Origin: Stenotrophomonas sp. 57
GTDB lineage: Bacteria; Pseudomonadota; Gammaproteobacteria; Xanthomonadales; Xanthomonadaceae
Assembly: GCF_030291075.1 (NCBI RefSeq)
Contig: NZ_CP127407.1
Location: 4,152,001-4,216,000, forward strand
Reading direction: 5' to 3'
Length of the DNA stretch: 64,000 nt
Positions 1 through 64,000 of the stretch are shown piece by piece. Both the position numbers and the translations under genes were made by a program. The notes beneath the pieces are model-generated. The model made no database searches. It saw nothing but the letters and a program-made list of their open reading frames with translations, and had not been told where the DNA came from. Each line of letters opens with the position of its first letter. Position 1 is the first letter of the stretch.

Positions 1-38
1 TGCTGCTTCTGGTTCGGGTTCTGGTTCTGCTGTGCCAT
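1..38 (-). CDS. N-terminus of an unidentified Q/N-rich protein (partial)
   Basis: Only the first 12 codons lie in the window; the gene runs off the left edge. They read MAQQNQNPNQKQ. A GGAG lies seven bases before the ATG, and nearly all third codon positions are G or C, as expected for this genome. A competing frame on the same strand begins with an ATG at 84 (MAPSTAFREWLSENG) and also stays open to the edge. It has no visible ribosome binding site and its last twelve codons have A-rich third positions, so I prefer the Q/N-rich frame. The product is not recognised. Confidence 0.42.
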   Translation of the reverse strand, partial: MAQQNQNPNQKQ

Positions 39-312
39 GTCCGTTCTCCGAAAGCCACTCGCGGAATGCGGTGGACGGGGCCATCGTCTGCAGCGATTGG
101 TTAATCACGCGTGGGTGGCCGGCTACATTCGTGTGTACGACTGTGAATGAACCCGCGCAGACCCTTGCGGCACAAGCGCCTGAAGGATTCATGCAGGTTC
201 GGCATATGCTCATGCCGTGGTCAGCACGGCGCGCATTCATGGCACTCGCTGGCGGAAACACGCGCTGAAGGTGGCTGGCTTACCGGGGCGCGAAGGGAAG
301 CCCGCCCTGCAT

Positions 313-1734
313 TCAGGGCATCACCGGCGGCACATACACCAGGGTCATGCCCAGCAACCACAACAGGCCCAGCACCAGCGGAATGTGCACCAGCAGCTGG
401 ATGAAGGTGAAGCCGACGATGTCGCGTGCCTTCAGGCCGAGCACGCCCAACAGCGGCAGCATCCAGAACGGATTGATCAGGTTCGGCAACGCCTCGGCGG
501 CGTTGTAGACCTGCACCGCCCAGCCCAGGTGCGCCTTCAGTTCGTTGGCGGCCTGCATCACGTAGGGCGCCTCGATGATCCATTTGCCTCCACCAGAGGG
601 CACGAAGAAGCCCAGCACCGCCGAATAGACCCCCATCACCAGCGCGAAGCTGTCGGTGCTGGCCACGTGCACGAACAGGCTCGACAGGCGGTGCGCCAGC
701 GTCTGGCCATCACCGCCGGCCGCGTGGGTGAGGATCATCGCGATGCCGCCGTACAGCGGGAACTGGATCAGCACGCCGGTGGTGCTCGGTACTGCCTTGG
801 CCACCGCGTTGAGGAAGCTGCGCGGCCGCCAGTGCAGCAGCAGGCCCAGCGAAATGAACAGGAAGTTGTAGGTGTTGAGGTTGGCGATGGCGGTGACCAC
901 CGGCTTGCTGGCGAACTCGTTGAACAGCCAGCCGAACGCCAGCAGCGAGAGCAGCACGGTCAGCAGCGGGCTGTATTCCAGCCATTCGCCCGGGCGCGTG
1001 CGCTGCAGTGGCTCCGGTTCGGCCTGCGCGGCACCGGGGAAGTCTTCGGCGGTACGAGCGCTGCCGGCGGCCGGCGCCGTCAGCCAGGCGATCAGCAGCG
1101 AGACCAGGATCAGCACCGCGGTCAGCGCGATCGACTGCCACAGGAAAATGGTTTCGGTGAACGGCAGCACGCCAGTGATTTCGACCAGCCCGGGCGGCAT
1201 GCTGGCCGGGTTGGCCTGCAGCTGTGCGGCCGACGAACTCAGCCCCATCGCCCACACCGCGCCCAGCCCCAGATAGGCCGAAGCACCGGCCGCGCGGTAG
1301 TCCATGCGCAACTCGGTACGGCGGGCCAGCGCGCGCACCAGCAGGCCGCCAAACACCAGCGAGAAGCCCCAGCTGAGCAACGAGGCCAGCATGCTGACCA
1401 GGCCCACGTACACCACCGCACCACGGCCGGTGCGCGGCACCCGGGCCAGGAAGTCGATGAAGCGCGCGACCACTGGCGCGGTCGCCACGGCGTAGCCACC
1501 GATGACCACGAAGGCCATCTGCATGGTGAAGGGAATCAGGCTCCAGAAGCCGTCGCCGAAGGCACTGGCGGTGGCCTGCGGAGTCGAGCCGAAGCTCATC
1601 GCAGCAAGTGCGACGATGACCACGCCCAGCACCGCGAACACGTACGCATCGGGGAACCATTTTTCCGCCCAGGCGGCCGAGCGCAACGCTGCGCGCGCCA
1701 TCCAGCCGTCCTGTACTGCTGCCGTCGAGGCCAT
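313..1734 (-). CDS. atoE: Short-chain fatty acid transporter, AtoE family
   Basis: Predicted inner-membrane permease of 473 residues, the usual length for the AtoE/TIGR00366 family, which imports short-chain fatty acids such as acetoacetate and butyrate. About a dozen hydrophobic segments cover the chain. Family-like features include the stretch FFVPSGGGKW near residue 370 and a Pro/Asn-rich segment (EALPNLINPFW) before the last helices. The call rests on overall resemblance. No atoDA CoA-transferase or atoC regulator is adjacent, so the substrate is inferred. It is transcribed alone, with a GTAG-type repeat region upstream between it and ubiA. Confidence 0.8.
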   Translation of the reverse strand: MASTAAVQDGWMARAALRSAAWAEKWFPDAYVFAVLGVVIVALAAMSFGSTPQATASAFGDGFWSLIPFTMQMAFVVIGGYAVATAPVVARFIDFLARVPRTGRGAVVYVGLVSMLASLLSWGFSLVFGGLLVRALARRTELRMDYRAAGASAYLGLGAVWAMGLSSSAAQLQANPASMPPGLVEITGVLPFTETIFLWQSIALTAVLILVSLLIAWLTAPAAGSARTAEDFPGAAQAEPEPLQRTRPGEWLEYSPLLTVLLSLLAFGWLFNEFASKPVVTAIANLNTYNFLFISLGLLLHWRPRSFLNAVAKAVPSTTGVLIQFPLYGGIAMILTHAAGGDGQTLAHRLSSLFVHVASTDSFALVMGVYSAVLGFFVPSGGGKWIIEAPYVMQAANELKAHLGWAVQVYNAAEALPNLINPFWMLPLLGVLGLKARDIVGFTFIQLLVHIPLVLGLLWLLGMTLVYVPPVMP

Positions 1735-1804
1735 CGCCTACCCTCCCAGGTTCGATCGCCCGATTCTGGGCGGTAGGGTGCGGGCTGTCTGCCACCTATT
1801 GGTC

Positions 1805-1904
1805 GTAGATGGCGACAGGCCCGGCGCTGTGCGACGCCGCCCGGGCATGGGCTCGGGCGCTACAGAAGCACTGTCAGCTGTAGGGCCGAGCCCACGCTCG
1901 ACTG
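1805..1904. repeat. GTAG-headed palindromic repeats (SMAG-like)
   Basis: Two elements lie between atoE and ubiA. One starts with GTAG at 1805 and ends with CTAC at 1863, with GC-rich self-complementary interior. The other starts with GTAG at 1880 and contains GCCGAGCCCACGCTCG. The GTAG head and stem-loop are the hallmarks of the SMAG repeats described in S. maltophilia. Confidence 0.6.
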
Positions 1905-1910
1905 CGCGTC

Positions 1911-2804
1911 TCAACGCAGCGCCAGGTCCACCGCGATGCCGGCAAACAGCGCGGCACCCACCCAGTTGTTGTGCAGGAATGCCTTGAAGCAGGGACCGCG
2001 CTCGCGGTTGCGGCAGATCCAGAACTCGTAGACCACCAGCACCGTGGCCACGGCCACGCCAGCCAGGTAGTAACCGCCCAGCCCGCCGCGCACGCCGACC
2101 AGCGCCATGGTGGCCAGGAACAGCGCGTACAGCACGCCCTGGATGACCAGATCGAGATCACCGAACAGGATCGCGGTGGAGTGCGAGCCCATCTTCAGGT
2201 CGTCCTCGCGGTCGACCATCGCGTACCAGGTGTCGTAGGCGGTGGACCACAGGATGTTGCCGGCGTACAGCAGCCAACCCAGCATCGGCACCTCGCCCTG
2301 CACGGCGGCGAAGGCCATCGGGATGCCCCAGCCGAACGACATGCCCAGGTAGACCTGTGGCAGATGGGTGTAGCGCTTCAGGTAGGGATAGCTGGCGGCC
2401 AGGAACACGCCGATGAAGCTCAGGCCGATGGTCAGCCCGTTCAGGGTCAGTACCAGGCCAAACGCCACCAGCATCAGCACCGCGAACAGCGCCAGTGCGG
2501 CGCGGCCACTGATCGCACCGGTGGCCAGCGGGCGCGCCTTGGTCCGCTCCACATGCGGGTCGAGCCAGCGGTCGGCGTAGTCGTTGATGACGCATCCGGC
2601 CGAGCGGGTCAGCCACACGCCGGCGGTGAAAACGAACAGGGTCCACAGCGGCGGCAGGCCGCCCGCGGCCAGCCACAACGCCCACCAGGTGGGCCACAGC
2701 AGCAGCAACGTGCCGATCGGGCGATCAGCGCGCATCAGACTCCAGTAATGCCGCCAACGCGGCGTCGCCGGCGACTGCGGCGAAATGAGGGGGGTATCAG
2801 CCAT
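1911..2804 (-). CDS. ubiA: 4-hydroxybenzoate polyprenyltransferase
   Basis: Integral-membrane prenyltransferase of ubiquinone synthesis; it attaches the octaprenyl chain to 4-hydroxybenzoate. The product is 297 residues. Both Mg-diphosphate-binding motifs of the UbiA family are visible: NDYADRWLD and [12 protein letters not shown], followed by multiple membrane helices. The frame is open further upstream into the tRNA gene, so I place the start at the ATG at 2804 (MADTPLIS), preceded by AGGAG about 12 bases away. This matches the family length of about 290. Confidence 0.93.
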
Positions 2805-2954
2805 GGCGATAGGATACTCCTGCCCCTCCGGCGGGGCTTTGCCCGGCGGGGGGAGATTTGTTCGGCGAAACTGGATAGAATGCCCGTCCCGCACCGCCTC
2901 ATGGCGCTGCGATGCCCGCCCCGGCTCAGGTCGACGGCGCGGCGGTTCTACAAC

Positions 2955-3031
2955 GCGCCCGTAGCTCAGCCGGATAGAGTAGTGGCTTCCGAAGCCATTG
3001 GTCGGGGGTTCGAATCCCTCCGGGCGCGCCA
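2955..3031 (+). tRNA. tRNA-Arg (anticodon CCG)
   Basis: A 77-nt cloverleaf with acceptor arms GCGCCCG and CGGGCGC, discriminator G and an encoded CCA. The anticodon loop TTCCGAA places CCG at 2989-2991. The T-arm contains GGTTCGAATCC. It lies just upstream of ubiA on the opposite strand. Confidence 0.97.
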
Positions 3032-3060
3032 TCTTCCCCAGCTCCGCCCCGTTCCTGCAC

Positions 3061-3399
3061 CTAGGGCATACGTCGAGCGTAGCTTCGATTCGGATCCGGT
3101 GTGGCGCGGCAGATCCGGCTGCGTGCGTGCCTGATCATGCCGGGCAGCCAGCACAGCACCGCCGCCAGCCAGAACCATCGACCCAAGGTGGAGGCCCAGA
3201 TCAAGGGAAATACAGCCAGCGTGGCGATGAACTGTGCGTACAGCAGATAGAGCGTGTGCATGCCCAGACGTGGGTCCGAGCGCAGCACCACACCACACCC
3301 GCGGCAGGCCGTCCTCGCTTGGCGTTTCCCTGCGGAGTGCAGTGGAAACCGCTGGCCTGCGGCGGCGCAGAGCGGGCAGGTGAAGGTCATCAATCGCAT
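3061..3399 (-). CDS. Small zinc-ribbon membrane protein, unknown function
   Basis: 112-residue protein. The N-terminal third has two cysteine pairs, CPLC and CRGC, typical of a zinc ribbon. Two hydrophobic segments follow (around [18 protein letters not shown] and [13 protein letters not shown]), then a basic C-terminus. This resembles small DUF983-like or membrane zinc-ribbon proteins, but I do not recognise a specific family. The start at 3399 ([11 protein letters not shown]) is chosen because AAGGG lies upstream; an ATG three codons later is possible. The frame is open further upstream but with poor codon use. Confidence 0.65.
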
Positions 3400-3452
3400 G
3401 CGCTGTCTGCCCTTACACATCCTGATGGATGCCAAAGCATACGGCGGATGCA

Positions 3453-3479
3453 GCAACGCCGGGCAAGGCCCGGCGTTGC
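3453..3479 (-). terminator. Hairpin downstream of the GH109 gene
   Basis: Perfect 12-bp stem GCAACGCCGGGC / GCCCGGCGTTGC with a three-base loop, 14 bases after the stop of the minus-strand GH109 gene. There is no clear T-run on either side, so it could be a bidirectional or weak terminator, or an mRNA-stabilising stem. Confidence 0.5.
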
Positions 3480-3493
3480 CGTTGGTGTGCAGA

Positions 3494-4849
3494 TCAGTAT
3501 CTGCCGTCGAACGCAAAAATCGGCTTGCGCTGCTTCCACGCACCAGCGGTAAAGTCCGGGAACTCCAGCGTCTGGAAACCGTTGGCGATCGACTGCTCGC
3601 TCAGCGGCGTGATCGCACTCCAGGTCACCGCATCGTAGATGTCGATCGGCATCGGCGCCTTGGCCTTCAGCGCTTCAACAAAGGCATGGATGACGAACCA
3701 GTCCATGCCACCGTGGCCGGCGCTGGCGGCGGTGTCGGCATTCTGCTTCCACAGCGGGTGCTCGTATTCGTCCTGGTACTTCTTGAACTCTTCCCACTGG
3801 TGCGGCGGGCTGCGGCCTTCGATGTGGATCGAGTGGTTCACGTCCATCCACAGGCCCTTGGTGCCCTGCACACGGAAGCCCATCGAGTACGGGCGCGGCA
3901 GCGAGGTGTCGTGCTGCAGCAGGATGGTCTCGCCGTTCTCGCAGGCCAGCGTGGTGGTCACAATATCGCCCAGCTTGAACTTCACCTTGGTGCTGGGGTG
4001 GGTGGTGCCGCCGCTCTTGGCCACGGTGTATTCGTGCAGGCCGCGTGCCTTGGTCGCGAAGGCGTTGATGTGGGTGAAGCGGTTGCCACGGTTGATGCCG
4101 GTGTACATCGCGCACGGGCCGATGCCGTGGCTGGGGTACAGCTCGCCGTTGCGCTCCACCGAATGCTCGGTGCGCCAGCGTGCTTCGCTCCAGCCCTTCG
4201 GCCCGAATTCCACGCCGCTGTCGTAGGGCTGGTTCGGGTCGCCGGAATTGAACTTCACGCCGCGCAGGTCGTGCTGGTAGCCGGCCTGCAGGTGTACCAG
4301 TTCGCCGAACAGGCCCTGGCGCACCATCTGCAGCGCCGCCATCACGTCGCGGCGGTAGCAGACATTCTCCAGCAGCATGTACGGGGTGCCGGTGCTCAGC
4401 TGGGTCTTCAGCACGTCCCAGTGGTCCTGCAGGGTGATGCCGGCCACCACTTCGCAGCCCACGGCCACGCCGGCCTGCATCGCGGCAATCGCCATCGGCG
4501 CGTGGTACTCCCACGGCGTGGCGATGATCACGCCATCGATCCCCTTCTGTTCCAGCAGGCGCTTCCACGCATTGGTGTCGCGGTCCTGGCCGTAGGTCTT
4601 CGGGGCCGGCTTGCCGGCCTTGGCCACCATCTCCATGGCACGGCCGAGCATGATCGGTTCGATGTCGCACAGGGCGACCACCTCGACGTCGTCGCGGCGC
4701 ACCAGCTCCTTCAGCAGCACCAGGCCACGCATGCCGGTACCGATCATGGCCAGGCGCACCGTGCGCCCGCGCGCCCATGCCGGGGTCTGCGGCAGCAGGC
4801 TGCTGGCGGCGACAGCGGCACTGGCCGCGATGAATTCCCTACGCTTCAT
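3494..4849 (-). CDS. Tat-exported Gfo/Idh/MocA protein, GH109 alpha-N-acetylgalactosaminidase-like
   Basis: Predicted periplasmic enzyme of about 451 residues. The N-terminus MKRREFIAASAAVAA carries a twin-arginine signal, as expected for an enzyme that folds with its nucleotide cofactor before export. A Rossmann NAD-binding core follows (MIGTGMRG, then VVALCDIEP). Resemblance to family GH109 includes HGIGPCAMY in the middle. GH109 cleaves terminal alpha-GalNAc by an NAD-dependent oxidation/elimination route. It is the last gene of the minus-strand GalNAc arm, after the TonB receptor. A 6-bp GCCGGC hairpin sits in the 65-bp gap between them. The start at 4849 puts the RR motif at residues 3-4; an in-frame ATG at 4858 is only two bases from GGAG. 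Confidence 0.82.
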   Translation of the reverse strand: MKRREFIAASAAVAASSLLPQTPAWARGRTVRLAMIGTGMRGLVLLKELVRRDDVEVVALCDIEPIMLGRAMEMVAKAGKPAPKTYGQDRDTNAWKRLLEQKGIDGVIIATPWEYHAPMAIAAMQAGVAVGCEVVAGITLQDHWDVLKTQLSTGTPYMLLENVCYRRDVMAALQMVRQGLFGELVHLQAGYQHDLRGVKFNSGDPNQPYDSGVEFGPKGWSEARWRTEHSVERNGELYPSHGIGPCAMYTGINRGNRFTHINAFATKARGLHEYTVAKSGGTTHPSTKVKFKLGDIVTTTLACENGETILLQHDTSLPRPYSMGFRVQGTKGLWMDVNHSIHIEGRSPPHQWEEFKKYQDEYEHPLWKQNADTAASAGHGGMDWFVIHAFVEALKAKAPMPIDIYDAVTWSAITPLSEQSIANGFQTLEFPDFTAGAWKQRKPIFAFDGRY

Positions 4850-4914
4850 GGCAAACATCTCTCCTCTTGGCAGCGAGCCGGCCGTAGCCGGCCCGCCGGG
4901 TCACGCAAACGGAA

Positions 4915-7890
4915 TTACTTGAAACGGTAGCCGATGGTCACACTGTAACCACGGCCGAAGATGGTGGCGTAGTCACTGGAGTCACCCAGGAAGCTGTTCG
5001 GATCGTAGAACGGCAGGCGATTGAACAGGTTCTTGACGGTGAAGCTCAGGTTCCAGGCATCATCCGGACGCCAGGTGACGCTCATGTTGGCGGTCCACCA
5101 CGACGGCGCACCATCACACTTGCTCTTCTGCAGGGCCAGGTAGCCGCCGGTGCAGGTTTCCTTGTTGTTGCTTGCCTCATCGACCTGGTCGGTGGCCCAC
5201 TTGGTGCCGCCCACGTAGTTGACGAACATGCTGGTGGTCACCTGCTTGTAGGTCCAGTCGGCATTGAGCGTGGCACGCAGGCGCGGGTTGTTGTAGTAGC
5301 CGACCACGTCGCCGTAGTACCAGCCGTTCTCGGCGTCCATGTAGAAGCGGTTGCGGTTGGCGATGGTGGCGGCCAGACCGATGTTCAGGTTGCCCCAGTC
5401 ACCCAGCGAGAAGCGGCTGCGCGCGTCGATGTCGAAGCCGTCGATCAGCGTCTTGCCACGGTTCTTGTACTGGCCCACCACGCTGGCCACGTTGCCGGCC
5501 GAGTAGCCCGGCAGCACCGACGGGCAGCTCACGCCACTGGCCGGGTCGGCACACATTGCAGCCAGCTGCGCCAGGTTGGCGCGGTCGCTGTCGGTGATCG
5601 GCGAGCGCGACATCGAGATGATGTCTTCCATGCGGCGGTAGTCCGGCGCAACGATTTCATTGTTGCGGTAGATGAACCAGTAGTCGGCCGACACCGACAG
5701 CCAGGTGGCCGGCTCGTAGACGAAGCCGAGGGTGGCGATCTTGGCCTTCTCCGGCTTCAGGTTCTTGTTCGGCTGGGTCATGCGGGCCACGGTGCGGCTG
5801 CAATCGACGTTCAGCAGGTTCTTGCCCAGGTCGACATCGCCCGGACGCTGCGAGCGCAGCAGCAGGTTGGCGATGGCGTTGGTCTCGTTGCAGCGCAGCT
5901 CGTCGCGGTAGCCACCCAGCTGCGCGAACACGCCGCCGTTGCCGGATTCGGCCAGGCTCGGTGCACGGAAACCGGTCGAGTAGGTACCGCGCAGCATCAG
6001 CTGGTCGAAGGCCTGGTACTTGAAGCCGATCTTCGGTGCCACGTTGGCGCTGAAGTTCGGGTACTTGTCCACGCGCACCGCCGCATCCAGTTCCAGCTTG
6101 TCGGTGATCGGCGCCACGGTCTCGGCAAACAGCGCGTAGGTGTTGCGCTTGCCATCGAACCACGAACCACCCTGCTGGGTGATCAGGCCGTTGGCGGCGT
6201 CGGCGTTGCCCGGGGTGTAGAAGGTTTCGCGGCTGGCGTTGAAGCCGAAGGCCGCACGCATCTCACCGGCAGGCAGCTGGAACAGCGGGCCTTCGATCTT
6301 GCCGTCGAGGGTGTGCAGGCGGGTCCACGACTGGATGTCGAAGGTCGGGAACGCTTCGCGGATCAGCGCGGCGTTGGCTTCACTGATCTCGCCGAACTTG
6401 TACGCCGGGTGGTCGGAGATGATGACCCGGCCGGTGCCCGGATCGATCGTGTACGGACCGAAGGCCTTCTCGAAGCCCTTGGTGTTGACGTTGATCGTCT
6501 GGTAGGTGGTGGAGTGGGTACCGGCGCTGGCAAACGCGGTCTCCCAGTTCCAGTCACCGCGGCTGCCACGCGCACCGGCCAGCACGCGGTAGCTCTTGTC
6601 GGTGTTGCGCTGGCCGAAGTAGCTCGGGCCGGCATCCTGCAGCAGGTAGGTCAGGCCGACCACGCCGCCCATCATTGCCTTCATCTGCGCGCTGGCGTGG
6701 TTGTACTCGTTGTTCGGGCCCAGGAACGGGTACAGGAACTGGTTGACGGTGTTGCCGGTGTTGCGCGAGAACCAGCTGGTCGGGTTGCCGGTGGTGGTGC
6801 CGTAGGTGCGCGGCGTACCGCCGTTGGCGCGCAGGTCGATGTCGGTGTAGGTCGCCTCGGCGAAGATCTCGGTGCTGTCACCCACCAGGAAAGTGCCGTT
6901 GAGGTAGGCGGTATTGCGCTCGGACTTGGCACCGGCATCGATCTCGTTGTTCATCCAGGTTTCCCAGACGCAACGCGGGCCGGCCGCTTCACTGGTCAGC
7001 ACGTTCTTGCAGCCCGGCGCAGCTTCCTGCACACGGCGGCCGGTGACCGGATCGAAGGCGAAGTAGCTGCCCGGGTTGAACTCGCCCGGCTTGCTGCCCA
7101 CGCCCAGGCGCAGGTTGTTGAGGTAGTTCGGGTTGTTGACGTAGTACTGGTCGGGGCGCTTGTCGTAGAAGTCGCTCAGCGGAATCGCGTCGCGGCGGTA
7201 CATGTTCACCGCGCCGTAGATGTTGAAGCGGTTTTCGGCCAGGTCACCGAAACCGGCGGTGATGCTGGCCTGGCGCTCGCCGTAGGAGTCGATGCGCGAG
7301 GAGGTGTCGTTGGTGAAGCTGACCTCGGCACCCTGGAAGTTGCGCTTGGTGATCACGTTGATCACGCCGGCCACCGCGTCGGTGCCGTACACCGCCGAGG
7401 CGCCGTCGGTCAGCACTTCCATGCGCTCGATGGCCGCGGCCGGAATCGCATCGATGTTGACGAACTGGGTCTGGAAGCCGGCCGGTGCGCCGTAGTACGA
7501 CAGGCGACGACCGTTCAGCAGCACCAGCGTGCCCTGCGCGCCCAAGCCACGCAGGTTGGCCTGCGAAGCACCATCGGAACCGGTGAACAGCGAACGCGCG
7601 TCCTGCTGCGCTGGACGTGCGGCTGGGAGGTTGTCCAGCACCTGCAGCAACGTGCGCGCACCCATGTTCTGGATGTCCTGCTTGCTGATCACCTGTACCG
7701 GGGAGGCGGTTTCAACGTCGGTGCGGCGGATGTTGGAGCCGGTGACCTCGATGCGGGCAAGGTCGGTGGCCTTGTCCTTGCTCTCATGGGCGAAGGCAGG
7801 AACGGCGACCGACAGCAGCACGCCGGCGATGGCCAGCGACAGCGGAGCGATCGAACGACAGGGGGGGCGGTGGTGGCGGACGGGCAACAT
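4915..7890 (-). CDS. TonB-dependent outer-membrane receptor
   Basis: 991-residue receptor predicted to import glycans or sugars across the outer membrane with TonB energy. A signal peptide (LSLAIAGVLLSVAVPAFA) is followed by a TonB-box-like segment (IEVTGSNIRR), a plug domain (residues about 55-175, with SPVQVISKQDI and ASAVYGTDAVAGVINVI) and a long beta-barrel ending YSVTIGYRFK. The start at 7890 is chosen because AGGAG lies nine bases upstream; the frame opens 17 codons earlier without a site. It lies between the GH31 and GH109 genes on the same strand, so its cargo is probably GalNAc-containing oligosaccharide or free GalNAc. Substrate is inferred. Confidence 0.9.
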   Translation of the reverse strand: MLPVRHHRPPCRSIAPLSLAIAGVLLSVAVPAFAHESKDKATDLARIEVTGSNIRRTDVETASPVQVISKQDIQNMGARTLLQVLDNLPAARPAQQDARSLFTGSDGASQANLRGLGAQGTLVLLNGRRLSYYGAPAGFQTQFVNIDAIPAAAIERMEVLTDGASAVYGTDAVAGVINVITKRNFQGAEVSFTNDTSSRIDSYGERQASITAGFGDLAENRFNIYGAVNMYRRDAIPLSDFYDKRPDQYYVNNPNYLNNLRLGVGSKPGEFNPGSYFAFDPVTGRRVQEAAPGCKNVLTSEAAGPRCVWETWMNNEIDAGAKSERNTAYLNGTFLVGDSTEIFAEATYTDIDLRANGGTPRTYGTTTGNPTSWFSRNTGNTVNQFLYPFLGPNNEYNHASAQMKAMMGGVVGLTYLLQDAGPSYFGQRNTDKSYRVLAGARGSRGDWNWETAFASAGTHSTTYQTINVNTKGFEKAFGPYTIDPGTGRVIISDHPAYKFGEISEANAALIREAFPTFDIQSWTRLHTLDGKIEGPLFQLPAGEMRAAFGFNASRETFYTPGNADAANGLITQQGGSWFDGKRNTYALFAETVAPITDKLELDAAVRVDKYPNFSANVAPKIGFKYQAFDQLMLRGTYSTGFRAPSLAESGNGGVFAQLGGYRDELRCNETNAIANLLLRSQRPGDVDLGKNLLNVDCSRTVARMTQPNKNLKPEKAKIATLGFVYEPATWLSVSADYWFIYRNNEIVAPDYRRMEDIISMSRSPITDSDRANLAQLAAMCADPASGVSCPSVLPGYSAGNVASVVGQYKNRGKTLIDGFDIDARSRFSLGDWGNLNIGLAATIANRNRFYMDAENGWYYGDVVGYYNNPRLRATLNADWTYKQVTTSMFVNYVGGTKWATDQVDEASNNKETCTGGYLALQKSKCDGAPSWWTANMSVTWRPDDAWNLSFTVKNLFNRLPFYDPNSFLGDSSDYATIFGRGYSVTIGYRFK

Positions 7891-8011
7891 CGGGGTTCTC
7901 TCCTGGCAGGGGTGCGGCGCGAATGGTGAATCGGCGGGCAAAACGCTCCCGGGCCACGGCCATGAGGGCCGTAGTCGGAATGGGCGGGGGAGGAGCGGTG
8001 TTACGAGGGGG

Positions 8012-11000
8012 TCATGGGGCGACGATGCTGGCGGAGTCGCCCTCCTGGCCGATCAGCACGGCGTTGGCCCAGTTGGCACAGACCTGGGCGGGTTGGCTGC
8101 CCTGCGCACCCAGCGTGCGCAGGCTCAGGCTGGAAAGGCCACGGATGTCCAGCTCCGGCTTGACCACGCCGGGTGCCTTCACCAGGCCGCTGTCGTACAG
8201 CAGGCGGTTGTCACCCCAGACCTGGAACTGCAGGCCACCGGCGCTGCGGCAGGCATCGTCGATGCCTAGGTCGGCACGCAGCAGGTGCCAGCCGCCCTGC
8301 AGGCGCAGGTCGATGCGGCTGTTGGCGCCGACGCCCAGGCCACGGCGGAACTGCAGGCCGTTCATGCGCATGCCGGCGTCGCCACGGAACGACTGGTCGG
8401 CGCGCACCTGGCTGGCCAGCGCGGCCGGCACCGGCAGCTCGGAGAGATAGCGCTGCCGGGCCGGTCGCTCCGGTTCCTGGTGTTCGAGGATGTGGAAGGT
8501 GGACAGTGCGATCGGGCCGACGTCGCGCGGCTGCAGCGCATCAAAGGCGCGGGCACTGCCCTGTGCGGCCGTGACCATCGGGTCGGTGCTGCTGGCGCCG
8601 TCGCCTTCGGGGTTCTGCACGCTCAGCACGCGGAAGCGCAGCAGGCGGCCGGCATGGGCCGGGAACGCGATGCGCTGCACGCCTTCCTTCAACTGCAGGC
8701 GGCCGCGGGCGATCGGCTCGCCCCACTCGCCATTGCTGTCACCCAGGTACACCTCGTAGTCGCGTACCTGGCCGTGTTTCCAGTTCTTGTCATTGCGCGG
8801 CGCAATGTCGATGCCATCGATCATCCTGCGCTCGCCCAACCCGATCACCCATTCGTGGGCACCGGTGCGCACGGCCTGGTTGCGCACACTGCGGAACCAG
8901 GTGCCGGGGTCATCATCGAAGGCGTTTTCCAGCGCGTGGCCGGGCTCTTCGGCCGGGCGGTTGACCACCAGCAGGCTGTCGGCCGGCAGTTCGCGGCCGA
9001 GCACCGGTGCCGCCGGATAGGCGTCGTCGGCAGCGGCGGCGGCGACCGCGAAGTCCAGCTGCAGCTGCAGCGGCTGGCGGATGTCCTGGCTGGCGGTGCG
9101 CACATGCAGCGTGCCGCGTCGTTCAGCGGCATCGAAGTACCAGCCTTCAGCCGCAGCGTTGAACGCAGCGGCATCAGCCAGCGCCGGCAGCGGGCGGCCG
9201 GCGGCCTGCACCGCACGCGGCGCCTGGCGGCTGAGCACGCGCAGGCTGTAGCGGCGCTGCGGCAGCTGGCCGTTGTACTGGCCCTGCACCGCATCGATCT
9301 GCACCTGCACCGGGCCACTGCCCTGCGCTGGCGCCTGCACGCGGATCACCTGCGTGCTCGACTCGCCCTGCTGGTAGCGGCGCGTGTTGCCATCGTCTTC
9401 GTACAGCGTGTACTGCGACTCGCCCTGCGGGTACAGGTCGAAGGTCACTTCATCGAGCGGCTTCTCACCGTCGAACAGCATCGACGGGTACATCGGCAGG
9501 ATGGCTCCTGCACGCACGAACACCGGCAGCGTGGCCAGGTCCACCTGGCGGTCGAGCTGGCGGCCATCGGCGCCAGCCTGCACACGGCGGCCATCCCAGT
9601 AGTCGATCCATCCACCGGCCGGCAGGTGGATGTCGCGACGCCAGCCACGGCTGGCGGCCTGGCTGCGGTACACCGGCGCTACCAGCAGGTCGCGACCGAG
9701 CAGGAACTGGTACTTGTAGGTTTCATCCTGCGCGTGCGGGTCGCGCGGGTTGTCCCACATCAGGCCACGCACCGGCGGCGCACCGGTCTGCGCGGCCTCG
9801 TGCACCAGCCCGTACATGTACGGGGTCAGGCGCATCTTCAACTTCAGGTAATCGCGGTTGATGCTGCGGTAGGGCTCGTCGTACCACCACGGATGCTTGC
9901 GTGCGTTCGACGACCAGCCGCTCATGCCCATCAGCACCGGGGTGAACGCCTTCCACTGCAGGTCGCGGGTGAAGGTCTCGGCGCTGCCGCCGAAGATCGC
10001 ATCCACATCGCCGCTGGCGTAGGCCATGCCGGACAGGCCCGACCCGACCAGGGTCGGCACGTGCCAGCGGATGTAATCCCAGCTGCTGCTCTGGTCGCCG
10101 GTCCAGGCCACCGCATAGCGCTGGATGCCGGCCCAGCCCATCACCGTCCACAGGAACGGGCGCGAATCGGAATTGTCGAGGATGCCGTTGAACGCCTGGC
10201 GGTTGGCGTCCATCGCGAACTGGTAGCCCTTGCCGGTCCAGGCCACGTCCAGCTTCTGCACGCGGCTGCCGGCCTTGCCGACTTCCCAGGCGATCTTGTC
10301 GACACCGTTCTCGGTCCAAAGGCCGGTGCGGAAGCCGTAACCGGCCAGGCCTTTCACGGTTTCCGGCAGCTGCTTGTAGCCACAGCCATAGCCATCGTTG
10401 GGCAGGATCCAGCCACCGGGCATGTCGTGGGCGCGGTACTGCTTGGCCACGCTGTCGATCACGTCGGGCGTGGTGCCGGTCGGGCCGTCGCTCCAGCCTT
10501 CGGGCACGGTGCCGGGCTTCTTGCTGTTGTCGCCGTCGTTGTAGCAATCGGCGTCGCCGTAGGACAGCGCCCAGCGCGCGACCATGTTCGGGCGGCCGGT
10601 CAGTTGGGTGTAGCGCTCGATCAGTTTCGGCAGATCGGCGCCGACGAAGTAATAGGCATCGAAGCGGTCTTCGCGATGCAGCAGCGTGGCCTGGTCGCTC
10701 TGGCGCAGGTCGTAGCTGCCATCGCTCCAGGTATTGCGCAGCATGCCCCAGCCACGGCTGCTCAGCAGCATCGGCGCCGGGCTGGGGCGGTCGCCCTCTT
10801 CCCAGCCGCCGGAATAGGACACGTCCAGCTCGCGGCCCTTGAACTGGTAGCGGCCGTTCTGCTGGCCACCGCCGAAGTAGCTTTCATCGGCCTGCGAGGA
10901 CAGCACCTGCACGCTCTGCGAGGCATCCAGGTCCAGCGACTGAAGCTCCTGCCACAGGGCGGTCGGCTGGCCGTTGTCCAGGCGCTCCAGGCGCATGCGC

Positions 11001-11371
11001 AGCGGCTGACGCTGTACGTGCAGCACCAGTGCCTCGGTCCGCACGCGGACCTCCTGCGCGTCTTCTTCCAGCTTCGCCTGCACGTTGGCCTTGGGCTGCG
11101 GCAGCACGATCGGTGCAGCCTTGTCGCCGGCACCGGTCAGCGTGCCATTGCGGCCTGCCTGCACGCGGATGATGTCGGCGGCCGGCAGTTCGATGCGGAT
11201 GCGCGCGCCCTTGTCGGTCTGCAGGTCCCAGCCCTGCACGCCGTCGCGGCTGGCGCTGGCGGCAACCGAACGCAGATTGCCGACCGGCTCGGCATGGGCC
11301 GACGTGGACGCCAGCATCAACGCCGGCAACAAGGCCAGCAGCAGCGGCGAGCGACGAACGCAGTTTTCCAC
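8012..11371 (-). CDS. Secreted GH31 family glycosidase with C-terminal discoidin and NPCBM domains (candidate alpha-N-acetylgalactosaminidase)
   Basis: 1119-residue secreted glycoside hydrolase. The order is signal peptide (to ASTSAHA), N-terminal beta domain, GH31 catalytic barrel (about 220-650), a proximal C domain, a discoidin-like domain (about 800-935, with ENAFDDDPGTWF) and a terminal NPCBM-like domain (about 975-1119). Asp375 in KLDVAW fits the nucleophile and Asp426 in WTGDQSSSW the acid/base. The usual GH31 WxDMNE motif is absent. NPCBM modules and the GalNAc gene context suggest the GH31 branch containing alpha-N-acetylgalactosaminidases, an inference. The GTG start at 11371 has GGGAG five bases upstream; the open frame continues beyond it with poor codon use. 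It heads the minus-strand arm. Confidence 0.85.
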   Translation of the reverse strand: MENCVRRSPLLLALLPALMLASTSAHAEPVGNLRSVAASASRDGVQGWDLQTDKGARIRIELPAADIIRVQAGRNGTLTGAGDKAAPIVLPQPKANVQAKLEEDAQEVRVRTEALVLHVQRQPLRMRLERLDNGQPTALWQELQSLDLDASQSVQVLSSQADESYFGGGQQNGRYQFKGRELDVSYSGGWEEGDRPSPAPMLLSSRGWGMLRNTWSDGSYDLRQSDQATLLHREDRFDAYYFVGADLPKLIERYTQLTGRPNMVARWALSYGDADCYNDGDNSKKPGTVPEGWSDGPTGTTPDVIDSVAKQYRAHDMPGGWILPNDGYGCGYKQLPETVKGLAGYGFRTGLWTENGVDKIAWEVGKAGSRVQKLDVAWTGKGYQFAMDANRQAFNGILDNSDSRPFLWTVMGWAGIQRYAVAWTGDQSSSWDYIRWHVPTLVGSGLSGMAYASGDVDAIFGGSAETFTRDLQWKAFTPVLMGMSGWSSNARKHPWWYDEPYRSINRDYLKLKMRLTPYMYGLVHEAAQTGAPPVRGLMWDNPRDPHAQDETYKYQFLLGRDLLVAPVYRSQAASRGWRRDIHLPAGGWIDYWDGRRVQAGADGRQLDRQVDLATLPVFVRAGAILPMYPSMLFDGEKPLDEVTFDLYPQGESQYTLYEDDGNTRRYQQGESSTQVIRVQAPAQGSGPVQVQIDAVQGQYNGQLPQRRYSLRVLSRQAPRAVQAAGRPLPALADAAAFNAAAEGWYFDAAERRGTLHVRTASQDIRQPLQLQLDFAVAAAAADDAYPAAPVLGRELPADSLLVVNRPAEEPGHALENAFDDDPGTWFRSVRNQAVRTGAHEWVIGLGERRMIDGIDIAPRNDKNWKHGQVRDYEVYLGDSNGEWGEPIARGRLQLKEGVQRIAFPAHAGRLLRFRVLSVQNPEGDGASSTDPMVTAAQGSARAFDALQPRDVGPIALSTFHILEHQEPERPARQRYLSELPVPAALASQVRADQSFRGDAGMRMNGLQFRRGLGVGANSRIDLRLQGGWHLLRADLGIDDACRSAGGLQFQVWGDNRLLYDSGLVKAPGVVKPELDIRGLSSLSLRTLGAQGSQPAQVCANWANAVLIGQEGDSASIVAP

Positions 11372-11402
11372 GCGGACTCCCAACCCGTTCACCGGGCGTT
11401 TC

Positions 11403-11654
11403 GAAAGCGATTGGGCCGACTCTAGGGCAGCGATTCGAAAGATGTCAACAAATTGAAAGGAAAAAGGAAGATATATTCTGTTGAAACGAAAGTTTGTGCG
11501 TCGCAGTACTTTGCGTAATCGCTTGCAGCTGCCTGTTAAGCATTGTGCGATACGGCATCCGGACGTTTCTTTCGTTTCCATGGACGGGCAATGCATGGGA
11601 AGTCGCACACCATATTTTCTTTCTTTTTGCTTTCGGTATTTGACATTTCGAAAG
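11403..11654. promoter_or_regulatory. Candidate AgaR operator cluster, divergent aga control region
   Basis: The 322-bp gap between the divergent GH31 and agaS genes is AT-rich for this genome. It holds five GAAAG (11403, 11437, 11455, 11488, 11650) and three CTTTC pentamers (11569, 11619, 11630), that is, eight copies of one motif in both orientations. CTTTC is the core reported for AgaR, the DeoR-type repressor of GalNAc genes in Proteobacteria; an agaR-like gene lies in this locus. Several copies form palindromes (TTTCGAAAG). The region contains no other gene. Confidence 0.7.
11420..11448 (-). promoter_or_regulatory. Candidate sigma-70 promoter for the GH31-TonB receptor-GH109 arm
   Basis: On the minus strand TTGACA (11448-11443), a 17-base spacer and CTAGAG (11425-11420). 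One CTTTC box lies inside the spacer and another just upstream of the -35 element, the geometry expected of repression. Position is about 50 bases before the GTG start. Confidence 0.5.
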
Positions 11655-11693
11655 AAAACACAGATGGTGCGCTGGCCCAACTGGAACCTCCGA

Positions 11694-12848
11694 ATGGACG
11701 TCACCCTGCTTTCCGATGTGTCCGCCTGGCAGCGCCTGGGCGGAGCCGATACCGCTACCGAAATCGCCCAGCAGCCTGCGCTGTGGGACGCCCTCGCCCA
11801 AGACCTGGCGCGTGCCCGCGACCGCCTGCAGGCCTTCCTCGGCGACAGCCTCAATGACCCGAGCCTGCGCGTGCTGTTCACCGGCGCCGGCAGCTCCGGC
11901 TTCATCGCCGAAATGGTGGCCGACGCGATCAACGCGCAGTGGCCGGCCGAGGTGCGCGTGGTGCACACCACCAGCCTGCTGACCCACCCGGCGCTGTACC
12001 TGCAGCGCGACCGCCCCACCCTGCTGGTCTCGTTCGGCCGCAGCGGTTCCAGCCCGGAAAGCGTGGCCGCGGTGGACCGCGTGCGCAGCGATGTGGATGA
12101 CGCGCGCTTCCTCGACATCACCTGCAACGCCGACGGCGAACTGGCCCGTCGTGGCGCCGGCCGCGCCGATACCTGCACCCTGCTGATGCCGTCGGCCAGC
12201 TGCGATCGCGCCTTCGCCATGACCAGCAGCCTGACCTGCATGCTGCTGGCCGCACTGACCGTGTTCGATCGTTCGCCGTGGGATGCGCGCGTGGCGCGCC
12301 TGAAGCAGATCGCCGCGCTGGCCCGCGAAGGCCTGGCGCAGTGGGATGCACCGGTGGCGGAGCTGGCGCAGCGCCCGTTCAACCGCATCATCTACCTCGG
12401 CAGCGGCCCGCTGGAAGCGCTGGCGCGCGAGTGCGCGCTGAAGGTGCTGGAGCTGACCGCCGGCCGCGTGCTGGCGTTGGCCAATACGCCACTGGGCTTC
12501 CGCCATGGCCCCAAGTCGACGCTGGATGGCAACACCCTGGTGGTGGTGCTGCGCAGCGTGCAGCCGCTGGCGCGCCGCTACGAACAGGACCTGCTGGAAG
12601 AACTGCGCCGCGATGGCGTGGCCGGCCAGGTGCTGGCGATCGGCCCGCATTCGGATATCGGTGCCGAAGACGAGTACACGCTCACCGTACCGGCACTGGA
12701 CGACCCGTGGCTGGCCCCGGTGTGGCTGGGCTTTGCGCAGCTGTTCGCGCTGCAGCGCTCGGCCGCGCTCGGCCTGACCCCGGACAACCCGTTCCCGGAC
12801 GGCACCGTCAACCGCGTCGTCAAGGGCGTCACCATCCACCATGGCTGA
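11694..12848 (+). CDS. agaS: Galactosamine-6-phosphate deaminase/isomerase AgaS (SIS domain)
   Basis: 384-residue cytoplasmic enzyme with two SIS sugar-isomerase domains, the same length as E. coli AgaS. It is predicted to convert galactosamine-6-P to tagatose-6-P plus ammonia. Visible motifs are GAGSSGFIAEM (about residue 63), SFGRSGSSPESV (about 112) and HGPKSTL near residue 270, all typical of the AgaS/GlmS-like SIS fold. The frame is open to 11481, and ATGs occur at 11664 and 11694. I chose 11694 from family length and because TTGACA at 11640 would place transcription initiation between the two. Its stop overlaps the kinase start by eight bases. Confidence 0.85.
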   Translation: MDVTLLSDVSAWQRLGGADTATEIAQQPALWDALAQDLARARDRLQAFLGDSLNDPSLRVLFTGAGSSGFIAEMVADAINAQWPAEVRVVHTTSLLTHPALYLQRDRPTLLVSFGRSGSSPESVAAVDRVRSDVDDARFLDITCNADGELARRGAGRADTCTLLMPSASCDRAFAMTSSLTCMLLAALTVFDRSPWDARVARLKQIAALAREGLAQWDAPVAELAQRPFNRIIYLGSGPLEALARECALKVLELTAGRVLALANTPLGFRHGPKSTLDGNTLVVVLRSVQPLARRYEQDLLEELRRDGVAGQVLAIGPHSDIGAEDEYTLTVPALDDPWLAPVWLGFAQLFALQRSAALGLTPDNPFPDGTVNRVVKGVTIHHG

Positions 12849-13779
12849 GCTGATCGCCCACGCCTGCTACGGCATCGACATCGGCGGCACCAAGATCGAG
12901 CTGGTGGCGTGCGATGCGGCGACGCAGGTCACCTGGCGCCGCCGGGTCAGCACGCCGCAGGGCGACTACGACGGTTTCCTGCAGGCGGTGGTGACCCTGG
13001 TGGCCGAGGCCGATGCCGCGCTGGGTCGCAGCGATGCGGCCATCGGTATCGCCCTGCCCGGTGTGCGTGATCGTCGCAGCGGCCGCCAGCTGAGTGCGAA
13101 TGTGCCGGCATTGACCGGCCACAGCGTGGCCGCCGACCTGCAGGCTCGCCTGCAGCGTCCGCTGCACTTCGGCAATGACCTGCAGTGCTTCGCCCTGTCC
13201 GAGGCACGTGGCGGGGCCGCCGCCGGTTACCCCAGCATGTTCGGCGCCATCCTCGGCACCGGCGCTGGCGGTGGCTTCTGCCTGCAGGGCCGCCTGCTGT
13301 CCGGCTTCAACGGGCTGGCGGGCGAATGGGGCCATTGGAGCGTGCCTGGCCACCTGCTGCAGCGCCACGGCCTGCCACTGATCGACTGCGCCTGCGGCCT
13401 GCAGGGCTGCGTGGAGCGCTACGTGTCCGGCAGCGGGCTGGCAATGATCGAGCGTCACCTCGGTGGCAGCGCCAACGATGCCAGCGCAGTGATCGCACTG
13501 GCCGAAACCGGTGATGCACGTGCGCGCAAGGCGCTGGACATCCATCGCGACCTGCTTGGCCACAGCCTGGCCGCGCTGGTGCTGGCGCTGGACCCGCACG
13601 TGATCGTGCTCGGCGGCGGCCTGTCGCAGTACGCGCCGCTGTACCAGCAGCTGCCGGCCGCGATTTCCGCGCATCTGTTCAACGGCGTGCAGGTACCGCC
13701 GATCGTGCCGCCGCGTTTCGGCGATGCCGGCGGCGCTCGCGGTGCCGCCCTGCTCGCCTGCCAACCCTCGTTTTCCTGA
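12841..13779 (+). CDS. agaK: ROK family sugar kinase, probable N-acetylgalactosamine kinase
   Basis: 312-residue ROK kinase predicted to make GalNAc-6-P from imported GalNAc. The ATP phosphate-binding loop GIDIGGTKIEL is at residues 11-21. The catalytic-base region (FGND), a second glycine-rich segment (GTGAGGGF) and the ROK zinc signature (CACGLQGC after GLPLID) follow. ROK kinases also include NagK and glucokinases, so GalNAc specificity is inferred from its position between agaS and the agaZ-like gene. It overlaps agaS by eight bases, which implies translational coupling. Confidence 0.8.
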   Translation: MAELIAHACYGIDIGGTKIELVACDAATQVTWRRRVSTPQGDYDGFLQAVVTLVAEADAALGRSDAAIGIALPGVRDRRSGRQLSANVPALTGHSVAADLQARLQRPLHFGNDLQCFALSEARGGAAAGYPSMFGAILGTGAGGGFCLQGRLLSGFNGLAGEWGHWSVPGHLLQRHGLPLIDCACGLQGCVERYVSGSGLAMIERHLGGSANDASAVIALAETGDARARKALDIHRDLLGHSLAALVLALDPHVIVLGGGLSQYAPLYQQLPAAISAHLFNGVQVPPIVPPRFGDAGGARGAALLACQPSFS

Positions 13780-13796
13780 TCGACCGGAGCCTGACC

Positions 13797-15131
13797 ATGT
13801 CCCCGTTGCAGACCCTGCTTGCCTCCCACCGCGCCGGTGCCAATGTCGGCCTGTACAGCGTCTGCTGCAGCAACGAACAGGTGCTGCGCGCGGCCATGCA
13901 CGTGGCACTGGCGCACGGCACCATGCTGCTGATCGAGGCCACCTCCAACCAGGTCGATCAGTTCGGCGGCTACACCGGCATGACCCCACCACAGTACCGC
14001 GACTACGTCGGCGTGCTGGCCGATGAGGAAGGCTTCCCGCGCGAGCGGCTGGTTCTGGGCGGTGATCACCTCGGCCCGAATGCCTGGCAGAAGCGCCCGG
14101 CCGCCGAGGCGATGAGCCACGCGCGCGTGCTGATCGAAGCCTACGTCGCCGCCGGTTTCCACAAGATCCACCTCGATTGCAGCATGTCCTGCGCCGATGA
14201 CCCGGTGCCGCTGCCCGATGCCGTCGTCGCGGCGCGTTCGGCGGAACTGGCCGAGATCGCCGAGCGTACCGCTGCGGATCATGGCCTGCCGCCGCCGGTC
14301 TACGTGATCGGTACCGAAGTGCCGATTCCCGGCGGTGAAGCCTCGCTGGCCGAAGGCCTACAGGTGACCACGCCCGCTGCTGCGGCGCAGACCCTGGCCA
14401 TCCACCAGCAGGCGTTCGATACACCGCAACTGCGCGATGCGTGGCAGCGCGTGATCGCCATGGTGGTGCAGCCGGGCGTGGACTTCGACCACAGCAGCGT
14501 GCACGAGTACGACGCAGCGGCCGCGGGGGCGCTGGCCGATTTCCTCGAACAGCAGCCGCGCATCGTGTTCGAAGCGCATTCCACCGATTACCAGCGAGAA
14601 AACGGCCTGCACGCGCTAGTGCGCGACCACTTCGCCATCCTCAAAGTCGGCCCGGCCGCGACCTTCGCCTACCGCGAGGCGCTGTTCGCGCTGGCCGCAA
14701 TCGAAGCCGAACTGCTGCCCGCAGCGCAGTGCTCGCGCCTGCCGCAGGTGCTGGACGAGGTGATGGTGGCGCAGCCGAAGTACTGGCAGTCCTACTACCA
14801 GGGCGATGAGGCAGCGCTGCGCCTGCTGCGCCGCTATTCCTTCAGCGACCGCTGCCGCTACTACTGGGGCGAGCCGGCGCTGGTACAGGCGGTGCAGACC
14901 CTGTTCGCCAACCTGGAACAACACGCGCCGCCGCTGGTACTGCTCAGCCAGTACCTGCCCGAGCAGTACCGCGCCGTGCGCGAGGGCACCCTGGCCAATA
15001 CGCCTGCCGCGCTGGCACAGCATCGCGTCGGCCTGTGCCTGGACGAGTACGCCCGTGCATGCAGCGCCAACCAGGCCGGAACCCGCCCGCAGAACGCAGG
15101 CTCGGCTGCTGCCGCTGCTGCGAACGGCTAA
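13797..15131 (+). CDS. agaZ: D-tagatose-1,6-bisphosphate aldolase non-catalytic subunit family (AgaZ/KbaZ/GatZ)
   Basis: 444-residue TIM-barrel protein of the GatZ/KbaZ/AgaZ family. In E. coli these stabilise the catalytic class II aldolase; a tagatose-6-P kinase role has also been proposed for AgaZ. Recognisable segments include LIEATSNQVDQFGGYTGM near residue 45, LGGDHLGPNAW near 83 and IHLDCSMSCADDP near 122. It starts 17 bases after the kinase. No catalytic aldolase (KbaY/GatY-like) or phosphofructokinase-like gene is in the locus, so the pathway's last steps are either carried out by this protein in an unusual way or by genes elsewhere. Confidence 0.85.
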   Translation: MSPLQTLLASHRAGANVGLYSVCCSNEQVLRAAMHVALAHGTMLLIEATSNQVDQFGGYTGMTPPQYRDYVGVLADEEGFPRERLVLGGDHLGPNAWQKRPAAEAMSHARVLIEAYVAAGFHKIHLDCSMSCADDPVPLPDAVVAARSAELAEIAERTAADHGLPPPVYVIGTEVPIPGGEASLAEGLQVTTPAAAAQTLAIHQQAFDTPQLRDAWQRVIAMVVQPGVDFDHSSVHEYDAAAAGALADFLEQQPRIVFEAHSTDYQRENGLHALVRDHFAILKVGPAATFAYREALFALAAIEAELLPAAQCSRLPQVLDEVMVAQPKYWQSYYQGDEAALRLLRRYSFSDRCRYYWGEPALVQAVQTLFANLEQHAPPLVLLSQYLPEQYRAVREGTLANTPAALAQHRVGLCLDEYARACSANQAGTRPQNAGSAAAAAANG

Positions 15132-15158
15132 TCTCTACCTTTCCCCGCGACACCGAGA

Positions 15159-15941
15159 ATGGCCATGCGCAACACCCGCTCCCGCCGGCAACAGATCCTG
15201 CAGCTGCTGATCGAGCACGGCTCGGTGCAGGTGGCCGATCTGGTCGAGCGCTTCGGCGTGTCGGCGGTGACCATCCGTGCCGACCTGACCCACTTCGAAT
15301 CGCAGGGCCTGGCCAACCGTACCCACGGTGGCGCCACGCTGGTGCGCACGCCGCCGCAGGAACAGGACATCCACGAAAAGGACGCACTGAACCTGCCGCT
15401 GAAGGAATCGATCGGCGCGTGTGCCGCGCGCCTGGTGCGGCCCGGTGACAACATCATCATCGACTCCGGCTCGACCACGATGACCCTGGCCCGCCACCTG
15501 CGCACGCAGCGCGACGTGACGGTGATGACGAACGGGCTGAACATCGCCTGGGAACTGGCCAACGCGCCCGGCATCAACGTGCTGCTGACCGGTGGACTGC
15601 TGCGCCAGCAGTCGCTGTCGCTGCAGGGCAGCCAGGCCGAAGCCAGCCTCAACTCCTACAGCTTCGATACCCTGTTCCTGGGCGTGGACGGCCTGGACCT
15701 GCAGTTCGGGCTGACCACGCACGACGAAGCCGAAGCCCGCCTCAACCACCGCATGGTCGAGCGCGCACGCCGCATCGTGGTGCTGACTGACGCCTCCAAG
15801 TTCGGGCGCGTCAGCCTGCACCGCATCGCACTGCTGGATCAGATCCACACCATCATCACCGATGCCGGCATCGACGACGCCTCGCGCGAGGGCCTGCAGC
15901 GGCTGGGCATTGAAGTGATCATCGCCGAGCCCGCCGCATGA
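15159..15941 (+). CDS. agaR: DeoR family transcriptional repressor, AgaR-like
   Basis: 260-residue DeoR-type regulator. The N-terminal winged helix-turn-helix covers residues about 8-60 (QQILQLLIEHGSVQVADL, then VTIRADLTHFE). The C-terminal DeoRC sugar-phosphate sensor domain includes DSGSTTMTLARHL near residue 103 and FLGVDGLD. It is predicted to bind the CTTTC-box cluster between the two arms and to be released by a GalNAc pathway phosphosugar. An ATG two codons later (15165) is an alternative start. Its stop overlaps the agaA start in an ATGA, so repressor and deacetylase are co-translated. Confidence 0.85.
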   Translation: MAMRNTRSRRQQILQLLIEHGSVQVADLVERFGVSAVTIRADLTHFESQGLANRTHGGATLVRTPPQEQDIHEKDALNLPLKESIGACAARLVRPGDNIIIDSGSTTMTLARHLRTQRDVTVMTNGLNIAWELANAPGINVLLTGGLLRQQSLSLQGSQAEASLNSYSFDTLFLGVDGLDLQFGLTTHDEAEARLNHRMVERARRIVVLTDASKFGRVSLHRIALLDQIHTIITDAGIDDASREGLQRLGIEVIIAEPAA

Positions 15942-17053
15942 CCGACACCCGCTCCCTGCATGGCCGCATCCTCACGCCGCTGGGTTGGCGGCGTGGCCAG
16001 GTCCACTTCGATTCCCACGTGCGCCAGCTGCAGGTGGATGACCACAGCGGCGCTGGCGATCTGCAATTGCCGGTGATCCTGCCCGGCTTCATCGACCTGC
16101 ATGTGCACGGTGCGGCGGGCGTGGACCTGATGCAGGGCGGTGACGTGGCGCGCACCATCGCCCGCACCCATCTGCGCTTCGGCACCACTACGCTGCTGGC
16201 GACCACCATGACCGCCGGCCTGGACGAGATCGAGCATGCGCTGCAGGGCGTGGCCGCCACCATGGCGGCGCCCGATGCCGATGCGGCCTGCATTGCCGGT
16301 GTGCATCTGGAAGGACCGTTCATCAGCCCGCAGCGGCTGGGCGCACAGCCCAACCGTACCATCGAAGCAACACTGGCGCTGGTGCAGCAGCTGCACGCGC
16401 TGGCACCGATCCGGGTGATGACGCTGGCGCCGGAGATCGGCGAGCACACCGCGCTGATTCCCGCGCTTTCCGCGATGGGCATCCGCGTGCAGCTCGGCCA
16501 CAGCGCTGGCACTTACGAGGACGGTGTGGCCGCCCTACAAGCCGGCGCTTCCGGTTTCACCCACCTGTTCAACGGCATGACCGGTGTCGACCACTATCGA
16601 CCGGGCATCGCCGCGGCGGCCCTGGCGCACGCGCAGTACGCCGAGATCATTCCCGACCTGCAGCACATCCACCCCGGCGTGATCCGGCTGGCCGCGCGCG
16701 CGATCCCGCGCCTGTACGCGGTGACCGACGCCACCGCCGCCACTGGCATGCCCGATGGCGAGTACGCGCTGGGCGAACAGCGCGTGCACAAGTGCGGCGG
16801 CTGCGTGCGCCTGGCAACCGGTTCGCTGGCGGGTAGTGCTCTGACCATGGACCAGGCGCTGCGCAATCTGGTGCAGGTGGGCCTGGAGCTGGCCGATGCA
16901 TCGCAACGTGTTTCCACCTTCCCGGCCGACTACCTGGGCCTGGGCGATCGCGGCCGCATCGCGCCCGACGCCCGCGCCGACCTGGTGGTGCTGGATGCCG
17001 AGCTGCGCCTGCAGCAGGTGGTTGCCGGCGGGCATGTGATTGATCTGAACTGA
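15938..17053 (+). CDS. agaA: N-acetylgalactosamine-6-phosphate deacetylase (NagA/AgaA family)
   Basis: 371-residue amidohydrolase predicted to deacetylate GalNAc-6-P to galactosamine-6-P and acetate. Family hallmarks are DLHVHG (about residue 52), the metal-ligand motif HLEGPF (about 125), LGHSAGT (about 187), HLFNGM (about 208) and Asp264 in VTDATAATGM, equivalent to the catalytic Asp of NagA. NagA and AgaA are close relatives, so the galacto-specificity is inferred from the agaS/agaK/agaZ neighbours. It is translationally coupled to agaR. Confidence 0.85.
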   Translation: MTDTRSLHGRILTPLGWRRGQVHFDSHVRQLQVDDHSGAGDLQLPVILPGFIDLHVHGAAGVDLMQGGDVARTIARTHLRFGTTTLLATTMTAGLDEIEHALQGVAATMAAPDADAACIAGVHLEGPFISPQRLGAQPNRTIEATLALVQQLHALAPIRVMTLAPEIGEHTALIPALSAMGIRVQLGHSAGTYEDGVAALQAGASGFTHLFNGMTGVDHYRPGIAAAALAHAQYAEIIPDLQHIHPGVIRLAARAIPRLYAVTDATAATGMPDGEYALGEQRVHKCGGCVRLATGSLAGSALTMDQALRNLVQVGLELADASQRVSTFPADYLGLGDRGRIAPDARADLVVLDAELRLQQVVAGGHVIDLN

Positions 17054-17090
17054 CACACGCGATGCGGCCCGGACGCCGCGCGGGCTCCCT

Positions 17091-17184
17091 GTAGAGCCGA
17101 GCCATGCTCGGCTCACCGCGCGAAGCGCGGCATGGGGGACCTCGATATCGGAACGGAAAGCAGCCGAGCATGGCTCGGCTCTAC
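17091..17184. repeat. Inverted pair of GTAG-headed repeats (SMAG dimer)
   Basis: GTAGAGCCGAGCCATGCTCG at 17091 is answered by its inverse complement ending in CTAC at 17184. The two monomers could form one long hairpin. It lies between agaA and the permease gene and could partly uncouple their expression. Confidence 0.75.
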
Positions 17185-17207
17185 AGAAAGCACTCTGCGA
17201 CGAACCG

Positions 17208-17231
17208 CCGCCGGGCGTGGCCCGGCGCTAC
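17208..17231. repeat. Single GTAG-headed repeat, inverted
   Basis: Read on the minus strand this is GTAGCGCCGGGCCACGCCCG, a stem-loop with the GTAG head at 17231-17228. It ends 14 bases before the permease start codon. Confidence 0.65.
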
Positions 17232-17245
17232 CACAGGAACTGCCG

Positions 17246-19033
17246 ATGTCCGCAAGCACCGCTCCGCGCTGGCCCGTACGCTACCTGCTCTTCATCGGCG
17301 GCCTGGGCGGCCTGCTGTACGGCATCGACATCGGCATCATCGCCGGTGCCCTGCCCTACCTTGAAGCGACCGCCAGCCACGCCTGGCAGCTCAGCAGCCA
17401 GCAGCTCGGCTTCGTGGTGGCAGCGGTGCTGCTGGGCAGCGTGTTGTCCTCGCTGTTCGCCGGCATGATCGCCGACCTGATCGGCCGCCGCGGCGCGATG
17501 CTGCTGGCCGGCCTGCTGTTCACCGCCTCGATTCCGATCATGGCACTGGCCTCCGGCTACACGCCGCTGCTGCTGGGACGCCTGCTGCAGGGCATCAGTG
17601 GCGGTTTGATCGGCGTCGTGATTCCGCTGTACCTGGCCGAAGTGCTCAGCCCCGAACGACGCGGGCGAGGCGCGGCCATGTTCCAGCTGCTGCTGACCGT
17701 TGGCCTGGTGCTGGCAGCCCTGATCGGCCTGTACCACGCCCATGCCGTGGATGCCGCCGCCGAGGCCGTGCGCTCGCTGCCGTTCGCGGAGCAGGCGCAG
17801 GAACTGTTCACGGTGAAGGACCACGCCTGGCGCACCATCTTCTGGACCTGCCTGGCGCCAGGACTGCTGTTCTGCGCCGGCATCTTCTGGCTGTCCGAAT
17901 CGCCACGCTGGCTGGTGCGCCGCGGCCGCATCGACGAAGCGCGCCGCAGCCTGCAGCGCGTCCTTCCCGCCGCAGAGATCGAGCCCACGCTGGCCCAGAT
18001 CCAGGCCCCGGAATCGAGCAGCAGCGACGGCAAGCGGGATCCGCTGCTCAGCCGCCGCTACGTGGTGCCGTTCCTGCTGGCCTGCGTGGTGCTGGCCTGC
18101 ACCCAGGCCACCGGCATCAATTCGGTGCTGGCCTACGCAGTCAACATCCTCAACCAGGCCGGTCTGTCCGGCTCGGTGGCCAACGGCGCCGACGTAGCGA
18201 TCAAGCTGCTCAACGCGGTGATGACCGTGGTCGCGCTGCTGCTGGTCGACCGCAAGGGCCGCAAGTTCCTGTTGATGCTGGGCAGCGGCGGTATCTGCGT
18301 GGCCCTGCTGGCCGCCGCCACGCTGTTCTTCCAGGCCGAGCGCGGCCGCGCCGATGTGCAGCCGCAGTTGCAGGCGGCGGTCAGCCGCGATGGCCTGCAG
18401 CTGGTGCTGGATGACGCACAGTGGCAGCGCCTCGGCGCAGGCATCGACAGCGAAGGCCGGCCGATGCAGCTGACCGTGTCGTATGCCTACGGTGACTTCA
18501 CCAATGTGCGCGCCCTGCGCAGCGACAACCTGACCGATCGCGAGCTGCGCATCGAGCGCGCCGGCACCGTGCAGCCGGACAGCGTGATCGGTGCGTTCTT
18601 CCGCAAGCTGCACCTCAACCCGTTCGCCGACCCGGCCAGCGCCGAGCAGGCGCCGCTGCGCATCGAACAGGCCCGCATCGGGCCGGTGCCGCCGCCCGCA
18701 CACGGCTGGGCGGTGGCCACCTGCATCCTGGTGTTCGTCGCGTTCTTCGCCGTCGGGCCCGGCGTGTGCGTGTGGCTGGCATTGTCTGAGCTGATGCCGA
18801 ACCGCATCCGCTCCAACGGCATGAGCATCGCGCTGCTGATCAACCAGTTCGTCTCAACCACCATCGCCGCGATCTTCCTGCCCACGGTGGGCCACTACGG
18901 CTACGCCAGCATGTTCGTGTTCTGGGCGGCGTGCACCTTCGTGTTCTTCCTGGTGGCCGCGTTGTGGCTGCCGGAAACCAAGGGCAAGTCGCTGGAAGAG
19001 ATCGAGGCACGGTTCGCGGGAAGGCGGAGCTGA
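17246..19033 (+). CDS. MFS sugar-porter permease with a periplasmic insertion
   Basis: 595-residue major facilitator of the sugar-porter type, longer than the usual 450-500. N-terminal signature elements are GGLLYGIDIGIIAGALPYL, DLIGRRG, and PLYLAEVLSPERRGRGA. In the second half are SESPRWLVRRG, DRKGRK and LPETKGKSLEEIE at the end. Residues about 365-485 form a hydrophilic insertion between helices 9 and 10, a loop predicted to face the periplasm. The start at 17246 has AGGA upstream. Position at the end of the GalNAc arm suggests it carries GalNAc or galactosamine across the inner membrane; this is inferred. Confidence 0.85.
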   Translation: MSASTAPRWPVRYLLFIGGLGGLLYGIDIGIIAGALPYLEATASHAWQLSSQQLGFVVAAVLLGSVLSSLFAGMIADLIGRRGAMLLAGLLFTASIPIMALASGYTPLLLGRLLQGISGGLIGVVIPLYLAEVLSPERRGRGAAMFQLLLTVGLVLAALIGLYHAHAVDAAAEAVRSLPFAEQAQELFTVKDHAWRTIFWTCLAPGLLFCAGIFWLSESPRWLVRRGRIDEARRSLQRVLPAAEIEPTLAQIQAPESSSSDGKRDPLLSRRYVVPFLLACVVLACTQATGINSVLAYAVNILNQAGLSGSVANGADVAIKLLNAVMTVVALLLVDRKGRKFLLMLGSGGICVALLAAATLFFQAERGRADVQPQLQAAVSRDGLQLVLDDAQWQRLGAGIDSEGRPMQLTVSYAYGDFTNVRALRSDNLTDRELRIERAGTVQPDSVIGAFFRKLHLNPFADPASAEQAPLRIEQARIGPVPPPAHGWAVATCILVFVAFFAVGPGVCVWLALSELMPNRIRSNGMSIALLINQFVSTTIAAIFLPTVGHYGYASMFVFWAACTFVFFLVAALWLPETKGKSLEEIEARFAGRRS

Positions 19034-19171
19034 CGGCACCGGTTCCTGGCGTCGGCCATGCCCTCACATGACATGCCAACCGTGCGCGCCTGACGACCGG
19101 GTGTGGGGTATCGATGGGATGTTGCCTGCCGACGAGGTGTGGCCTACCGATAGGCATGGCCTGCCGACTGG

Positions 19172-19198
19172 GTAGAGTCGACTGTCAGTCGACTCCAC
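19172..19198. repeat. GTAG-headed palindrome
   Basis: GTAGAGTCGACTGTCAGTCG with the complementary half ending at 19198. It lies between the convergent permease and lipoprotein genes. The same sequence type recurs at 63795. Confidence 0.65.
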
Positions 19199-19207
19199 CG
19201 CCTCCGG

Positions 19208-19678
19208 TCATTTCCCGGTGATGTGCCTGGCCAGTTCCCGCGCCTCGTCCTTGCCCGGCAACCCGCTCAGACCCATCGATTCAGAAAATGGTCCCTGTAC
19301 CGTTGCCACCGTCACCACACGGCCGTCCACGCTGATGGCGATGCGCTGACCGACCAGCGCCGCCGTGCCATCATGGATGCGCCGGTGCGCCTCGGGACGA
19401 TAGCGGATCTGCAGCACCGTCAAACCATTCCCATCCGGCACCGCGCGCACATCGGCGATGTCCGCGCTGTTCGCGATCGGGGGTTGCCGAAGCGTCAGCC
19501 ACTCGTCCTGCCACGGCACCCCTGCGTCCTTCCCGGCCACGTCAACCGCACTCAGGCGGACGTCCACGCCGGGAAGCGGCGGACGGTCCGCTCCCCCGGT
19601 CGTACCCGGCGTGGTGCCTGACATGCATCCGGTCAGGCCCAACGCCGTCGCCAACAGCAGCGGACAGGCCGCCCTCAC
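19208..19678 (-). CDS. Lipoprotein with a SecD-like periplasmic head segment
   Basis: 156-residue predicted lipoprotein: signal peptide with lipobox LGLTGC, then a Thr/Gly linker. The C-terminal 110 residues resemble the SecDF periplasmic head subdomain (TVLQIRYRPEAHRRIHDGT, ISVDGRVVTVATVQGP), without any of SecD's membrane helices. I start it at the GTG at 19678, whose last two bases form part of the TGA stop of the HdeD-like gene, so the two are coupled. The frame stays open upstream inside that gene, but that portion is a shadow. Function is unknown. Confidence 0.72.
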   Translation of the reverse strand: MRAACPLLLATALGLTGCMSGTTPGTTGGADRPPLPGVDVRLSAVDVAGKDAGVPWQDEWLTLRQPPIANSADIADVRAVPDGNGLTVLQIRYRPEAHRRIHDGTAALVGQRIAISVDGRVVTVATVQGPFSESMGLSGLPGKDEARELARHITGK

Positions 19679-20226
19679 TTCAGCTTCCGCAGCTTGAACG
19701 CCACCAGTACCTGCAGCAGGCCGTACAGCAGGCTGCCGATGCCGATCCACAGCGTGGTCACCGCCACGCCCGCATACGGGTTGGCGGCAAACAGCAGGCC
19801 CAGCACCACCGCCAGTACGCCGCTGAGGATCAGCAGCCACTCACCCTGGATCTGCCTGCGCACGCGGATCGCGAACACGATGCGATAGATGCCGGCCACC
19901 AGCAGCCACGCGGCCAGGAACAGCACCAGCACGCTGGCCGTTGCCAGCGGATTGATCACCGCCAGGATGCCGAAGCCCAGCGAGGCGATGACATACAGCG
20001 CCAGCCAGCCACGCGACGCGCCGCTGCCGCCGCTGACCAGGGCGAACAGGCTGATCACGCCCTCGACAATGGCCATCACGCCCAGCGTCCAGGCCAGTGC
20101 CATCGCCGCCGACAGCGGCCAGCCAATGGCGATGATGCCGAAGCCAAGCGCAACCAACCCGTACAGCAGCAGGATCCACCAGCTGCGCCCGACCCCCGAC
20201 AGCAAGGGAGACAAAGGGGAATTCAT
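19675..20226 (-). CDS. HdeD family membrane protein (DUF308)
   Basis: 183-residue inner-membrane protein with six hydrophobic helices arranged as three repeats with the DUF308 pattern (LGFGIIAIGWPLSA, LGFGILAVINPLAT, VVLGLLFAANPYAG). E. coli HdeD contributes to acid resistance at high cell density; whether this one does is unknown. AAGGAG lies five bases before the ATG at 20226. It overlaps the downstream lipoprotein gene. Confidence 0.85.
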   Translation of the reverse strand: MNSPLSPLLSGVGRSWWILLLYGLVALGFGIIAIGWPLSAAMALAWTLGVMAIVEGVISLFALVSGGSGASRGWLALYVIASLGFGILAVINPLATASVLVLFLAAWLLVAGIYRIVFAIRVRRQIQGEWLLILSGVLAVVLGLLFAANPYAGVAVTTLWIGIGSLLYGLLQVLVAFKLRKLK

Positions 20227-20284
20227 GGCCACTCCTTCGATCCGGAATCGGCCCCATCCTAGTCCCTGCGCATGAAAGCGGCGA

Positions 20285-20980
20285 TCACGGCACGCGCGCG
20301 CAGACCCACACGCGCACCTCTTCAGTCCCTACCAGACGCAAGGTCTCGGCGATCTCCATCACCGTGCTGCCGGTGGTCATCACGTCATCCACCAACGTCA
20401 GCCGCACCGGCGCTGATCCGCGCGTGGCGAATGCGTCGAAGAGGTTGTCCCGGCGCTGTTCGGCGCTGCGCTCCGACTGCGGTGCCGTATGCCGGCGCCG
20501 ATACAGGCCCTGCCAGACCGGCATCGGTAGCAACCGGCACAGTTCGGCGGCCTGGTTGTAGCCGCGCTGGCGCAGGCGGCGGTTGTGCAGCGGCACCGGC
20601 ACCAGTGGCGCGCACGACCAGGGCGGCGGTGCGCGCTGCATCAGCTGCACGAGCAGGCGGCCGGCCGCCAGGTCCTGGTGGAACTTGTAGCGCACCAGCA
20701 GCTGGTCGACCGGCGGCAGATACAGCAGGCTGGCATGGGTGGCGGCCTGCGGCGGCACTTCCTCACGGCAGGTACCGCAGACGATCAGCGCGTTGTCGGG
20801 CAGTGGCAGCGCGCAACGCAGGCAGGCACGGCCGGCCCACGGAAGTTCCGCGTAACACGCCGCGCAGAGATCCAGGCCATCGTGGCCGTCATCGTTGCAG
20901 ACCAGGCATCGCAGCGGCAGCAGCACGCGAAGCAGCGCGCGGGAGACACGGGTTGCCGTATGCCAGAGAGGGATGCGCAT
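20285..20980 (-). CDS. comF: ComF family phosphoribosyltransferase-like protein
   Basis: 231-residue protein. The N-terminus has four zinc-type cysteine pairs or near pairs (CLVC, CAAC, CLRC, CGTC). The C-terminus is a phosphoribosyltransferase domain with the PRPP loop LTLVDDVMTTGSTV and the upstream RGYNQAAEL segment. ComF-type proteins take part in natural transformation and DNA uptake in several bacteria; the exact reaction is unclear. It lies downstream of the ClC gene and upstream of the HdeD-like gene. Confidence 0.88.
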   Translation of the reverse strand: MRIPLWHTATRVSRALLRVLLPLRCLVCNDDGHDGLDLCAACYAELPWAGRACLRCALPLPDNALIVCGTCREEVPPQAATHASLLYLPPVDQLLVRYKFHQDLAAGRLLVQLMQRAPPPWSCAPLVPVPLHNRRLRQRGYNQAAELCRLLPMPVWQGLYRRRHTAPQSERSAEQRRDNLFDAFATRGSAPVRLTLVDDVMTTGSTVMEIAETLRLVGTEEVRVWVCARVP

Positions 20981-21065
20981 GCCCCAGTTTTCCGCCGCGC
21001 TGCGGGCATCGCCATCACCGGAATGCCTGCTGCGGTGTCGGCGTTATCCGTTGCCGCACCGTCCA

Positions 21066-22406
21066 TCAGGCTGAGCGTTCGCGATGCCCTGCATCCGACG
21101 GCGCCAAGGCCGGCACCATCAACAGCTCCGCCAGACCGCGATAGATCGGCACGCGGCACACCAGCCCGGATACACCACGAGCAAGCAGCACCGTGGCCAG
21201 GATCGGCAACAGCAAGTCACCACTGTCGGTCAGTTCCAGCGAGATCACCGCCGAGGTCAGCGGTGCCTGGGTGACGCCGGTCAGGTAAGCGCACATGCCC
21301 AGCAGCACGAATGCGCGCGGGTCCACGCCCGGCATCAGCACTGACAGGTTGTGGCCCAGTCCCGCGCCGACCGCCAGCGCCGGCGAGAACAGACCACCGG
21401 GAATACCCGCCACGTACGACGCCAGGTTGGCCAGCAGCTTCATCAGCCCGAATTCGTGGCCGACCATTGCCTGGCCCTGCACCAGGCTGCGCGCCTGTTC
21501 GTAGCCGGTGCCGAACGCGCCTTCACCGAACACCATCGCCAGCACGACCACCGCCAGACCGCAGCCTGCGGCCAGCAGGACCGGATGGCGCTGCCGCAGT
21601 TGCCCCAGCCAGCGCGGGCGGCCCGCAGCGCTGGCCAGCACCGCTCGTGCGAACAGCCCACCCAGCAGGCCTGCCACCACGCCGCACAGCAGGATCGCCA
21701 GCCAGCCCTGGCCCAGCGGCAGGCGTGCGCTCACATGACCGAAATAGGTGTAGTTGCCCAACAGACCGAGCGATACCACGCCACCGACGATCACCGCGGT
21801 CAACAAGGTGCCGGAGAAGCGATGTTCGAAACGGCCGCTAAGCTCTTCGATGGCGAAAACGATGCCCGCCAGCGGCGTGTTGAAGGCCGCCGCAATACCC
21901 GCAGCGCCGCCAGCCAACAGGAAGTGCGAGAGCTCGCGGGGATCCTTGAAGCCGAACCAGCGGCCGAACAGGTACATCAGGCTGGCGCCCACATGCACCG
22001 TCGGGCCCTCGCGGCCGACCGATGCGCCCCCCAGCAACGACAGCGAGGTCAGCAGCAGCTTCCCGGCCGAAACCGCAGGTGACAGGTTGGTCTTCCGGAA
22101 CGGCTCATCCGCCTTGTCCAACGCAGCGATGACCTGCGGAATGCCGCTGCCGCGCGTAGGCTTCAGCACGCCAGCGGTCAGCCAGGCCAGCAGCGCGAAA
22201 ATGCCTGGCGTAAGCAGCAGGGCCCACCACGGCGAGTGCGCGGTGATGCGCTGGAACAGATGGAAGGCCGCATCGCTGGCCTTGGCGAACAGGATCGCCA
22301 CCAGCGCCACGGCCACGGCACCGCCCCAGAGCGCGGCGCGGCGGCGCCAGGCCTCGCTGAGGACCAGCGCGCTGATGCGGCCGCGGAGACGATGGAGATC
22401 GGTCAT
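21066..22406 (-). CDS. ClC family chloride channel or H+/Cl- antiporter
   Basis: 446-residue membrane protein with the ClC selectivity-filter signatures GSGIPQ (about residue 100), GREGP (about 145, carrying the gating glutamate) and GGLFSP, which replaces the classical GxFxP. Length and absence of CBS domains fit the EcClC type. The frame is open about 160 codons further upstream, over the bio operator region; the start at 22406 (MTDLHRLRG) is chosen from the family N-terminus. No strong ribosome binding site is visible. Confidence 0.88.
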   Translation of the reverse strand: MTDLHRLRGRISALVLSEAWRRRAALWGGAVAVALVAILFAKASDAAFHLFQRITAHSPWWALLLTPGIFALLAWLTAGVLKPTRGSGIPQVIAALDKADEPFRKTNLSPAVSAGKLLLTSLSLLGGASVGREGPTVHVGASLMYLFGRWFGFKDPRELSHFLLAGGAAGIAAAFNTPLAGIVFAIEELSGRFEHRFSGTLLTAVIVGGVVSLGLLGNYTYFGHVSARLPLGQGWLAILLCGVVAGLLGGLFARAVLASAAGRPRWLGQLRQRHPVLLAAGCGLAVVVLAMVFGEGAFGTGYEQARSLVQGQAMVGHEFGLMKLLANLASYVAGIPGGLFSPALAVGAGLGHNLSVLMPGVDPRAFVLLGMCAYLTGVTQAPLTSAVISLELTDSGDLLLPILATVLLARGVSGLVCRVPIYRGLAELLMVPALAPSDAGHRERSA

Positions 22407-22518
22407 GGGAAAGAGTCTGCGCGCCAGCGCTTCCGTTGGGCAGCGGCCACTTTGGCCGAAGCCCTTGCAGGATGCGGTGAAATGCGGCGCTTCTGACAAG
22501 CGCGATCGGAGCGGCCTT

Positions 22519-22552
22519 CCGTAAACCAACATAACTCTATTTAGGTTGACAG
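22519..22552. promoter_or_regulatory. BirA-type biotin operator
   Basis: GTAAACC (22521-22527) and GGTTGAC (22544-22550) form an inverted repeat with a 16-base AT-rich spacer. The spacing is identical to the E. coli bio operator, whose arms are GTAAACC and GGTTTAC. It lies 60 bases upstream of bioB and about 110 upstream of the ClC start. Confidence 0.75.
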
Positions 22553-22609
22553 CGTTCATCAACCCACCCACACTGCCGCCCTCGCTCCATTCGTACCCAA
22601 GGTCCCGCC

Positions 22610-23653
22610 ATGGCTGCTGCCATCCGCCACGACTGGCAACAGGACGAGCTGCAAGCGCTGTTCGAGCTGCCGCTCCCTGAGCTGCTGTTCCGCGCCGCAG
22701 CGGTCCATCGCGAGCACTTCGACCCGTCGCAGGTGCAGGTATCCACCCTGCTGTCGGTGAAGACCGGCGGCTGCCCGGAAGACTGCGCGTACTGCCCGCA
22801 GGCGCAGCGCTACAGCACCGGGGTGAACGCGCAGAAGCTGATGGACACCGATGCGGTACTGGCCAAGGCACGCCAGGCCAAGGCCGCCGGTGCATCGCGC
22901 TTCTGCATGGGTGCCGCGTGGCGATCGCCGAAGGACCGTGACATCCCGAAGGTGGCGGCGATGATCGCCGGGGTGAAGGCGCTGGGCCTGGAGACCTGCG
23001 CCACGCTCGGGATGCTCAGTGGCGAGCAGGCGCGTGCGCTGAAGGATGCCGGTCTGGACTACTACAATCACAATCTCGACACCGCGCCGGACTACTACGA
23101 TTCGATCATCCACACGCGCCAGTACCAGGACCGCCTGGATACACTGGAACACGTGCGCGATGCCGGCCTGAAGACCTGCTGCGGCGGCATCGTCGGCATG
23201 GGCGAGACGCGCGCGCAGCGCGTCGGCCTGCTGCTGGCGCTGGCCACGCTGCCGGCGCATCCGGATTCGGTGCCGATCAACAAGCTGGTGCAGGTGGCGG
23301 GTACGCCGCTGCATGGCAGCGCCGAGCTTGACCCGTTCGAGTTCGTGCGCATGATCGCGGTGGCGCGCATCGCCATGCCGCGCTCGATGGTGCGGCTGTC
23401 GGCCGGCCGCGAGGCGATGAGTGACGAACTGCAGGCGCTGTGCTTCCTGGCCGGTGCCAACTCGATCTTCTACGGCGACAAGCTGCTGACCACCGGCAAC
23501 CCGGAAAGCGAACGCGACCTGGCCCTGTTCGCGCGGCTGGGGCTGCAGCCGATGGCGGTGCAGGTGGATGCCGAAGGCCACGACCACGGCGGCACCGTGC
23601 ACGCCGATATCAGCGCCGACGCGCCCGGCTGCGGCTGCGCTCACGCGGCCTGA
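22610..23653 (+). CDS. bioB: Biotin synthase
   Basis: 347-residue radical-SAM enzyme that inserts sulfur into dethiobiotin, the last step of biotin synthesis. The SAM-cluster cysteines are Cys55, Cys59 and Cys62 in CPEDCAYC, followed by YNHNLDT and [10 protein letters not shown] motifs typical of BioB. AAGG precedes the start. It is the first gene of a biotin operon behind a BirA-type operator. Confidence 0.97.
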
Positions 23654-23720
23654 GACGGGCGGCAAGCAGGCGCCGCGGCAACGCGCTACCCTAGCCGCCC
23701 CGTCGACGCATTCAGCCACC

Positions 23721-24944
23721 ATGGCCCGCCCCGACCTGACCGCCCGCCTCCACGCCCAGCGCGCTCTGCGCGATGCCCAAGGCCGTCGCCGCCCGCGACG
23801 TACGGTCGCCCGTCGCGATGGCGTGCGCCTTGAGGTGGACGGCCAGTGGCTGACCGGCTTCTGCAGCAACGATTATCTGGGCCTGGCGCAGCAGTTCAGC
23901 GTGGTCAATGCGCTGCAGGACGCCGCTGCGCGCGAAGGTGCCGGTGCCGGTGCATCGCATCTGGTCTGTGGCCACCACGCGATGCACGACGCACTCGAAC
24001 GCGAGGTGGCCGAGTGGCTGGGTTACCCGCGTGCATTGCTGTTCGGCAGTGGCTTCGCCGCCAACCTGGCGGTGCAGCAGGCGCTGCTGAGCGAAGAGAA
24101 CGACGTCTGCGTGCAGGACAAGCTCAACCACGCCAGCCTGCTCGATGCGACGCGGCTGGCCGGTGCACGCCTGCGCCGCTACCCGCACCTGGACGCGGAA
24201 GGCGCGATGCGCCAGCTCAAGCACGCACCCGACGGCGCGGCGATGCTCGCCACCGACGGTGTCTTCAGCATGGATGGCGACATCGCGCCGCTGCGTGCGT
24301 TGTCGCTGGTCGCGCGCCTGCAGCAGGCGTTGTTCTACGTCGATGACGCACATGGCGTGGGCGTGGTGGGGGACGGCCGTGGCGCCGTTGCTGCCGCCGG
24401 CCTGGGCGTGGACGACGTACCGGTGCAGCTGGTGACGCTGGGCAAGGCCTTGGGCGGTTCCGGTGCGTTGGTGCTGGGCCGCGACGACCTGGTCGAGCAC
24501 TTGGCCGAAACCGCGCGCCCGTACATCTACACCACCGCCGTGCCACCGGCGATGGCCGCCGCTGCACTCGAGGCGGTGCGCCTGGCGCGCCGCGACAACT
24601 GGCGCCGTTCCAAGCTGGCTGACCTGATCGGGCTGTTCCGCAGCGAAGCACGCCGCCGCGGGCTGGACCTGATGGCCTCGGAAACGCCGATCCAGCCGCT
24701 GCTGTGCGGCGATGACCACAGCGCAATGGCGATGTCCAGGGCCCTGGAACAGGCCGGCTGGCTGGTCGGCGCGATCCGCCCGCCGACCGTGCCGGAAGGC
24801 AAGGCACGGTTGCGCGTCACGCTGTCCGCGCTGCACACGCCGGAACAGGTGCGCGGTCTGGTCGAGGCCATCGCCAGCGCGCGCGACCGCGTCAATCTTG
24901 CCCTGCATGAAGCCGCTCCGCCGCCGCTGCCCGCTTTTGCCTGA
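23721..24944 (+). CDS. bioF: 8-amino-7-oxononanoate synthase
   Basis: 407-residue PLP enzyme that condenses pimeloyl-ACP with alanine, first step of biotin ring assembly. FCSNDYLGL near the N-terminus, the [10 protein letters not shown] segment and Lys242 in GKALGGSG (the Schiff-base lysine) are family hallmarks. The frame is open upstream; the ATG at 23721 gives the expected length. Confidence 0.96.
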
Positions 24945-24961
24945 GTTCCGTGTCGTTGCCC

Positions 24962-25741
24962 ATGCATATTGAAGTCACCGGCCGTGGGCCGGACCTGGTG
25001 TTGATCCACGGTTGGGGCCTGCAGGGCGGCGTGTTCGCACCGCTGGTGCAGCGACTTGCGGACCAGTTCACCCTGCATCGGGTCGACCTGCCCGGTCATG
25101 GCCACAGCCGCGAAGACGCCACCCCGCTGCGCCTGCCGTTCGTGGTCAGTGCCATTGCCGCGGCCACGCCGCCGGCGGTGTGGTGCGGCTGGTCGCTGGG
25201 CGGCCTGTTCGCACTGCACGCGGCGGCCACGCTGCCGAAGGTGCGCGGGCTGGCGATGATCGCCGCCACGCCGCGCTTCGTGCGTGGCGAGGACTGGCCG
25301 CACGCAGTGGAGCCGGCAGTGTTCGAGCAGTTCGGGCGAGAGCTGGCCAACGATTTCGGCGGCACGCTGGAGCGCTTCCTGGCACTGGACGTGATGGGCT
25401 CGGCGCACGCCCGCGAGGAGCTGCGCACGCTGCGCCAGCGCCTGGTCGAGCGCGGCGCCCCCACTGAACGCGCCCTGCTGGAAGGCCTGCGCCTGCTCGA
25501 AGGCACCGATCTGCGGGGCGCGCTGCCCACGCTGGGCAAGCCCAGCCTGTGGATCGCCGGCCAGCGTGACCGCCTGGTGTCTCCAGCGGCGATGCAGGCC
25601 GCTGCGGCGCTGGCCCCGGGCGCGCAGGCGCTGACCATTGCCCACGGTGGACATGCGCCTTTCCTCGGCCATGCCGATGAGGTGGCCGCCGCCCTGCAAC
25701 ACTTCGTTGCCGGCCTGTCACCGGCCGATGGCGGACAATGA
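24962..25741 (+). CDS. bioH: Pimeloyl-[acyl-carrier protein] methyl ester esterase
   Basis: 259-residue alpha/beta hydrolase that removes the methyl group from pimeloyl-ACP methyl ester and so ends the BioC-BioH route to pimelate. LIHGWGLQGGVF supplies the oxyanion region, Ser78 in GWSLGG the nucleophile, the Asp in GQRDRLV and the His in HGGHAPF the rest of the triad. I chose the ATG at 24962 (MHIEVTGRGP); a GTG at 24950 is in frame. It starts 17 bases after bioF. Confidence 0.92.
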   Translation: MHIEVTGRGPDLVLIHGWGLQGGVFAPLVQRLADQFTLHRVDLPGHGHSREDATPLRLPFVVSAIAAATPPAVWCGWSLGGLFALHAAATLPKVRGLAMIAATPRFVRGEDWPHAVEPAVFEQFGRELANDFGGTLERFLALDVMGSAHAREELRTLRQRLVERGAPTERALLEGLRLLEGTDLRGALPTLGKPSLWIAGQRDRLVSPAAMQAAAALAPGAQALTIAHGGHAPFLGHADEVAAALQHFVAGLSPADGGQ

Positions 25742-25770
25742 GACCCCTCCGAATTCCGCAGGACTGACGC

Positions 25771-26550
25771 ATGGATCTGGGTATCAATGGCCGCTGGGCA
25801 CTGGTCTGCGGCGCCAGCAAGGGGCTCGGCCTGGGCTGCGCACGCGCGCTGGTGCGCGAGGGCGTCAACGTGGTGATCGTGGCCCGTGGCGAGGCTGCAC
25901 TGCAGGTCGCTGCCGACGAATTGCGTGCACTGCCAGGTGCCGGTGAGGTGCGCGCCGTCGCCGCCGACGTCACCACCGAGGCCGGCCGTACTGCCGCGCT
26001 GGCCGCCTGCCCGCAGGTGGATATCCTGGTCAACAACGCAGGCGGCCCACCGCCCGGCGACTTCCGCAGCTTCGAGCGCGACGACTGGATCGCCGCACTG
26101 GACGCCAACATGCTGGCGCCGATCGCGCTGATCCGCGCCACCGTGGATGCGATGATGGAACGCGGCTTCGGCCGCATCGTCAACATCACCTCGTCCGCGG
26201 TGAAAGCCCCGATCGACATCCTGGCGCTGTCCAACGGCGCGCGCAGCGGCCTGACCGGTTTCGTCGCTGGCCTGTCGCGCCGCACCGTGGCCTACAACGT
26301 CACGATCAACAATCTGCTGCCCGGCCAGTTCGACACCGACCGCCTGCGTGCCAACTTCGCCCACAGTGCGGGCAAGGACGGCAATGCAGGCGAAGTGGCC
26401 GAACGCCGCCGCCAGCAGATTCCCGCCGGCCGCTTTGGCACGCCGGACGAGTTCGGCGCCGCCTGCGCCTTCCTGTGCAGTGCACAGGCCGGTTACCTCA
26501 CCGGGCAGAACCTGCTGATCGACGGCGGCACCTACCCCGGTACGTTCTAA
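25771..26550 (+). CDS. Atypical short-chain dehydrogenase in the biotin operon
   Basis: 259-residue SDR-fold protein. The Rossmann motif GASKGLGLG and NNAGG are intact, and Ser141/Ser142 (ITSSAVK) fit the catalytic serine. At the YxxxK position thirteen residues later it has Ser154 and Arg158 (LSNGARSG), so both canonical catalytic residues are missing. Overall it resembles FabG-like 3-oxoacyl reductases. Its place between bioH and bioC suggests a link to pimelate or fatty-acid metabolism, but no biotin role is established. Confidence 0.8.
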   Translation: MDLGINGRWALVCGASKGLGLGCARALVREGVNVVIVARGEAALQVAADELRALPGAGEVRAVAADVTTEAGRTAALAACPQVDILVNNAGGPPPGDFRSFERDDWIAALDANMLAPIALIRATVDAMMERGFGRIVNITSSAVKAPIDILALSNGARSGLTGFVAGLSRRTVAYNVTINNLLPGQFDTDRLRANFAHSAGKDGNAGEVAERRRQQIPAGRFGTPDEFGAACAFLCSAQAGYLTGQNLLIDGGTYPGTF

Positions 26551-26562
26551 GAGACTTCTGCA

Positions 26563-27447
26563 ATGCCGTCCCACTTCGATGCCCGCCATGTCCGTCGCGC
26601 GTTCGCGCGTGCCGCCACCAGCTACGACGCTGCCGCCGCCCTGCAGCGCGAGGTGCAGTCGCGGCTGATCGAGTCGCTGGACTACCTGGAGGCGCGCAAG
26701 CCCGAGGTGGTGCTGGACATCGGCGCAGGCACCGGCCACGCCACTGCGCTGATGAAGAAGCGCTGGCCGAAGGCGCAGGTGATCGCGCTGGACGTGGCGC
26801 TGCCGATGCTGGACCAGGCCAAGCGCCAGGCCGGCTGGTGGAAGCCGTTCCAGCGCCTGTGTGGCGATGCCGCTGCGCTGCCGCTGGCCGACAACAGCGT
26901 GGACGTGATCTTCAGCAACCTGTGCCTGCAGTGGGTGGACGACCTGCCGGCAGTGTTCGCCGGTTTCCGCCGCGTGCTCAAGCCAGGTGGCCTGCTGCTG
27001 TGCTCGACCTTCGGCCCGGAAACGCTGATCGAACTCAATGAGGCGTTCGCCGCCGCCGACGACCGCCCGCACGTGAGCCGCTTCGCGCAGATCGCGCAGT
27101 TCGGCGACGCACTGATGATGGCCGGCTTCCGCGACCCGGTGCTGGACCGCGATCTGTTCACCCTGACCTACGACGACCTGCCCTCGCTGATGCGCGAGCT
27201 GCGCGCGATGGGTGCGACCAATGCGCGGGTAGACCGCCGCCATACCCTGACCGGGCGCGGACGTTTCGCGGCGGCGGCGGCGGCGTACGAGCCGATGCGC
27301 CGTGCCGACGGCAAGCTGCCCAGCAGCTGGGAAGTGATCTACGCCCACGCCTGGGCCCCGGACCCGGGCGCGCCGATCCGCGAAGGCGGGCATGACGTGG
27401 CCTCGGTGCCGGTATCGGCGATTCCGATCCGGCGCAAGCAGACCTGA
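26563..27447 (+). CDS. bioC: Malonyl-[acyl-carrier protein] O-methyltransferase
   Basis: 294-residue SAM-dependent methyltransferase that caps malonyl-ACP so that fatty-acid enzymes can build pimelate. FDARHVRRAFARAATSYD is the typical BioC N-terminus. The SAM loop VLDIGAGTGHAT and SNLCLQWVDDL follow. It closes the bioB-F-H-SDR-C unit; bioA and bioD are not in this window. Confidence 0.94.
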   Translation: MPSHFDARHVRRAFARAATSYDAAAALQREVQSRLIESLDYLEARKPEVVLDIGAGTGHATALMKKRWPKAQVIALDVALPMLDQAKRQAGWWKPFQRLCGDAAALPLADNSVDVIFSNLCLQWVDDLPAVFAGFRRVLKPGGLLLCSTFGPETLIELNEAFAAADDRPHVSRFAQIAQFGDALMMAGFRDPVLDRDLFTLTYDDLPSLMRELRAMGATNARVDRRHTLTGRGRFAAAAAAYEPMRRADGKLPSSWEVIYAHAWAPDPGAPIREGGHDVASVPVSAIPIRRKQT

Positions 27448-27467
27448 TCGATCGATCACGGGTGATG

Positions 27468-27595
27468 CGCCGACCACGGTCGGCGGCTACCGACTCATGC
27501 ACGGAACCCGCTCTGGTAGGTGCCGACCTTGGTCGGCACAATGCCGGCGGCATCGCGATCTGACAGATTGTGCCGACCAAGGTCGGCACGCACCC
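27468..27595. repeat. Cluster of GTAG-type palindromes
   Basis: A short inverted element ends in CTAC at 27490. A second starts with GTAGGTGCCGACCTTGGTCG at 27516 and is followed by its inverse copy ending near 27595. It lies between the convergent bioC and ElyC-like genes. The same GTGCCGACC sequence type recurs at 32315-32474 and, with A/T changes, at 58464. Confidence 0.7.
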
Positions 27596-27611
27596 AATGC
27601 AGGCTTCCGCC

Positions 27612-28244
27612 TCAGGTGTTGGCCGGCGAACTCAGCGGCGGGCGCACCAGGTCACGGTGGAAGAAATAGATTTCCTGCACCAGGAAGCGCCAGCTGGTGT
27701 GGAAGCTGCGGAAGCGCGTGCTGGGCGTCGACGAGGCCAGCGCATCGATGCCCAGTGCCTTGCTCAGGCGCAGCGCGCGCGCCATGTGCAGCGGGTCGCT
27801 GACGATGATCACCCGGTGCAGGTCGCGCTGGTCCATCAAGCGCTTGGCTTCCACCAGGTTCTGTACGGTATTGCGCGAGGCGGTCTCGATCAGGATCGCC
27901 TCATCCGGCACGCCATGCTTCAGCGCATAGCGCCGCGCCACCTGCGATTCGGAGAAGCGCGCACCGGTGCCGCCATAGCCGCCGGTGAAGATCAACAGCG
28001 GCGCGTACCGGGCGTCGTACAGATCCAGGCCATGGCGGATGCGCTCTTCGAACACCGGTGACGGCTTGGCGTCGTAGGCGGCGGCACCCAGCACGATGAT
28101 GGCGTCGGCCTTGGCGGCCTGGTCGCGTTCACCCACCCAGACGATCCAGGCGGTCACGCCCAGCAGCCAGATCACCAGCAGCACGAACAGCCGCCACAAC
28201 CAGCCCAGCAGGCCGGTGCGTTCGCGGTGCCGCCCGCGGCTCAC
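27612..28244 (-). CDS. YdcF/ElyC family membrane protein (DUF218)
   Basis: 210-residue protein with one N-terminal membrane segment (LFVLLVIWLLGVTAWIV) and a DUF218 domain. Motifs are AIIVLGAAAYD, the RIRHGLDLY helix, FTGGYGG, ETASRNTVQNLVEA and IIVSDPLHMARAL. Relatives such as ElyC and SanA act in envelope integrity. The GTG start at 28244 overlaps the TGA stop of the dehydratase gene, and the frame upstream of it is a shadow. Confidence 0.82.
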   Translation of the reverse strand: MSRGRHRERTGLLGWLWRLFVLLVIWLLGVTAWIVWVGERDQAAKADAIIVLGAAAYDAKPSPVFEERIRHGLDLYDARYAPLLIFTGGYGGTGARFSESQVARRYALKHGVPDEAILIETASRNTVQNLVEAKRLMDQRDLHRVIIVSDPLHMARALRLSKALGIDALASSTPSTRFRSFHTSWRFLVQEIYFFHRDLVRPPLSSPANT

Positions 28245-29203
28245 GCCGCCCCCCAGCGCAGGGCGGGCAGATCGACATTGCCACCGGACAGCACCAGGCC
28301 GACGCGCAGGCCGGCGAAGCGCTGCGGCTGCGCCAGCACCGCCGCCAGCACGGTGGCCGAGGACGGCTCGACCACCTGCTTGAGGATGTCCCACAGCAGG
28401 CGCATCGCTGCCAGCGTCGCGGTGTCATCGACCACGATCACCTCGGCACCGGCGGCGCGCAGCAGTTCGAAATTGGGCGCGCCGATCAGGGTACGCAGTC
28501 CATCGCAGATCGTGTCCGGGGTGAACGCGCCCTGCCGCTCGCCAGCGGCCAGCGAGCGCGCGGTATCGTCGGCTCCGGCTGGCTCGGCCAGCACCAGGCG
28601 GGTCTGCGGGCTGGCGTGCTGCAGCGCCAGCGCAGTACCGCTGGCCAGGCCACCACCACCCACCGGCACTACCAGCACATCGAACGGGCCGTCGCTGTGC
28701 AGCAGTTCCAGGGCCGCCGTGCCCTGCCCGGCCATCACCGCCGGGTCCGCATACGGATGGACCAGGGTCGCGCCGGTATCGGCCTGCACCCTGGCGCAGG
28801 TGGCCTCACGGTCGGCGATGGTCGGCGGGCAGCGCCAGAGCGTGGCGCCGTGGCGGGCGATGTTGGCCAGCTTGGCCGCCACCGCCCCTTCCGGCACCAC
28901 CACATGGCAGGGAATGCCACGGGTGCGCGCGGCCAGGGCCAGCGCGGCGCCGTGGTTGCCGGAGGAATGGGTCACCACACCGGCACTGGCGCGATCGGCA
29001 TCGAGCGACCACACCGCATTGCAGGCACCGCGGAACTTGAATGCGCCACCGCGCTGCAGGTGCTCGGCCTTGAACGCCAGCTGCGCGCCGGTCATCGCAT
29101 CGAGCGTGCGCGAGCGCAGCACCGGGGTCACGCTGGCATGCGGGGCGATCCTCGCAGCAGCAAGCAGGACGTCGTCGGCGCGGGGCAACAGTGAATCGCT
29201 CAT
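28241..29203 (-). CDS. PLP-dependent threonine/serine dehydratase
   Basis: 320-residue fold-type II PLP enzyme that deaminates threonine or serine to 2-oxo acids. The Schiff-base lysine lies in FKFRGA (about residue 55). SSGNHG (about 80), GGGGLASG (about 178) and SGGNVD near the C-terminus are cofactor-binding loops. It lacks the ACT domain of biosynthetic IlvA, so it is catabolic-type or a serine racemase-like enzyme. It is coupled to the DUF218 gene. Confidence 0.87.
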   Translation of the reverse strand: MSDSLLPRADDVLLAAARIAPHASVTPVLRSRTLDAMTGAQLAFKAEHLQRGGAFKFRGACNAVWSLDADRASAGVVTHSSGNHGAALALAARTRGIPCHVVVPEGAVAAKLANIARHGATLWRCPPTIADREATCARVQADTGATLVHPYADPAVMAGQGTAALELLHSDGPFDVLVVPVGGGGLASGTALALQHASPQTRLVLAEPAGADDTARSLAAGERQGAFTPDTICDGLRTLIGAPNFELLRAAGAEVIVVDDTATLAAMRLLWDILKQVVEPSSATVLAAVLAQPQRFAGLRVGLVLSGGNVDLPALRWGAA

Positions 29204-29363
29204 GACGCAAGATTAACGTATGGCCGCGCGCTGGCGACCCCGGCACAGGCCATGCCAGCATGAGGGCCTTCACCTCCATTCATTCTGGCCAGCGGAATTA
29301 AGGGCCGATTCAACGCCTGCGCCCGAAGCTGGCGGCACAACCCGTCCTCTGGGGGGACCCACC

Positions 29364-29855
29364 ATGAAAATGCGCCTGTTGCTTGCCGGTGGCCTGCTGC
29401 TGGCCCTGACCGGCTGCACCACCTACGACTATGTAGGTGGTAGCCGCGGTGGCGGCTACTACCACGGTGCGCCGTCGGTGGAGTACCGCTACCCCGCCGG
29501 CTATCCCTACAACTACGGCTACCCGTACTACGGTGGCTATGGCGGCTATTACGGCGGCTACGGCAACCCGTACTACTCGCGCCCGATCTACCGTCCGCCG
29601 CACAACCACCGCCCGCCGCCGCGCCCGCCCGGCAACGGCGGCGAGAACCGTCCCCCGCCGCCGTCACGGCCGTCGTACAACGGCGGCTCGCCGTGGCGGA
29701 ACATGGATTCGATGCGTCGCCCGCCGCAGTCGAACATGCAACCGTCGGCGCCGCCGCCGCAGGCCCGTCCGGCCCCGGCACCGAGCGCACCGAGGATGAA
29801 CGGTTCCCCTTGGCGCAACATGGATCGTGCGACGCAGCGCACAGTTGAGCGCTGA
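29364..29855 (+). CDS. Tyr/Gly/Pro-rich lipoprotein
   Basis: 163-residue predicted lipoprotein: signal MKMRLLLAGG, lipobox LALTGC. The mature part has a Tyr-Gly-rich stretch (about residues 30-75) and a Pro-rich stretch with no obvious fold. The octapeptide GSPWRNMD occurs twice, about 45 residues apart, near residues 112 and 152. GGGGGGA precedes the start. Function is unknown; low-complexity lipoproteins like this are common in Xanthomonadaceae. Confidence 0.75.
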   Translation: MKMRLLLAGGLLLALTGCTTYDYVGGSRGGGYYHGAPSVEYRYPAGYPYNYGYPYYGGYGGYYGGYGNPYYSRPIYRPPHNHRPPPRPPGNGGENRPPPPSRPSYNGGSPWRNMDSMRRPPQSNMQPSAPPPQARPAPAPSAPRMNGSPWRNMDRATQRTVER

Positions 29856-29939
29856 ACCGTCTTGCATTTCACACGGTCTAAGCCGCACTCTACGCGGACA
29901 GTGACGGCCCGCGTCACAAAGTGACAAAAACGACACGGG

Positions 29940-30060
29940 CCGCCGCAAAAGGCTCTGCGTCGATATCCGACAGGAACATCTGGATCCCCCCTGTTCCGGC
30001 CCTGTCGGATGTCGGCACCTCTGAAGGCAGACGGCCCCGCAATGCGGGGCCGTTTGTTTT
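29940..30060 (+). ncRNA. Candidate small RNA ending in an intrinsic terminator
   Basis: Between the lipoprotein gene and mnmG. A long hairpin pairs ATCCGACAGG (29965-29974) with CCTGTCGGAT (30001-30010), with AACA/TGTT extending it inside. It is followed by a perfect 10-bp terminator stem (30031-30040 with 30044-30053) and TTGTTTT. The 5' end is not defined. It could instead be only the tail of the lipoprotein mRNA. Confidence 0.4.
30031..30060 (+). terminator. Intrinsic terminator
   Basis: ACGGCCCCGC, loop AAT, GCGGGGCCGT, then TTGTTTT. A textbook plus-strand terminator 175 bases after the lipoprotein stop. Confidence 0.85.
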
Positions 30061-30094
30061 GTTGGGTCGCCGACCGGCAAGGGCCCCAGCGTCA

Positions 30095-30119
30095 GTAGAT
30101 CCACGCCATGCGTGGATGG
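30095..30119. repeat. GTAG-headed palindrome
   Basis: GTAGATCCACGCCATGCGTG followed by GATGG. Near-identical copies occur at 58434 and 61791. Confidence 0.65.
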
Positions 30120-30137
30120 CGCCGTCCCGACAGCTCC

Positions 30138-30177
30138 AAAAAAAACAGGGCCGGACAGTCCCCCGACTGCCGGCCCT
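30138..30177 (-). terminator. Intrinsic terminator on the minus strand
   Basis: AGGGCCGG (30147-30154) pairs with CCGGCCCT (30170-30177), extended inside by CAGTC/GACTG. On the minus strand the stem is followed by eight T. No minus-strand gene lies upstream before mnmG, so it may end an unannotated minus-strand RNA starting around 30180-30290. The rest of 30180-30407 holds only a possible mnmG -10 (TAAAAT at 30347). Confidence 0.65.
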
Positions 30178-30407
30178 CTGCTCCCCCACCGTGCGCCTGT
30201 ACCGGCCCCTGTTCCAATTCCGGTCACGGGCGCCCACGGCGCCAGCCACGATGGGTGCTATTGGGTTATCTGCAAAAATCCTGCCAACTTTAGGGCTGAT
30301 TTCGACACCGGTCGGCCGGCCCCGACGACCCGGCCCCGAATGGCGCTAAAATCGCCACCCCGGCGCCCCCCCCGGGGCCGCGCCCGCCCCCAGCTGAACA
30401 GCCTCCC

Positions 30408-32297
30408 ATGAACCCGTCCTTCCATCGTTACGACGTCATCGTCATCGGCGGTGGCCACGCTGGCACCGAAGCCGCGCTGGCCGCGGCCCGCACCGGCGTG
30501 CGCACCCTGCTGCTGACCCACAACATCGAAACCGTGGGCGCGATGAGCTGCAACCCGGCCATCGGCGGCATCGGCAAGGGCCATCTGGTCAAGGAAATCG
30601 ACGCCCTGGGTGGTGCGATGGCGCATGCCGCCGACCGCGCCGGCATCCAGTGGCGCACCCTCAATGCGTCCAAGGGCCCGGCCGTGCGCGCCACCCGCTG
30701 CCAGGCCGACCGCAACCTGTACCGCATGGCGATCCGCGCCATCGTCGAAGGCCAGGACAACCTGACCGTGTTCCAGGCCGCGGTCGATGACCTGGTGATC
30801 GAAGGCGACGCCGTGCGCGGGGTCATCACCCAGACCGGGTTGCGCTTCGACGCCGAGGCGGTGGTGCTGACCGCCGGCACCTTCCTGGCCGGCAAGATCC
30901 ACGTCGGCCCGACCCAGTACGCCGCCGGCCGCATGGGCGACCCGCCGGCCACCACGCTGGCCGCGCGCCTGCGCGAGCGTCCGTTCCAGGTCGACCGCCT
31001 GAAGACCGGCACGCCGCCGCGCATCGATGGCCGCTCCCTGGACTACAGCGTGATGGACGAGCAGCCGGGCGATTCGCCGCGGCCGGTGATGTCTTTCCTC
31101 GGCTCGGTGGACGAGCATCCGCAGCAGGTCAGCTGCTGGATCACCCACACTACCGAGCAGACCCACCAGATCATCCGCGATGCCCTGCACCGCTCGCCGC
31201 TGTACAGCGGCCAGATCGAAGGCATCGGCCCGCGCTACTGCCCGTCCATCGAAGACAAGGTGGTGCGCTTCGCCGAGAAGGCCAGCCACCAGATCTTCGT
31301 CGAACCCGAAGGCCTGGGCATCGTCGAGATCTACCCCAACGGCATTTCCACCTCGCTGCCATTCGACGTGCAGCTGGAGATGGTGCGCAGCATCCGCGGC
31401 TTCGAAAACGCGCACATCACCCGCCCCGGCTATGCGATCGAGTACGACTTCTTCGATCCGCGTGGGCTGAAGGCTTCGCTGGAGACCAAGCTGGTCAACG
31501 GCCTGTTCTTCGCCGGCCAGATCAACGGCACCACCGGCTATGAAGAGGCCGCCGCGCAGGGCCTGCTGGCCGGCCTGAACGCCGCACGCCAGGTGCGTGG
31601 GCTGGACGGTTGGTGCCCCCGTCGCGACGAGGCATACCTGGGCGTGCTGGTCGATGACCTGATCACCCACGGCACCAACGAGCCGTACCGCATGTTCACC
31701 AGCCGCGCCGAATACCGCCTGCAGCTGCGCGAGGACAATGCCGACCAGCGCCTGACCCCGGCCGGCCGCGAGATGGGCCTGGTGGATGACCGCCGCTGGA
31801 GCGCGTTCGAGACCAAGCAGGCCGCCGTCGCCGCCGAGCGTGCGCGGCTGGGCGCGCTGTGGGCGACCCCGGCCAATGCACTGGGCCGTGAACTGCAGGA
31901 CACGCTGGGCGTGGCGGTCAGCCGCGAAACCAACGTGCTGGACCTGATCAAGCGCCCGGAGCTGGACTACGCGCAGCTGATGCAGGTGCCGTCGCTGGGC
32001 CCGGCGGTAGCCGACGGCAAGGTGGCAGAACAGGTGGAGATCGGCGTGAAGTACGCCGGCTACCTGGACCGCCAGCGCGAGGAAATCGAGCGCCAGCAGC
32101 GGCATGAGGCCACGCCGATCGCCGAGGCGTTCGACTATGCGACCGTTCGCGGGCTGTCGGCCGAGGCGCTGCAGAAACTGGAGCGCGTGCGACCGCAGAC
32201 CATCGGCCAGGCGCAGCGGATTCCCGGCATGACCCCGGCGGCGATCTCGCTGCTGCTGGTGCATCTGGAGCGCGCGCGCCGCGGGCGCGTGGCGTAA
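30408..32297 (+). CDS. mnmG: tRNA uridine-5-carboxymethylaminomethyl(34) synthesis enzyme
   Basis: 629 residues, the same length as E. coli MnmG/GidA. With MnmE it modifies U34 of several tRNAs. The FAD-binding motif [12 protein letters not shown] is at the N-terminus. [31 protein letters not shown] and the C-terminal [16 protein letters not shown] are conserved in the family. Transcribed alone, with a possible -10 (TAAAAT) 56 bases before the start. Confidence 0.97.
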
Positions 32298-32314
32298 CGC
32301 AGGACCGTCCGCTT

Positions 32315-32474
32315 CTGGTGGGTACCGACCTTGGTCGGGACATGACTCTGCTCTGGTGGGTACCGACCTTGGTCGGGACATGACTCTGCTCTGGTGGGTA
32401 CCGACCTTGGTCGGCACGAATCATCCGATCGCGATGCCGCATGGCATCTGTGCCGACCAAGGTCGGCACCCACC
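32315..32474. repeat. Three 38-bp tandem copies plus one inverted copy of a palindromic repeat
   Basis: Units start at 32315, 32353 and 32391, exactly 38 bases apart, each with GTACCGACCTTGGTCGG. The first two are identical over the unit; the third diverges after GGTCGG. An inverted copy ends at 32474. The array sits between the convergent mnmG and smeC genes. Confidence 0.8.
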
Positions 32475-32486
32475 GGAACGCACGCG

Positions 32487-33902
32487 CTACTGTGCGTCGG
32501 CGCCGCCGCCCAAGACCTTGAACAACGTCACCCGGTTGCCCGCTTCCTGCTGCTGGAGTGCGATCAGGTCCTGCTGCGCGGCATACAGGCTGCGCTGCGC
32601 ATCCAGCGACTGCAGGTAGCCGTCCAGCCCGGTGCGGTAACGCGCGTCGGCCAGCATGTAGCTGCGCTGGCTGGTAGCGACCAGCGCGCGTTGCGCGTCC
32701 ATCTGCACGGTCAGGTGATCGCGCGTGGCCAGCGCATCGGCCACTTCACTGAAGGCCTGCTGGATCGCTTTCTCATACTGCGCGATGCCGATGTCCCTGC
32801 CGATCTTCGAGGCATCCAGCGACGCCTTCAGTGCGCCGGCGTGGAAGATCGGCGCGGTGATGCTCGGCGCAAACGACCAGCCGCGGGTGCCGGCCGAGAA
32901 CAGCGTCGACAACGCGGCGGAGCTATGGCCGTAGTTGGCGGTCAATGTCAGCGTCGGGAAGAATGCAGCGCGCGCGGCACCGATATCGGCATTGGCGGCC
33001 TGCAACGCATGCTCAGCGGACAGTACATCCGGGCGCTGCAGCAGCACGCTGGACGGCAGGTTGGCCGCCAACGGCGCCAGTGCCACGCTGCCATCCAGCG
33101 CCTGCGTGGTCGGCAGCAGGGCTGGATCCAGTGGCTCCCCCACCAGCAACTGCAACGCATCGCGATCCTGCGCCTGCTGGGTCTGCAGCTTGGCAAGCGC
33201 GCCGCGCGCGGCCTCCACGCTGGTCTGCACCTGCGACAGGTCCAGCCCCGAGGCCAGCCCCTGCGCATGACGCGCTTCGATGCGCTGCAGGGTCTGCTGC
33301 TGGCTGTCCAGGGTCTGTTGCGTGAATGCCAACGACTGCCCATCGGCCGCCAGCGCCAGCCACGCCGTCGCCACTTCGGCGATCAGGCTGGTGCGCGCCG
33401 CACGCTGGTTCTCGGCGCTGGCCAGCCAGTTCTGCAGGGCCTCGTTCTTCAGGCTGCGGATGCGCCCGAACAGGTCCAGCTCCCAGCTGCTGATGCCGAC
33501 CTGCACGGCATCGGATCCGGTCACCTGGGTGACGCCGGTCTCGCTGTTGGCATCGCTCACCCGCGACCGGGTGACACTGCCGCTGGCATCCACCGACGGC
33601 AGCAGTGCTGCGCGCTGGATGCGGTACTGCGCGCGTTCCTTTTCCACCTGCAGCACCGCCACGCGCAGGTCGCGGTTGTTCTGCAGCGCCAGCGCGATGA
33701 CCTGCTGCAGGCGTGGTTCCAGGAACACGTCGCGCCAGGCCGGCATCGCCAGCGCGGAATCGGCCTCGCCAGTGGCGGCATTGCCGAACTGTGCCGGCAC
33801 CGGCGCCTCGGGGCGCTGGTAATGCGGCGCCATGCTCACGCAGCCGCCCAGCACGGTCGTCATCGTTGCGGCCGCCAGGGCGCGCAGCAGCATCGGCTTC
33901 AT
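32487..33902 (-). CDS. smeC: RND efflux outer-membrane channel, SmeC-like
   Basis: 471-residue outer-membrane lipoprotein of the NodT/OprM type; it forms the trimeric exit duct of a tripartite drug pump. Lipobox TVLGGC near residue 21, then two repeated beta-barrel/alpha-barrel halves containing WELDLFGRIRSLKNEA and RPDVLSAEHALQAANADIG, both typical of the family. It overlaps smeB in an ATGA. The identity rests on synteny with a two-component system; SmeF or another Sme channel cannot be excluded from sequence alone. Confidence 0.85.
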   Translation of the reverse strand: MKPMLLRALAAATMTTVLGGCVSMAPHYQRPEAPVPAQFGNAATGEADSALAMPAWRDVFLEPRLQQVIALALQNNRDLRVAVLQVEKERAQYRIQRAALLPSVDASGSVTRSRVSDANSETGVTQVTGSDAVQVGISSWELDLFGRIRSLKNEALQNWLASAENQRAARTSLIAEVATAWLALAADGQSLAFTQQTLDSQQQTLQRIEARHAQGLASGLDLSQVQTSVEAARGALAKLQTQQAQDRDALQLLVGEPLDPALLPTTQALDGSVALAPLAANLPSSVLLQRPDVLSAEHALQAANADIGAARAAFFPTLTLTANYGHSSAALSTLFSAGTRGWSFAPSITAPIFHAGALKASLDASKIGRDIGIAQYEKAIQQAFSEVADALATRDHLTVQMDAQRALVATSQRSYMLADARYRTGLDGYLQSLDAQRSLYAAQQDLIALQQQEAGNRVTLFKVLGGGADAQ

Positions 33903-36900
33903 GGGCGTGCCTCCGGGGCAGCGGCTTCGGCCGGCGCGCGGCCCGGGAACATCCGGCGCACCAGCAGGTAGAACAACGGCACGAAGAACATGCCCAGCAC
34001 CATCGAGGCAATCGTGCCGCCGGCTACGCCGGTACCCAGCGAACGGCGCGCGGCAGAACCGGCGCCGGTGGCGAACACCAGCGGCAGCACGCCCATCAGG
34101 AACGCCAGCGACGTCATCACGATCGGCCGCAGCCGCAGGTAGACCGCCTGCAGGATCGCCTCGCGGGTGGGCTTGCCCTGCTGTTCCAGGATGCGCGCGA
34201 ACTCGACGATCAGGATGCCGTTCTTCGCCGCCAGGCCAATCGTGGTCAACAGGCCGACCTGGAAGTACACGTCATTGTTGAGGCCGCGCAGGTTCATCAT
34301 CAGCACGGCGCCGAACACGCCCACCGGCACGGCCAGCATCACCGCGAACGGCACCGCCCAGCTTTCATACAGCGCGGCCAGGCACAGGAACACGAACAGC
34401 AGCGAGATGGCGTACAGCATCGGTGCCTGGTTGCCCGACAGCTGTTCCTGGTAGGCCATGTCCGACCAGGCGTGGCTGAAGCCTTCCGGCAGCGTGTCGG
34501 CCAGGCGCGCGATCTCGGCCATCGCCTCGCCGGAGCTGACGCCGGGCGCCGGCTGGCCGGTGATCTCCATCGCCGAGATGCCGTTGTAGCGCTGCAGCGC
34601 GGCCGGTGCGCTGGACCAATGCGCGCTGACCAGCGATGAGAGCGGCACCATCTGACCGGCCTGGTTGCGCACGCTCCAGCGCTCGATGTCCTGCGGCTGC
34701 ATGCGCGCTTCGGCGGTGCCCTGGATGAAGACCTTCTTGATGCGGCCCTTGTAGATGAAGTTGTTGACGAAGTCGCCGCCCAGCGCGGCATTCAAGGTGT
34801 CGTTGATGTCCTGCGGATTCACGCCCATCGCCTGCGCCTTGGCGTCATCCACCTTCACTGCGTATACCGGCGCGTCCTCCAGGCTGGCATAGCGCACGTT
34901 GACCAGCTTTGGATCCCTTGCGGCCTCCTTCAGCAATGTGTTGCGCGCAGCCACAGCGGCCGCATGGCCGGCACCGCCTTCGTCCTGCAACTCCAGGGTG
35001 AAACCGCCCGCATCGCCGAGACCGAGGATGGCCGGTGGCGAGGTGATGAACACCTGCGCATCGGGCACGCTGGCCATGGCTTTGGTCAACCGCGCGGCGA
35101 TGGTATCGGCGTCGTCCTTGCGGTCATCCCAGTCCTTCAGGCGGATGAAGGCCTGGCCGACATTCTGGCCGCTGCCGGTCACGCTGAAACCGGCGGTGGC
35201 CTGGATCGACAGCACGCCGTCGTCCTTCACCGCCACCGCACTGAGGCGATCCATCACCGCGCGGGTCTGCTCCAGCGTGGCGCCGGCCGGTAGCTTGACC
35301 AGTGCGTTGAGCATGCCCTGATCCTCATCAGGCAGGAATGCACCCGGCAGGTGCCACAGCAGCAGGCCGGTGGCCACGCTCAGCACCAGGTAGAACAGCA
35401 CGCCCAGCGTGCGCCGGCCAAGGAAACCATCCACGCGATGGCGCAGGCCGTTGGAGGTGCGCTCGAAGCGGTGGTTGAACCAGATGAAGAACTTGCCCAG
35501 CAGGCCCGGTTCGCCGCCGTGGTCGCCGTGCGGATTGCCGCCCTTGGGAATCGGGTGCAGGATGCTGCCGCACAGTGCGGGAGTGATGGTCATCGCCACC
35601 AGCACCGACAGGATCATGGCAGCGGCGATCGTCACCGAGAACTGGCGGTAGATCACGCCGGTGACGCCGCTGAAGAACGCCATCGGCAGGAACACTGCGG
35701 TCAGCACCAGCACGATGCCGACCAGCGCGCCGGTGATCTGGCCCATCGCCTTCAGCGTGGCCGGCTTCGGCGCCAGCCCTTCGAAGGTCATTACCCGCTC
35801 TACGTTCTCCACCACCACGATGGCATCGTCCACCAGCAGGCCGATGGCCAGCACCAGCGCGAACATGGTCAAGGTGTTGATCGAATACCCGAATGCGGCC
35901 AGCACGCCGAACGTGCCGAGCAGCACCACCGGCACCGCAATGGTCGGGATCAGGGTGGCGCGCCAGTTCTGCAGGAACAGGTACATCACCAGCACCACCA
36001 GGATGATCGCCTCGATCAGGGTGATCACCACTTCCTTCAGCGAGATGGTCACGAACGGCGTGGTGGTGAACGCCACGTGGGCGGTGTAGCCATGCGGCCA
36101 GTACTTCTGCAGCTGCTGAAGCCGTGCATCGATGGCCTTGGACACGGCGATGGCGTTGGCACCGGCATTGAGTTCGATGCCCAGTGACGCCGACGGCTTG
36201 CCGTTGAAAGTACTGATGCTGTCGTAGCTCTCAGGGCCCAGGCCGATCGTCGCCACGTCGCCCAGATGCACCACGCTGCCGTTGGCATCGGCCTTGAGCA
36301 CCACCTGCGCGAACTGCTCGGGGGTGTGCAGGCGGCTGCGCGCGGTCACCGTGGCGTCGAGCTGCTGGCCCTTCAGCGCCGGCTGGCCGCCGAGTTCACC
36401 GGCCGAGACATCGGTGTTCTGCGCCTGCAGCGCGCTCTCGATGTCCGAGGGCATCAACGCGTACTGGCGCATCTTCTCCGGGTCCAGCCAGATACGCATG
36501 GCGTACTCCTGGCCGATCGGCTGGATGTTGCCGACACCGCTGACGCGGCTGATCTGGTCGTCGATGCGCGCTTCCATGAAGTTGGCGACATCGAAGTTGT
36601 CCATGCTGCCGTCTTCGCTGGTGAACGACAGCACCTCGAAGATCGAACCACTGGACTTGGTGATGGTCAGGCCGTTCTGCTGCACCGCCTGCGGCAGCGT
36701 GGCCATGGCCGCCTGCAGCTGGTTCTGCACCTGCACCTGCGCGGTATCCGGGTTGGTGCCGGTGGCGAACACCAGGTTGACCTGCGCCGAGCCGTCGGAG
36801 GCACTGGTCGAGGTCATGTACATCAGGTGATCAAGGCTCTGCTGCGACTGCTCGATGACCTGGGTGACCGCGTTTTCCACGGTCTGCGACGACGCACCGG

Positions 36901-37048
36901 TGTAGGTGGCGCGGATGGTGATGGTCGGTGGCGCGATCTGCGGATAGCGGTCCACCGGCAGGATCAGGATCGCAAGCAGGCCGAGCAGGCTGACCGCGAT
37001 GGCGATCACCCAGGCGAAGATCGGCCGGTCGATGAAGAAACGAACCAT
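33899..37048 (-). CDS. smeB: RND multidrug efflux transporter, SmeB-like
   Basis: 1049-residue inner-membrane HAE1-type pump, the size of AcrB. The proton-relay residues are Asp407 and Asp408 in LVDDAIVVVENVERV and Lys942 in AAKNGILIVEFA, at or near the AcrB numbering. Two large periplasmic loops lie between helices 1-2 and 7-8. It binds drugs from the periplasm and exports them with the adaptor and channel encoded on either side. The start follows the family N-terminus MVRFFIDRPIFAWV. Confidence 0.9.
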   Translation of the reverse strand: MVRFFIDRPIFAWVIAIAVSLLGLLAILILPVDRYPQIAPPTITIRATYTGASSQTVENAVTQVIEQSQQSLDHLMYMTSTSASDGSAQVNLVFATGTNPDTAQVQVQNQLQAAMATLPQAVQQNGLTITKSSGSIFEVLSFTSEDGSMDNFDVANFMEARIDDQISRVSGVGNIQPIGQEYAMRIWLDPEKMRQYALMPSDIESALQAQNTDVSAGELGGQPALKGQQLDATVTARSRLHTPEQFAQVVLKADANGSVVHLGDVATIGLGPESYDSISTFNGKPSASLGIELNAGANAIAVSKAIDARLQQLQKYWPHGYTAHVAFTTTPFVTISLKEVVITLIEAIILVVLVMYLFLQNWRATLIPTIAVPVVLLGTFGVLAAFGYSINTLTMFALVLAIGLLVDDAIVVVENVERVMTFEGLAPKPATLKAMGQITGALVGIVLVLTAVFLPMAFFSGVTGVIYRQFSVTIAAAMILSVLVAMTITPALCGSILHPIPKGGNPHGDHGGEPGLLGKFFIWFNHRFERTSNGLRHRVDGFLGRRTLGVLFYLVLSVATGLLLWHLPGAFLPDEDQGMLNALVKLPAGATLEQTRAVMDRLSAVAVKDDGVLSIQATAGFSVTGSGQNVGQAFIRLKDWDDRKDDADTIAARLTKAMASVPDAQVFITSPPAILGLGDAGGFTLELQDEGGAGHAAAVAARNTLLKEAARDPKLVNVRYASLEDAPVYAVKVDDAKAQAMGVNPQDINDTLNAALGGDFVNNFIYKGRIKKVFIQGTAEARMQPQDIERWSVRNQAGQMVPLSSLVSAHWSSAPAALQRYNGISAMEITGQPAPGVSSGEAMAEIARLADTLPEGFSHAWSDMAYQEQLSGNQAPMLYAISLLFVFLCLAALYESWAVPFAVMLAVPVGVFGAVLMMNLRGLNNDVYFQVGLLTTIGLAAKNGILIVEFARILEQQGKPTREAILQAVYLRLRPIVMTSLAFLMGVLPLVFATGAGSAARRSLGTGVAGGTIASMVLGMFFVPLFYLLVRRMFPGRAPAEAAAPEARP

Positions 37049-37060
37049 GTGCGGCAGGCC

Positions 37061-38257
37061 TCAGTGCGACTTTTCGTCGGTGTTGCCGTTCGGGTCGATC
37101 GCCGGCATCGTCGCCAGCTGCGCCGTCGTGGCCTGCACCGCCTTCACCTGCTGGCCGAGCGAAACCGCACTACCGTTGCTGACGATCACCCGTTCGCCGG
37201 CCTTGAGGCCGTCGGTGATCTGCCACTGGTTGCCGACCACCTGGCCGGTGCTGACCCGGCGCTCGATCACATGATCCCTGGCGTCGAGCAGGCGCAGCAG
37301 CGGCTCGCCGCGTTCGTTGCGCAGCACCGCCTTCTGCGGCACCAGCAGCGCGCGCGCGTCGGTGGCCATCGGCAGCACTGCCTTCAGGTACATGCCCGGC
37401 AGCAGCAGTCCGTCCGGATTCGGGATGACCGCGCGCAGCACCACGTTGCCGGTGCCCGGATCCACCGCACTGCCGACGAACTCCAGGGTGCCTTCATGCG
37501 CGTAAGTGCTGCCGTCTTCCAGCAGCACCTTCACCTGCGCCTTGCCATCGATGGCCTTCACCAGGCCGGCATCGAGCTGTTTGCGCAGCGCCAGCATCTG
37601 CGTGCTGGACTGGGTGACATCCAGGTAGACCGGGTCCAACCGCTGGATGGTGGTCAGCGCGGCGTCCTGCCCGGCCGCGACCAGCGCGCCAGCGGTGACG
37701 CTGGAGGTGCCGATGCGACCGTCGATGGGAGCGGTCACGCGGGTGTAGTCGAGGTTGATGCGAGCGGCCTGCAATGCCGCGCGTGCGGCAATCACGTTGG
37801 CCTGCGCCTGCTTCAATGCCGAGGTGGCATCGTCGGCGTCCTGCTTGCTGGCTGCATCCATGCTCACCAGCGCGCGGGTGCGCTCGGCCTTCGGCTGCGC
37901 CGACAGCACGGTGGCCTCAGCCTGCGCCAGCTGGCCACGGGCGGTATCGAAAGCCGCCTGGTACGGCGCCGGGTCGACCTGGTACAGCAGCTGGCCGGCC
38001 TTGACCTGCTGGCCTTCGGTGAACAACCGCTGGCGGATCAGGCCGCCGATCTGCGGCCGCACCTCGGAGATCTCGAACGGCACCGCGCGACCCGGCAGGG
38101 TCTGCTGCAGCGCCAGCGGCTGCGCGCTGGCGTTGATGATGCCCACTTCGGGCATGGCCGGGGCTTCAGTCCTGCCCGCCGAACAGGCCGCCAGGGCCAG
38201 CAGCAGGGGCAACAACAGCGGACGGGGGGTACGGGACAGCGGGCGCAGGAGGGACAT
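37061..38257 (-). CDS. smeA: RND efflux periplasmic adaptor, SmeA-like
   Basis: 398-residue membrane-fusion protein anchored as a lipoprotein (lipobox LALAAC near residue 25). Order: N-terminal beta barrel, lipoyl half-motif (PFEISEVRPQIGGLI), long alpha-hairpin (about residues 95-165), second lipoyl half (LDYTRVTAPIDGRIG), then beta-barrel and membrane-proximal domains. First gene of the pump operon, 12 bases before smeB. The ATG at 38257 is preceded by a C-rich stretch without a Shine-Dalgarno site, so the start is uncertain; the frame is open upstream to 38446. Confidence 0.88.
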   Translation of the reverse strand: MSLLRPLSRTPRPLLLPLLLALAACSAGRTEAPAMPEVGIINASAQPLALQQTLPGRAVPFEISEVRPQIGGLIRQRLFTEGQQVKAGQLLYQVDPAPYQAAFDTARGQLAQAEATVLSAQPKAERTRALVSMDAASKQDADDATSALKQAQANVIAARAALQAARINLDYTRVTAPIDGRIGTSSVTAGALVAAGQDAALTTIQRLDPVYLDVTQSSTQMLALRKQLDAGLVKAIDGKAQVKVLLEDGSTYAHEGTLEFVGSAVDPGTGNVVLRAVIPNPDGLLLPGMYLKAVLPMATDARALLVPQKAVLRNERGEPLLRLLDARDHVIERRVSTGQVVGNQWQITDGLKAGERVIVSNGSAVSLGQQVKAVQATTAQLATMPAIDPNGNTDEKSH

Positions 38258-38387
38258 GGGGGGGCGTGGGGGCCTTGCGTTGACCCGTGCACGCTGCCGT
38301 GGAACTGTGCAGAGAATATGGAGATTGTGCGACCGGCTCAGCTGGCGCTTGCTTTCGGCGCCGCATGCGCCGCTAATGGCCCCCGCG

Positions 38388-39779
38388 ATGGCGAAGATTC
38401 GACTCAAATTCGGCCTGACCGCGAAGACCTTCCTCGCGATCTTCACCGCCTGCCTGCTGGTGCTGGCAGTGAATGGTATTGCCAGCCGCGTCGCCTTCCA
38501 GACCGGCTTCCTGGACTACCTCAACGACCAGGGCGACCTGCGCATGCAGCGGCTGATGCCGCACCTGCAACGCGAGTACCGCGAACATGGCGGTTGGGAA
38601 CATCTGCACGGTGACAGCGACCGCTGGGCGCGGCTGCTGCGCCCGGAGCTGGCCCACGGCCATGAAGGACCGGTGCCGCCGCTGTCCGACCAGACCGGCG
38701 TACCATCGCGCCTGGGCCTGTTCGATGCACGGCACCGGTGGGTGGCCGGCAATCCCGACGCCACCAGCGACGACGAACCGCATGCGGTGCAGGTGGACGG
38801 GCAGACCGTCGGCTGGCTGGGCATGGTGCCGTTCCAGACCGTCATCGCCACCAACGACCTGAACTTCTACAACACCCAAGTGCGCGCGTGGTGGGTGATC
38901 GGCATCGCGCTGCTGCTGGTGACGGTGCTGCTGGCCTGGCTGGTATCGCGGGCGCTGCGCCAGCGCCTGGCCAAGCTGGCCGCGGCCACCCACCGCTTGG
39001 CCGCCGGTGACTACGCCACCCGCATCGAGCGCACCAGCGACGATGAGCTGGACGCACTGGTCAATGACTTCAACCGGATGGCGCAGGCGCTGGACGATAC
39101 CGAGCGCAACCGCCGCGCCTTCATCGCCGACATCTCGCACGAGCTGCGCACGCCCCTGGCGGTGGTGCGCGCCGAGCTGGAGGCGATCGAAGACGGCATC
39201 CGTCCGCTGGACCGCGCCAACCTGGTGGGCCTGCAGGGCGAGATCCGCCAGTTGGGCAAGCTGATCGACGACCTGCACGACCTGTCGATGACCCAGTCCG
39301 GTGGCCTGGCCTACCGCTTCGCGCCGCTGGACCTGGTGGCGCTGCTGCGCAGCGAGCTCAACGGCATGCGCGTGCGCTTCTCCAATGCAGGCCTGGCGCT
39401 GGAAGAAGACCTGCCAGCCACACCGTTGCAGGTGTCCGGTGACGAACGACGCCTGCAACAGGTACTGGCCAACCTGCTGGAAAACGCGCTGCGCTATACC
39501 CACGGCGGGGGCCGCGTGCACGTGCAGGCCGCGCGCGTGCCCGCCGGCGTGCAGCTGATCGTGGAAGACACCGCGCCGGGCGTGCCGGCCGACAAATGCG
39601 GGCTGCTGTTCGAACGCTTCTACCGGGTGGAAAGTTCGCGCAACCGCGCCAGCGGCGGCAGTGGTCTGGGACTGGCCATCAGCCACAACATCATCCTCGC
39701 CCACCACGGCCACATCCACGCCGAGCCCTCGCCACTGGGCGGGCTGCGCGTGGTCATCACCCTGCCGGAGCCTGCATGA
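38388..39779 (+). CDS. smeS: Sensor histidine kinase, SmeS-like
   Basis: 463-residue membrane kinase of the BaeS type: helix near residue 10-33, periplasmic sensor, second helix near 167-188, HAMP, phosphoacceptor His251 in HELRTPL, N-box NLLENALRY and G-box GSGLGLAIS. Divergent from the pump genes with a gap of only about 130 bases. An ATG at 38376 is in frame and would add four residues; neither has a ribosome binding site. Its stop overlaps smeR in an ATGA. Confidence 0.87.
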   Translation: MAKIRLKFGLTAKTFLAIFTACLLVLAVNGIASRVAFQTGFLDYLNDQGDLRMQRLMPHLQREYREHGGWEHLHGDSDRWARLLRPELAHGHEGPVPPLSDQTGVPSRLGLFDARHRWVAGNPDATSDDEPHAVQVDGQTVGWLGMVPFQTVIATNDLNFYNTQVRAWWVIGIALLLVTVLLAWLVSRALRQRLAKLAAATHRLAAGDYATRIERTSDDELDALVNDFNRMAQALDDTERNRRAFIADISHELRTPLAVVRAELEAIEDGIRPLDRANLVGLQGEIRQLGKLIDDLHDLSMTQSGGLAYRFAPLDLVALLRSELNGMRVRFSNAGLALEEDLPATPLQVSGDERRLQQVLANLLENALRYTHGGGRVHVQAARVPAGVQLIVEDTAPGVPADKCGLLFERFYRVESSRNRASGGSGLGLAISHNIILAHHGHIHAEPSPLGGLRVVITLPEPA

Positions 39780-40465
39780 GCACGTCGCCCGCTACGTCCG
39801 CGAAGATCCTGATCGTCGAGGACGAGCCACGCTTGGCCTCGGTGCTGCGCGACTACCTGGCCGCCGCCGGCATGGCCAGCGAGTGGGTGGACGACGGTGG
39901 CCAGGTGATCGACGCCTTCGCGCGCTACCAGCCCGACCTGGTGCTGCTGGACCTGATGCTGCCCCAGCGCGATGGCGTGGACCTGTGCCGTGAACTGCGC
40001 GCCAGCAGCGATGTGCCGGTCATCATGGTCACCGCACGGGTGGAAGAGATCGACCGCCTGCTGGGCCTGGAGATCGGCGCCGACGACTACATCTGCAAGC
40101 CATTCAGTCCGCGCGAAGTGGTCGCGCGGGTAATGGCGGTGCTGCGCCGCTACCGCCCGGACCCCGGTGCGCGCGCCAACGGCGGCCTGCACATCGACGA
40201 GCCGGCCGCACGCGCCACCTGGAACGGCAAGGGCCTGGACCTGACTCCGGTGGAGTACCGCCTGCTGCGCACGCTGCTGGCCACGCCAGGGCGGATCTGG
40301 GCACGCGACGAACTGCTCGACCGCCTCTATCTGGACCATCGCGTGGTGGTCGACCGCACCGTCGACAGCCATGTGCGCAACCTGCGCCGCAAGCTGGCCG
40401 ACGCCGGCATGGAAGGCGAGCCGATCCGCTCGGTGTATGGCATGGGCTACAGCTACGAGCCTTGA
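39776..40465 (+). CDS. smeR: Response regulator, SmeR-like (OmpR/BaeR type)
   Basis: 229-residue two-domain regulator. The receiver domain has the acidic pocket (VEDEP), phospho-acceptor Asp59 in LLDLMLP and the switch lysine in ICKPFSP. A C-terminal winged-helix DNA-binding domain follows (LTPVEYRLL, VDSHVRNLRRKL). It is predicted to activate the divergent smeABC operon on phosphorylation by SmeS, as described for S. maltophilia SmeSR. Confidence 0.9.
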   Translation: MSTSPATSAKILIVEDEPRLASVLRDYLAAAGMASEWVDDGGQVIDAFARYQPDLVLLDLMLPQRDGVDLCRELRASSDVPVIMVTARVEEIDRLLGLEIGADDYICKPFSPREVVARVMAVLRRYRPDPGARANGGLHIDEPAARATWNGKGLDLTPVEYRLLRTLLATPGRIWARDELLDRLYLDHRVVVDRTVDSHVRNLRRKLADAGMEGEPIRSVYGMGYSYEP

Positions 40466-40472
40466 AACAACC

Positions 40473-40542
40473 GTAGAGCCGAGCCCACGCTCGGCTGCTT
40501 CTGCCCGAATGGTCGGCAAGCCGAGCGTGGGCTCGGCTCTAC
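40473..40542. repeat. Inverted pair of GTAG-headed repeats (SMAG dimer)
   Basis: GTAGAGCCGAGCCCACGCTC at 40473 and its inverse complement ending in CTAC at 40542. Between smeR and the carbonic anhydrase gene. Confidence 0.8.
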
Positions 40543-40595
40543 AACACACCACGCAGGTATCATCGTCGCGAATGCCCTGATTTGCGGAGACACCG

Positions 40596-41126
40596 ATGAA
40601 CCCGTTGCGCCCCTTCCGCGACAAGATGCCGGTCCTCGGCGAGCGCGTGTACATCGACCCGGCCTGCACCGTCATCGGTGATGTGGAACTGGGCGACGAC
40701 GTGTCGGTGTGGCCGGGCACGGTCATCCGCGGCGACGTCAATTACGTGCGCATCGGTGCGCGCACCAACGTGCAGGACGGCACCATCATCCATGTCAGCC
40801 ACCACAGCCCGTACAACAAGGCCGGCTGCCCGACCCTGATCGGCGAGGGCGTGACCGTCGGCCACGGCTGCATCATCCACGCCTGCACCATTGGTGATTA
40901 CAGCCTGATCGGCATGGGCGCCTGCATCCTCGACGGTGCCCGCGTTGAACGTCACGGCTTTGTCGGTGCCGGCGCGGTGGTCGGCCCGGGCAAGGTGGTG
41001 GGCGAAGGCGAGCTGTGGGTCGGCAATCCGGCCCGGCCGGCGCGCACGCTGAGCGACAAGGAGATCGAGTCGCTGCATTACTCGGCCGACCACTACGTAC
41101 GGCTGAAGGGCGAGTACCTGGGCTGA
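40596..41126 (+). CDS. Gamma-class carbonic anhydrase family protein
   Basis: 176-residue left-handed beta-helix protein of the YrdA/PaaY type, trimeric in relatives. Hexapeptide repeats run from about residue 14 to 130. Potential zinc ligands are the histidines in IIHVSHH and VGHGCIIHACTIG. Some members bind CO2 or act as CoA-thioesterases, others have no known activity, so the reaction is not assigned. Confidence 0.88.
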   Translation: MNPLRPFRDKMPVLGERVYIDPACTVIGDVELGDDVSVWPGTVIRGDVNYVRIGARTNVQDGTIIHVSHHSPYNKAGCPTLIGEGVTVGHGCIIHACTIGDYSLIGMGACILDGARVERHGFVGAGAVVGPGKVVGEGELWVGNPARPARTLSDKEIESLHYSADHYVRLKGEYLG

Positions 41127-41207
41127 ACGGCCAACACCGCCCGACGGCTCTGCTAAAGTCTGGGCCCGACCAGGACCTGTCGAGACCCCCCATGCCTGTG
41201 GCTGCCT

Positions 41208-41225
41208 GCCGGAGAGGACTCCGGC
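41208..41225 (+). promoter_or_regulatory. Leader hairpin of the RDD-DUF58 operon
   Basis: GCCGGAG, loop AGGA, CTCCGGC, 25 bases before the first start codon of the operon. It could affect mRNA stability or translation; no T-run follows. Confidence 0.35.
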
Positions 41226-41250
41226 GCCCACAACGAAGGCCATCGCGCTG

Positions 41251-41940
41251 ATGGCCGCACCGATGCTCGATACCTACCGCGAGGTGGTGACGCCGGAGGG
41301 CGTGCTGCTGCAGTTGCCGGCGGCTGGCCCGCTGCCGCGGGCGATGGCCTGGCTGGTGGACCTCGGTGTGCGCATCGCGGTGCTGGTGCTGATGTCGATC
41401 CCGCTGGCACTGCTGGACACGTTCGGCTCCGGCCTCTACTTGGTGCTGATGTTCCTGGTCTACTGGATCTACCCGATCGTCTGCGAGGCGCTGTGGGGCC
41501 GCACCCTGGGCAAGCGTGCGCTGGGCCTGCGCGTGCTGTCGCGCGATGGCGCACCGGTGGGCTGGATGGCAGCGATCACCCGCAACCTGCTGCGCACCGT
41601 GGACATGCTGCCGTTCGGCTATGCGCTGGGGCTGGTCAGCAGCCTGTTCGATCCGTATGGACGGCGCCTTGGCGACCTGGTGGCCGGCACCGTGGTGGTG
41701 CATGCACCCGCGCTGTACCTGCCTCCGCCGCCCACCATCGACAGCGTGCTGGCGCCGCCGCAGCCGCTGCGCCCGGAGGAACAGGCCGCTTTGATGGCCT
41801 TCGCCGAGCGTGCACCGCGTTTGTCCGCGCCCCGCCAGCAGGAGCTGGCCGGCATTGCCGAACCGCTGACCGGCAGCCAGGGCCAGATCGGCGTGCTGCG
41901 CCTGTATGCAATGGCCAACTGGTTGCTGGGGCGGCGATGA
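41251..41940 (+). CDS. RDD domain membrane protein
   Basis: 229-residue inner-membrane protein with an RDD domain in residues about 25-150: RAMAWLVDLGVRIAV, EALWGRTLGKRALGLRV and RRLGDLVAGTVVVH. A soluble Pro-rich C-terminal portion follows. First gene of a six-gene operon in which every stop overlaps the next start. RDD proteins have been linked to ion transport in some bacteria; the role here is unknown. Confidence 0.87.
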   Translation: MAAPMLDTYREVVTPEGVLLQLPAAGPLPRAMAWLVDLGVRIAVLVLMSIPLALLDTFGSGLYLVLMFLVYWIYPIVCEALWGRTLGKRALGLRVLSRDGAPVGWMAAITRNLLRTVDMLPFGYALGLVSSLFDPYGRRLGDLVAGTVVVHAPALYLPPPPTIDSVLAPPQPLRPEEQAALMAFAERAPRLSAPRQQELAGIAEPLTGSQGQIGVLRLYAMANWLLGRR

Positions 41941-42929
41941 GACAGGAACAGTTCGTCGCCCGCTACCAGCAGGAGTGGCAGGACCTGGAGCATTGGCTGC
42001 TGCTGCGTGCCGGTGCCTCGCGCCGCGCGCGCCGCAAGGCCAGCGGCCTGGCACTGGACGATCCCGCCTTCCCACAACGCTACCGTCGCCTGTGCCAGCA
42101 ATTGGCGCTGGCCCGCGAGCGCGGCTACAGCCCCCAACTGATCCAGCGCCTGCAGCAGCTGATGCAGCAGGGCCACAGCGTGCTGTACCGCACACGACCG
42201 ACGCGCTGGCGCGCCTCGTTGGAATTCCTGGTGGCCGACTTCCCGCTGCTCGTGCGCAGCCAGGCACGCAGCATGTGGGTAGCGCTGGCGATGTTCGCGC
42301 TACCGGCCATCGCCTGCTTCGTGCTGGCGCAGGTCTACCCGGACCTGATCCACATGCTGATGGACAACCGCCAGATCGCCGCGATGGAGCGCATGTACGA
42401 CCCTGCCGCTGAACGGCTGGGCCGCGACAGCGGCACCGACTGGATGATGTTCGGCCACTACATCATGAACAACATCAGCATTGCCCTGCGCACGTTCGCC
42501 AGCGGCCTGCTGGCCGGGCTCGGCACGCTGCTGGTGCTGCTGTTCAACGGCGTCACCATCGGGGCGGTGGCCGGCCACCTGCAGCACATCGGCCACGGTG
42601 GACCGTTCTGGCGCTTCGTGGTCGGCCATGGTGCCTTCGAGCTGACCGCGATCGTGATCGCCGGCGGTGCCGGCCAGCAGCTGGGCATGAAGCTGCTGGC
42701 ACCGGGCCGGCGCAGCCGCCTGGATGCGTTGGTCGACGGTGGACGCATCGGTGCCCGGCTGTGCCTGGGCGTGGCGTTCATGCTCCTGGTCGCGGCCTTC
42801 ATCGAAGCGTTCTGGTCATCGATCGCCGAGGTCCCCGCATGGATCAAGTTCAGCGTCGCCGGGGTGCTCTGGGCCGGCGTGCTGCTGTGGCTGTGGCGTG
42901 GCGGGCGTGGAGGCGGCGATGCGCATTGA
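41937..42929 (+). CDS. SpoIIM-like membrane protein (stage II sporulation protein M family)
   Basis: 330-residue inner-membrane protein. A soluble helical N-terminus of about 95 residues is followed by about five or six helices with the SpoIIM-family core, including IMNNISIALRTFASGLLAGL and GHGAFELTAIVIAGGAG. In non-sporulating bacteria these proteins occur with RDD and MoxR genes, without a known function. Start in an ATGA overlap; its end overlaps the next gene by 11 bases. Confidence 0.85.
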   Translation: MRQEQFVARYQQEWQDLEHWLLLRAGASRRARRKASGLALDDPAFPQRYRRLCQQLALARERGYSPQLIQRLQQLMQQGHSVLYRTRPTRWRASLEFLVADFPLLVRSQARSMWVALAMFALPAIACFVLAQVYPDLIHMLMDNRQIAAMERMYDPAAERLGRDSGTDWMMFGHYIMNNISIALRTFASGLLAGLGTLLVLLFNGVTIGAVAGHLQHIGHGGPFWRFVVGHGAFELTAIVIAGGAGQQLGMKLLAPGRRSRLDALVDGGRIGARLCLGVAFMLLVAAFIEAFWSSIAEVPAWIKFSVAGVLWAGVLLWLWRGGRGGGDAH

Positions 42930-44541
42930 CCGCCTGGACGTGGTACTGCGCGCACGCAGTGGCTGGGAAGCGATGGAGCTGGGCAACGCCCTCACCCGCC
43001 GCCATGCGCGTGCGGTATGGGGCAGCTGGCTGCTGGCGAGCGCACCACTGTTCGTGATCGTCAATGCACTGGGCTGGTGGCTGGATGCCTTTGGCTGGGC
43101 TTGGCTGGCGATGTGGTGGTGCAAGCCACTGTTCGAGCGTGCGCCGCTGTATGTGCTGTCGCGGGGCATCTTCGGCGAGCCGGTGGGCGCATGGGCGGCG
43201 CTGCGGGCGCAGCGCCGCTGGGGCAACACCGGTTCCTGGGGCTACCTGGGCTGGCGCCGCTTCAGCGTGCTGCGCAGCCTGTGCCTGCCGGTGAACCTGC
43301 TGGAAGGCAATGCACCCGGCCAGCGCGGACCGCGCCGCCGCGCGGTGGCGGCCGGCGCCGCAGGCTCGGCACTCGTCCTGACCCTGACCTGCATGGCGTT
43401 CGAAGCGGTGCTGGTGTCCGGTGCCATCGGTGCAGTGTTCATGTTCATGCCGCTGGACCTGATGTCCGAATCCTGGCGCGCGGCGTGGGACATGATCGGC
43501 AAGGACACGCCGGCGTGGGCACGGCTGGGCTTCAACCTGGCGTGCTGGCTGGCCTCGGTGCTGATCGGCCCGTTCTTCGTCGGTGCGGGTTTTGGGCTGT
43601 ACTTGAACCGGCGCACGCAGATGGAAGCCTGGGATGTGGAGATCGCACTGCGCCGCCTGCGCGACCGCCTGCTCCCGGCGGCGTCGACGCTGGCCCTGCT
43701 GCTGTGCCTGGCACTGCCGCTGGTCCCCGCACCAGTGCGCGCGCAGGATGCGGATGCCGAGCCCGAACGCGCGATGGGCAAGCCCAGCGACAGCGGCATC
43801 ACCGCCGAAGACGACGACGAAGAGCCGGTCATCGACCCCGCCAACACCCCGGCCAGCATCTTCGGCAACACGCCCGTGGATACCGCCGGCTTCCGCCAGG
43901 CGGTGAATCGCGCCTACGAGGATCCGCTTCAACGCCCGACCCGCCAGGTCACGCACTGGAAGCCGATCGAGCAGGCCGAGGAAAAGAAGAAGGAAGACAA
44001 GACGCTGCAGAGTGACAGCAGCAACCAGGGCGAGCGCAAGGCACGCAAGGACGGTATCGCTTGGCTGGCACGGCTGGCCGAGTGGGGCCTGTGGGGCCTG
44101 CTGGGCATCCTGCTGCTGGTCCTGCTGCTGACCGCGCGGATGTGGTTGCCCTGGCTGCGCGGCAGCGGCCGGCGCAAGGCCGATGCAGCACCGCAGGTGA
44201 TGGAGGAACAGGTTGAACTGCCCGTGGCGCTGCCGCCGGACGTGGCCACCCAGGCCGGCCTGCTCTGGGACCAGGGCCGGCCCCGCCAGGCGCTGGCCCT
44301 GCTCTACCGTGCCAGCGTGGTTACCGTGGGCGAGCGCAGCGGCATCGCGCTGCCCCCCGGCGCCACCGAAGCACAGTGCCTGCGCGCATCGCGCCGCATG
44401 CCTGACGCCATCGACCGTGACCTGTTCGCACGCATCGTTCGCATGTGGCAGTACGCCGCCTACGGTGGCCGCCTGCCCAGCCGCAGTGATTTCGACGCAT
44501 TGGCCGCAACGCTGCGCCAGCAATACGGGTGGCAGGCATGA
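42919..44541 (+). CDS. Large membrane protein with C-terminal DUF4129-like domain
   Basis: 540-residue membrane protein. The N-terminal half carries several helices (residues about 30-280). A secretion-like hydrophobic segment ending PAPVRAQD near 278 is followed by a charged soluble region with acidic EDDDEEP, then a single helix (about 393-413). The cytoplasmic C-terminus (about 440-540) resembles DUF4129 (WDQGRPRQALALLYRASV). In such operons it is thought to be a client or partner of MoxR and DUF58 proteins, but no activity is known. The ATG at 42919 lies inside the SpoIIM-like gene's end. Confidence 0.8.
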   Translation: MRIDRLDVVLRARSGWEAMELGNALTRRHARAVWGSWLLASAPLFVIVNALGWWLDAFGWAWLAMWWCKPLFERAPLYVLSRGIFGEPVGAWAALRAQRRWGNTGSWGYLGWRRFSVLRSLCLPVNLLEGNAPGQRGPRRRAVAAGAAGSALVLTLTCMAFEAVLVSGAIGAVFMFMPLDLMSESWRAAWDMIGKDTPAWARLGFNLACWLASVLIGPFFVGAGFGLYLNRRTQMEAWDVEIALRRLRDRLLPAASTLALLLCLALPLVPAPVRAQDADAEPERAMGKPSDSGITAEDDDEEPVIDPANTPASIFGNTPVDTAGFRQAVNRAYEDPLQRPTRQVTHWKPIEQAEEKKKEDKTLQSDSSNQGERKARKDGIAWLARLAEWGLWGLLGILLLVLLLTARMWLPWLRGSGRRKADAAPQVMEEQVELPVALPPDVATQAGLLWDQGRPRQALALLYRASVVTVGERSGIALPPGATEAQCLRASRRMPDAIDRDLFARIVRMWQYAAYGGRLPSRSDFDALAATLRQQYGWQA

Positions 44542-45718
44542 GCCCGCGCCTGTTCTGGTCGTTGCTGCTGGGCGTGCTGGTGCTGTTCGGCGTGCCGCTG
44601 ACCATCCTCTACCTGCGCACGCATGAACGCGTGACCGAAACCATCCGGCTGCCGCCGCAGGGCGAGGCCGGTTACAACCCGCTGTACGTGCTCGGCCAGG
44701 CCCTGCGCGCCGACGGCATCGACGTGCATTCGCGACCACGGCTGGAACTGCAGCAGATGACGCTGGGGCCGCACGACACGGTGGTGCTGCTGCAGGACAG
44801 CAGCGAACTGCCGGCACCGGCCGCAAGACAGTTGCTGGACTGGGTGGACCGGGGCGGCCACCTGCTGGTGCGGACGCCGCCACCGGCCGAGGACGATGCC
44901 GGCAGCACGCAGGGGCCCTTGCTTGATGAGCTGGGCGTGGACAGCCTGTTCCAGCGCAGCGACTGCCAACCTTTCCACATCGACGACGACACCGGTCACA
45001 GCGAATTCTGCGGCGGCCGCCGCTTTACGCTGGGCTTTGCCGCGCGCGCGCAGGCCGAGCGTCGCTGGGGCAGTGACCGTGACCTGGTGTTCGCGCGCCT
45101 GCGTCATGGCCAGGGCAAGGTGAGCGTGCTGGCGGACATGGAGTTCATGCGCGGTGATGTCGACTCGCCTGCCGCGCGCCTGGCCGCGGCCGCCGGCGAC
45201 GCCAGCGATGGCCTGCACGACAACGCCCACCGCGACCTGACCCGCTATCTGCTCGACCCGAACTATGGCAAGGGTGCGGTCTGGCTGGTCTACGCCAGCC
45301 GTCCGCCGTCGCTGTGGGCGCGCATGTTCTACCAGGGGTGGCCGCTGTGGGTGCCGCTGCTGCTGGCCCTGCTGGGCTGGCTGTGGCACCGCTCGCAGCG
45401 CTTCGGCAGCCTGCAGCCGTCGCCGGTGCTGGAACGCCGCTCGCTGCTGGAGCACGTGCGCGCCAGTGGCGAACTGCTGCTGCGCTTCGGCCATGGCGCA
45501 CGCCTGTACGACGCCGTGCTCGCCCTGTTCCTGCACCGCCTGCGACTGCGTGCGCCGGTTGCCGCCGCGCTCGATGGCGCACCGCGTGAGCAGGCCATCG
45601 CCGCGCTGCTGCAATGGCCGCAAAGCCGCGTCGCCAGCGCGCTCACACCGCCTCCGCCGCACGATTCCTCCGCCCTGCGCGAGCGCATCCGCTTGCTGCT
45701 CCAGATGAGATCCCTGCT

Positions 45719-45722
<4 letters not shown>
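44538..45722 (+). CDS. DUF4350 domain membrane protein
   Basis: 394-residue protein: N-terminal helix (LFWSLLLGVLVLFGVPLTILY), a periplasmic DUF4350 domain (residues about 40-240, with YNPLYVLGQALRADG and DWVDRGGHLLVRTPP), a second helix near 270 (WPLWVPLLLALLGWLW), and a helical cytoplasmic tail. The domain resembles a glutamine-amidotransferase-like fold without its catalytic residues, an inference. Joined to both neighbours by ATGA overlaps. Confidence 0.82.
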
Positions 45723-46701
<979 letters not shown>

Positions 46702-46705
<4 letters not shown>

Positions 46706-48000
46706 GGCCTGCCCCGCTGCTGCTGGCGCTGCTGCTGGCCTGGGCCACCCTGGGTGGTCTGGTGCTGGGCGGCCTGCTGCCGCGCTGGAGCTGGGCGCTG
46801 GCCGCGGTGGCGATTGCCGTGCCAGCGTTGATGGATCTGTGGCGGCAGTCACGGCGTCCCTCGCCGCAGATCCAGCGTGAGCTGCCCGAAGCGCTGGCAT
46901 TGGGCGTGCGCCGCGAGGCCGCGCTGCGCCTGCAGGCGGACGCGGCGATGACGGTGCAGGTGTTCGATCTGGTCCCCGGCGGCTGGCCGCTGGAATCGCT
47001 GCCGCAGCGCGTGCGCCTGCAGCCCGGCAGCGCTTCCACCCTGCACTACCACCTGCAGCCGCTGCAGCGTGGGCACTTCCACTTCGAAGGCGTGCATCTG
47101 CGCATGCGCTCGCCGTGGCGGCTGTGGTGGCAGCAACGCACCCTGCCACCGGCGCTGGACGTGCGCGTCTACCCGAACTTCGTGCCGCTCACCCGCTTCG
47201 CGCTGTTCAGTGCGGACCAGGCCTCACGTCTGGTGGGTGCGCACGTGAAGCGCCGCCGTGGTGAAGGCACCGACTTCCACCAGATGCGCGAGTACCGCGT
47301 GGGCGACAGCCTGCGCCAGCTCGACTGGAAGGCCACCGCACGGGCACGCAAACTGGTCTCGCGTGAGTACCAGGACGAGAAGAACCAGCAGCTGCTGCTG
47401 ATGCTCGACAGTGGTCGGCGCATGCTGGCCAGCGAAGGCGGGCTCTCGCATTTCGACCACGCCTTGAACGCTTCGCTGGTGGTGGCGTACCTGGCGCTGC
47501 GCCAGGGCGACGCCGCCGGCCTGTTTGCTGCCGGTGGCGAGCGCCGCTGGGTGGCGCCGCAGCGTGGCATGGGCACGGTCGAGCACCTGTTGCGTGCCAG
47601 CTACGACCTGCAGCCGCGCGCAGTGGCCACCGACTACCTGGCCGCTGCCACCGAGGTATCGCTGCGCCAGCGCCGGCGTGCGTTGGTGATGCTGGTCAGC
47701 AACGTGCGCGACGAGGACATCGAGGATCTGCTGGCGGCGGTGCGCCTGCTGCAGAAACGCCACCTGGTGTGCGTGGCCAGCCTGCGCGAACGCGAGCTGG
47801 ACGGCGCACTGGAGGGCGACGTGCAGACGCTGGAGGATGCCACCCGGGCCGGTGCCGCCGCACTGTACCTGCAGCAGCGCGCGAAGGCGCACGACGCGCT
47901 GCGCAGCGAGAAGGTGATGGTGCTGGACGTGACCGCCGATGCCCTGCCCGGCGCGCTGGTGGAACGGTATCTGGCAGTGAAGCGCGAAGGGTTGTTGTAG
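46702..48000 (+). CDS. DUF58 domain protein
   Basis: 432-residue protein with an N-terminal membrane hairpin (LLLALLLAWATLGGLVLGG and WSWALAAVAIAVPAL) and a DUF58 domain, a degenerate von Willebrand A-like module. The family signature FHQMREYRVGDSLRQLDWKA is at about 190-210, followed by LLLMLDSGRRM. DUF58 proteins are standard MoxR partners. It is the last gene of the coupled operon. Confidence 0.9.
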
Positions 48001-48014
48001 CCCTGCGCTTGACC

Positions 48015-48080
48015 GGAGCCGAGCATGGGCTCGGCTCTACACGTGTTGTTCCGCAGAGCCGAGCCCATGCTCAGCTGCAG
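48015..48080. repeat. Diverged pair of SMAG-type repeats
   Basis: GAGCCGAGCATGGGCTCGGC ends in CTAC at 48040. A second copy, with GAGCCGAGCCCATGCTCAGC, follows at 48053-48080; the GTAG head is degenerate (GCAG). Between the convergent DUF58 and zinc-ribbon genes. Confidence 0.6.
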
Positions 48081-48082
48081 TG

Positions 48083-48706
48083 TCAGCGTTCGCCCTGCAA
48101 CCGCTGTTGCAAACGCTCCACCGCACGCTGCAGCAGCACCCGGTTGCGGGCCAGTTTCATCCACTGCGGCAGGCGCGAGAACATCGAACGATGATGGCCG
48201 CTGCCTTCGCGCAGTCTGGCCGTGGCGTAGTCGTGCAATGCCTGCAGGTGCTCGGCGTTATACGCCCACAGCAGGCCAGCCGAGGTCTTTTCCAGCAACC
48301 TCAAAGGCAGGCCGAAGTCCGGGTCGATGGCCTCGTTGCCACGCCACCGCGACCGGGTGACCTCGACATCGCTGCTGCGCCCACATTGGCTGCAGTCCGC
48401 GGACAGCACCCGCAGCGCAGATGTCTCTCGAGCGCGGCGAACTTCAGCGCTTATCCATTTGTGGCCGCAGTAGCCGCAAGGACGGTAGCCGCAGTAGCGC
48501 ACCGGCCCCACCCAGTCTCCGGAGCCACAGCGGCTGCAACCGCAGCCGCCGTTCAATGCCTGGCTGCAACCCAGGCACCGGAAGCGGCGTGAATCAGGCG
48601 TACCTGTCACCCAACCCGGCGTGTCACATCGATTGCAACGCACCGCCACCCGGTCTGCATAGCGCCGCAGGGAGTGACCGTCGTCCCGGTGGCGCCCTGC
48701 CACCAT
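48083..48706 (-). CDS. Multi-zinc-ribbon protein, unknown function
   Basis: 207-residue protein. The N-terminal 110 residues hold several cysteine pairs (CNRC, CLGC, CGCSRC, CGYRPCGYC, CSQC), consistent with two or three zinc ribbons. The C-terminal part is helical and basic, ending in LPQWMKLARNRVLLQRAVER, a pattern seen in uncharacterised proteobacterial proteins. Its ATG overlaps the stop of the YgiC-like gene, so the three genes from 50464 to 48083 form a unit. Confidence 0.7.
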   Translation of the reverse strand: MVAGRHRDDGHSLRRYADRVAVRCNRCDTPGWVTGTPDSRRFRCLGCSQALNGGCGCSRCGSGDWVGPVRYCGYRPCGYCGHKWISAEVRRARETSALRVLSADCSQCGRSSDVEVTRSRWRGNEAIDPDFGLPLRLLEKTSAGLLWAYNAEHLQALHDYATARLREGSGHHRSMFSRLPQWMKLARNRVLLQRAVERLQQRLQGER

Positions 48707-49884
48707 CAGACGTAGATCCGCGTCGGCGCCTCATCAACGATCGCGTGCGGCACGAAGCGCGCACTGTCACGGGTGATCGCGCTGTCGTCCTCGCGGATGC
48801 CGATGCCGCAGGCATGGTCACCGATCACCCAGCTGCCGATCAGCGGATAGCCGCCTTCGAAGCGGGTCAGCGGATGCGCGCGCTGGATGATCGCGGGGCC
48901 ATCGTAGGGGCCGTCGCTGCGCTGGGTGCTGCCATCGGTGAGGTGCATCTCGATGTTGGCGCCCTCGCGTGAGAACAGCGGCTTGCGCACCCAGCCCGAG
49001 GCCAGCGTGCTGCCGTCATCGAAGTGCGCTTCCAGCAGGTTCGGATGGCCCACGTTGCGCTGCCACAGCAGCGGCAGGATGCCCTTGTTGCTCAGCACCG
49101 CCTTCCACGCCGGTTCCAGCAGCTGCATGCCCGAACCGGGAAGCGCGCGACCGAATTCCTCGGCCATCAGGTCTTCCAGCGGGTACAGCTTGAACAGCGT
49201 GCCGATCACCGAATCGTCCAGCGCGGTGAAGCGGCCGTCCTCGGACAGACCGATGTCCTCGACGGCGATGGCCTGGCCATGCAGGCCGGCCTGCGAAGCG
49301 CAGTCGCGCAGGTAATCGACGGTGCCACGGTCTTCTTCGGAACTGCCCACCGCGCTGAAGTACAGCGGCGGCGGCAGCTGCGTGGCCAGTTCGCCGAAGC
49401 GCTCGACGAGCGCTTCGTGGATCGCGTTGAACTGGTCGGCGTGCTGCGGCAGGCGGCCGGCGTTGCGCTGGTCCTCCAGCCACTGCCACTGGAAGAAACT
49501 GGCCTCGAACAGCGAGGTCGGCGTGTCGTAGTTCAACTCGTACAGCTTGGCCGGACCGGTGCCATCATAGGCCAGGTCCAGGCGGCCATAGAGATGCGGC
49601 TGGCGCTGGCGCCAGCTGTCGGCGATCCAGTCGCGGTAGTGCGACGGAATCGCCAGCTGGTCCATCAACCGTTCACTGGCGATGACATCGCCCACCAGGT
49701 CCAGCGCCATCTGGTGCAGCTCGGCGCTGGGGTCTTCGATGTCCTGTTCGATCTGGCGCAGGGTGAAGGCGTAGTACGCGCTTTCATCCCAGTACGGCTG
49801 CCCGTCGATGGTGTGGAAGCGGAAACCCGCCTCTTCCGCGCGTGCCCGCCACTGGGCACGCTCGGCAATCCGGATGCGCTGCAT
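48706..49884 (-). CDS. Glutathionylspermidine synthase family protein (YgiC-like)
   Basis: 392-residue ATP-grasp-type protein like E. coli YgiC/YjfC, which contain only the synthetase half of glutathionylspermidine synthase. Family segments are YELNYDTPTSLFEASFFQW, ILPLLWQRNVGHPNLLEA, WVRKPLFSREGANIEM and GSWVIGDHACGIGIRED at the end. Peptide-spermidine ligation by these proteins is not established. The start at 49884 (MQRIRIAERAQWRARAEE) follows the family N-terminus; the open frame extends further. It lies seven bases after the YgiB-like gene. Confidence 0.87.
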   Translation of the reverse strand: MQRIRIAERAQWRARAEEAGFRFHTIDGQPYWDESAYYAFTLRQIEQDIEDPSAELHQMALDLVGDVIASERLMDQLAIPSHYRDWIADSWRQRQPHLYGRLDLAYDGTGPAKLYELNYDTPTSLFEASFFQWQWLEDQRNAGRLPQHADQFNAIHEALVERFGELATQLPPPLYFSAVGSSEEDRGTVDYLRDCASQAGLHGQAIAVEDIGLSEDGRFTALDDSVIGTLFKLYPLEDLMAEEFGRALPGSGMQLLEPAWKAVLSNKGILPLLWQRNVGHPNLLEAHFDDGSTLASGWVRKPLFSREGANIEMHLTDGSTQRSDGPYDGPAIIQRAHPLTRFEGGYPLIGSWVIGDHACGIGIREDDSAITRDSARFVPHAIVDEAPTRIYV

Positions 49885-49891
49885 GGGTCGA

Positions 49892-50464
49892 TCAGCCGCC
49901 GTAGCTGCCGCTGGTGCTGCGGCGCGCGCTGGTGTTGCCGAAGCCACCACGGCTGGCAGTGACCGCACGGTTCGGTTCGCTGGTGACCGGTGCCAGCCCG
50001 GCCTTGCCCGCGCCGATGCCGCTGGCGGTGTTCATGCCGCCGGTGCCGCCCGGGGCCGGGCGCGCCCAACCAGCGTTCTTGTCCTGGTAGGCCGGGGCCG
50101 ACGCCGGCGCCTGCGGGGCCAGGCCGCCGCGGTTGCTCAGCATCTGCGACATGAAGAAGCCCATCATCATCGGGCCGATGAAAGAGGTACCCGCCGACGT
50201 GTGCTGCTGCACGCACTGTTCCGGCTTGTAGTCCTTCTCGCAGGCTTCCTTGCTGGCGTACTTCGGCGCCGCATCGGCGGCCTGCTTCTGCGCTTCGGCA
50301 AAGGCATTGCGGCACGACGACGGATCACCGGTCGCCTCGGTGCAGGCCTCGACCGAGGTGTACAGGCCTTCCTGCACCTTCACCTCCGGCTCCTTCTGGC
50401 AGGCGGTGAACAGCAGCGGCGCAGCGCTCATCAGCAGCAGCGCGGTGGTGCGGGAACGTTTCAT
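49892..50464 (-). CDS. YgiB-like lipoprotein (DUF1190)
   Basis: 190-residue lipoprotein: lipobox LLFTAC at about residue 22. The DUF1190 core has four cysteines ([29 protein letters not shown]), likely two disulfides, and [15 protein letters not shown]. The C-terminus is Gly/Ser/Pro-rich with [10 protein letters not shown]. In E. coli ygiB and ygiC are also adjacent, which supports both calls. Confidence 0.85.
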
Positions 50465-50601
50465 GGCCTCATGCCCTGTCTACGGATCAATGCCCCAATG
50501 ATGCCAAATCCGGGCCAGCAACCGGAATCGGCAAAGTGGGAAAGATGAACGGCCTTTCATTTTCGTCGTTCCCCATCATCCACGCATGGCATGGATCCAT
50601 C

Positions 50602-50625
50602 GTGTCGACCAAGGTCGACACCTAC
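50602..50625. repeat. GTAG-type palindrome, inverted
   Basis: GTGTCGACCAAGGTCGACAC followed by CTAC. Lies in the 461-bp gap between the YgiB-like gene and ilvD. Confidence 0.55.
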
Positions 50626-50670
50626 CAAGAGCGGATCGCCGGCCCCGACACATCGCAGGAAACTGTCGAA

Positions 50671-50772
50671 GGCGGGGTGGGTCCGCTGGCGGGGGTGTCC
50701 GCGGCATGGATGCCGCAGCCAAGACCCCAAGCACGGGTTTACGGCGTCCCCCGCCAACGGACCCACCCCGCC
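50671..50772. repeat. 102-bp imperfect inverted repeat upstream of ilvD
   Basis: GGCGGGGTGGGTCCG (50671-50685) is perfectly complementary to CGGACCCACCCCGCC (50758-50772). Inside it, a second arm GCGGGGG pairs with CCCCCGC, and a small hairpin GCGGCATGGATGCCGC lies near the left side. It belongs to a different class from the GTAG elements. The remaining 150 bases up to ilvD show no other clear feature. Confidence 0.75.
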
Positions 50773-50925
50773 TCCCGCAGGAAGCCCGCTGTTGCTTCGG
50801 CTGTTGCTTCGGCAGGTGCCGGGCGCAACCCGGCCGGACCATCTCCGGTGGTTGCAGCAGCAACCGAAAAAATTGTCCATGATCGGGCGACCCTCACGTC
50901 GTACGGCCCGCCCGTTCCGCCAGCC

Positions 50926-52764
50926 ATGCCCGAATACCGTTCCCGCACCTCCACCGCCGGCCGCAACATGGCCGGCGCCCGCGCCCTGTGGCGTGCCACC
51001 GGCATGAAGGATGGTGACTTCCACAAGCCGATCATCGCCATCGCCAACTCCTTCACCCAGTTCGTGCCCGGCCACGTACACCTGAAGGACCTCGGCCAGC
51101 TGGTCGCGCGCGAGATCGAGCAGGTCGGCGGCGTCGCCAAGGAATTCAACACCATCGCCGTGGACGACGGCATCGCGATGGGCCACGACGGCATGCTGTA
51201 CTCGCTGCCCAGCCGCGAGATCATCGCCGACTCGGTCGAATACATGGTCAACGCGCACTGCGCCGACGCACTGGTGTGCATCAGCAACTGCGACAAGATC
51301 ACGCCCGGCATGCTGATGGCCGCGCTGCGCCTCAACATCCCGGTGGTGTTCGTCTCTGGCGGGCCGATGGAAGCGGGCAAGACCAAACTGTCCGAGCACA
51401 AGCTGGACCTGGTCGATGCGATGGTGGTGGCTGCCGATGACAGCGCCTCCGACGAGAAGGTCGCGGCGTTCGAGCGCAGCGCCTGCCCCACCTGCGGCTC
51501 CTGCTCGGGCATGTTCACCGCCAACTCGATGAACTGCCTGACCGAAGCACTGGGCCTGTCGCTGCCCGGCAACGGCACCACGCTGGCGACCCATGCCGAT
51601 CGCGAAGCGCTGTTCCGTCGCGCCGGCCGCCTGATCGTCGAACTCTGCCATCGCTGGTATGGCGGCGAAGACCCGAGCGCGCTGCCGCGCGGCATCGCCA
51701 CCCAGGCGGCGTTCGCCAACGCGATGGCCCTGGATATCGCCATGGGCGGTTCCACCAACACCATCCTGCATCTGCTGGCCGCGGCGCAGGAGGCAGAGGT
51801 GGACTTCGACCTGACCCACATCGACGCACTGTCGCGGCGCGTGCCGCAGCTGTGCAAGGTGGCGCCGAACACACCGAAGTACCACGTCGAGGACGTGCAC
51901 CGCGCTGGCGGCGTGTTCGGCATCCTGGGTGAGCTGGACCGCGCCGGCCTGCTCGATACCTCGGTACCGACCGTGCACAGCGCCAGCCTGGCCGACGCGC
52001 TGGAACGCTGGGACGTGGTGCGCAGTGACAACGACACCCTGCATACCTTCTTCAAGGCCGGCCCGGCCGGTATCCCCACCCAGGAAGCCTTCAGCCAGGC
52101 CACGCGCTGGCCGACGCTGGACATCGACCGGGCAGAAGGCTGCATCCGTTCGCTGCAGCATGCGTACTCACTGGAAGGCGGCCTCGCCGTGTTGCGCGGC
52201 AACCTTGCCGTGGATGGCTGCGTGGTCAAGACCGCCGGCGTGGACGAGTCGATCCACGTGTTCGAAGGCCCCGCACGCGTCTACGAAAGCCAGGACGCCG
52301 CCGTCGCCGGCATCCTCGCCGACGAAGTGAAACCGGGCGAGGTGGTGGTGATCCGCTACGAAGGCCCGAAGGGTGGCCCGGGCATGCAGGAGATGCTGTA
52401 CCCGACCAGCTACCTGAAGTCGAAGGGACTGGGCAAGCAGTGCGCGCTGCTCACCGACGGCCGCTTCTCCGGTGGCACCTCGGGCCTGTCGATCGGCCAC
52501 GTATCGCCGGAAGCCGCCAGCGGCGGCACGATCGGCCTGGTGGAAGACGGCGATCGCATCCGCATCGACATTCCGGCACGCCGCCTCGACCTGCTGCTGG
52601 ACGAGGCCATCCTGGCGCAGCGCCGCAGCGAGGCCGATGCACGCGGCTGGAAACCGCGTGCACCGCGCCCGCGCAAGGTCACCAGCGCACTGAAGGCCTA
52701 CGCCCTGCTCGCCACCAGCGCCGACAAGGGCGCGGTGCGCAACACCGCCCTGCTCGGCGATTGA
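50926..52764 (+). CDS. ilvD: Dihydroxy-acid dehydratase
   Basis: 612-residue Fe-S enzyme of branched-chain amino acid synthesis. Cluster-ligand cysteines lie in [11 protein letters not shown] (about residue 122) and [18 protein letters not shown] (about 188-203). [20 protein letters not shown] near the C-terminus is the family signature. The frame is open upstream through a repeat; the ATG at 50926 (MPEYRSRT) gives the family length. Confidence 0.97.
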
Positions 52765-52772
52765 GAAGCCTT

Positions 52773-52858
52773 GGGGTCAGAGCCCCTCCTGCGGAAGGGC
52801 TTTGACCCCGGATCGCGGCAGGGGGTCGGATTCCTTTCGCAGAAAGGGCTCTGACCCC
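52773..52858. repeat. Pair of GGGGTCAG...CTGACCCC stem-loops
   Basis: One copy at 52773-52809 (GGGGTCAGAGCCCC ... GACCCC) and a second at 52822-52858. Each has internal CCTTTC/GCGGAAAGG-like pairing. The same family occurs at 53295, 54013 and 61834. Confidence 0.7.
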
Positions 52859-52868
52859 AGGCCAAGCC

Positions 52869-53159
52869 TCAGAACACGAAGGGCTCGCCATCCAGGTGAA
52901 CCGCGCCCGCAGTAATGTGGACGGCGCCACCGGACTGCAGTTCGAACGCCACGCGCGCAACGCCTCCGGCGCGATCGTCATGCGCCATCACCTCGTTGAT
53001 CGACGCACTCGCACCCCACGGTTCGCTTCTATCCAGCATCACGTGCTCGGCCGCTTCGAACTGCAAGCGGCGCTCTGCCTGGTCCGGATCGCGTAAGACG
53101 AGCTCGAAGGTGGCCGCGATCCAGTCACCGTGGATCGCGATGATTGTCCAGTCGTGCAT
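52869..53159 (-). CDS. Small hypothetical protein
   Basis: 96-residue protein (MHDWTIIAIHGDWIAATFEL...). No membrane segment and no motif I recognise; predicted mixed beta strands. GAGG lies four bases before the ATG and codon use is GC3-rich. It starts six bases after the stop of a 25-codon ORF with its own strong ribosome binding site. Confidence 0.6.
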   Translation of the reverse strand: MHDWTIIAIHGDWIAATFELVLRDPDQAERRLQFEAAEHVMLDRSEPWGASASINEVMAHDDRAGGVARVAFELQSGGAVHITAGAVHLDGEPFVF

Positions 53160-53165
53160 GTGACC

Positions 53166-53243
53166 TCACTCGCTTGTGGCTGTAGGGGCCGCGTGTGGCA
53201 AGCTCATGCCGTCGTCGTCCTCGGCAATCAGCTCGATCTTCAT
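53166..53243 (-). CDS. 25-residue small ORF upstream of the 96-residue gene
   Basis: Reads MKIELIAEDDDGMSLPHAAP followed by TATSE and stop. AAGGAG lies eight bases before the ATG, one of the best ribosome binding sites in the window. The stop lies just before the GAGG of the next gene. It may be a leader peptide coupling translation of the downstream gene, or a real small protein. Confidence 0.45.
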   Translation of the reverse strand: MKIELIAEDDDGMSLPHAAPTATSE

Positions 53244-53294
53244 GTGCCTGCTCCTTGCCTAGCTGGGCATATTAGCCTGGCGCCACTTGCCGCT

Positions 53295-53331
53295 GGGGTC
53301 AGTGCCCTTCCTGCGGAAGGGCTCTGACCCC
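53295..53331. repeat. GGGGTCAG...CTGACCCC stem-loop
   Basis: GGGGTCAGTGCCCTTCCTGC followed by the complementary half. Located 53 bases before the next gene. Confidence 0.7.
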
Positions 53332-53383
53332 GATTCCAGCCAATAGCGGTAAGGTAGGACGAAACACCAACACGGAGGTTGTG

Positions 53384-53995
53384 ATGACGTTGCTTTCGCT
53401 TGCCCTGGCCGCTGCCATGGGCACTTCGGCAGAACCACCCAAAGCACCCGACTGCAGCTACGACCGTGCAGCAATGCTGGCGATGGAACCTGGCCGGTTC
53501 GATCAGGACCTGGCAGGTGGCTGGCGCCCGTTGGCCGACCGTGGTTGTACCCGCGAAGCTGCAGATCTGCTGTCCGCCTACGGCGCGCTGCCCAAGGCAG
53601 AAGGCAATGTCATCATCACGTGGCACGAGGGCCAGCTGCGCGCGGAGCTGGGGCAGACCGCGCAGGCGATTGCGCTTATGGAACGCAGCCACAAGCCGGT
53701 AGGCGGGGGCGACCCGGGTTACTGGAATGCCTACGTGGACGGCATGGTCGCGTTCCTGCGCCAAGACCGCAGCGCCCTGGAGATGGCTCGTGCGAGGCTG
53801 GTCGCGATACCGACGCCCAACGCGATGGCGGAGAACATCAAGGACGGTCGCTACCACTTCACCACCGAGGGCGGGCAGCAGGTGCAGATGCCGTGGCCGC
53901 CGAACCTGGACGTGCTTGATGGACTGCTGCGCTGCTTCGGCAAACCCTACGTGGAGGCCTATGGGCCAGGCTGCCGGAAGCCGGAGGGCGGTTGA
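53384..53995 (+). CDS. Secreted hypothetical protein
   Basis: 203 residues with an N-terminal signal-like segment (MTLLSLALAAAMGTSA). The mature part is helical, with ADLLSAYGALPKAEGNVIITWHEGQLRAELGQTAQA suggestive of a TPR-like hairpin; four to five cysteines include a C-terminal pair. GGAGG five bases before the ATG at 53384. The family is not recognised. Confidence 0.68.
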   Translation: MTLLSLALAAAMGTSAEPPKAPDCSYDRAAMLAMEPGRFDQDLAGGWRPLADRGCTREAADLLSAYGALPKAEGNVIITWHEGQLRAELGQTAQAIALMERSHKPVGGGDPGYWNAYVDGMVAFLRQDRSALEMARARLVAIPTPNAMAENIKDGRYHFTTEGGQQVQMPWPPNLDVLDGLLRCFGKPYVEAYGPGCRKPEGG

Positions 53996-54012
53996 GCGCC
54001 AGCGCGCGTGCT

Positions 54013-54049
54013 GGAGTCAGAGCCCTTCCTGCGGAAGGGATCCGACCCC
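54013..54049. repeat. GGAGTCAG...CGACCCC stem-loop
   Basis: Copy of the GGGGTCAG family between the convergent hypothetical gene and dinG; it ends four bases before the dinG stop codon. Confidence 0.7.
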
Positions 54050-54052
54050 GCC

Positions 54053-56155
54053 TCAGCCGATCACGCGCTTGAACGGCGGCAGGGCGTCGATGATGCGCTT
54101 GCCGTAGCGGCGGGTCAGCAACCGCGAATCGAGGATGACCACGCGGCCGGTGTCGGTGGAGGTGCGGATCAGGCGACCGGCGAACTGGGTCAGCGTGCGC
54201 AGCGCGTGCGGAATGGCGATCAGGTTGAACGCATTGAGCCCGCGCCCCTCGAACCATTCGCTGAGCGTGGCGGTCTGCGGATCGGTCGGCACCGCGAACG
54301 GCACCTGGGTGATCACCACCGTGGTGCAGGCTTCGCCGGGCAGGTCGAGGCCTTCGCCGAACGAGTTCAGGCCGAACAGCACCGAGCCCTCACCCGCCGC
54401 GACACGGCGCAGATGTTCGTCGATCAGCCGGGTCTTGGACATCTCGCCCTGCACCAGCACCTGCTTGCGGCGCGCGGCCGACATCAGGCCGGCCACCTTC
54501 TCCATCTTCCAGCGTGAAGTGAACAGCACCATCGAGCCCTTGGCCCAATCCAGTTCGGTGTCCAGGTAACGCGCCACTTCGCGCGGATGCCCTTCGCGGT
54601 CGTCCGGGGTGACCGGGAACCTGGGCACGATCAGTTCGGCCTGGTTGGGCAGGTCGAACGGCGAGGACAGCGAGACCATCTCGGCCTCTTCGGGGATGCC
54701 GTTGTCGATCGCCAGCGACTGGAAGTCGCCGCCGCCGGTGAGGGTGGCCGAGGTCATCACCACCGAATCCACTTCATCCCACAGCAGCTTGCGCAGCACG
54801 TGCGCGGCCGATACCGGCGAGCCGTGCAGCACCAGGTCGCCGTCGCGGGTGGCGGTGACCCAGCGCGCCATCGGCGGCGCGCCGTCCTTGTCCTCGCGCC
54901 GCCAGGCCTGCCACAGGTTGTACTGCTGTTCGATCATCTCCAGCGCCATGCCCAGGTTGCGCTGCAGGCGCTCGCGCGCGGCGTCGTCCGGCTTGCCCTT
55001 GGCCACCTGCGCGGTAGCGGCATGCGCCCAGTTGTAGAGGCTGCGGGTATCGTCGGCCAGCGCTTCGATCGGCTCGCGCCAGGCCTCGGGCAGGCGGCCG
55101 TTGGCGGCGCGCCACATCGGCTCCTCGTCGGCCGGTGCCGGCATCCACACCCGCTCGATGTGGTCACGGAACGCGCGCAGCTGCTTGGCCACGTTGCTGG
55201 CCACTTCGATCGCTTCGTTCGGCAGCAGGTTGCCAAGGCGGTCCTTGTCGACCGCGCGGTAAGCACCGGCGATCAGGATCTGCAGGCGGCCGGTGCGCTT
55301 GGCCATTTCATCCAGCGCCAGGCTTGCCGCGCCCTGGTCGATCGCCACGTTGCCAATGTGGTGGCCTTCGTCCAGCACCAGCAGCATGTCCGACGGCGGT
55401 GCGATCAGCGGCTGGCCATTGTCGCTGTCGCCGATCGACAGTGCCGACAGCAGCAGCGCGTGGTTGGTGACCACGATCTGCGCATCACGCACAGTATTGC
55501 GCGACCGCAGCACCGCACATTGCGCCGAGTAGGCGCAACGGCGCCCGGCGCAGCCCGAGGCCGGCGTGGTGATGCGGCTGCGCAGGCCGGGACTGATGGT
55601 TTCCGGGGCGTTGTCGATGTCGCCATCCCAGCTGCCGCCGGTGAAGGCATCGGTCAGGCGCTTGGCGATGTCCATCTCGATCGGCGCCAGCGGCCGGTCG
55701 AACAGCGGCGCATCATCCTCGAACATGCCGCCCTGCGCGCCCTCGCCCTGCGCCTCGGCGGCGTTGCGCGTGCACAGGTAGCGGGTACGGCCCTTGGCCA
55801 GCGCAACGGTCGCTTCCAGGCCGGTGGCCTTGAGGAAATTCGGGATATCGCGCTCGACCAGCTGCGACTGCAGCGCCACGGTGCCGGTGCTGATCACCAG
55901 CTTCTTCTTGCTCGCCAGCGCGATCGGCACGCCCGCGGTGAGGTAGCCCAGGCTCTTGCCGACGCCGGTGGGCGCCTCGACCACGCCGACGCCGCCGCTT
56001 TTCGACAGCGCGCGCGACACCACGCCGATCATCTGGCTCTGCGAACGGCGGGTGGAAAAGCCGGGTGTATTGGCCTGCAGCGTCGTGTACGCCTTGCGGA
56101 TCGCATCCTTCAAGGTGTCATCGAGCGTGCGCGGAGCGGCAACGGTTTCGGTCAC
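54053..56155 (-). CDS. dinG: ATP-dependent DNA helicase DinG
   Basis: 700-residue XPD-like superfamily 2 helicase, near E. coli DinG in length. Walker A is APTGVGKS (about residue 60), Walker B DEGH with Asp262. Four cysteines of an Fe-S cluster lie in YLCTRN and GCAGRRCAYSAQC. Helicase C-terminal motifs include LFGLNSFGEGLDLPGE and QFAGRLIRTSTDTG. DinG unwinds R-loops and 5'-tailed DNA. The GTG start at 56155 is chosen because codon use upstream deteriorates; no ATG fits the family N-terminus. Confidence 0.93.
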   Translation of the reverse strand: MTETVAAPRTLDDTLKDAIRKAYTTLQANTPGFSTRRSQSQMIGVVSRALSKSGGVGVVEAPTGVGKSLGYLTAGVPIALASKKKLVISTGTVALQSQLVERDIPNFLKATGLEATVALAKGRTRYLCTRNAAEAQGEGAQGGMFEDDAPLFDRPLAPIEMDIAKRLTDAFTGGSWDGDIDNAPETISPGLRSRITTPASGCAGRRCAYSAQCAVLRSRNTVRDAQIVVTNHALLLSALSIGDSDNGQPLIAPPSDMLLVLDEGHHIGNVAIDQGAASLALDEMAKRTGRLQILIAGAYRAVDKDRLGNLLPNEAIEVASNVAKQLRAFRDHIERVWMPAPADEEPMWRAANGRLPEAWREPIEALADDTRSLYNWAHAATAQVAKGKPDDAARERLQRNLGMALEMIEQQYNLWQAWRREDKDGAPPMARWVTATRDGDLVLHGSPVSAAHVLRKLLWDEVDSVVMTSATLTGGGDFQSLAIDNGIPEEAEMVSLSSPFDLPNQAELIVPRFPVTPDDREGHPREVARYLDTELDWAKGSMVLFTSRWKMEKVAGLMSAARRKQVLVQGEMSKTRLIDEHLRRVAAGEGSVLFGLNSFGEGLDLPGEACTTVVITQVPFAVPTDPQTATLSEWFEGRGLNAFNLIAIPHALRTLTQFAGRLIRTSTDTGRVVILDSRLLTRRYGKRIIDALPPFKRVIG

Positions 56156-56322
56156 GCCGGGATTTACCGTGGCTGGATCAGGCCGGTCATTGTCGCATGG
56201 CCGGCCACGTTCCCCGCCGCTGGCACCCTGAACGGGCCAGCGACGACGCCTGGCGACGGTCACGGTCCAATGGCGGGACCGTCCCAGGGGCAGATACGCC
56301 GGGCCTGACCCGGCGCGACCGT

Positions 56323-56676
56323 TCAGGCGCCCGGGAGCGTACGGGTACGCAGCAGGCGCACCAGCGCCCACACCACCAGCACCACGCCGATGGCCTCGAC
56401 CATCGCCAGCGCGAAATGCAGCACGCCGAGGATGGCGCTCAGGCTGGACACGGCACTGAAATCACCGCTGCGCACCATCCACATTGGCAGGATGCCCGCC
56501 GCCATGCCACCAAGGCTGGCCAGCAGCAACAGCAGCAGGCCGACCAGAGCGCCGGTGCGGGTGGCATCGCGCGGTGCGCCCACCACCCAGACCAGCCCGA
56601 CGCACAGCGCGATCAGCACCGGCAGGCGCACGCCCACCATGCTCAGCACGGTCACCAGCAGGGTTGCGTTGTCCAT
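56323..56676 (-). CDS. Small membrane protein, unknown function
   Basis: 117 residues with four hydrophobic segments (MVGVRLPVLIALCVGLVWVV, LVGLLLLLLASLGGMAAGIL, and two near the C-terminus). No known motif. It starts three bases after the aroE stop and is probably co-transcribed with it. Confidence 0.72.
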   Translation of the reverse strand: MDNATLLVTVLSMVGVRLPVLIALCVGLVWVVGAPRDATRTGALVGLLLLLLASLGGMAAGILPMWMVRSGDFSAVSSLSAILGVLHFALAMVEAIGVVLVVWALVRLLRTRTLPGA

Positions 56677-56679
56677 CGC

Positions 56680-57525
56680 TCAATCCTCGCCGGCCAGTAC
56701 CGCCGCACCCTCGCGCAGCGACTGGTAGACCTCATCGGTCTGCGGGCGCACGCCGTGCCACTGCAGGAAGCTCTCGGCGGCCTGTTCGACCAGCATGCCC
56801 AGGCCATCGACGGTGTTGCGGCAGTTCGCTGCGCGCGCCCAGGCCAGGAAGGCGATGGCCGCCTCGCCGTAGTTCAGGTCGACGGCGGTGGTCATCGAAT
56901 TGACCAGCGACAGCGGCAGCTTGAACTCGACGTCACGGTCGCGGCCGGCCGAAGTGGCATTGACGATCAGTTCGAAGTCGCCCAGCTCGCGCAGGTCTTC
57001 CCAGTAGCGGCTGATCGCGCGGCCGGGTTCACCCATCGCGTCGATCAGCTCATCGGCGCGTTCCGGCGTGCGGTTGACCACCACCAGCTCGGTGATGCCG
57101 GCATCGAGGAAGGCTGGGGCGACGCTGCGCGCCGAGCCGCCAGCGCCGATCAGCAGCATGCGGCGGCCACGCAGGTCCAGGCCGTGGCGATCGGTCAGGT
57201 CACGCACCAGGCCGATGCCGTCGGTGGTGTCACCGTGCCAACGGTCGCCCTTGCGCAGCAGCGTGTTGACCGAGCCGGCGCGGCGCGCACGTGCGGTCAG
57301 CGTGGTGCACACCGAGAACGCGGCTTCCTTGTGCGGCGAGGTGACGTTGGCGCCGACACCGCCCTCGGCGGCGAAGGCTTCCAGGCCGCCCAGGAACGCA
57401 TCCGGAGCCAGGTCGATCGCGCGGTAATCCACCGCGATGCCTTCCTGGCGACCGAACGTCGCGTGGATCTGCGGCGACTTCGAGTGGGCAACGGGGTGTC
57501 CGAAGACGGCGTAACGGTCGGTCAT
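56680..57525 (-). CDS. aroE: Shikimate dehydrogenase
   Basis: 281-residue NADP enzyme that reduces 3-dehydroshikimate. The substrate-binding [12 protein letters not shown] is at the N-terminus, the catalytic lysine in SPHKEAAF (about residue 65) and NTLL with GDTTDGIG follow. The NADP loop is [13 protein letters not shown] with NRTPERA. It diverges from the beta-propeller gene, with a gap of about 50 bases. Confidence 0.95.
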
Positions 57526-57573
57526 GGAATCCTCAAGCTGGCTAGACTGGTGCTCTTTCGTGCACGGACCCGG

Positions 57574-58437
57574 ATGATGCGCATCACCCCGCCCCTGCTG
57601 GTGCTTGCCGCCAGTCTACTCTCTGCCCCTGTGGCGATGGCGTTGAACGAGTACGGCATCGAAGGCATGGGCGTGGTCTCGACCCGTGCCGACGAGGGCC
57701 GCGCCACGATCAGCGCCGACGGCCAGCGCATCGTGTTCGCACGCCGCGGCGAGGCGGGCTGGGGCCTGTGGCAGGCACGCGTGGTCGAGGGCCGCTGGCA
57801 GCAGGCGCAGGCGCTGCCGGTGGGCGTGGTCGGCGAGGCCCGCGATCCCTACTTCAGCCGTGATGGCCGCTGGCTGCTGTTCGCGGCCGGCCGCGAGGGC
57901 GCGCTGGCGCTGTACCGGGCCACGGTGGAAGCCGACGGCCAGCTCGGCAAGGCGCAGCCCTTGGCGGGCGACGGTGGACGCCGGGATGAGCGCGGGCCGG
58001 CCGTGAGTGCGGACGGCCAGCGGCTGTTGTTTTCCCGCCAGCAGGGTCGCGGCGCGGGCTGGGACCTGTTCGTGGCGTCACTGGACGCGCAGGGCATGCG
58101 TGGCCCGGCCACCGCACTGGCCGCGTTGAACAGCGCCGACGACGAGACCGACGGCGACTGGCTGGGCAACGACGGCGCGGTGGTGTTCAGCCGCGGCAGC
58201 GGCGCGACCGAGCAGGTGTGGAGCACCGGCTGCGCGTGGAGTGGCGCGGCGCTGCAACCGTTGGGGCTGTCGTTCAACCAGGCCAGTGGCTGGACCGGCG
58301 CGCCGTTGATCGACAATGCCAAGCCGGGCGAGATGCTGGTCGCCAGCAACGCGGCCAGGGCACCGCGTGCCGGTGGCGTGGATGTGTACCGGTTGGCGGT
58401 GCCGAAGGTGGCGGCGGTGGCCGGGTGCGTGCGGTAG
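57574..58437 (+). CDS. Secreted TolB-like beta-propeller protein (PD40 repeats)
   Basis: 287 residues with a signal peptide ([16 protein letters not shown]). About four to five WD40-like PD40 repeats follow, each with an xSxDGxxxxF core: [33 protein letters not shown] and [10 protein letters not shown]. Probably a periplasmic scaffold. Two ATGs start the frame (57574 and 57577). The TAG stop codon is supplied by the head of a SMAG-type repeat. Confidence 0.8.
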
Positions 58438-58520
58438 ATCCACGCCGTGCGTGGATGGCCGTGGTAGGTGCCAACCTTGGTTGGCATGCAGGAAAGTGCC
58501 AACCAAGGTTGGCACCCACC
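58434..58520. repeat. Two GTAG-headed palindromic repeats
   Basis: GTAGATCCACGCCGTGCGTG at 58434 and GTAGGTGCCAACCTTGGTTG at 58464, the latter followed by its inverse copy ending at 58520. The first GTAG overlaps the stop codon of the beta-propeller gene. Confidence 0.75.
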
Positions 58521-58538
58521 CGCGTAGAAGCGGCAGGG

Positions 58539-58808
58539 TCAGCGCGACAACACCTTCGCGCGCTGCTGCTCGTACTCGACCTCGCTCAGCTGGCCATTGT
58601 CCTTGCGCTGGTTCAGCGCGGCCAGCTCGGCCTGCACGCTCTCCGGCAGGGCCTGCTCACGGGCCACGTGGCGGGCGGCGGAGAGCTGCTCCGGCGGGCG
58701 CTTGCCGGCCCGCCAGGCAGCGATGAAGACGCCGACGATGATGGCACCGAACACCAGCGTACCGATGCCCCAGATCAGCCATTGCATCCATCCCAGTTCG
58801 GGTCCCAT
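58539..58808 (-). CDS. SHOCT-domain small membrane protein
   Basis: 89 residues: one membrane helix (WLIWGIGTLVFGAIIVGVFIAAW) and a C-terminal SHOCT-like segment (LAALNQRKDNGQLSEVEYEQ). GGAGG precedes the ATG at 58808. It lies downstream of hemB on the same strand. Function unknown. Confidence 0.75.
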   Translation of the reverse strand: MGPELGWMQWLIWGIGTLVFGAIIVGVFIAAWRAGKRPPEQLSAARHVAREQALPESVQAELAALNQRKDNGQLSEVEYEQQRAKVLSR

Positions 58809-58840
58809 CGCGCATTCCTCCGTCTATCGAGGCGCTATTG

Positions 58841-60767
<1,927 letters not shown>

Positions 60768-60889
60768 GGGGCAGCCGCGCGGGGCGCGGATTCACAGGCA
60801 CGCGGGAGGCTCGCGCAGCCATTCATTGTACGCCCCTGCCCGGCCACCGGCCGCGCGCCTGCGACGCCCTGTCGCACCTGGGCCAGGGT

Positions 60890-61138
60890 TCAGATCACGC
60901 CGCCGCCCAGGCCAAGACGCAGGATGCCGACCACCACCACGATGCCGTTCAGGACCAGCCCGGCCCAGGCCCGGCCGCGCTTGCTCGGGTGGGTGAACAG
61001 GATGCCCAGCGCGGCGATGACCGCACCGACCGCAGCGAACGGGATCAGGAACCAGTTGCCCCAGCCCAGCAGCGGAATCAGCGCCAGGATCATCCACAAC
61101 AGCGCCAGTACGCCCCACAACAGACTGATCACGCCCAT
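60890..61138 (-). CDS. Small three-helix membrane protein
   Basis: 82 residues with three hydrophobic segments (LLWGVLALLWMILALIPLLG, FLIPFAAVGAVIAALGILF, GLVLNGIVVVVGILRLGL), a DUF4190-like pattern. AGGAG lies upstream of the ATG at 61138. The frame is open upstream but without a site. Confidence 0.7.
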   Translation of the reverse strand: MGVISLLWGVLALLWMILALIPLLGWGNWFLIPFAAVGAVIAALGILFTHPSKRGRAWAGLVLNGIVVVVGILRLGLGGGVI

Positions 61139-61321
61139 GCCGTTCTCCTGCCTTTGGTTCCTGTCCCCACCATAGTCGTTCCCGCTGCCGCCGCCTACTG
61201 CCATTGCAGGACTGTCACCCGACCCGTGCTAGCGTGCTGCCGTGCGTGCCTTGGCCCGGGTGTTGGCGCCGATTCAGAGTGGCCCGCCGATCATCGCAAC
61301 CAGTCCTGCAGGGGTGATGCC

Positions 61322-61786
61322 ATGAACGTTCGTTGGGCCGCATTGGCGGCAATGCTGCTGGCCGCAGCCGGTTGTGCCAGCACCTCCAAGGTGATGCTGG
61401 GCCGCGCCCGCGCGCCGATCGATCCGGCGCTGGTGCAGATCTACTCGACGCCGCCGGCCGGCTCCCAGGAAATCGCCCAGCTGGAATCGGCCTCTGCGGT
61501 GGGTTTCGGTACCCAGGGCCAGACCGATGCTGCGGTGGCGCGCCTGAAGCGTGAAGCCGCGGCACTGGGTGCCAACGGCGTGGTGCTGGTGGGCGTGGGC
61601 AGCAGCGGTTCGCCGGTCGGCATGTCGGTCGGTGCCGGCAGCTTCGGCTCGCATGTCGGCGGTGGCGTCGGCATCGGCATTCCGACCACGCAGAAGCGCG
61701 CCGCCGGCGTGGCAATCTGGGTGCCGAACTCGGAACCGCCGGCACGGCTGCCGACGCAGGTGATCACGCCGCAGCCGCAACGCTGA
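61322..61786 (+). CDS. Hypothetical lipoprotein
   Basis: 154 residues: signal and lipobox AAAGC near residue 18. The core (residues about 45-95, AQLESASAVGFGTQGQTDAA, LKREAAALGANGVVL) resembles heavy-metal-binding-like YbjQ folds seen in small lipoproteins; a Gly/Ser-rich tail follows. AGGGG precedes the start. Function unknown. Confidence 0.72.
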   Translation: MNVRWAALAAMLLAAAGCASTSKVMLGRARAPIDPALVQIYSTPPAGSQEIAQLESASAVGFGTQGQTDAAVARLKREAAALGANGVVLVGVGSSGSPVGMSVGAGSFGSHVGGGVGIGIPTTQKRAAGVAIWVPNSEPPARLPTQVITPQPQR

Positions 61787-61790
61787 CCCG

Positions 61791-61815
61791 GTAGATCCAC
61801 GCCATGCGTGGATGG
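61791..61815. repeat. GTAG-headed palindrome
   Basis: GTAGATCCACGCCATGCGTG, four bases after the lipoprotein stop; same sequence type as 30095 and 58434. Confidence 0.65.
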
Positions 61816-61833
61816 GCGTTGCCGGTACCCGCT

Positions 61834-61872
61834 GGGGTCAGAGCCCTTTCCCGCGGAAAGGAATCCGACCCC
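61834..61872. repeat. GGGGTCAG...CGACCCC stem-loop
   Basis: Fifth copy of the GGGGTCAG family, between convergent genes, 11 bases before the DUF885 stop codon. Confidence 0.7.
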
Positions 61873-61882
61873 GGCGCAGGCA

Positions 61883-63679
61883 TCACTTGTACTTCGGCAC
61901 GAACACCTTGTTCACCGCGTCGGCCAGCTGGTCCGGCGGCAGCAGGCCCTGGTCGAGCAGGAAGTTGTTGAACGCCAGGCGGTCGAACTTCGCGCCCAGC
62001 GCCAGCTCGGTCTGCATGCGCAGTTCCAGGATACGGGTGTAGCCGTAGAAGTAGCTGCCCGCCTGACCCGGCATGCGCACCATGTAGCGGTCCAGCTCCT
62101 GGGTGGCCATCGCCTTGGACAGGCCGACCTGCTCCATCAGCACGCGCTCGCCGTTGGCACGGTCGGTCAGGCCGAGGTTGAGCATCGGGTCGAGCATGGC
62201 GCGCGCGGCTCGCAGCAGGCGGAACTGCAGCGCGATCATCTGCCCGTCCAGCGGCTCGTACGGCACCATCTCGGCTTCGGCATACAGCGCCCAGCCTTCC
62301 ACGTTCACCGAATTGAACGCGAACATGGTGCGCGCCAGCGACACGCCGCGCTCGACCATGGCGGTGAACTGCAGCTCGTGGCCGGGGCGGCCTTCATGCG
62401 CGCTCAGCGTCCACGCCGCCGCGCCGAAGTTGAAATCGTCGTACTGCGCGCCCGGGCCGGCGGCCGGGTTGCCCAGCGGCAGCACGAAGGTGCCCTGCTG
62501 CCCGGTGTTGTTGACCAGCGGCGCCGGCAGGAAGTGCGGGGCCGGGCTGGCCGCGCTCTCGGCCGCCGAGCCCAGGCGCATCTGCATGGCGCGCTTGGGC
62601 ACGTCGACGATGGCGTGCTCGCGGATCAGCGGATCGATCGCATCGATCACCTTGCGGTAGTGGCCTTCCAGCTGGTCGTCGGCGATCTTGTCGGCCTTCA
62701 GCGCGCGGATCACCGCCACCGGGTCGCTCGGGTCGGCCACCTTCAGGCCCTTGTCCTTCACCACCAGCGGCGCCAGCTGTTGCATCGCCGAGCGGGTTTC
62801 CATGAACTCCAGCTGCGCGCGCTGCATCAGCAGCTTCGGGTCGATGTCGATACCGACCTGCTTGAGCTGGTAGGCGTACAGCGGCGCCGGAAGGCGTGCA
62901 TCGGCACGTGCCTTCGGCAGCACGGTCGTGCGCGTCCAGGCGGCGTAGTCCTTCATCTGCCCGGCCAGCGTCTTCATCGCCTCATCGGCGCCGGCGATCT
63001 GGTACTTCTTCAGCAGCGACTCGATGCCGGTGATGTAGGTCTCGACGTTGTCCAGCGACTGCTGCACTTCGATCTTCGTCGGCTGCAGCAGGCTGCTGTC
63101 CTTGAGCCGCTCTTCGTAGCGCTGGCGGGCCAGCGTGGTGAAGGCGGTGCCGCCCGGCTGCAGGCCGGCATAGGCCTTGAGGCGATCGATCGCCTTGGCG
63201 CGGCGCTCGGCCGGCACCTGGTCGGATAGCAGCAGGTTCAGGCCACTGAATACGGTCTGCGGCGCGTCGCTCCACGGCAGCAGGTACTTCTCGTTGAGCT
63301 CGCTGCCTTCAATGTTCTGGTTGGCGGCGTGGATCATGATCTCCAGGTCCTGGCGGACGTTGGGATCCTTCTCGGTCGCCAGCTTCGCCTTCAGTTCGTC
63401 GCGGGCCTTGGCCATCGCCGCGCGGTAGCGCTTGCCGTTGTCCGGGCCGAGATCGGCCACCTTGTCGTCGTAGCCGGGCACGCCGAAGAAGCCGGTTTCT
63501 TCCGGCTGGAACGGGCCCTGGGCATCGAGCAGGATCTGCGCCAGCGCATTGCTGCGGGCGACCCAGGCCGGGCTGGCCGGGGTGACGGCCTTGGCGGCGG
63601 GTGCGGCCAGCGCCGGCGGTGCGGACAGCAGCGGGGCGGCGCTCAGCGCCAGGGCAACGGCCAACGCAATCGGCTTCAT
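61883..63679 (-). CDS. Secreted DUF885 protein, metallopeptidase-like
   Basis: 598 residues with an N-terminal signal (MKPIALAVALALSAAPLLSA). The DUF885 domain fills the rest. It carries HEGRPGHE, an HExxxH-related zinc-binding motif used in this family, near residue 425, and a downstream glutamate-rich helix (EGWALYAEAEMVP). Relatives are thought to be peptidases, without a proven substrate. Confidence 0.82.
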   Translation of the reverse strand: MKPIALAVALALSAAPLLSAPPALAAPAAKAVTPASPAWVARSNALAQILLDAQGPFQPEETGFFGVPGYDDKVADLGPDNGKRYRAAMAKARDELKAKLATEKDPNVRQDLEIMIHAANQNIEGSELNEKYLLPWSDAPQTVFSGLNLLLSDQVPAERRAKAIDRLKAYAGLQPGGTAFTTLARQRYEERLKDSSLLQPTKIEVQQSLDNVETYITGIESLLKKYQIAGADEAMKTLAGQMKDYAAWTRTTVLPKARADARLPAPLYAYQLKQVGIDIDPKLLMQRAQLEFMETRSAMQQLAPLVVKDKGLKVADPSDPVAVIRALKADKIADDQLEGHYRKVIDAIDPLIREHAIVDVPKRAMQMRLGSAAESAASPAPHFLPAPLVNNTGQQGTFVLPLGNPAAGPGAQYDDFNFGAAAWTLSAHEGRPGHELQFTAMVERGVSLARTMFAFNSVNVEGWALYAEAEMVPYEPLDGQMIALQFRLLRAARAMLDPMLNLGLTDRANGERVLMEQVGLSKAMATQELDRYMVRMPGQAGSYFYGYTRILELRMQTELALGAKFDRLAFNNFLLDQGLLPPDQLADAVNKVFVPKYK

Positions 63680-63794
63680 GGTGCACTCCAGGACAGGGTT
63701 GACCGCACCCTACGCGCTCACAGCGATGGCGACAATCGGCGGGAAGTCATGGCGACCGGGTAGTGCGGACGGGCTCCGCGAAAACCTGGGGGGT

Positions 63795-63881
63795 GTGGAG
63801 TCGACTGTCAGTCGACCATCGCGCGCAGCGCGGGATTTCTGCTATCTGATCGAAGAGCAGTCGACTAACAGTCGACTCTAC
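63795..63881. repeat. Inverted pair of GTCGACTGTCAGTCGAC repeats
   Basis: A left element GTGGAGTCGACTGTCAGTCG (63795 on) and an inverse copy ending in CTAC at 63881. Same sequence type as 19172. Between the DUF885 gene and the partial gene at the edge. Confidence 0.7.
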
Positions 63882-63903
63882 CCCGTCGCCTTGCCCTCGG
63901 AGG

Positions 63904-64000
63904 TCACAACGCGGCGGCCAGCGGGCATTCGCCGCGATCGCGGCACGCCTGCAGCGCGCATTCGTGCGCAGCCTCATCGTCATCCAGCGCGGTCAGGTCG
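63904..64000 (-). CDS. C-terminal end of an unidentified cysteine-containing protein (partial)
   Basis: The last 31 codons, reading DLTALDDDEAAHECALQACR and continuing DRGECPLAAAL to a TGA at 63906-63904. Third codon positions are GC-rich, acidic and Cys residues are spaced as in a small metal-binding motif. The start lies outside the window. Not recognised. Confidence 0.45.
   Translation of the reverse strand, partial: DLTALDDDEAAHECALQACRDRGECPLAAAL

Follow-up and report, generated by a model that had tools for sequence, protein, structure and literature searches.

A nine-gene aga locus of the Stenotrophomonas maltophilia group with a predicted role in the salvage of alpha-linked GalNAc

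In the E. coli aga/kba cluster, PTS uptake is combined with the KbaY aldolase. The Aga pathway outlined for Shewanella (agaP, ompAga, agaAII, agaK, agaS, agaO) relies on non-PTS uptake, with an outer-membrane transporter, a permease, a kinase, a deacetylase and AgaS, and the table row of novel assignments in the same paper lists no GH31 enzyme (PMC2996990). In Bacteroides thetaiotaomicron, as described in PMC11992087, the PUL BT4240-50 and BT3169-GH31 bring together GH109 and GH31 alpha-N-acetylgalactosaminidases (alpha-GalNAcases), an MFS transporter, a GalNAc kinase and outer-membrane import, with an O-glycopeptidase, for use of mucin O-glycoprotein. The GH31 gene of that species is not part of the PUL, the kinase belongs to the aminoglycoside-phosphotransferase type, SusC/SusD carry out the import and the peptidase is an M60 enzyme (PMC11992087).

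We analysed a 64 kb stretch of a Stenotrophomonas maltophilia-group genome (the window) and confirmed that a divergent nine-gene GalNAc (aga) locus is present at 3494-19033 (Table 1). Pfam and NCBIfam domain searches recovered all nine genes in the order and on the strands given in a preliminary description, with GH31, a TonB receptor and a Tat-type GH109 in the minus arm and AgaS, a ROK kinase, AgaZ, AgaR, AgaA and a sugar porter in the plus arm; the extents of the GH31, TonB receptor and porter genes were corrected. The family or domain matches of all parts support the view that the path of GalNAc from the outer membrane into the cytoplasm looks complete. The non-PTS layout recalls the Shewanella pathway, with the addition of GH31. 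Compared with B. thetaiotaomicron, the TonB receptor stands alone, the kinase is of the ROK family, the deacetylase-deaminase-AgaZ route is contained in one locus and the window holds no peptidase. The AgaR, AgaS and AgaZ (KbaZ) proteins are 43-56% identical to their E. coli homologues and the same CTTTC-type elements occur; however, neither PTS uptake nor KbaY is part of the Stenotrophomonas locus, and a search of the genome for the KbaY family gave no match.

From the gene content and order, the conservation in fetched relatives, the family matches, the catalytic residues, an operator-like cluster and the lack of PF01116 and PF01791 matches in the genome, we infer the enzyme activities, transport directions, substrates and regulation as follows. 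It is likely that the locus mediates AgaR-controlled salvage of alpha-linked GalNAc, most plausibly from mucin-type O-glycopeptides, with AgaZ epimerising in the absence of an aldolase. The TonB receptor would bring GalNAc-bearing fragments into the periplasm, where the retaining GH31 and the NAD-dependent GH109 would release alpha-GalNAc, and the MFS porter would pass GalNAc to the cytoplasm. The ROK kinase would form GalNAc-6-P, AgaA would remove acetate from it, AgaS would convert galactosamine-6-P to tagatose-6-P and ammonia, and AgaZ would convert tagatose-6-P to fructose-6-P by C4 epimerisation. Binding of AgaR to the common spacer would keep both arms repressed until a GalNAc-derived inducer is present. 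The parts are of known kinds, but nothing in the annotation made the proposed final reaction or the probable nutrient obvious. If correct, this scheme points to a locus devoted to O-glycan harvesting in members of the Pseudomonadota, among them an opportunistic pathogen group.

Table 1. Features of the aga locus, in coordinates of the window
Feature	Position	Strand	Evidence
GH109 alpha-N-acetylgalactosaminidase-like, NAD-dependent family	3494..4858	-	Pfam Glyco_hydro_109_C E 3.7e-81; 2ixa 491 bits
TonB-dependent outer-membrane receptor	4915..7890	-	Pfam Plug and TonB_dep_Rec_b-barrel; ATG at 7890
GH31 alpha-N-acetylgalactosaminidase-like with F5/8C and NPCBM	8012..11371	-	Domains, EfNag31A match, D375/D426
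Divergent control region, 8 CTTTC/GAAAG elements	11372..11663	.	Element count vs Markov sequences
Sigma-70-like promoter TTGACA-18-TAGAGT	11419..11448	-	In front of minus arm, overlaps GAAAG element at 11437
AgaS, galactosamine-6-P deaminase/isomerase-like (SIS domain)	11664..12848	+	TIGR02815 E 1.4e-121; PDB 3odp/3c3j/3i0z
ROK-family sugar kinase, proposed GalNAc 6-kinase (AgaK role)	12841..13779	+	Pfam ROK E 2.9e-64
AgaZ (GatZ/KbaZ-like), proposed stand-alone tagatose-6-P 4-epimerase	13797..15131	+	TIGR02810 605.7 bits; GatZ_KbaZ-like E 1.7e-186
AgaR, DeoR-family repressor	15159..15941	+	NF040755 330.4 bits, cut-off 260
AgaA/NagA-type amidohydrolase (Amidohydro_1), proposed GalNAc-6-P deacetylase	15938..17053	+	TIGR00221 224.1 bits, cut-off 225.65
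MFS sugar porter (Sugar_tr), proposed GalNAc permease	17246..19033	+	TIGR00879 269.2 bits, cut-off 237.8

Conservation was assessed in 80 related loci, which rank highest among the 197 GH31 relatives that the search gave; these are neither an independent nor a random sample, because they were chosen by GH31 and many are closely related. The order AgaR-AgaZ-ROK-AgaS, divergent from GH31, recurred in 76 of 76 fetched loci with all four of those genes, which argues against a chance arrangement. All nine genes were present in 57 of the 80 loci, some of the other 23 being cut by the ends of contigs or fetched stretches. AgaA was missing from 11 loci and the porter from 19; such an end accounts for both genes in one locus (L073) and for the porter in four (L066, L067, L080 and L082), and the remaining absences look like true differences. 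The locus is common to Lysobacter, Pseudoxanthomonas, Duganella, Massilia, Janthinobacterium and others among the GH31 relatives, the five named being genera of soil and water. Since it is near genus-wide in Stenotrophomonas and is shared with other Lysobacterales and with Oxalobacteraceae, it is not an airway trait; its earlier billing as notable in an airway pathogen is weakened by this distribution, AgaZ occurring in 83 of 91 genus genomes. In a literature search by titles and abstract beginnings, none of the papers listed dealt with Stenotrophomonas as a user of GalNAc or mucin.

The reading frame of GH31 extends to 12391, and the alignment of its relatives spans 1119 residues from the GTG at 11371. 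Pfam domains comprise the barrel, Gal_mutarotas_2, DUF5110, F5/8C and NPCBM, and a Sec-type signal was judged by eye. The best solved relative is EfNag31A of Enterococcus, at 361.6 bits vs 172.2 for the next solved GH31 (238.4 vs 134.4 bits for the catalytic part alone). D375 occupies the nucleophile position, where 7f7q and 7f7r carry their mutation, and D426 (WTGDQ) aligns with the residue of EfNag31A that we take to be the acid/base; both aspartates were kept in all 79 aligned relatives. Unlike EfNag31A as compared, the GH31 gene here is joined to GalNAc catabolism, a TonB receptor and a GH109 gene. An alpha-glucosidase or alpha-xylosidase identity was rejected in view of the bit scores and the catalytic residues, in keeping with the alpha-GalNAcase role proposed at the outset.

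GH109 matched its Rossmann domain at 36.7 bits (cut-off 24) and its C-terminal domain at 271.4 bits (cut-off 27), and a Tat-type signal (KRREFI), judged by eye, predicts a periplasmic location. Residues E164, Y194, Y241 and H244, kept in 66 of 66 aligned relatives, align with E149, Y179, Y225 and H228 of the best PDB match, 2ixa, which presumably have active-site roles. With active-site residues kept in both enzymes, GH31 nearest EfNag31A and GH109 nearest 2ixa, the case for two unrelated predicted alpha-GalNAcases is strengthened. The frame of the TonB receptor is open to the TTG at 7941, and the ATG at 7890 is its probable start codon. The receptor gene was found in 70 of the 80 loci. The preliminary description called the system PUL-like, which fits in function, but a SusC/SusD pair is absent: none of the nine genes was recognised as SusD in the domain search, and against the SusC cut-off of 368.25 the receptor scored 32.7 bits.

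In the plus arm, AgaS is 43% identical to E. coli AgaS and its best PDB matches are AgaS-type; its score against TIGR02815 (406 bits) falls under the cut-off of 529.2, though with the strong E value listed in Table 1. The closest NCBIfam model was a GlcNAc kinase for the ROK protein, which reached no NCBIfam cut-off, and NagA for AgaA, just under the cut-off. As AgaS, AgaA and the kinase are all below NCBIfam cut-offs, their specificity for GalNAc rather than GlcNAc rests on context. The start of the porter is probably the ATG at 17246, since in 9 of 12 aligned relatives the protein starts at a position matching residues 37-49 of the long frame. An insert of ~120 residues follows the presumed ninth transmembrane helix of the porter and is present in all 12 aligned relatives; the predicted structure model has a pLDDT of 72.2.

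AgaZ is annotated as a helper of a class II aldolase and exceeds the cut-off of TIGR02810, the non-catalytic KbaZ/GatZ-like subunit model (568.8 bits). The preliminary description named it in the gene set and said no more about it. No match to PF01116 (class II aldolase) or PF01791 (LacD-type aldolase) was found in the genome, although 11 and 13 of 14 control genomes, respectively, gave one. Across the genus, PF08013 (the AgaZ family) was present in 83 of 91 genomes, one copy (G181) being in two pieces with an internal stop, and PF01116 in none of the 91. PF08013 also occurred in 31 of 149 genomes of a family sample; PF01116 was over the cut-off in none of the 31, and fragments of 20-22 bits were seen in two. 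E. coli KbaY as query matched none of the 80 related loci. A hidden aldolase partner for AgaZ was rejected on the searches of the genome for PF01116 and PF01791 and of the 80 loci for KbaY. According to PMC11907403, fructose-6-P and tagatose-6-P are converted into each other by GatZ and KbaZ of E. coli, and active-site residues of GatZ (C20, E44, D87, H88, E171, H257 and K279) have been proposed there from a model as zinc ligands, base and neighbours. All seven are kept in AgaZ, in KbaZ and in 77 of 77 aligned loci. Together with the reported epimerase activity and the distribution of AgaZ and PF01116 in the genus, this suggests fructose-6-P, formed by epimerisation, as the probable end point of the pathway.

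A classical ending is one competitor, although we regard it as unlikely. With uptake and deacetylation unchanged, tagatose-6-P would be phosphorylated by PFK or a PfkB kinase and a class I aldolase of the housekeeping kind would cleave the bisphosphate, leaving AgaZ as a relic, a chaperone of some other protein or, following a proposal in earlier literature, a kinase. Phosphorylation is possible, because the genome holds one PFK-family and eight PfkB-family genes, and the idea of AgaZ as a tagatose-6-P kinase is restated in a review (PMC12118421). Against this, the proposed active-site residues are conserved in all aligned loci, which would not be expected of a relic; AgaZ matched no family other than GatZ_KbaZ-like; neither known TagBP-aldolase family (PF01116, PF01791) was found in the genome; and KbaZ of E. 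coli, 56% identical to AgaZ, is reported as an epimerase (PMC11907403). The PFK of this genome carries a GGNDS motif. We take this motif to indicate pyrophosphate dependence. Returning to epimerisation, we lean towards a broader proposal: AgaZ carriers of Lysobacteraceae may have a distinct GalNAc pathway without tagatose-1,6-bisphosphate, in which AgaZ alone yields fructose-6-P, and the same might hold for Oxalobacteraceae with this locus. Through AgaR, the pathway would be coupled to an arm of two glycosidases for O-glycopeptides, in many relatives with a DUF3472 mucinase, as a SusD-free, non-Bacteroidota counterpart of the Bacteroides mucin GalNAc system. If true, the standard label of AgaZ, either a kinase or an aldolase subunit without catalytic activity, would be wrong for the AgaZ carriers of the family, and their GalNAc catabolism would join glycolysis at fructose-6-P.

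Mucin-type O-glycopeptides are the most likely food, an argument borrowed from relatives, because 26 of the 80 related loci hold a DUF3472 protein related to HC7, the Tn/T mucinase of Bacillus cereus K8 (a 10-copy profile gave E 1.3e-9 to 8pmu). The gene was found in 21 of 26 Oxalobacteraceae loci vs 5 of 54 others, so that most of its carriers (21/26) are Oxalobacteraceae, and none of the 26 is titled Stenotrophomonas. Besides the domain, these proteins share the glutamate mutated in HC7 (Glu200), found in 22 of 22 alignable copies, with four of the 26 not alignable there; the nearest structure, 4qhw, bears the label of a putative sugar hydrolase rather than that of a peptidase. A Pfam scan of five copies found a DUF5077 N-domain in three and a ricin-B lectin domain in two. 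The HC7-like protein is a feature of related loci only: the window holds no DUF3472 gene, and the genome gave no match, although none of 14 control genomes did either, leaving absence unproven. If the scheme is right, it puts uncharacterised DUF3472 proteins next to GalNAc catabolism, so that a mucinase role proposed for them can be tested directly.

We regard it as rather doubtful that the food is instead a polysaccharide rich in GalNAc (galactosaminogalactan of fungi, Pel of bacteria, some other polymer of a biofilm matrix, or LPS), with the two exo-enzymes finishing oligomers made by others. Several carriers belong to genera of soil bacteria, such polymers have dedicated endo-enzymes (GH114, GH135, GH166 and GH191; PMC12054363), and GalNAc-binding lectins stain the matrix of soil biofilms including Stenotrophomonas rhizophila, in a study that treats GalNAc as a matrix component and not its use by cells (PMC11985002). 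However, the genome gave no GH114 match (2 of 14 control genomes did), and the recurrent extra gene of relatives is mucinase-related rather than one of these four families. The characterised GH31 enzymes of B. caccae and B. thetaiotaomicron, which may be distant from the GH31 here, act on the core O-GalNAc of glycoproteins (PMC11992087). Blood-group-A glycans, suggested earlier as a substrate, are less likely for GH31, as the characterised GH31 alpha-GalNAcases of Bacteroides and Enterococcus are reported without that activity, which one GH109 of B. thetaiotaomicron has (PMC11992087). A general amino-sugar system, serving GlcNAc or galactosamine as much as GalNAc, appears improbable: the below-cut-off GlcNAc kinase and NagA models speak for it, but the families matched by AgaS, AgaZ and AgaR lie on the galactosamine side, and for each of the two linked glycosidases the best matches are alpha-GalNAcases.

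Finally, the spacer common to both arms (292 bp) suggests that AgaR, 52% identical to E. coli AgaR, controls both from this region. CTTTC/GAAAG elements lie at 11403, 11437, 11455, 11488, 11569, 11619, 11630 and 11650, eight vs 1.04 expected, and at least eight occurred in 0 of 2000 Markov sequences; the whole 64 kb holds 45 copies. The element is enriched in the spacers of relatives, with 8 of 77 not reaching p < 0.01. In E. coli, the gaps upstream of agaR-kbaZ and agaS contain 6 and 7 copies vs 1.06 and 1.89 expected, and two of two control gaps contain none. Leyn et al. are said to have described a CTTTC motif for AgaR in 2012, in agreement with this count. The sigma-70-like promoter is the only promoter-like match in 3300-19300 and draws its support from position only, because 1.6 matches are expected by chance. 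For a triple-GAAAG pattern, a reversed-pattern control was uninformative, as GAAAG is identical read backwards; the whole genome gave three matches, of which two overlap in the spacer of this locus and the third, at 1319352, falls within a reading frame.

Reading frames and domain and family profiles of the window confirmed nine genes in two divergent arms, a variant of known GalNAc systems. The genome is a single contig of 4.44 Mb, and its nearest fetched relatives, with taxonomy looked up for the closest, belong to the Stenotrophomonas maltophilia group (GH31 97–98% identical by sequence comparison). By frame coordinates, agaS overlaps the kinase gene, agaR overlaps agaA, and agaZ is flanked by gaps of 17 and 27 bases, as in an operon. 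The 192-base gap from agaA to the porter gene holds GTAG-type palindromes, which resemble the REP elements of S. maltophilia; similar repeats lie elsewhere in the window. Against NCBIfam profiles, AgaR and AgaZ passed the curated cut-offs, AgaS and AgaA fell below theirs (AgaA by 1.5 bits), and the ROK kinase passed none.

Likely gene starts and coordinates of features in the window, related loci (L) and a genome of the genus sample (G181)
Feature	Sequence	Coordinates	Strand	Likely start
TonB receptor	window		minus	ATG 7890
GH31	window		minus	GTG 11371
AgaS	window		plus	ATG 11664
MFS sugar porter	window	17246-19033	plus	ATG 17246
GTAG-type palindromic repeats, agaA/porter gap	window	17091-17182
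Similar repeats	window	40473-40535
GH31 and receptor beside second aga-like set	L065 (Rudaea)	16572-22257
GH35 beta-galactosidase	L062	19022-20938
Reading frame	L050	20278-22161
AgaZ in two pieces	G181	C3:798709-799963

The preliminary interpretation of the locus largely stood, but the end of the pathway had to be corrected, and the substrate, which we still infer, is better founded than before. Profile searches of the genome bearing the window found no match to PF01116 (class II aldolases of the KbaY/GatY type; 11 of 14 controls matched) or to PF01791 (LacD-type; 13 of 14 controls matched), which are, to our knowledge, the two known families of tagatose-bisphosphate aldolase. AgaZ was present in 83 of the 91 genomes of the genus sample, and PF01116 in none of the 91; the GalNAc locus is not an airway-specific trait, and the case for its being notable in an airway pathogen is weak. 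In G181, one of these 83 genomes (assembly completeness 85%), AgaZ is in two pieces and interrupted by a stop codon, reflecting either a pseudogene or a sequencing error. Across the family sample, AgaZ occurred in 31/149 genomes and PF01116 exceeded the cut-off in three, none of which carried AgaZ; two AgaZ carriers had sub-threshold PF01116 fragments of ~70 residues. Among the related loci (the best 80 of 197 GH31 relatives), 0/80 matched an E. coli KbaY query versus 77/80 for KbaZ, a comparison that for Oxalobacteraceae covers loci rather than whole genomes.

PMC11907403 reports that GatZ and KbaZ of E. coli act as C4 epimerases on fructose-6-P/tagatose-6-P, and proposes an active site on the basis of a model. 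All seven residues of this proposed GatZ site are present in the window AgaZ and in 77/77 aligned relatives (from the best 80 of 197). The absence of the aldolase families, the reported epimerase activity of the E. coli proteins and the retention of these residues lead us to propose that AgaZ would convert tagatose-6-P to fructose-6-P as the final step of the GalNAc pathway. The 4-epimerase reaction is already known; what is new is that, as we infer from sequence, GalNAc catabolism in these AgaZ carriers would depend on it. A review still lists AgaZ as a proposed kinase (PMC12118421).

The window GH31 scored 361.6 bits against EfNag31A, a solved alpha-N-acetylgalactosaminidase, and 172.2 bits against the next GH31. 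Its D375 aligns with the residue mutated to Ala or Asn in PDB entries 7f7q and 7f7r, and D426 with the Asp of WTGDQ, which we take to be the GH31 acid/base. Both are kept in 79/79 relatives with an alignment over 90% of the protein; the remaining relative among the best 80 of 197 is cut short. GH109 scored 491 bits against 2ixa, and its four active-site residues are kept in 66/66 aligned relatives from the best 80 of 197 loci. Inspection by eye shows a signal of the Sec type in GH31 and of the Tat type in GH109; Tat export suits an enzyme needing NAD bound before export, and the GH109 signal is in keeping with such loading. In Bacteroides thetaiotaomicron, according to PMC11992087, GH109 is active on desialylated mucin, Tn antigen and blood group A, whereas GH31 is active on desialylated mucin but on neither of the other two. 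Two enzymes of these kinds can therefore complement each other instead of duplicating one function.

The 292-bp divergent spacer contains eight CTTTC/GAAAG elements, a motif chosen on the basis of the AgaR literature. This number was matched by 0/2000 Markov sequences, and the spacer is the window's densest 292-bp stretch for the element. As controls, the agaR-kbaZ and agaS upstream regions of E. coli contained six copies (1.06 expected) and seven copies (1.89 expected), respectively, and two other gaps contained none. Within 500 bases upstream of AgaS in the 77 scorable loci of 80 (best of 197), copies averaged 6.44 versus 0.34 at the locus-wide rate, with at least four in 75 loci and enrichment over their own Markov sequences (p <0.01) in 69; L064 and L073 had three each. 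The sole promoter-like site in 3300-19300 precedes GH31 and spans one element, with 1.6 such sites expected by chance.

Several related loci carry additional genes. Proteins related to DUF3472 adjoin the GalNAc locus in L034, L040, L043, L044, L047, L066-L075, L077, L080-L082, L084-L087 and L089-L091; the copies scanned have DUF5077 or ricin-B lectin domains, and many stand beside an Oar-like second TonB receptor. The distant second set in L065 (AgaZ 52%, AgaS 35%, AgaR 43%, plus a PfkB kinase and an Amidohydro_2 protein) is a different version of the pathway. In L051, a record named Bacillus subtilis SK7B5, the locus resembles that of Stenotrophomonas (AgaA 93% and GH109 92% identical to the window genes, most others 70–86%); the record is probably mislabelled. 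The L062 GH35 gene lies a few kilobases downstream of GH31, and its product could take off galactose and thereby uncover core GalNAc; the L050 reading frame is placed much like it. Finally, a conserved insert of ~120 residues follows what is presumably the ninth transmembrane helix of the porter. Modelling predicts that it forms a small mixed helix-strand domain; presumed periplasmic from topology, it might bind sugar.
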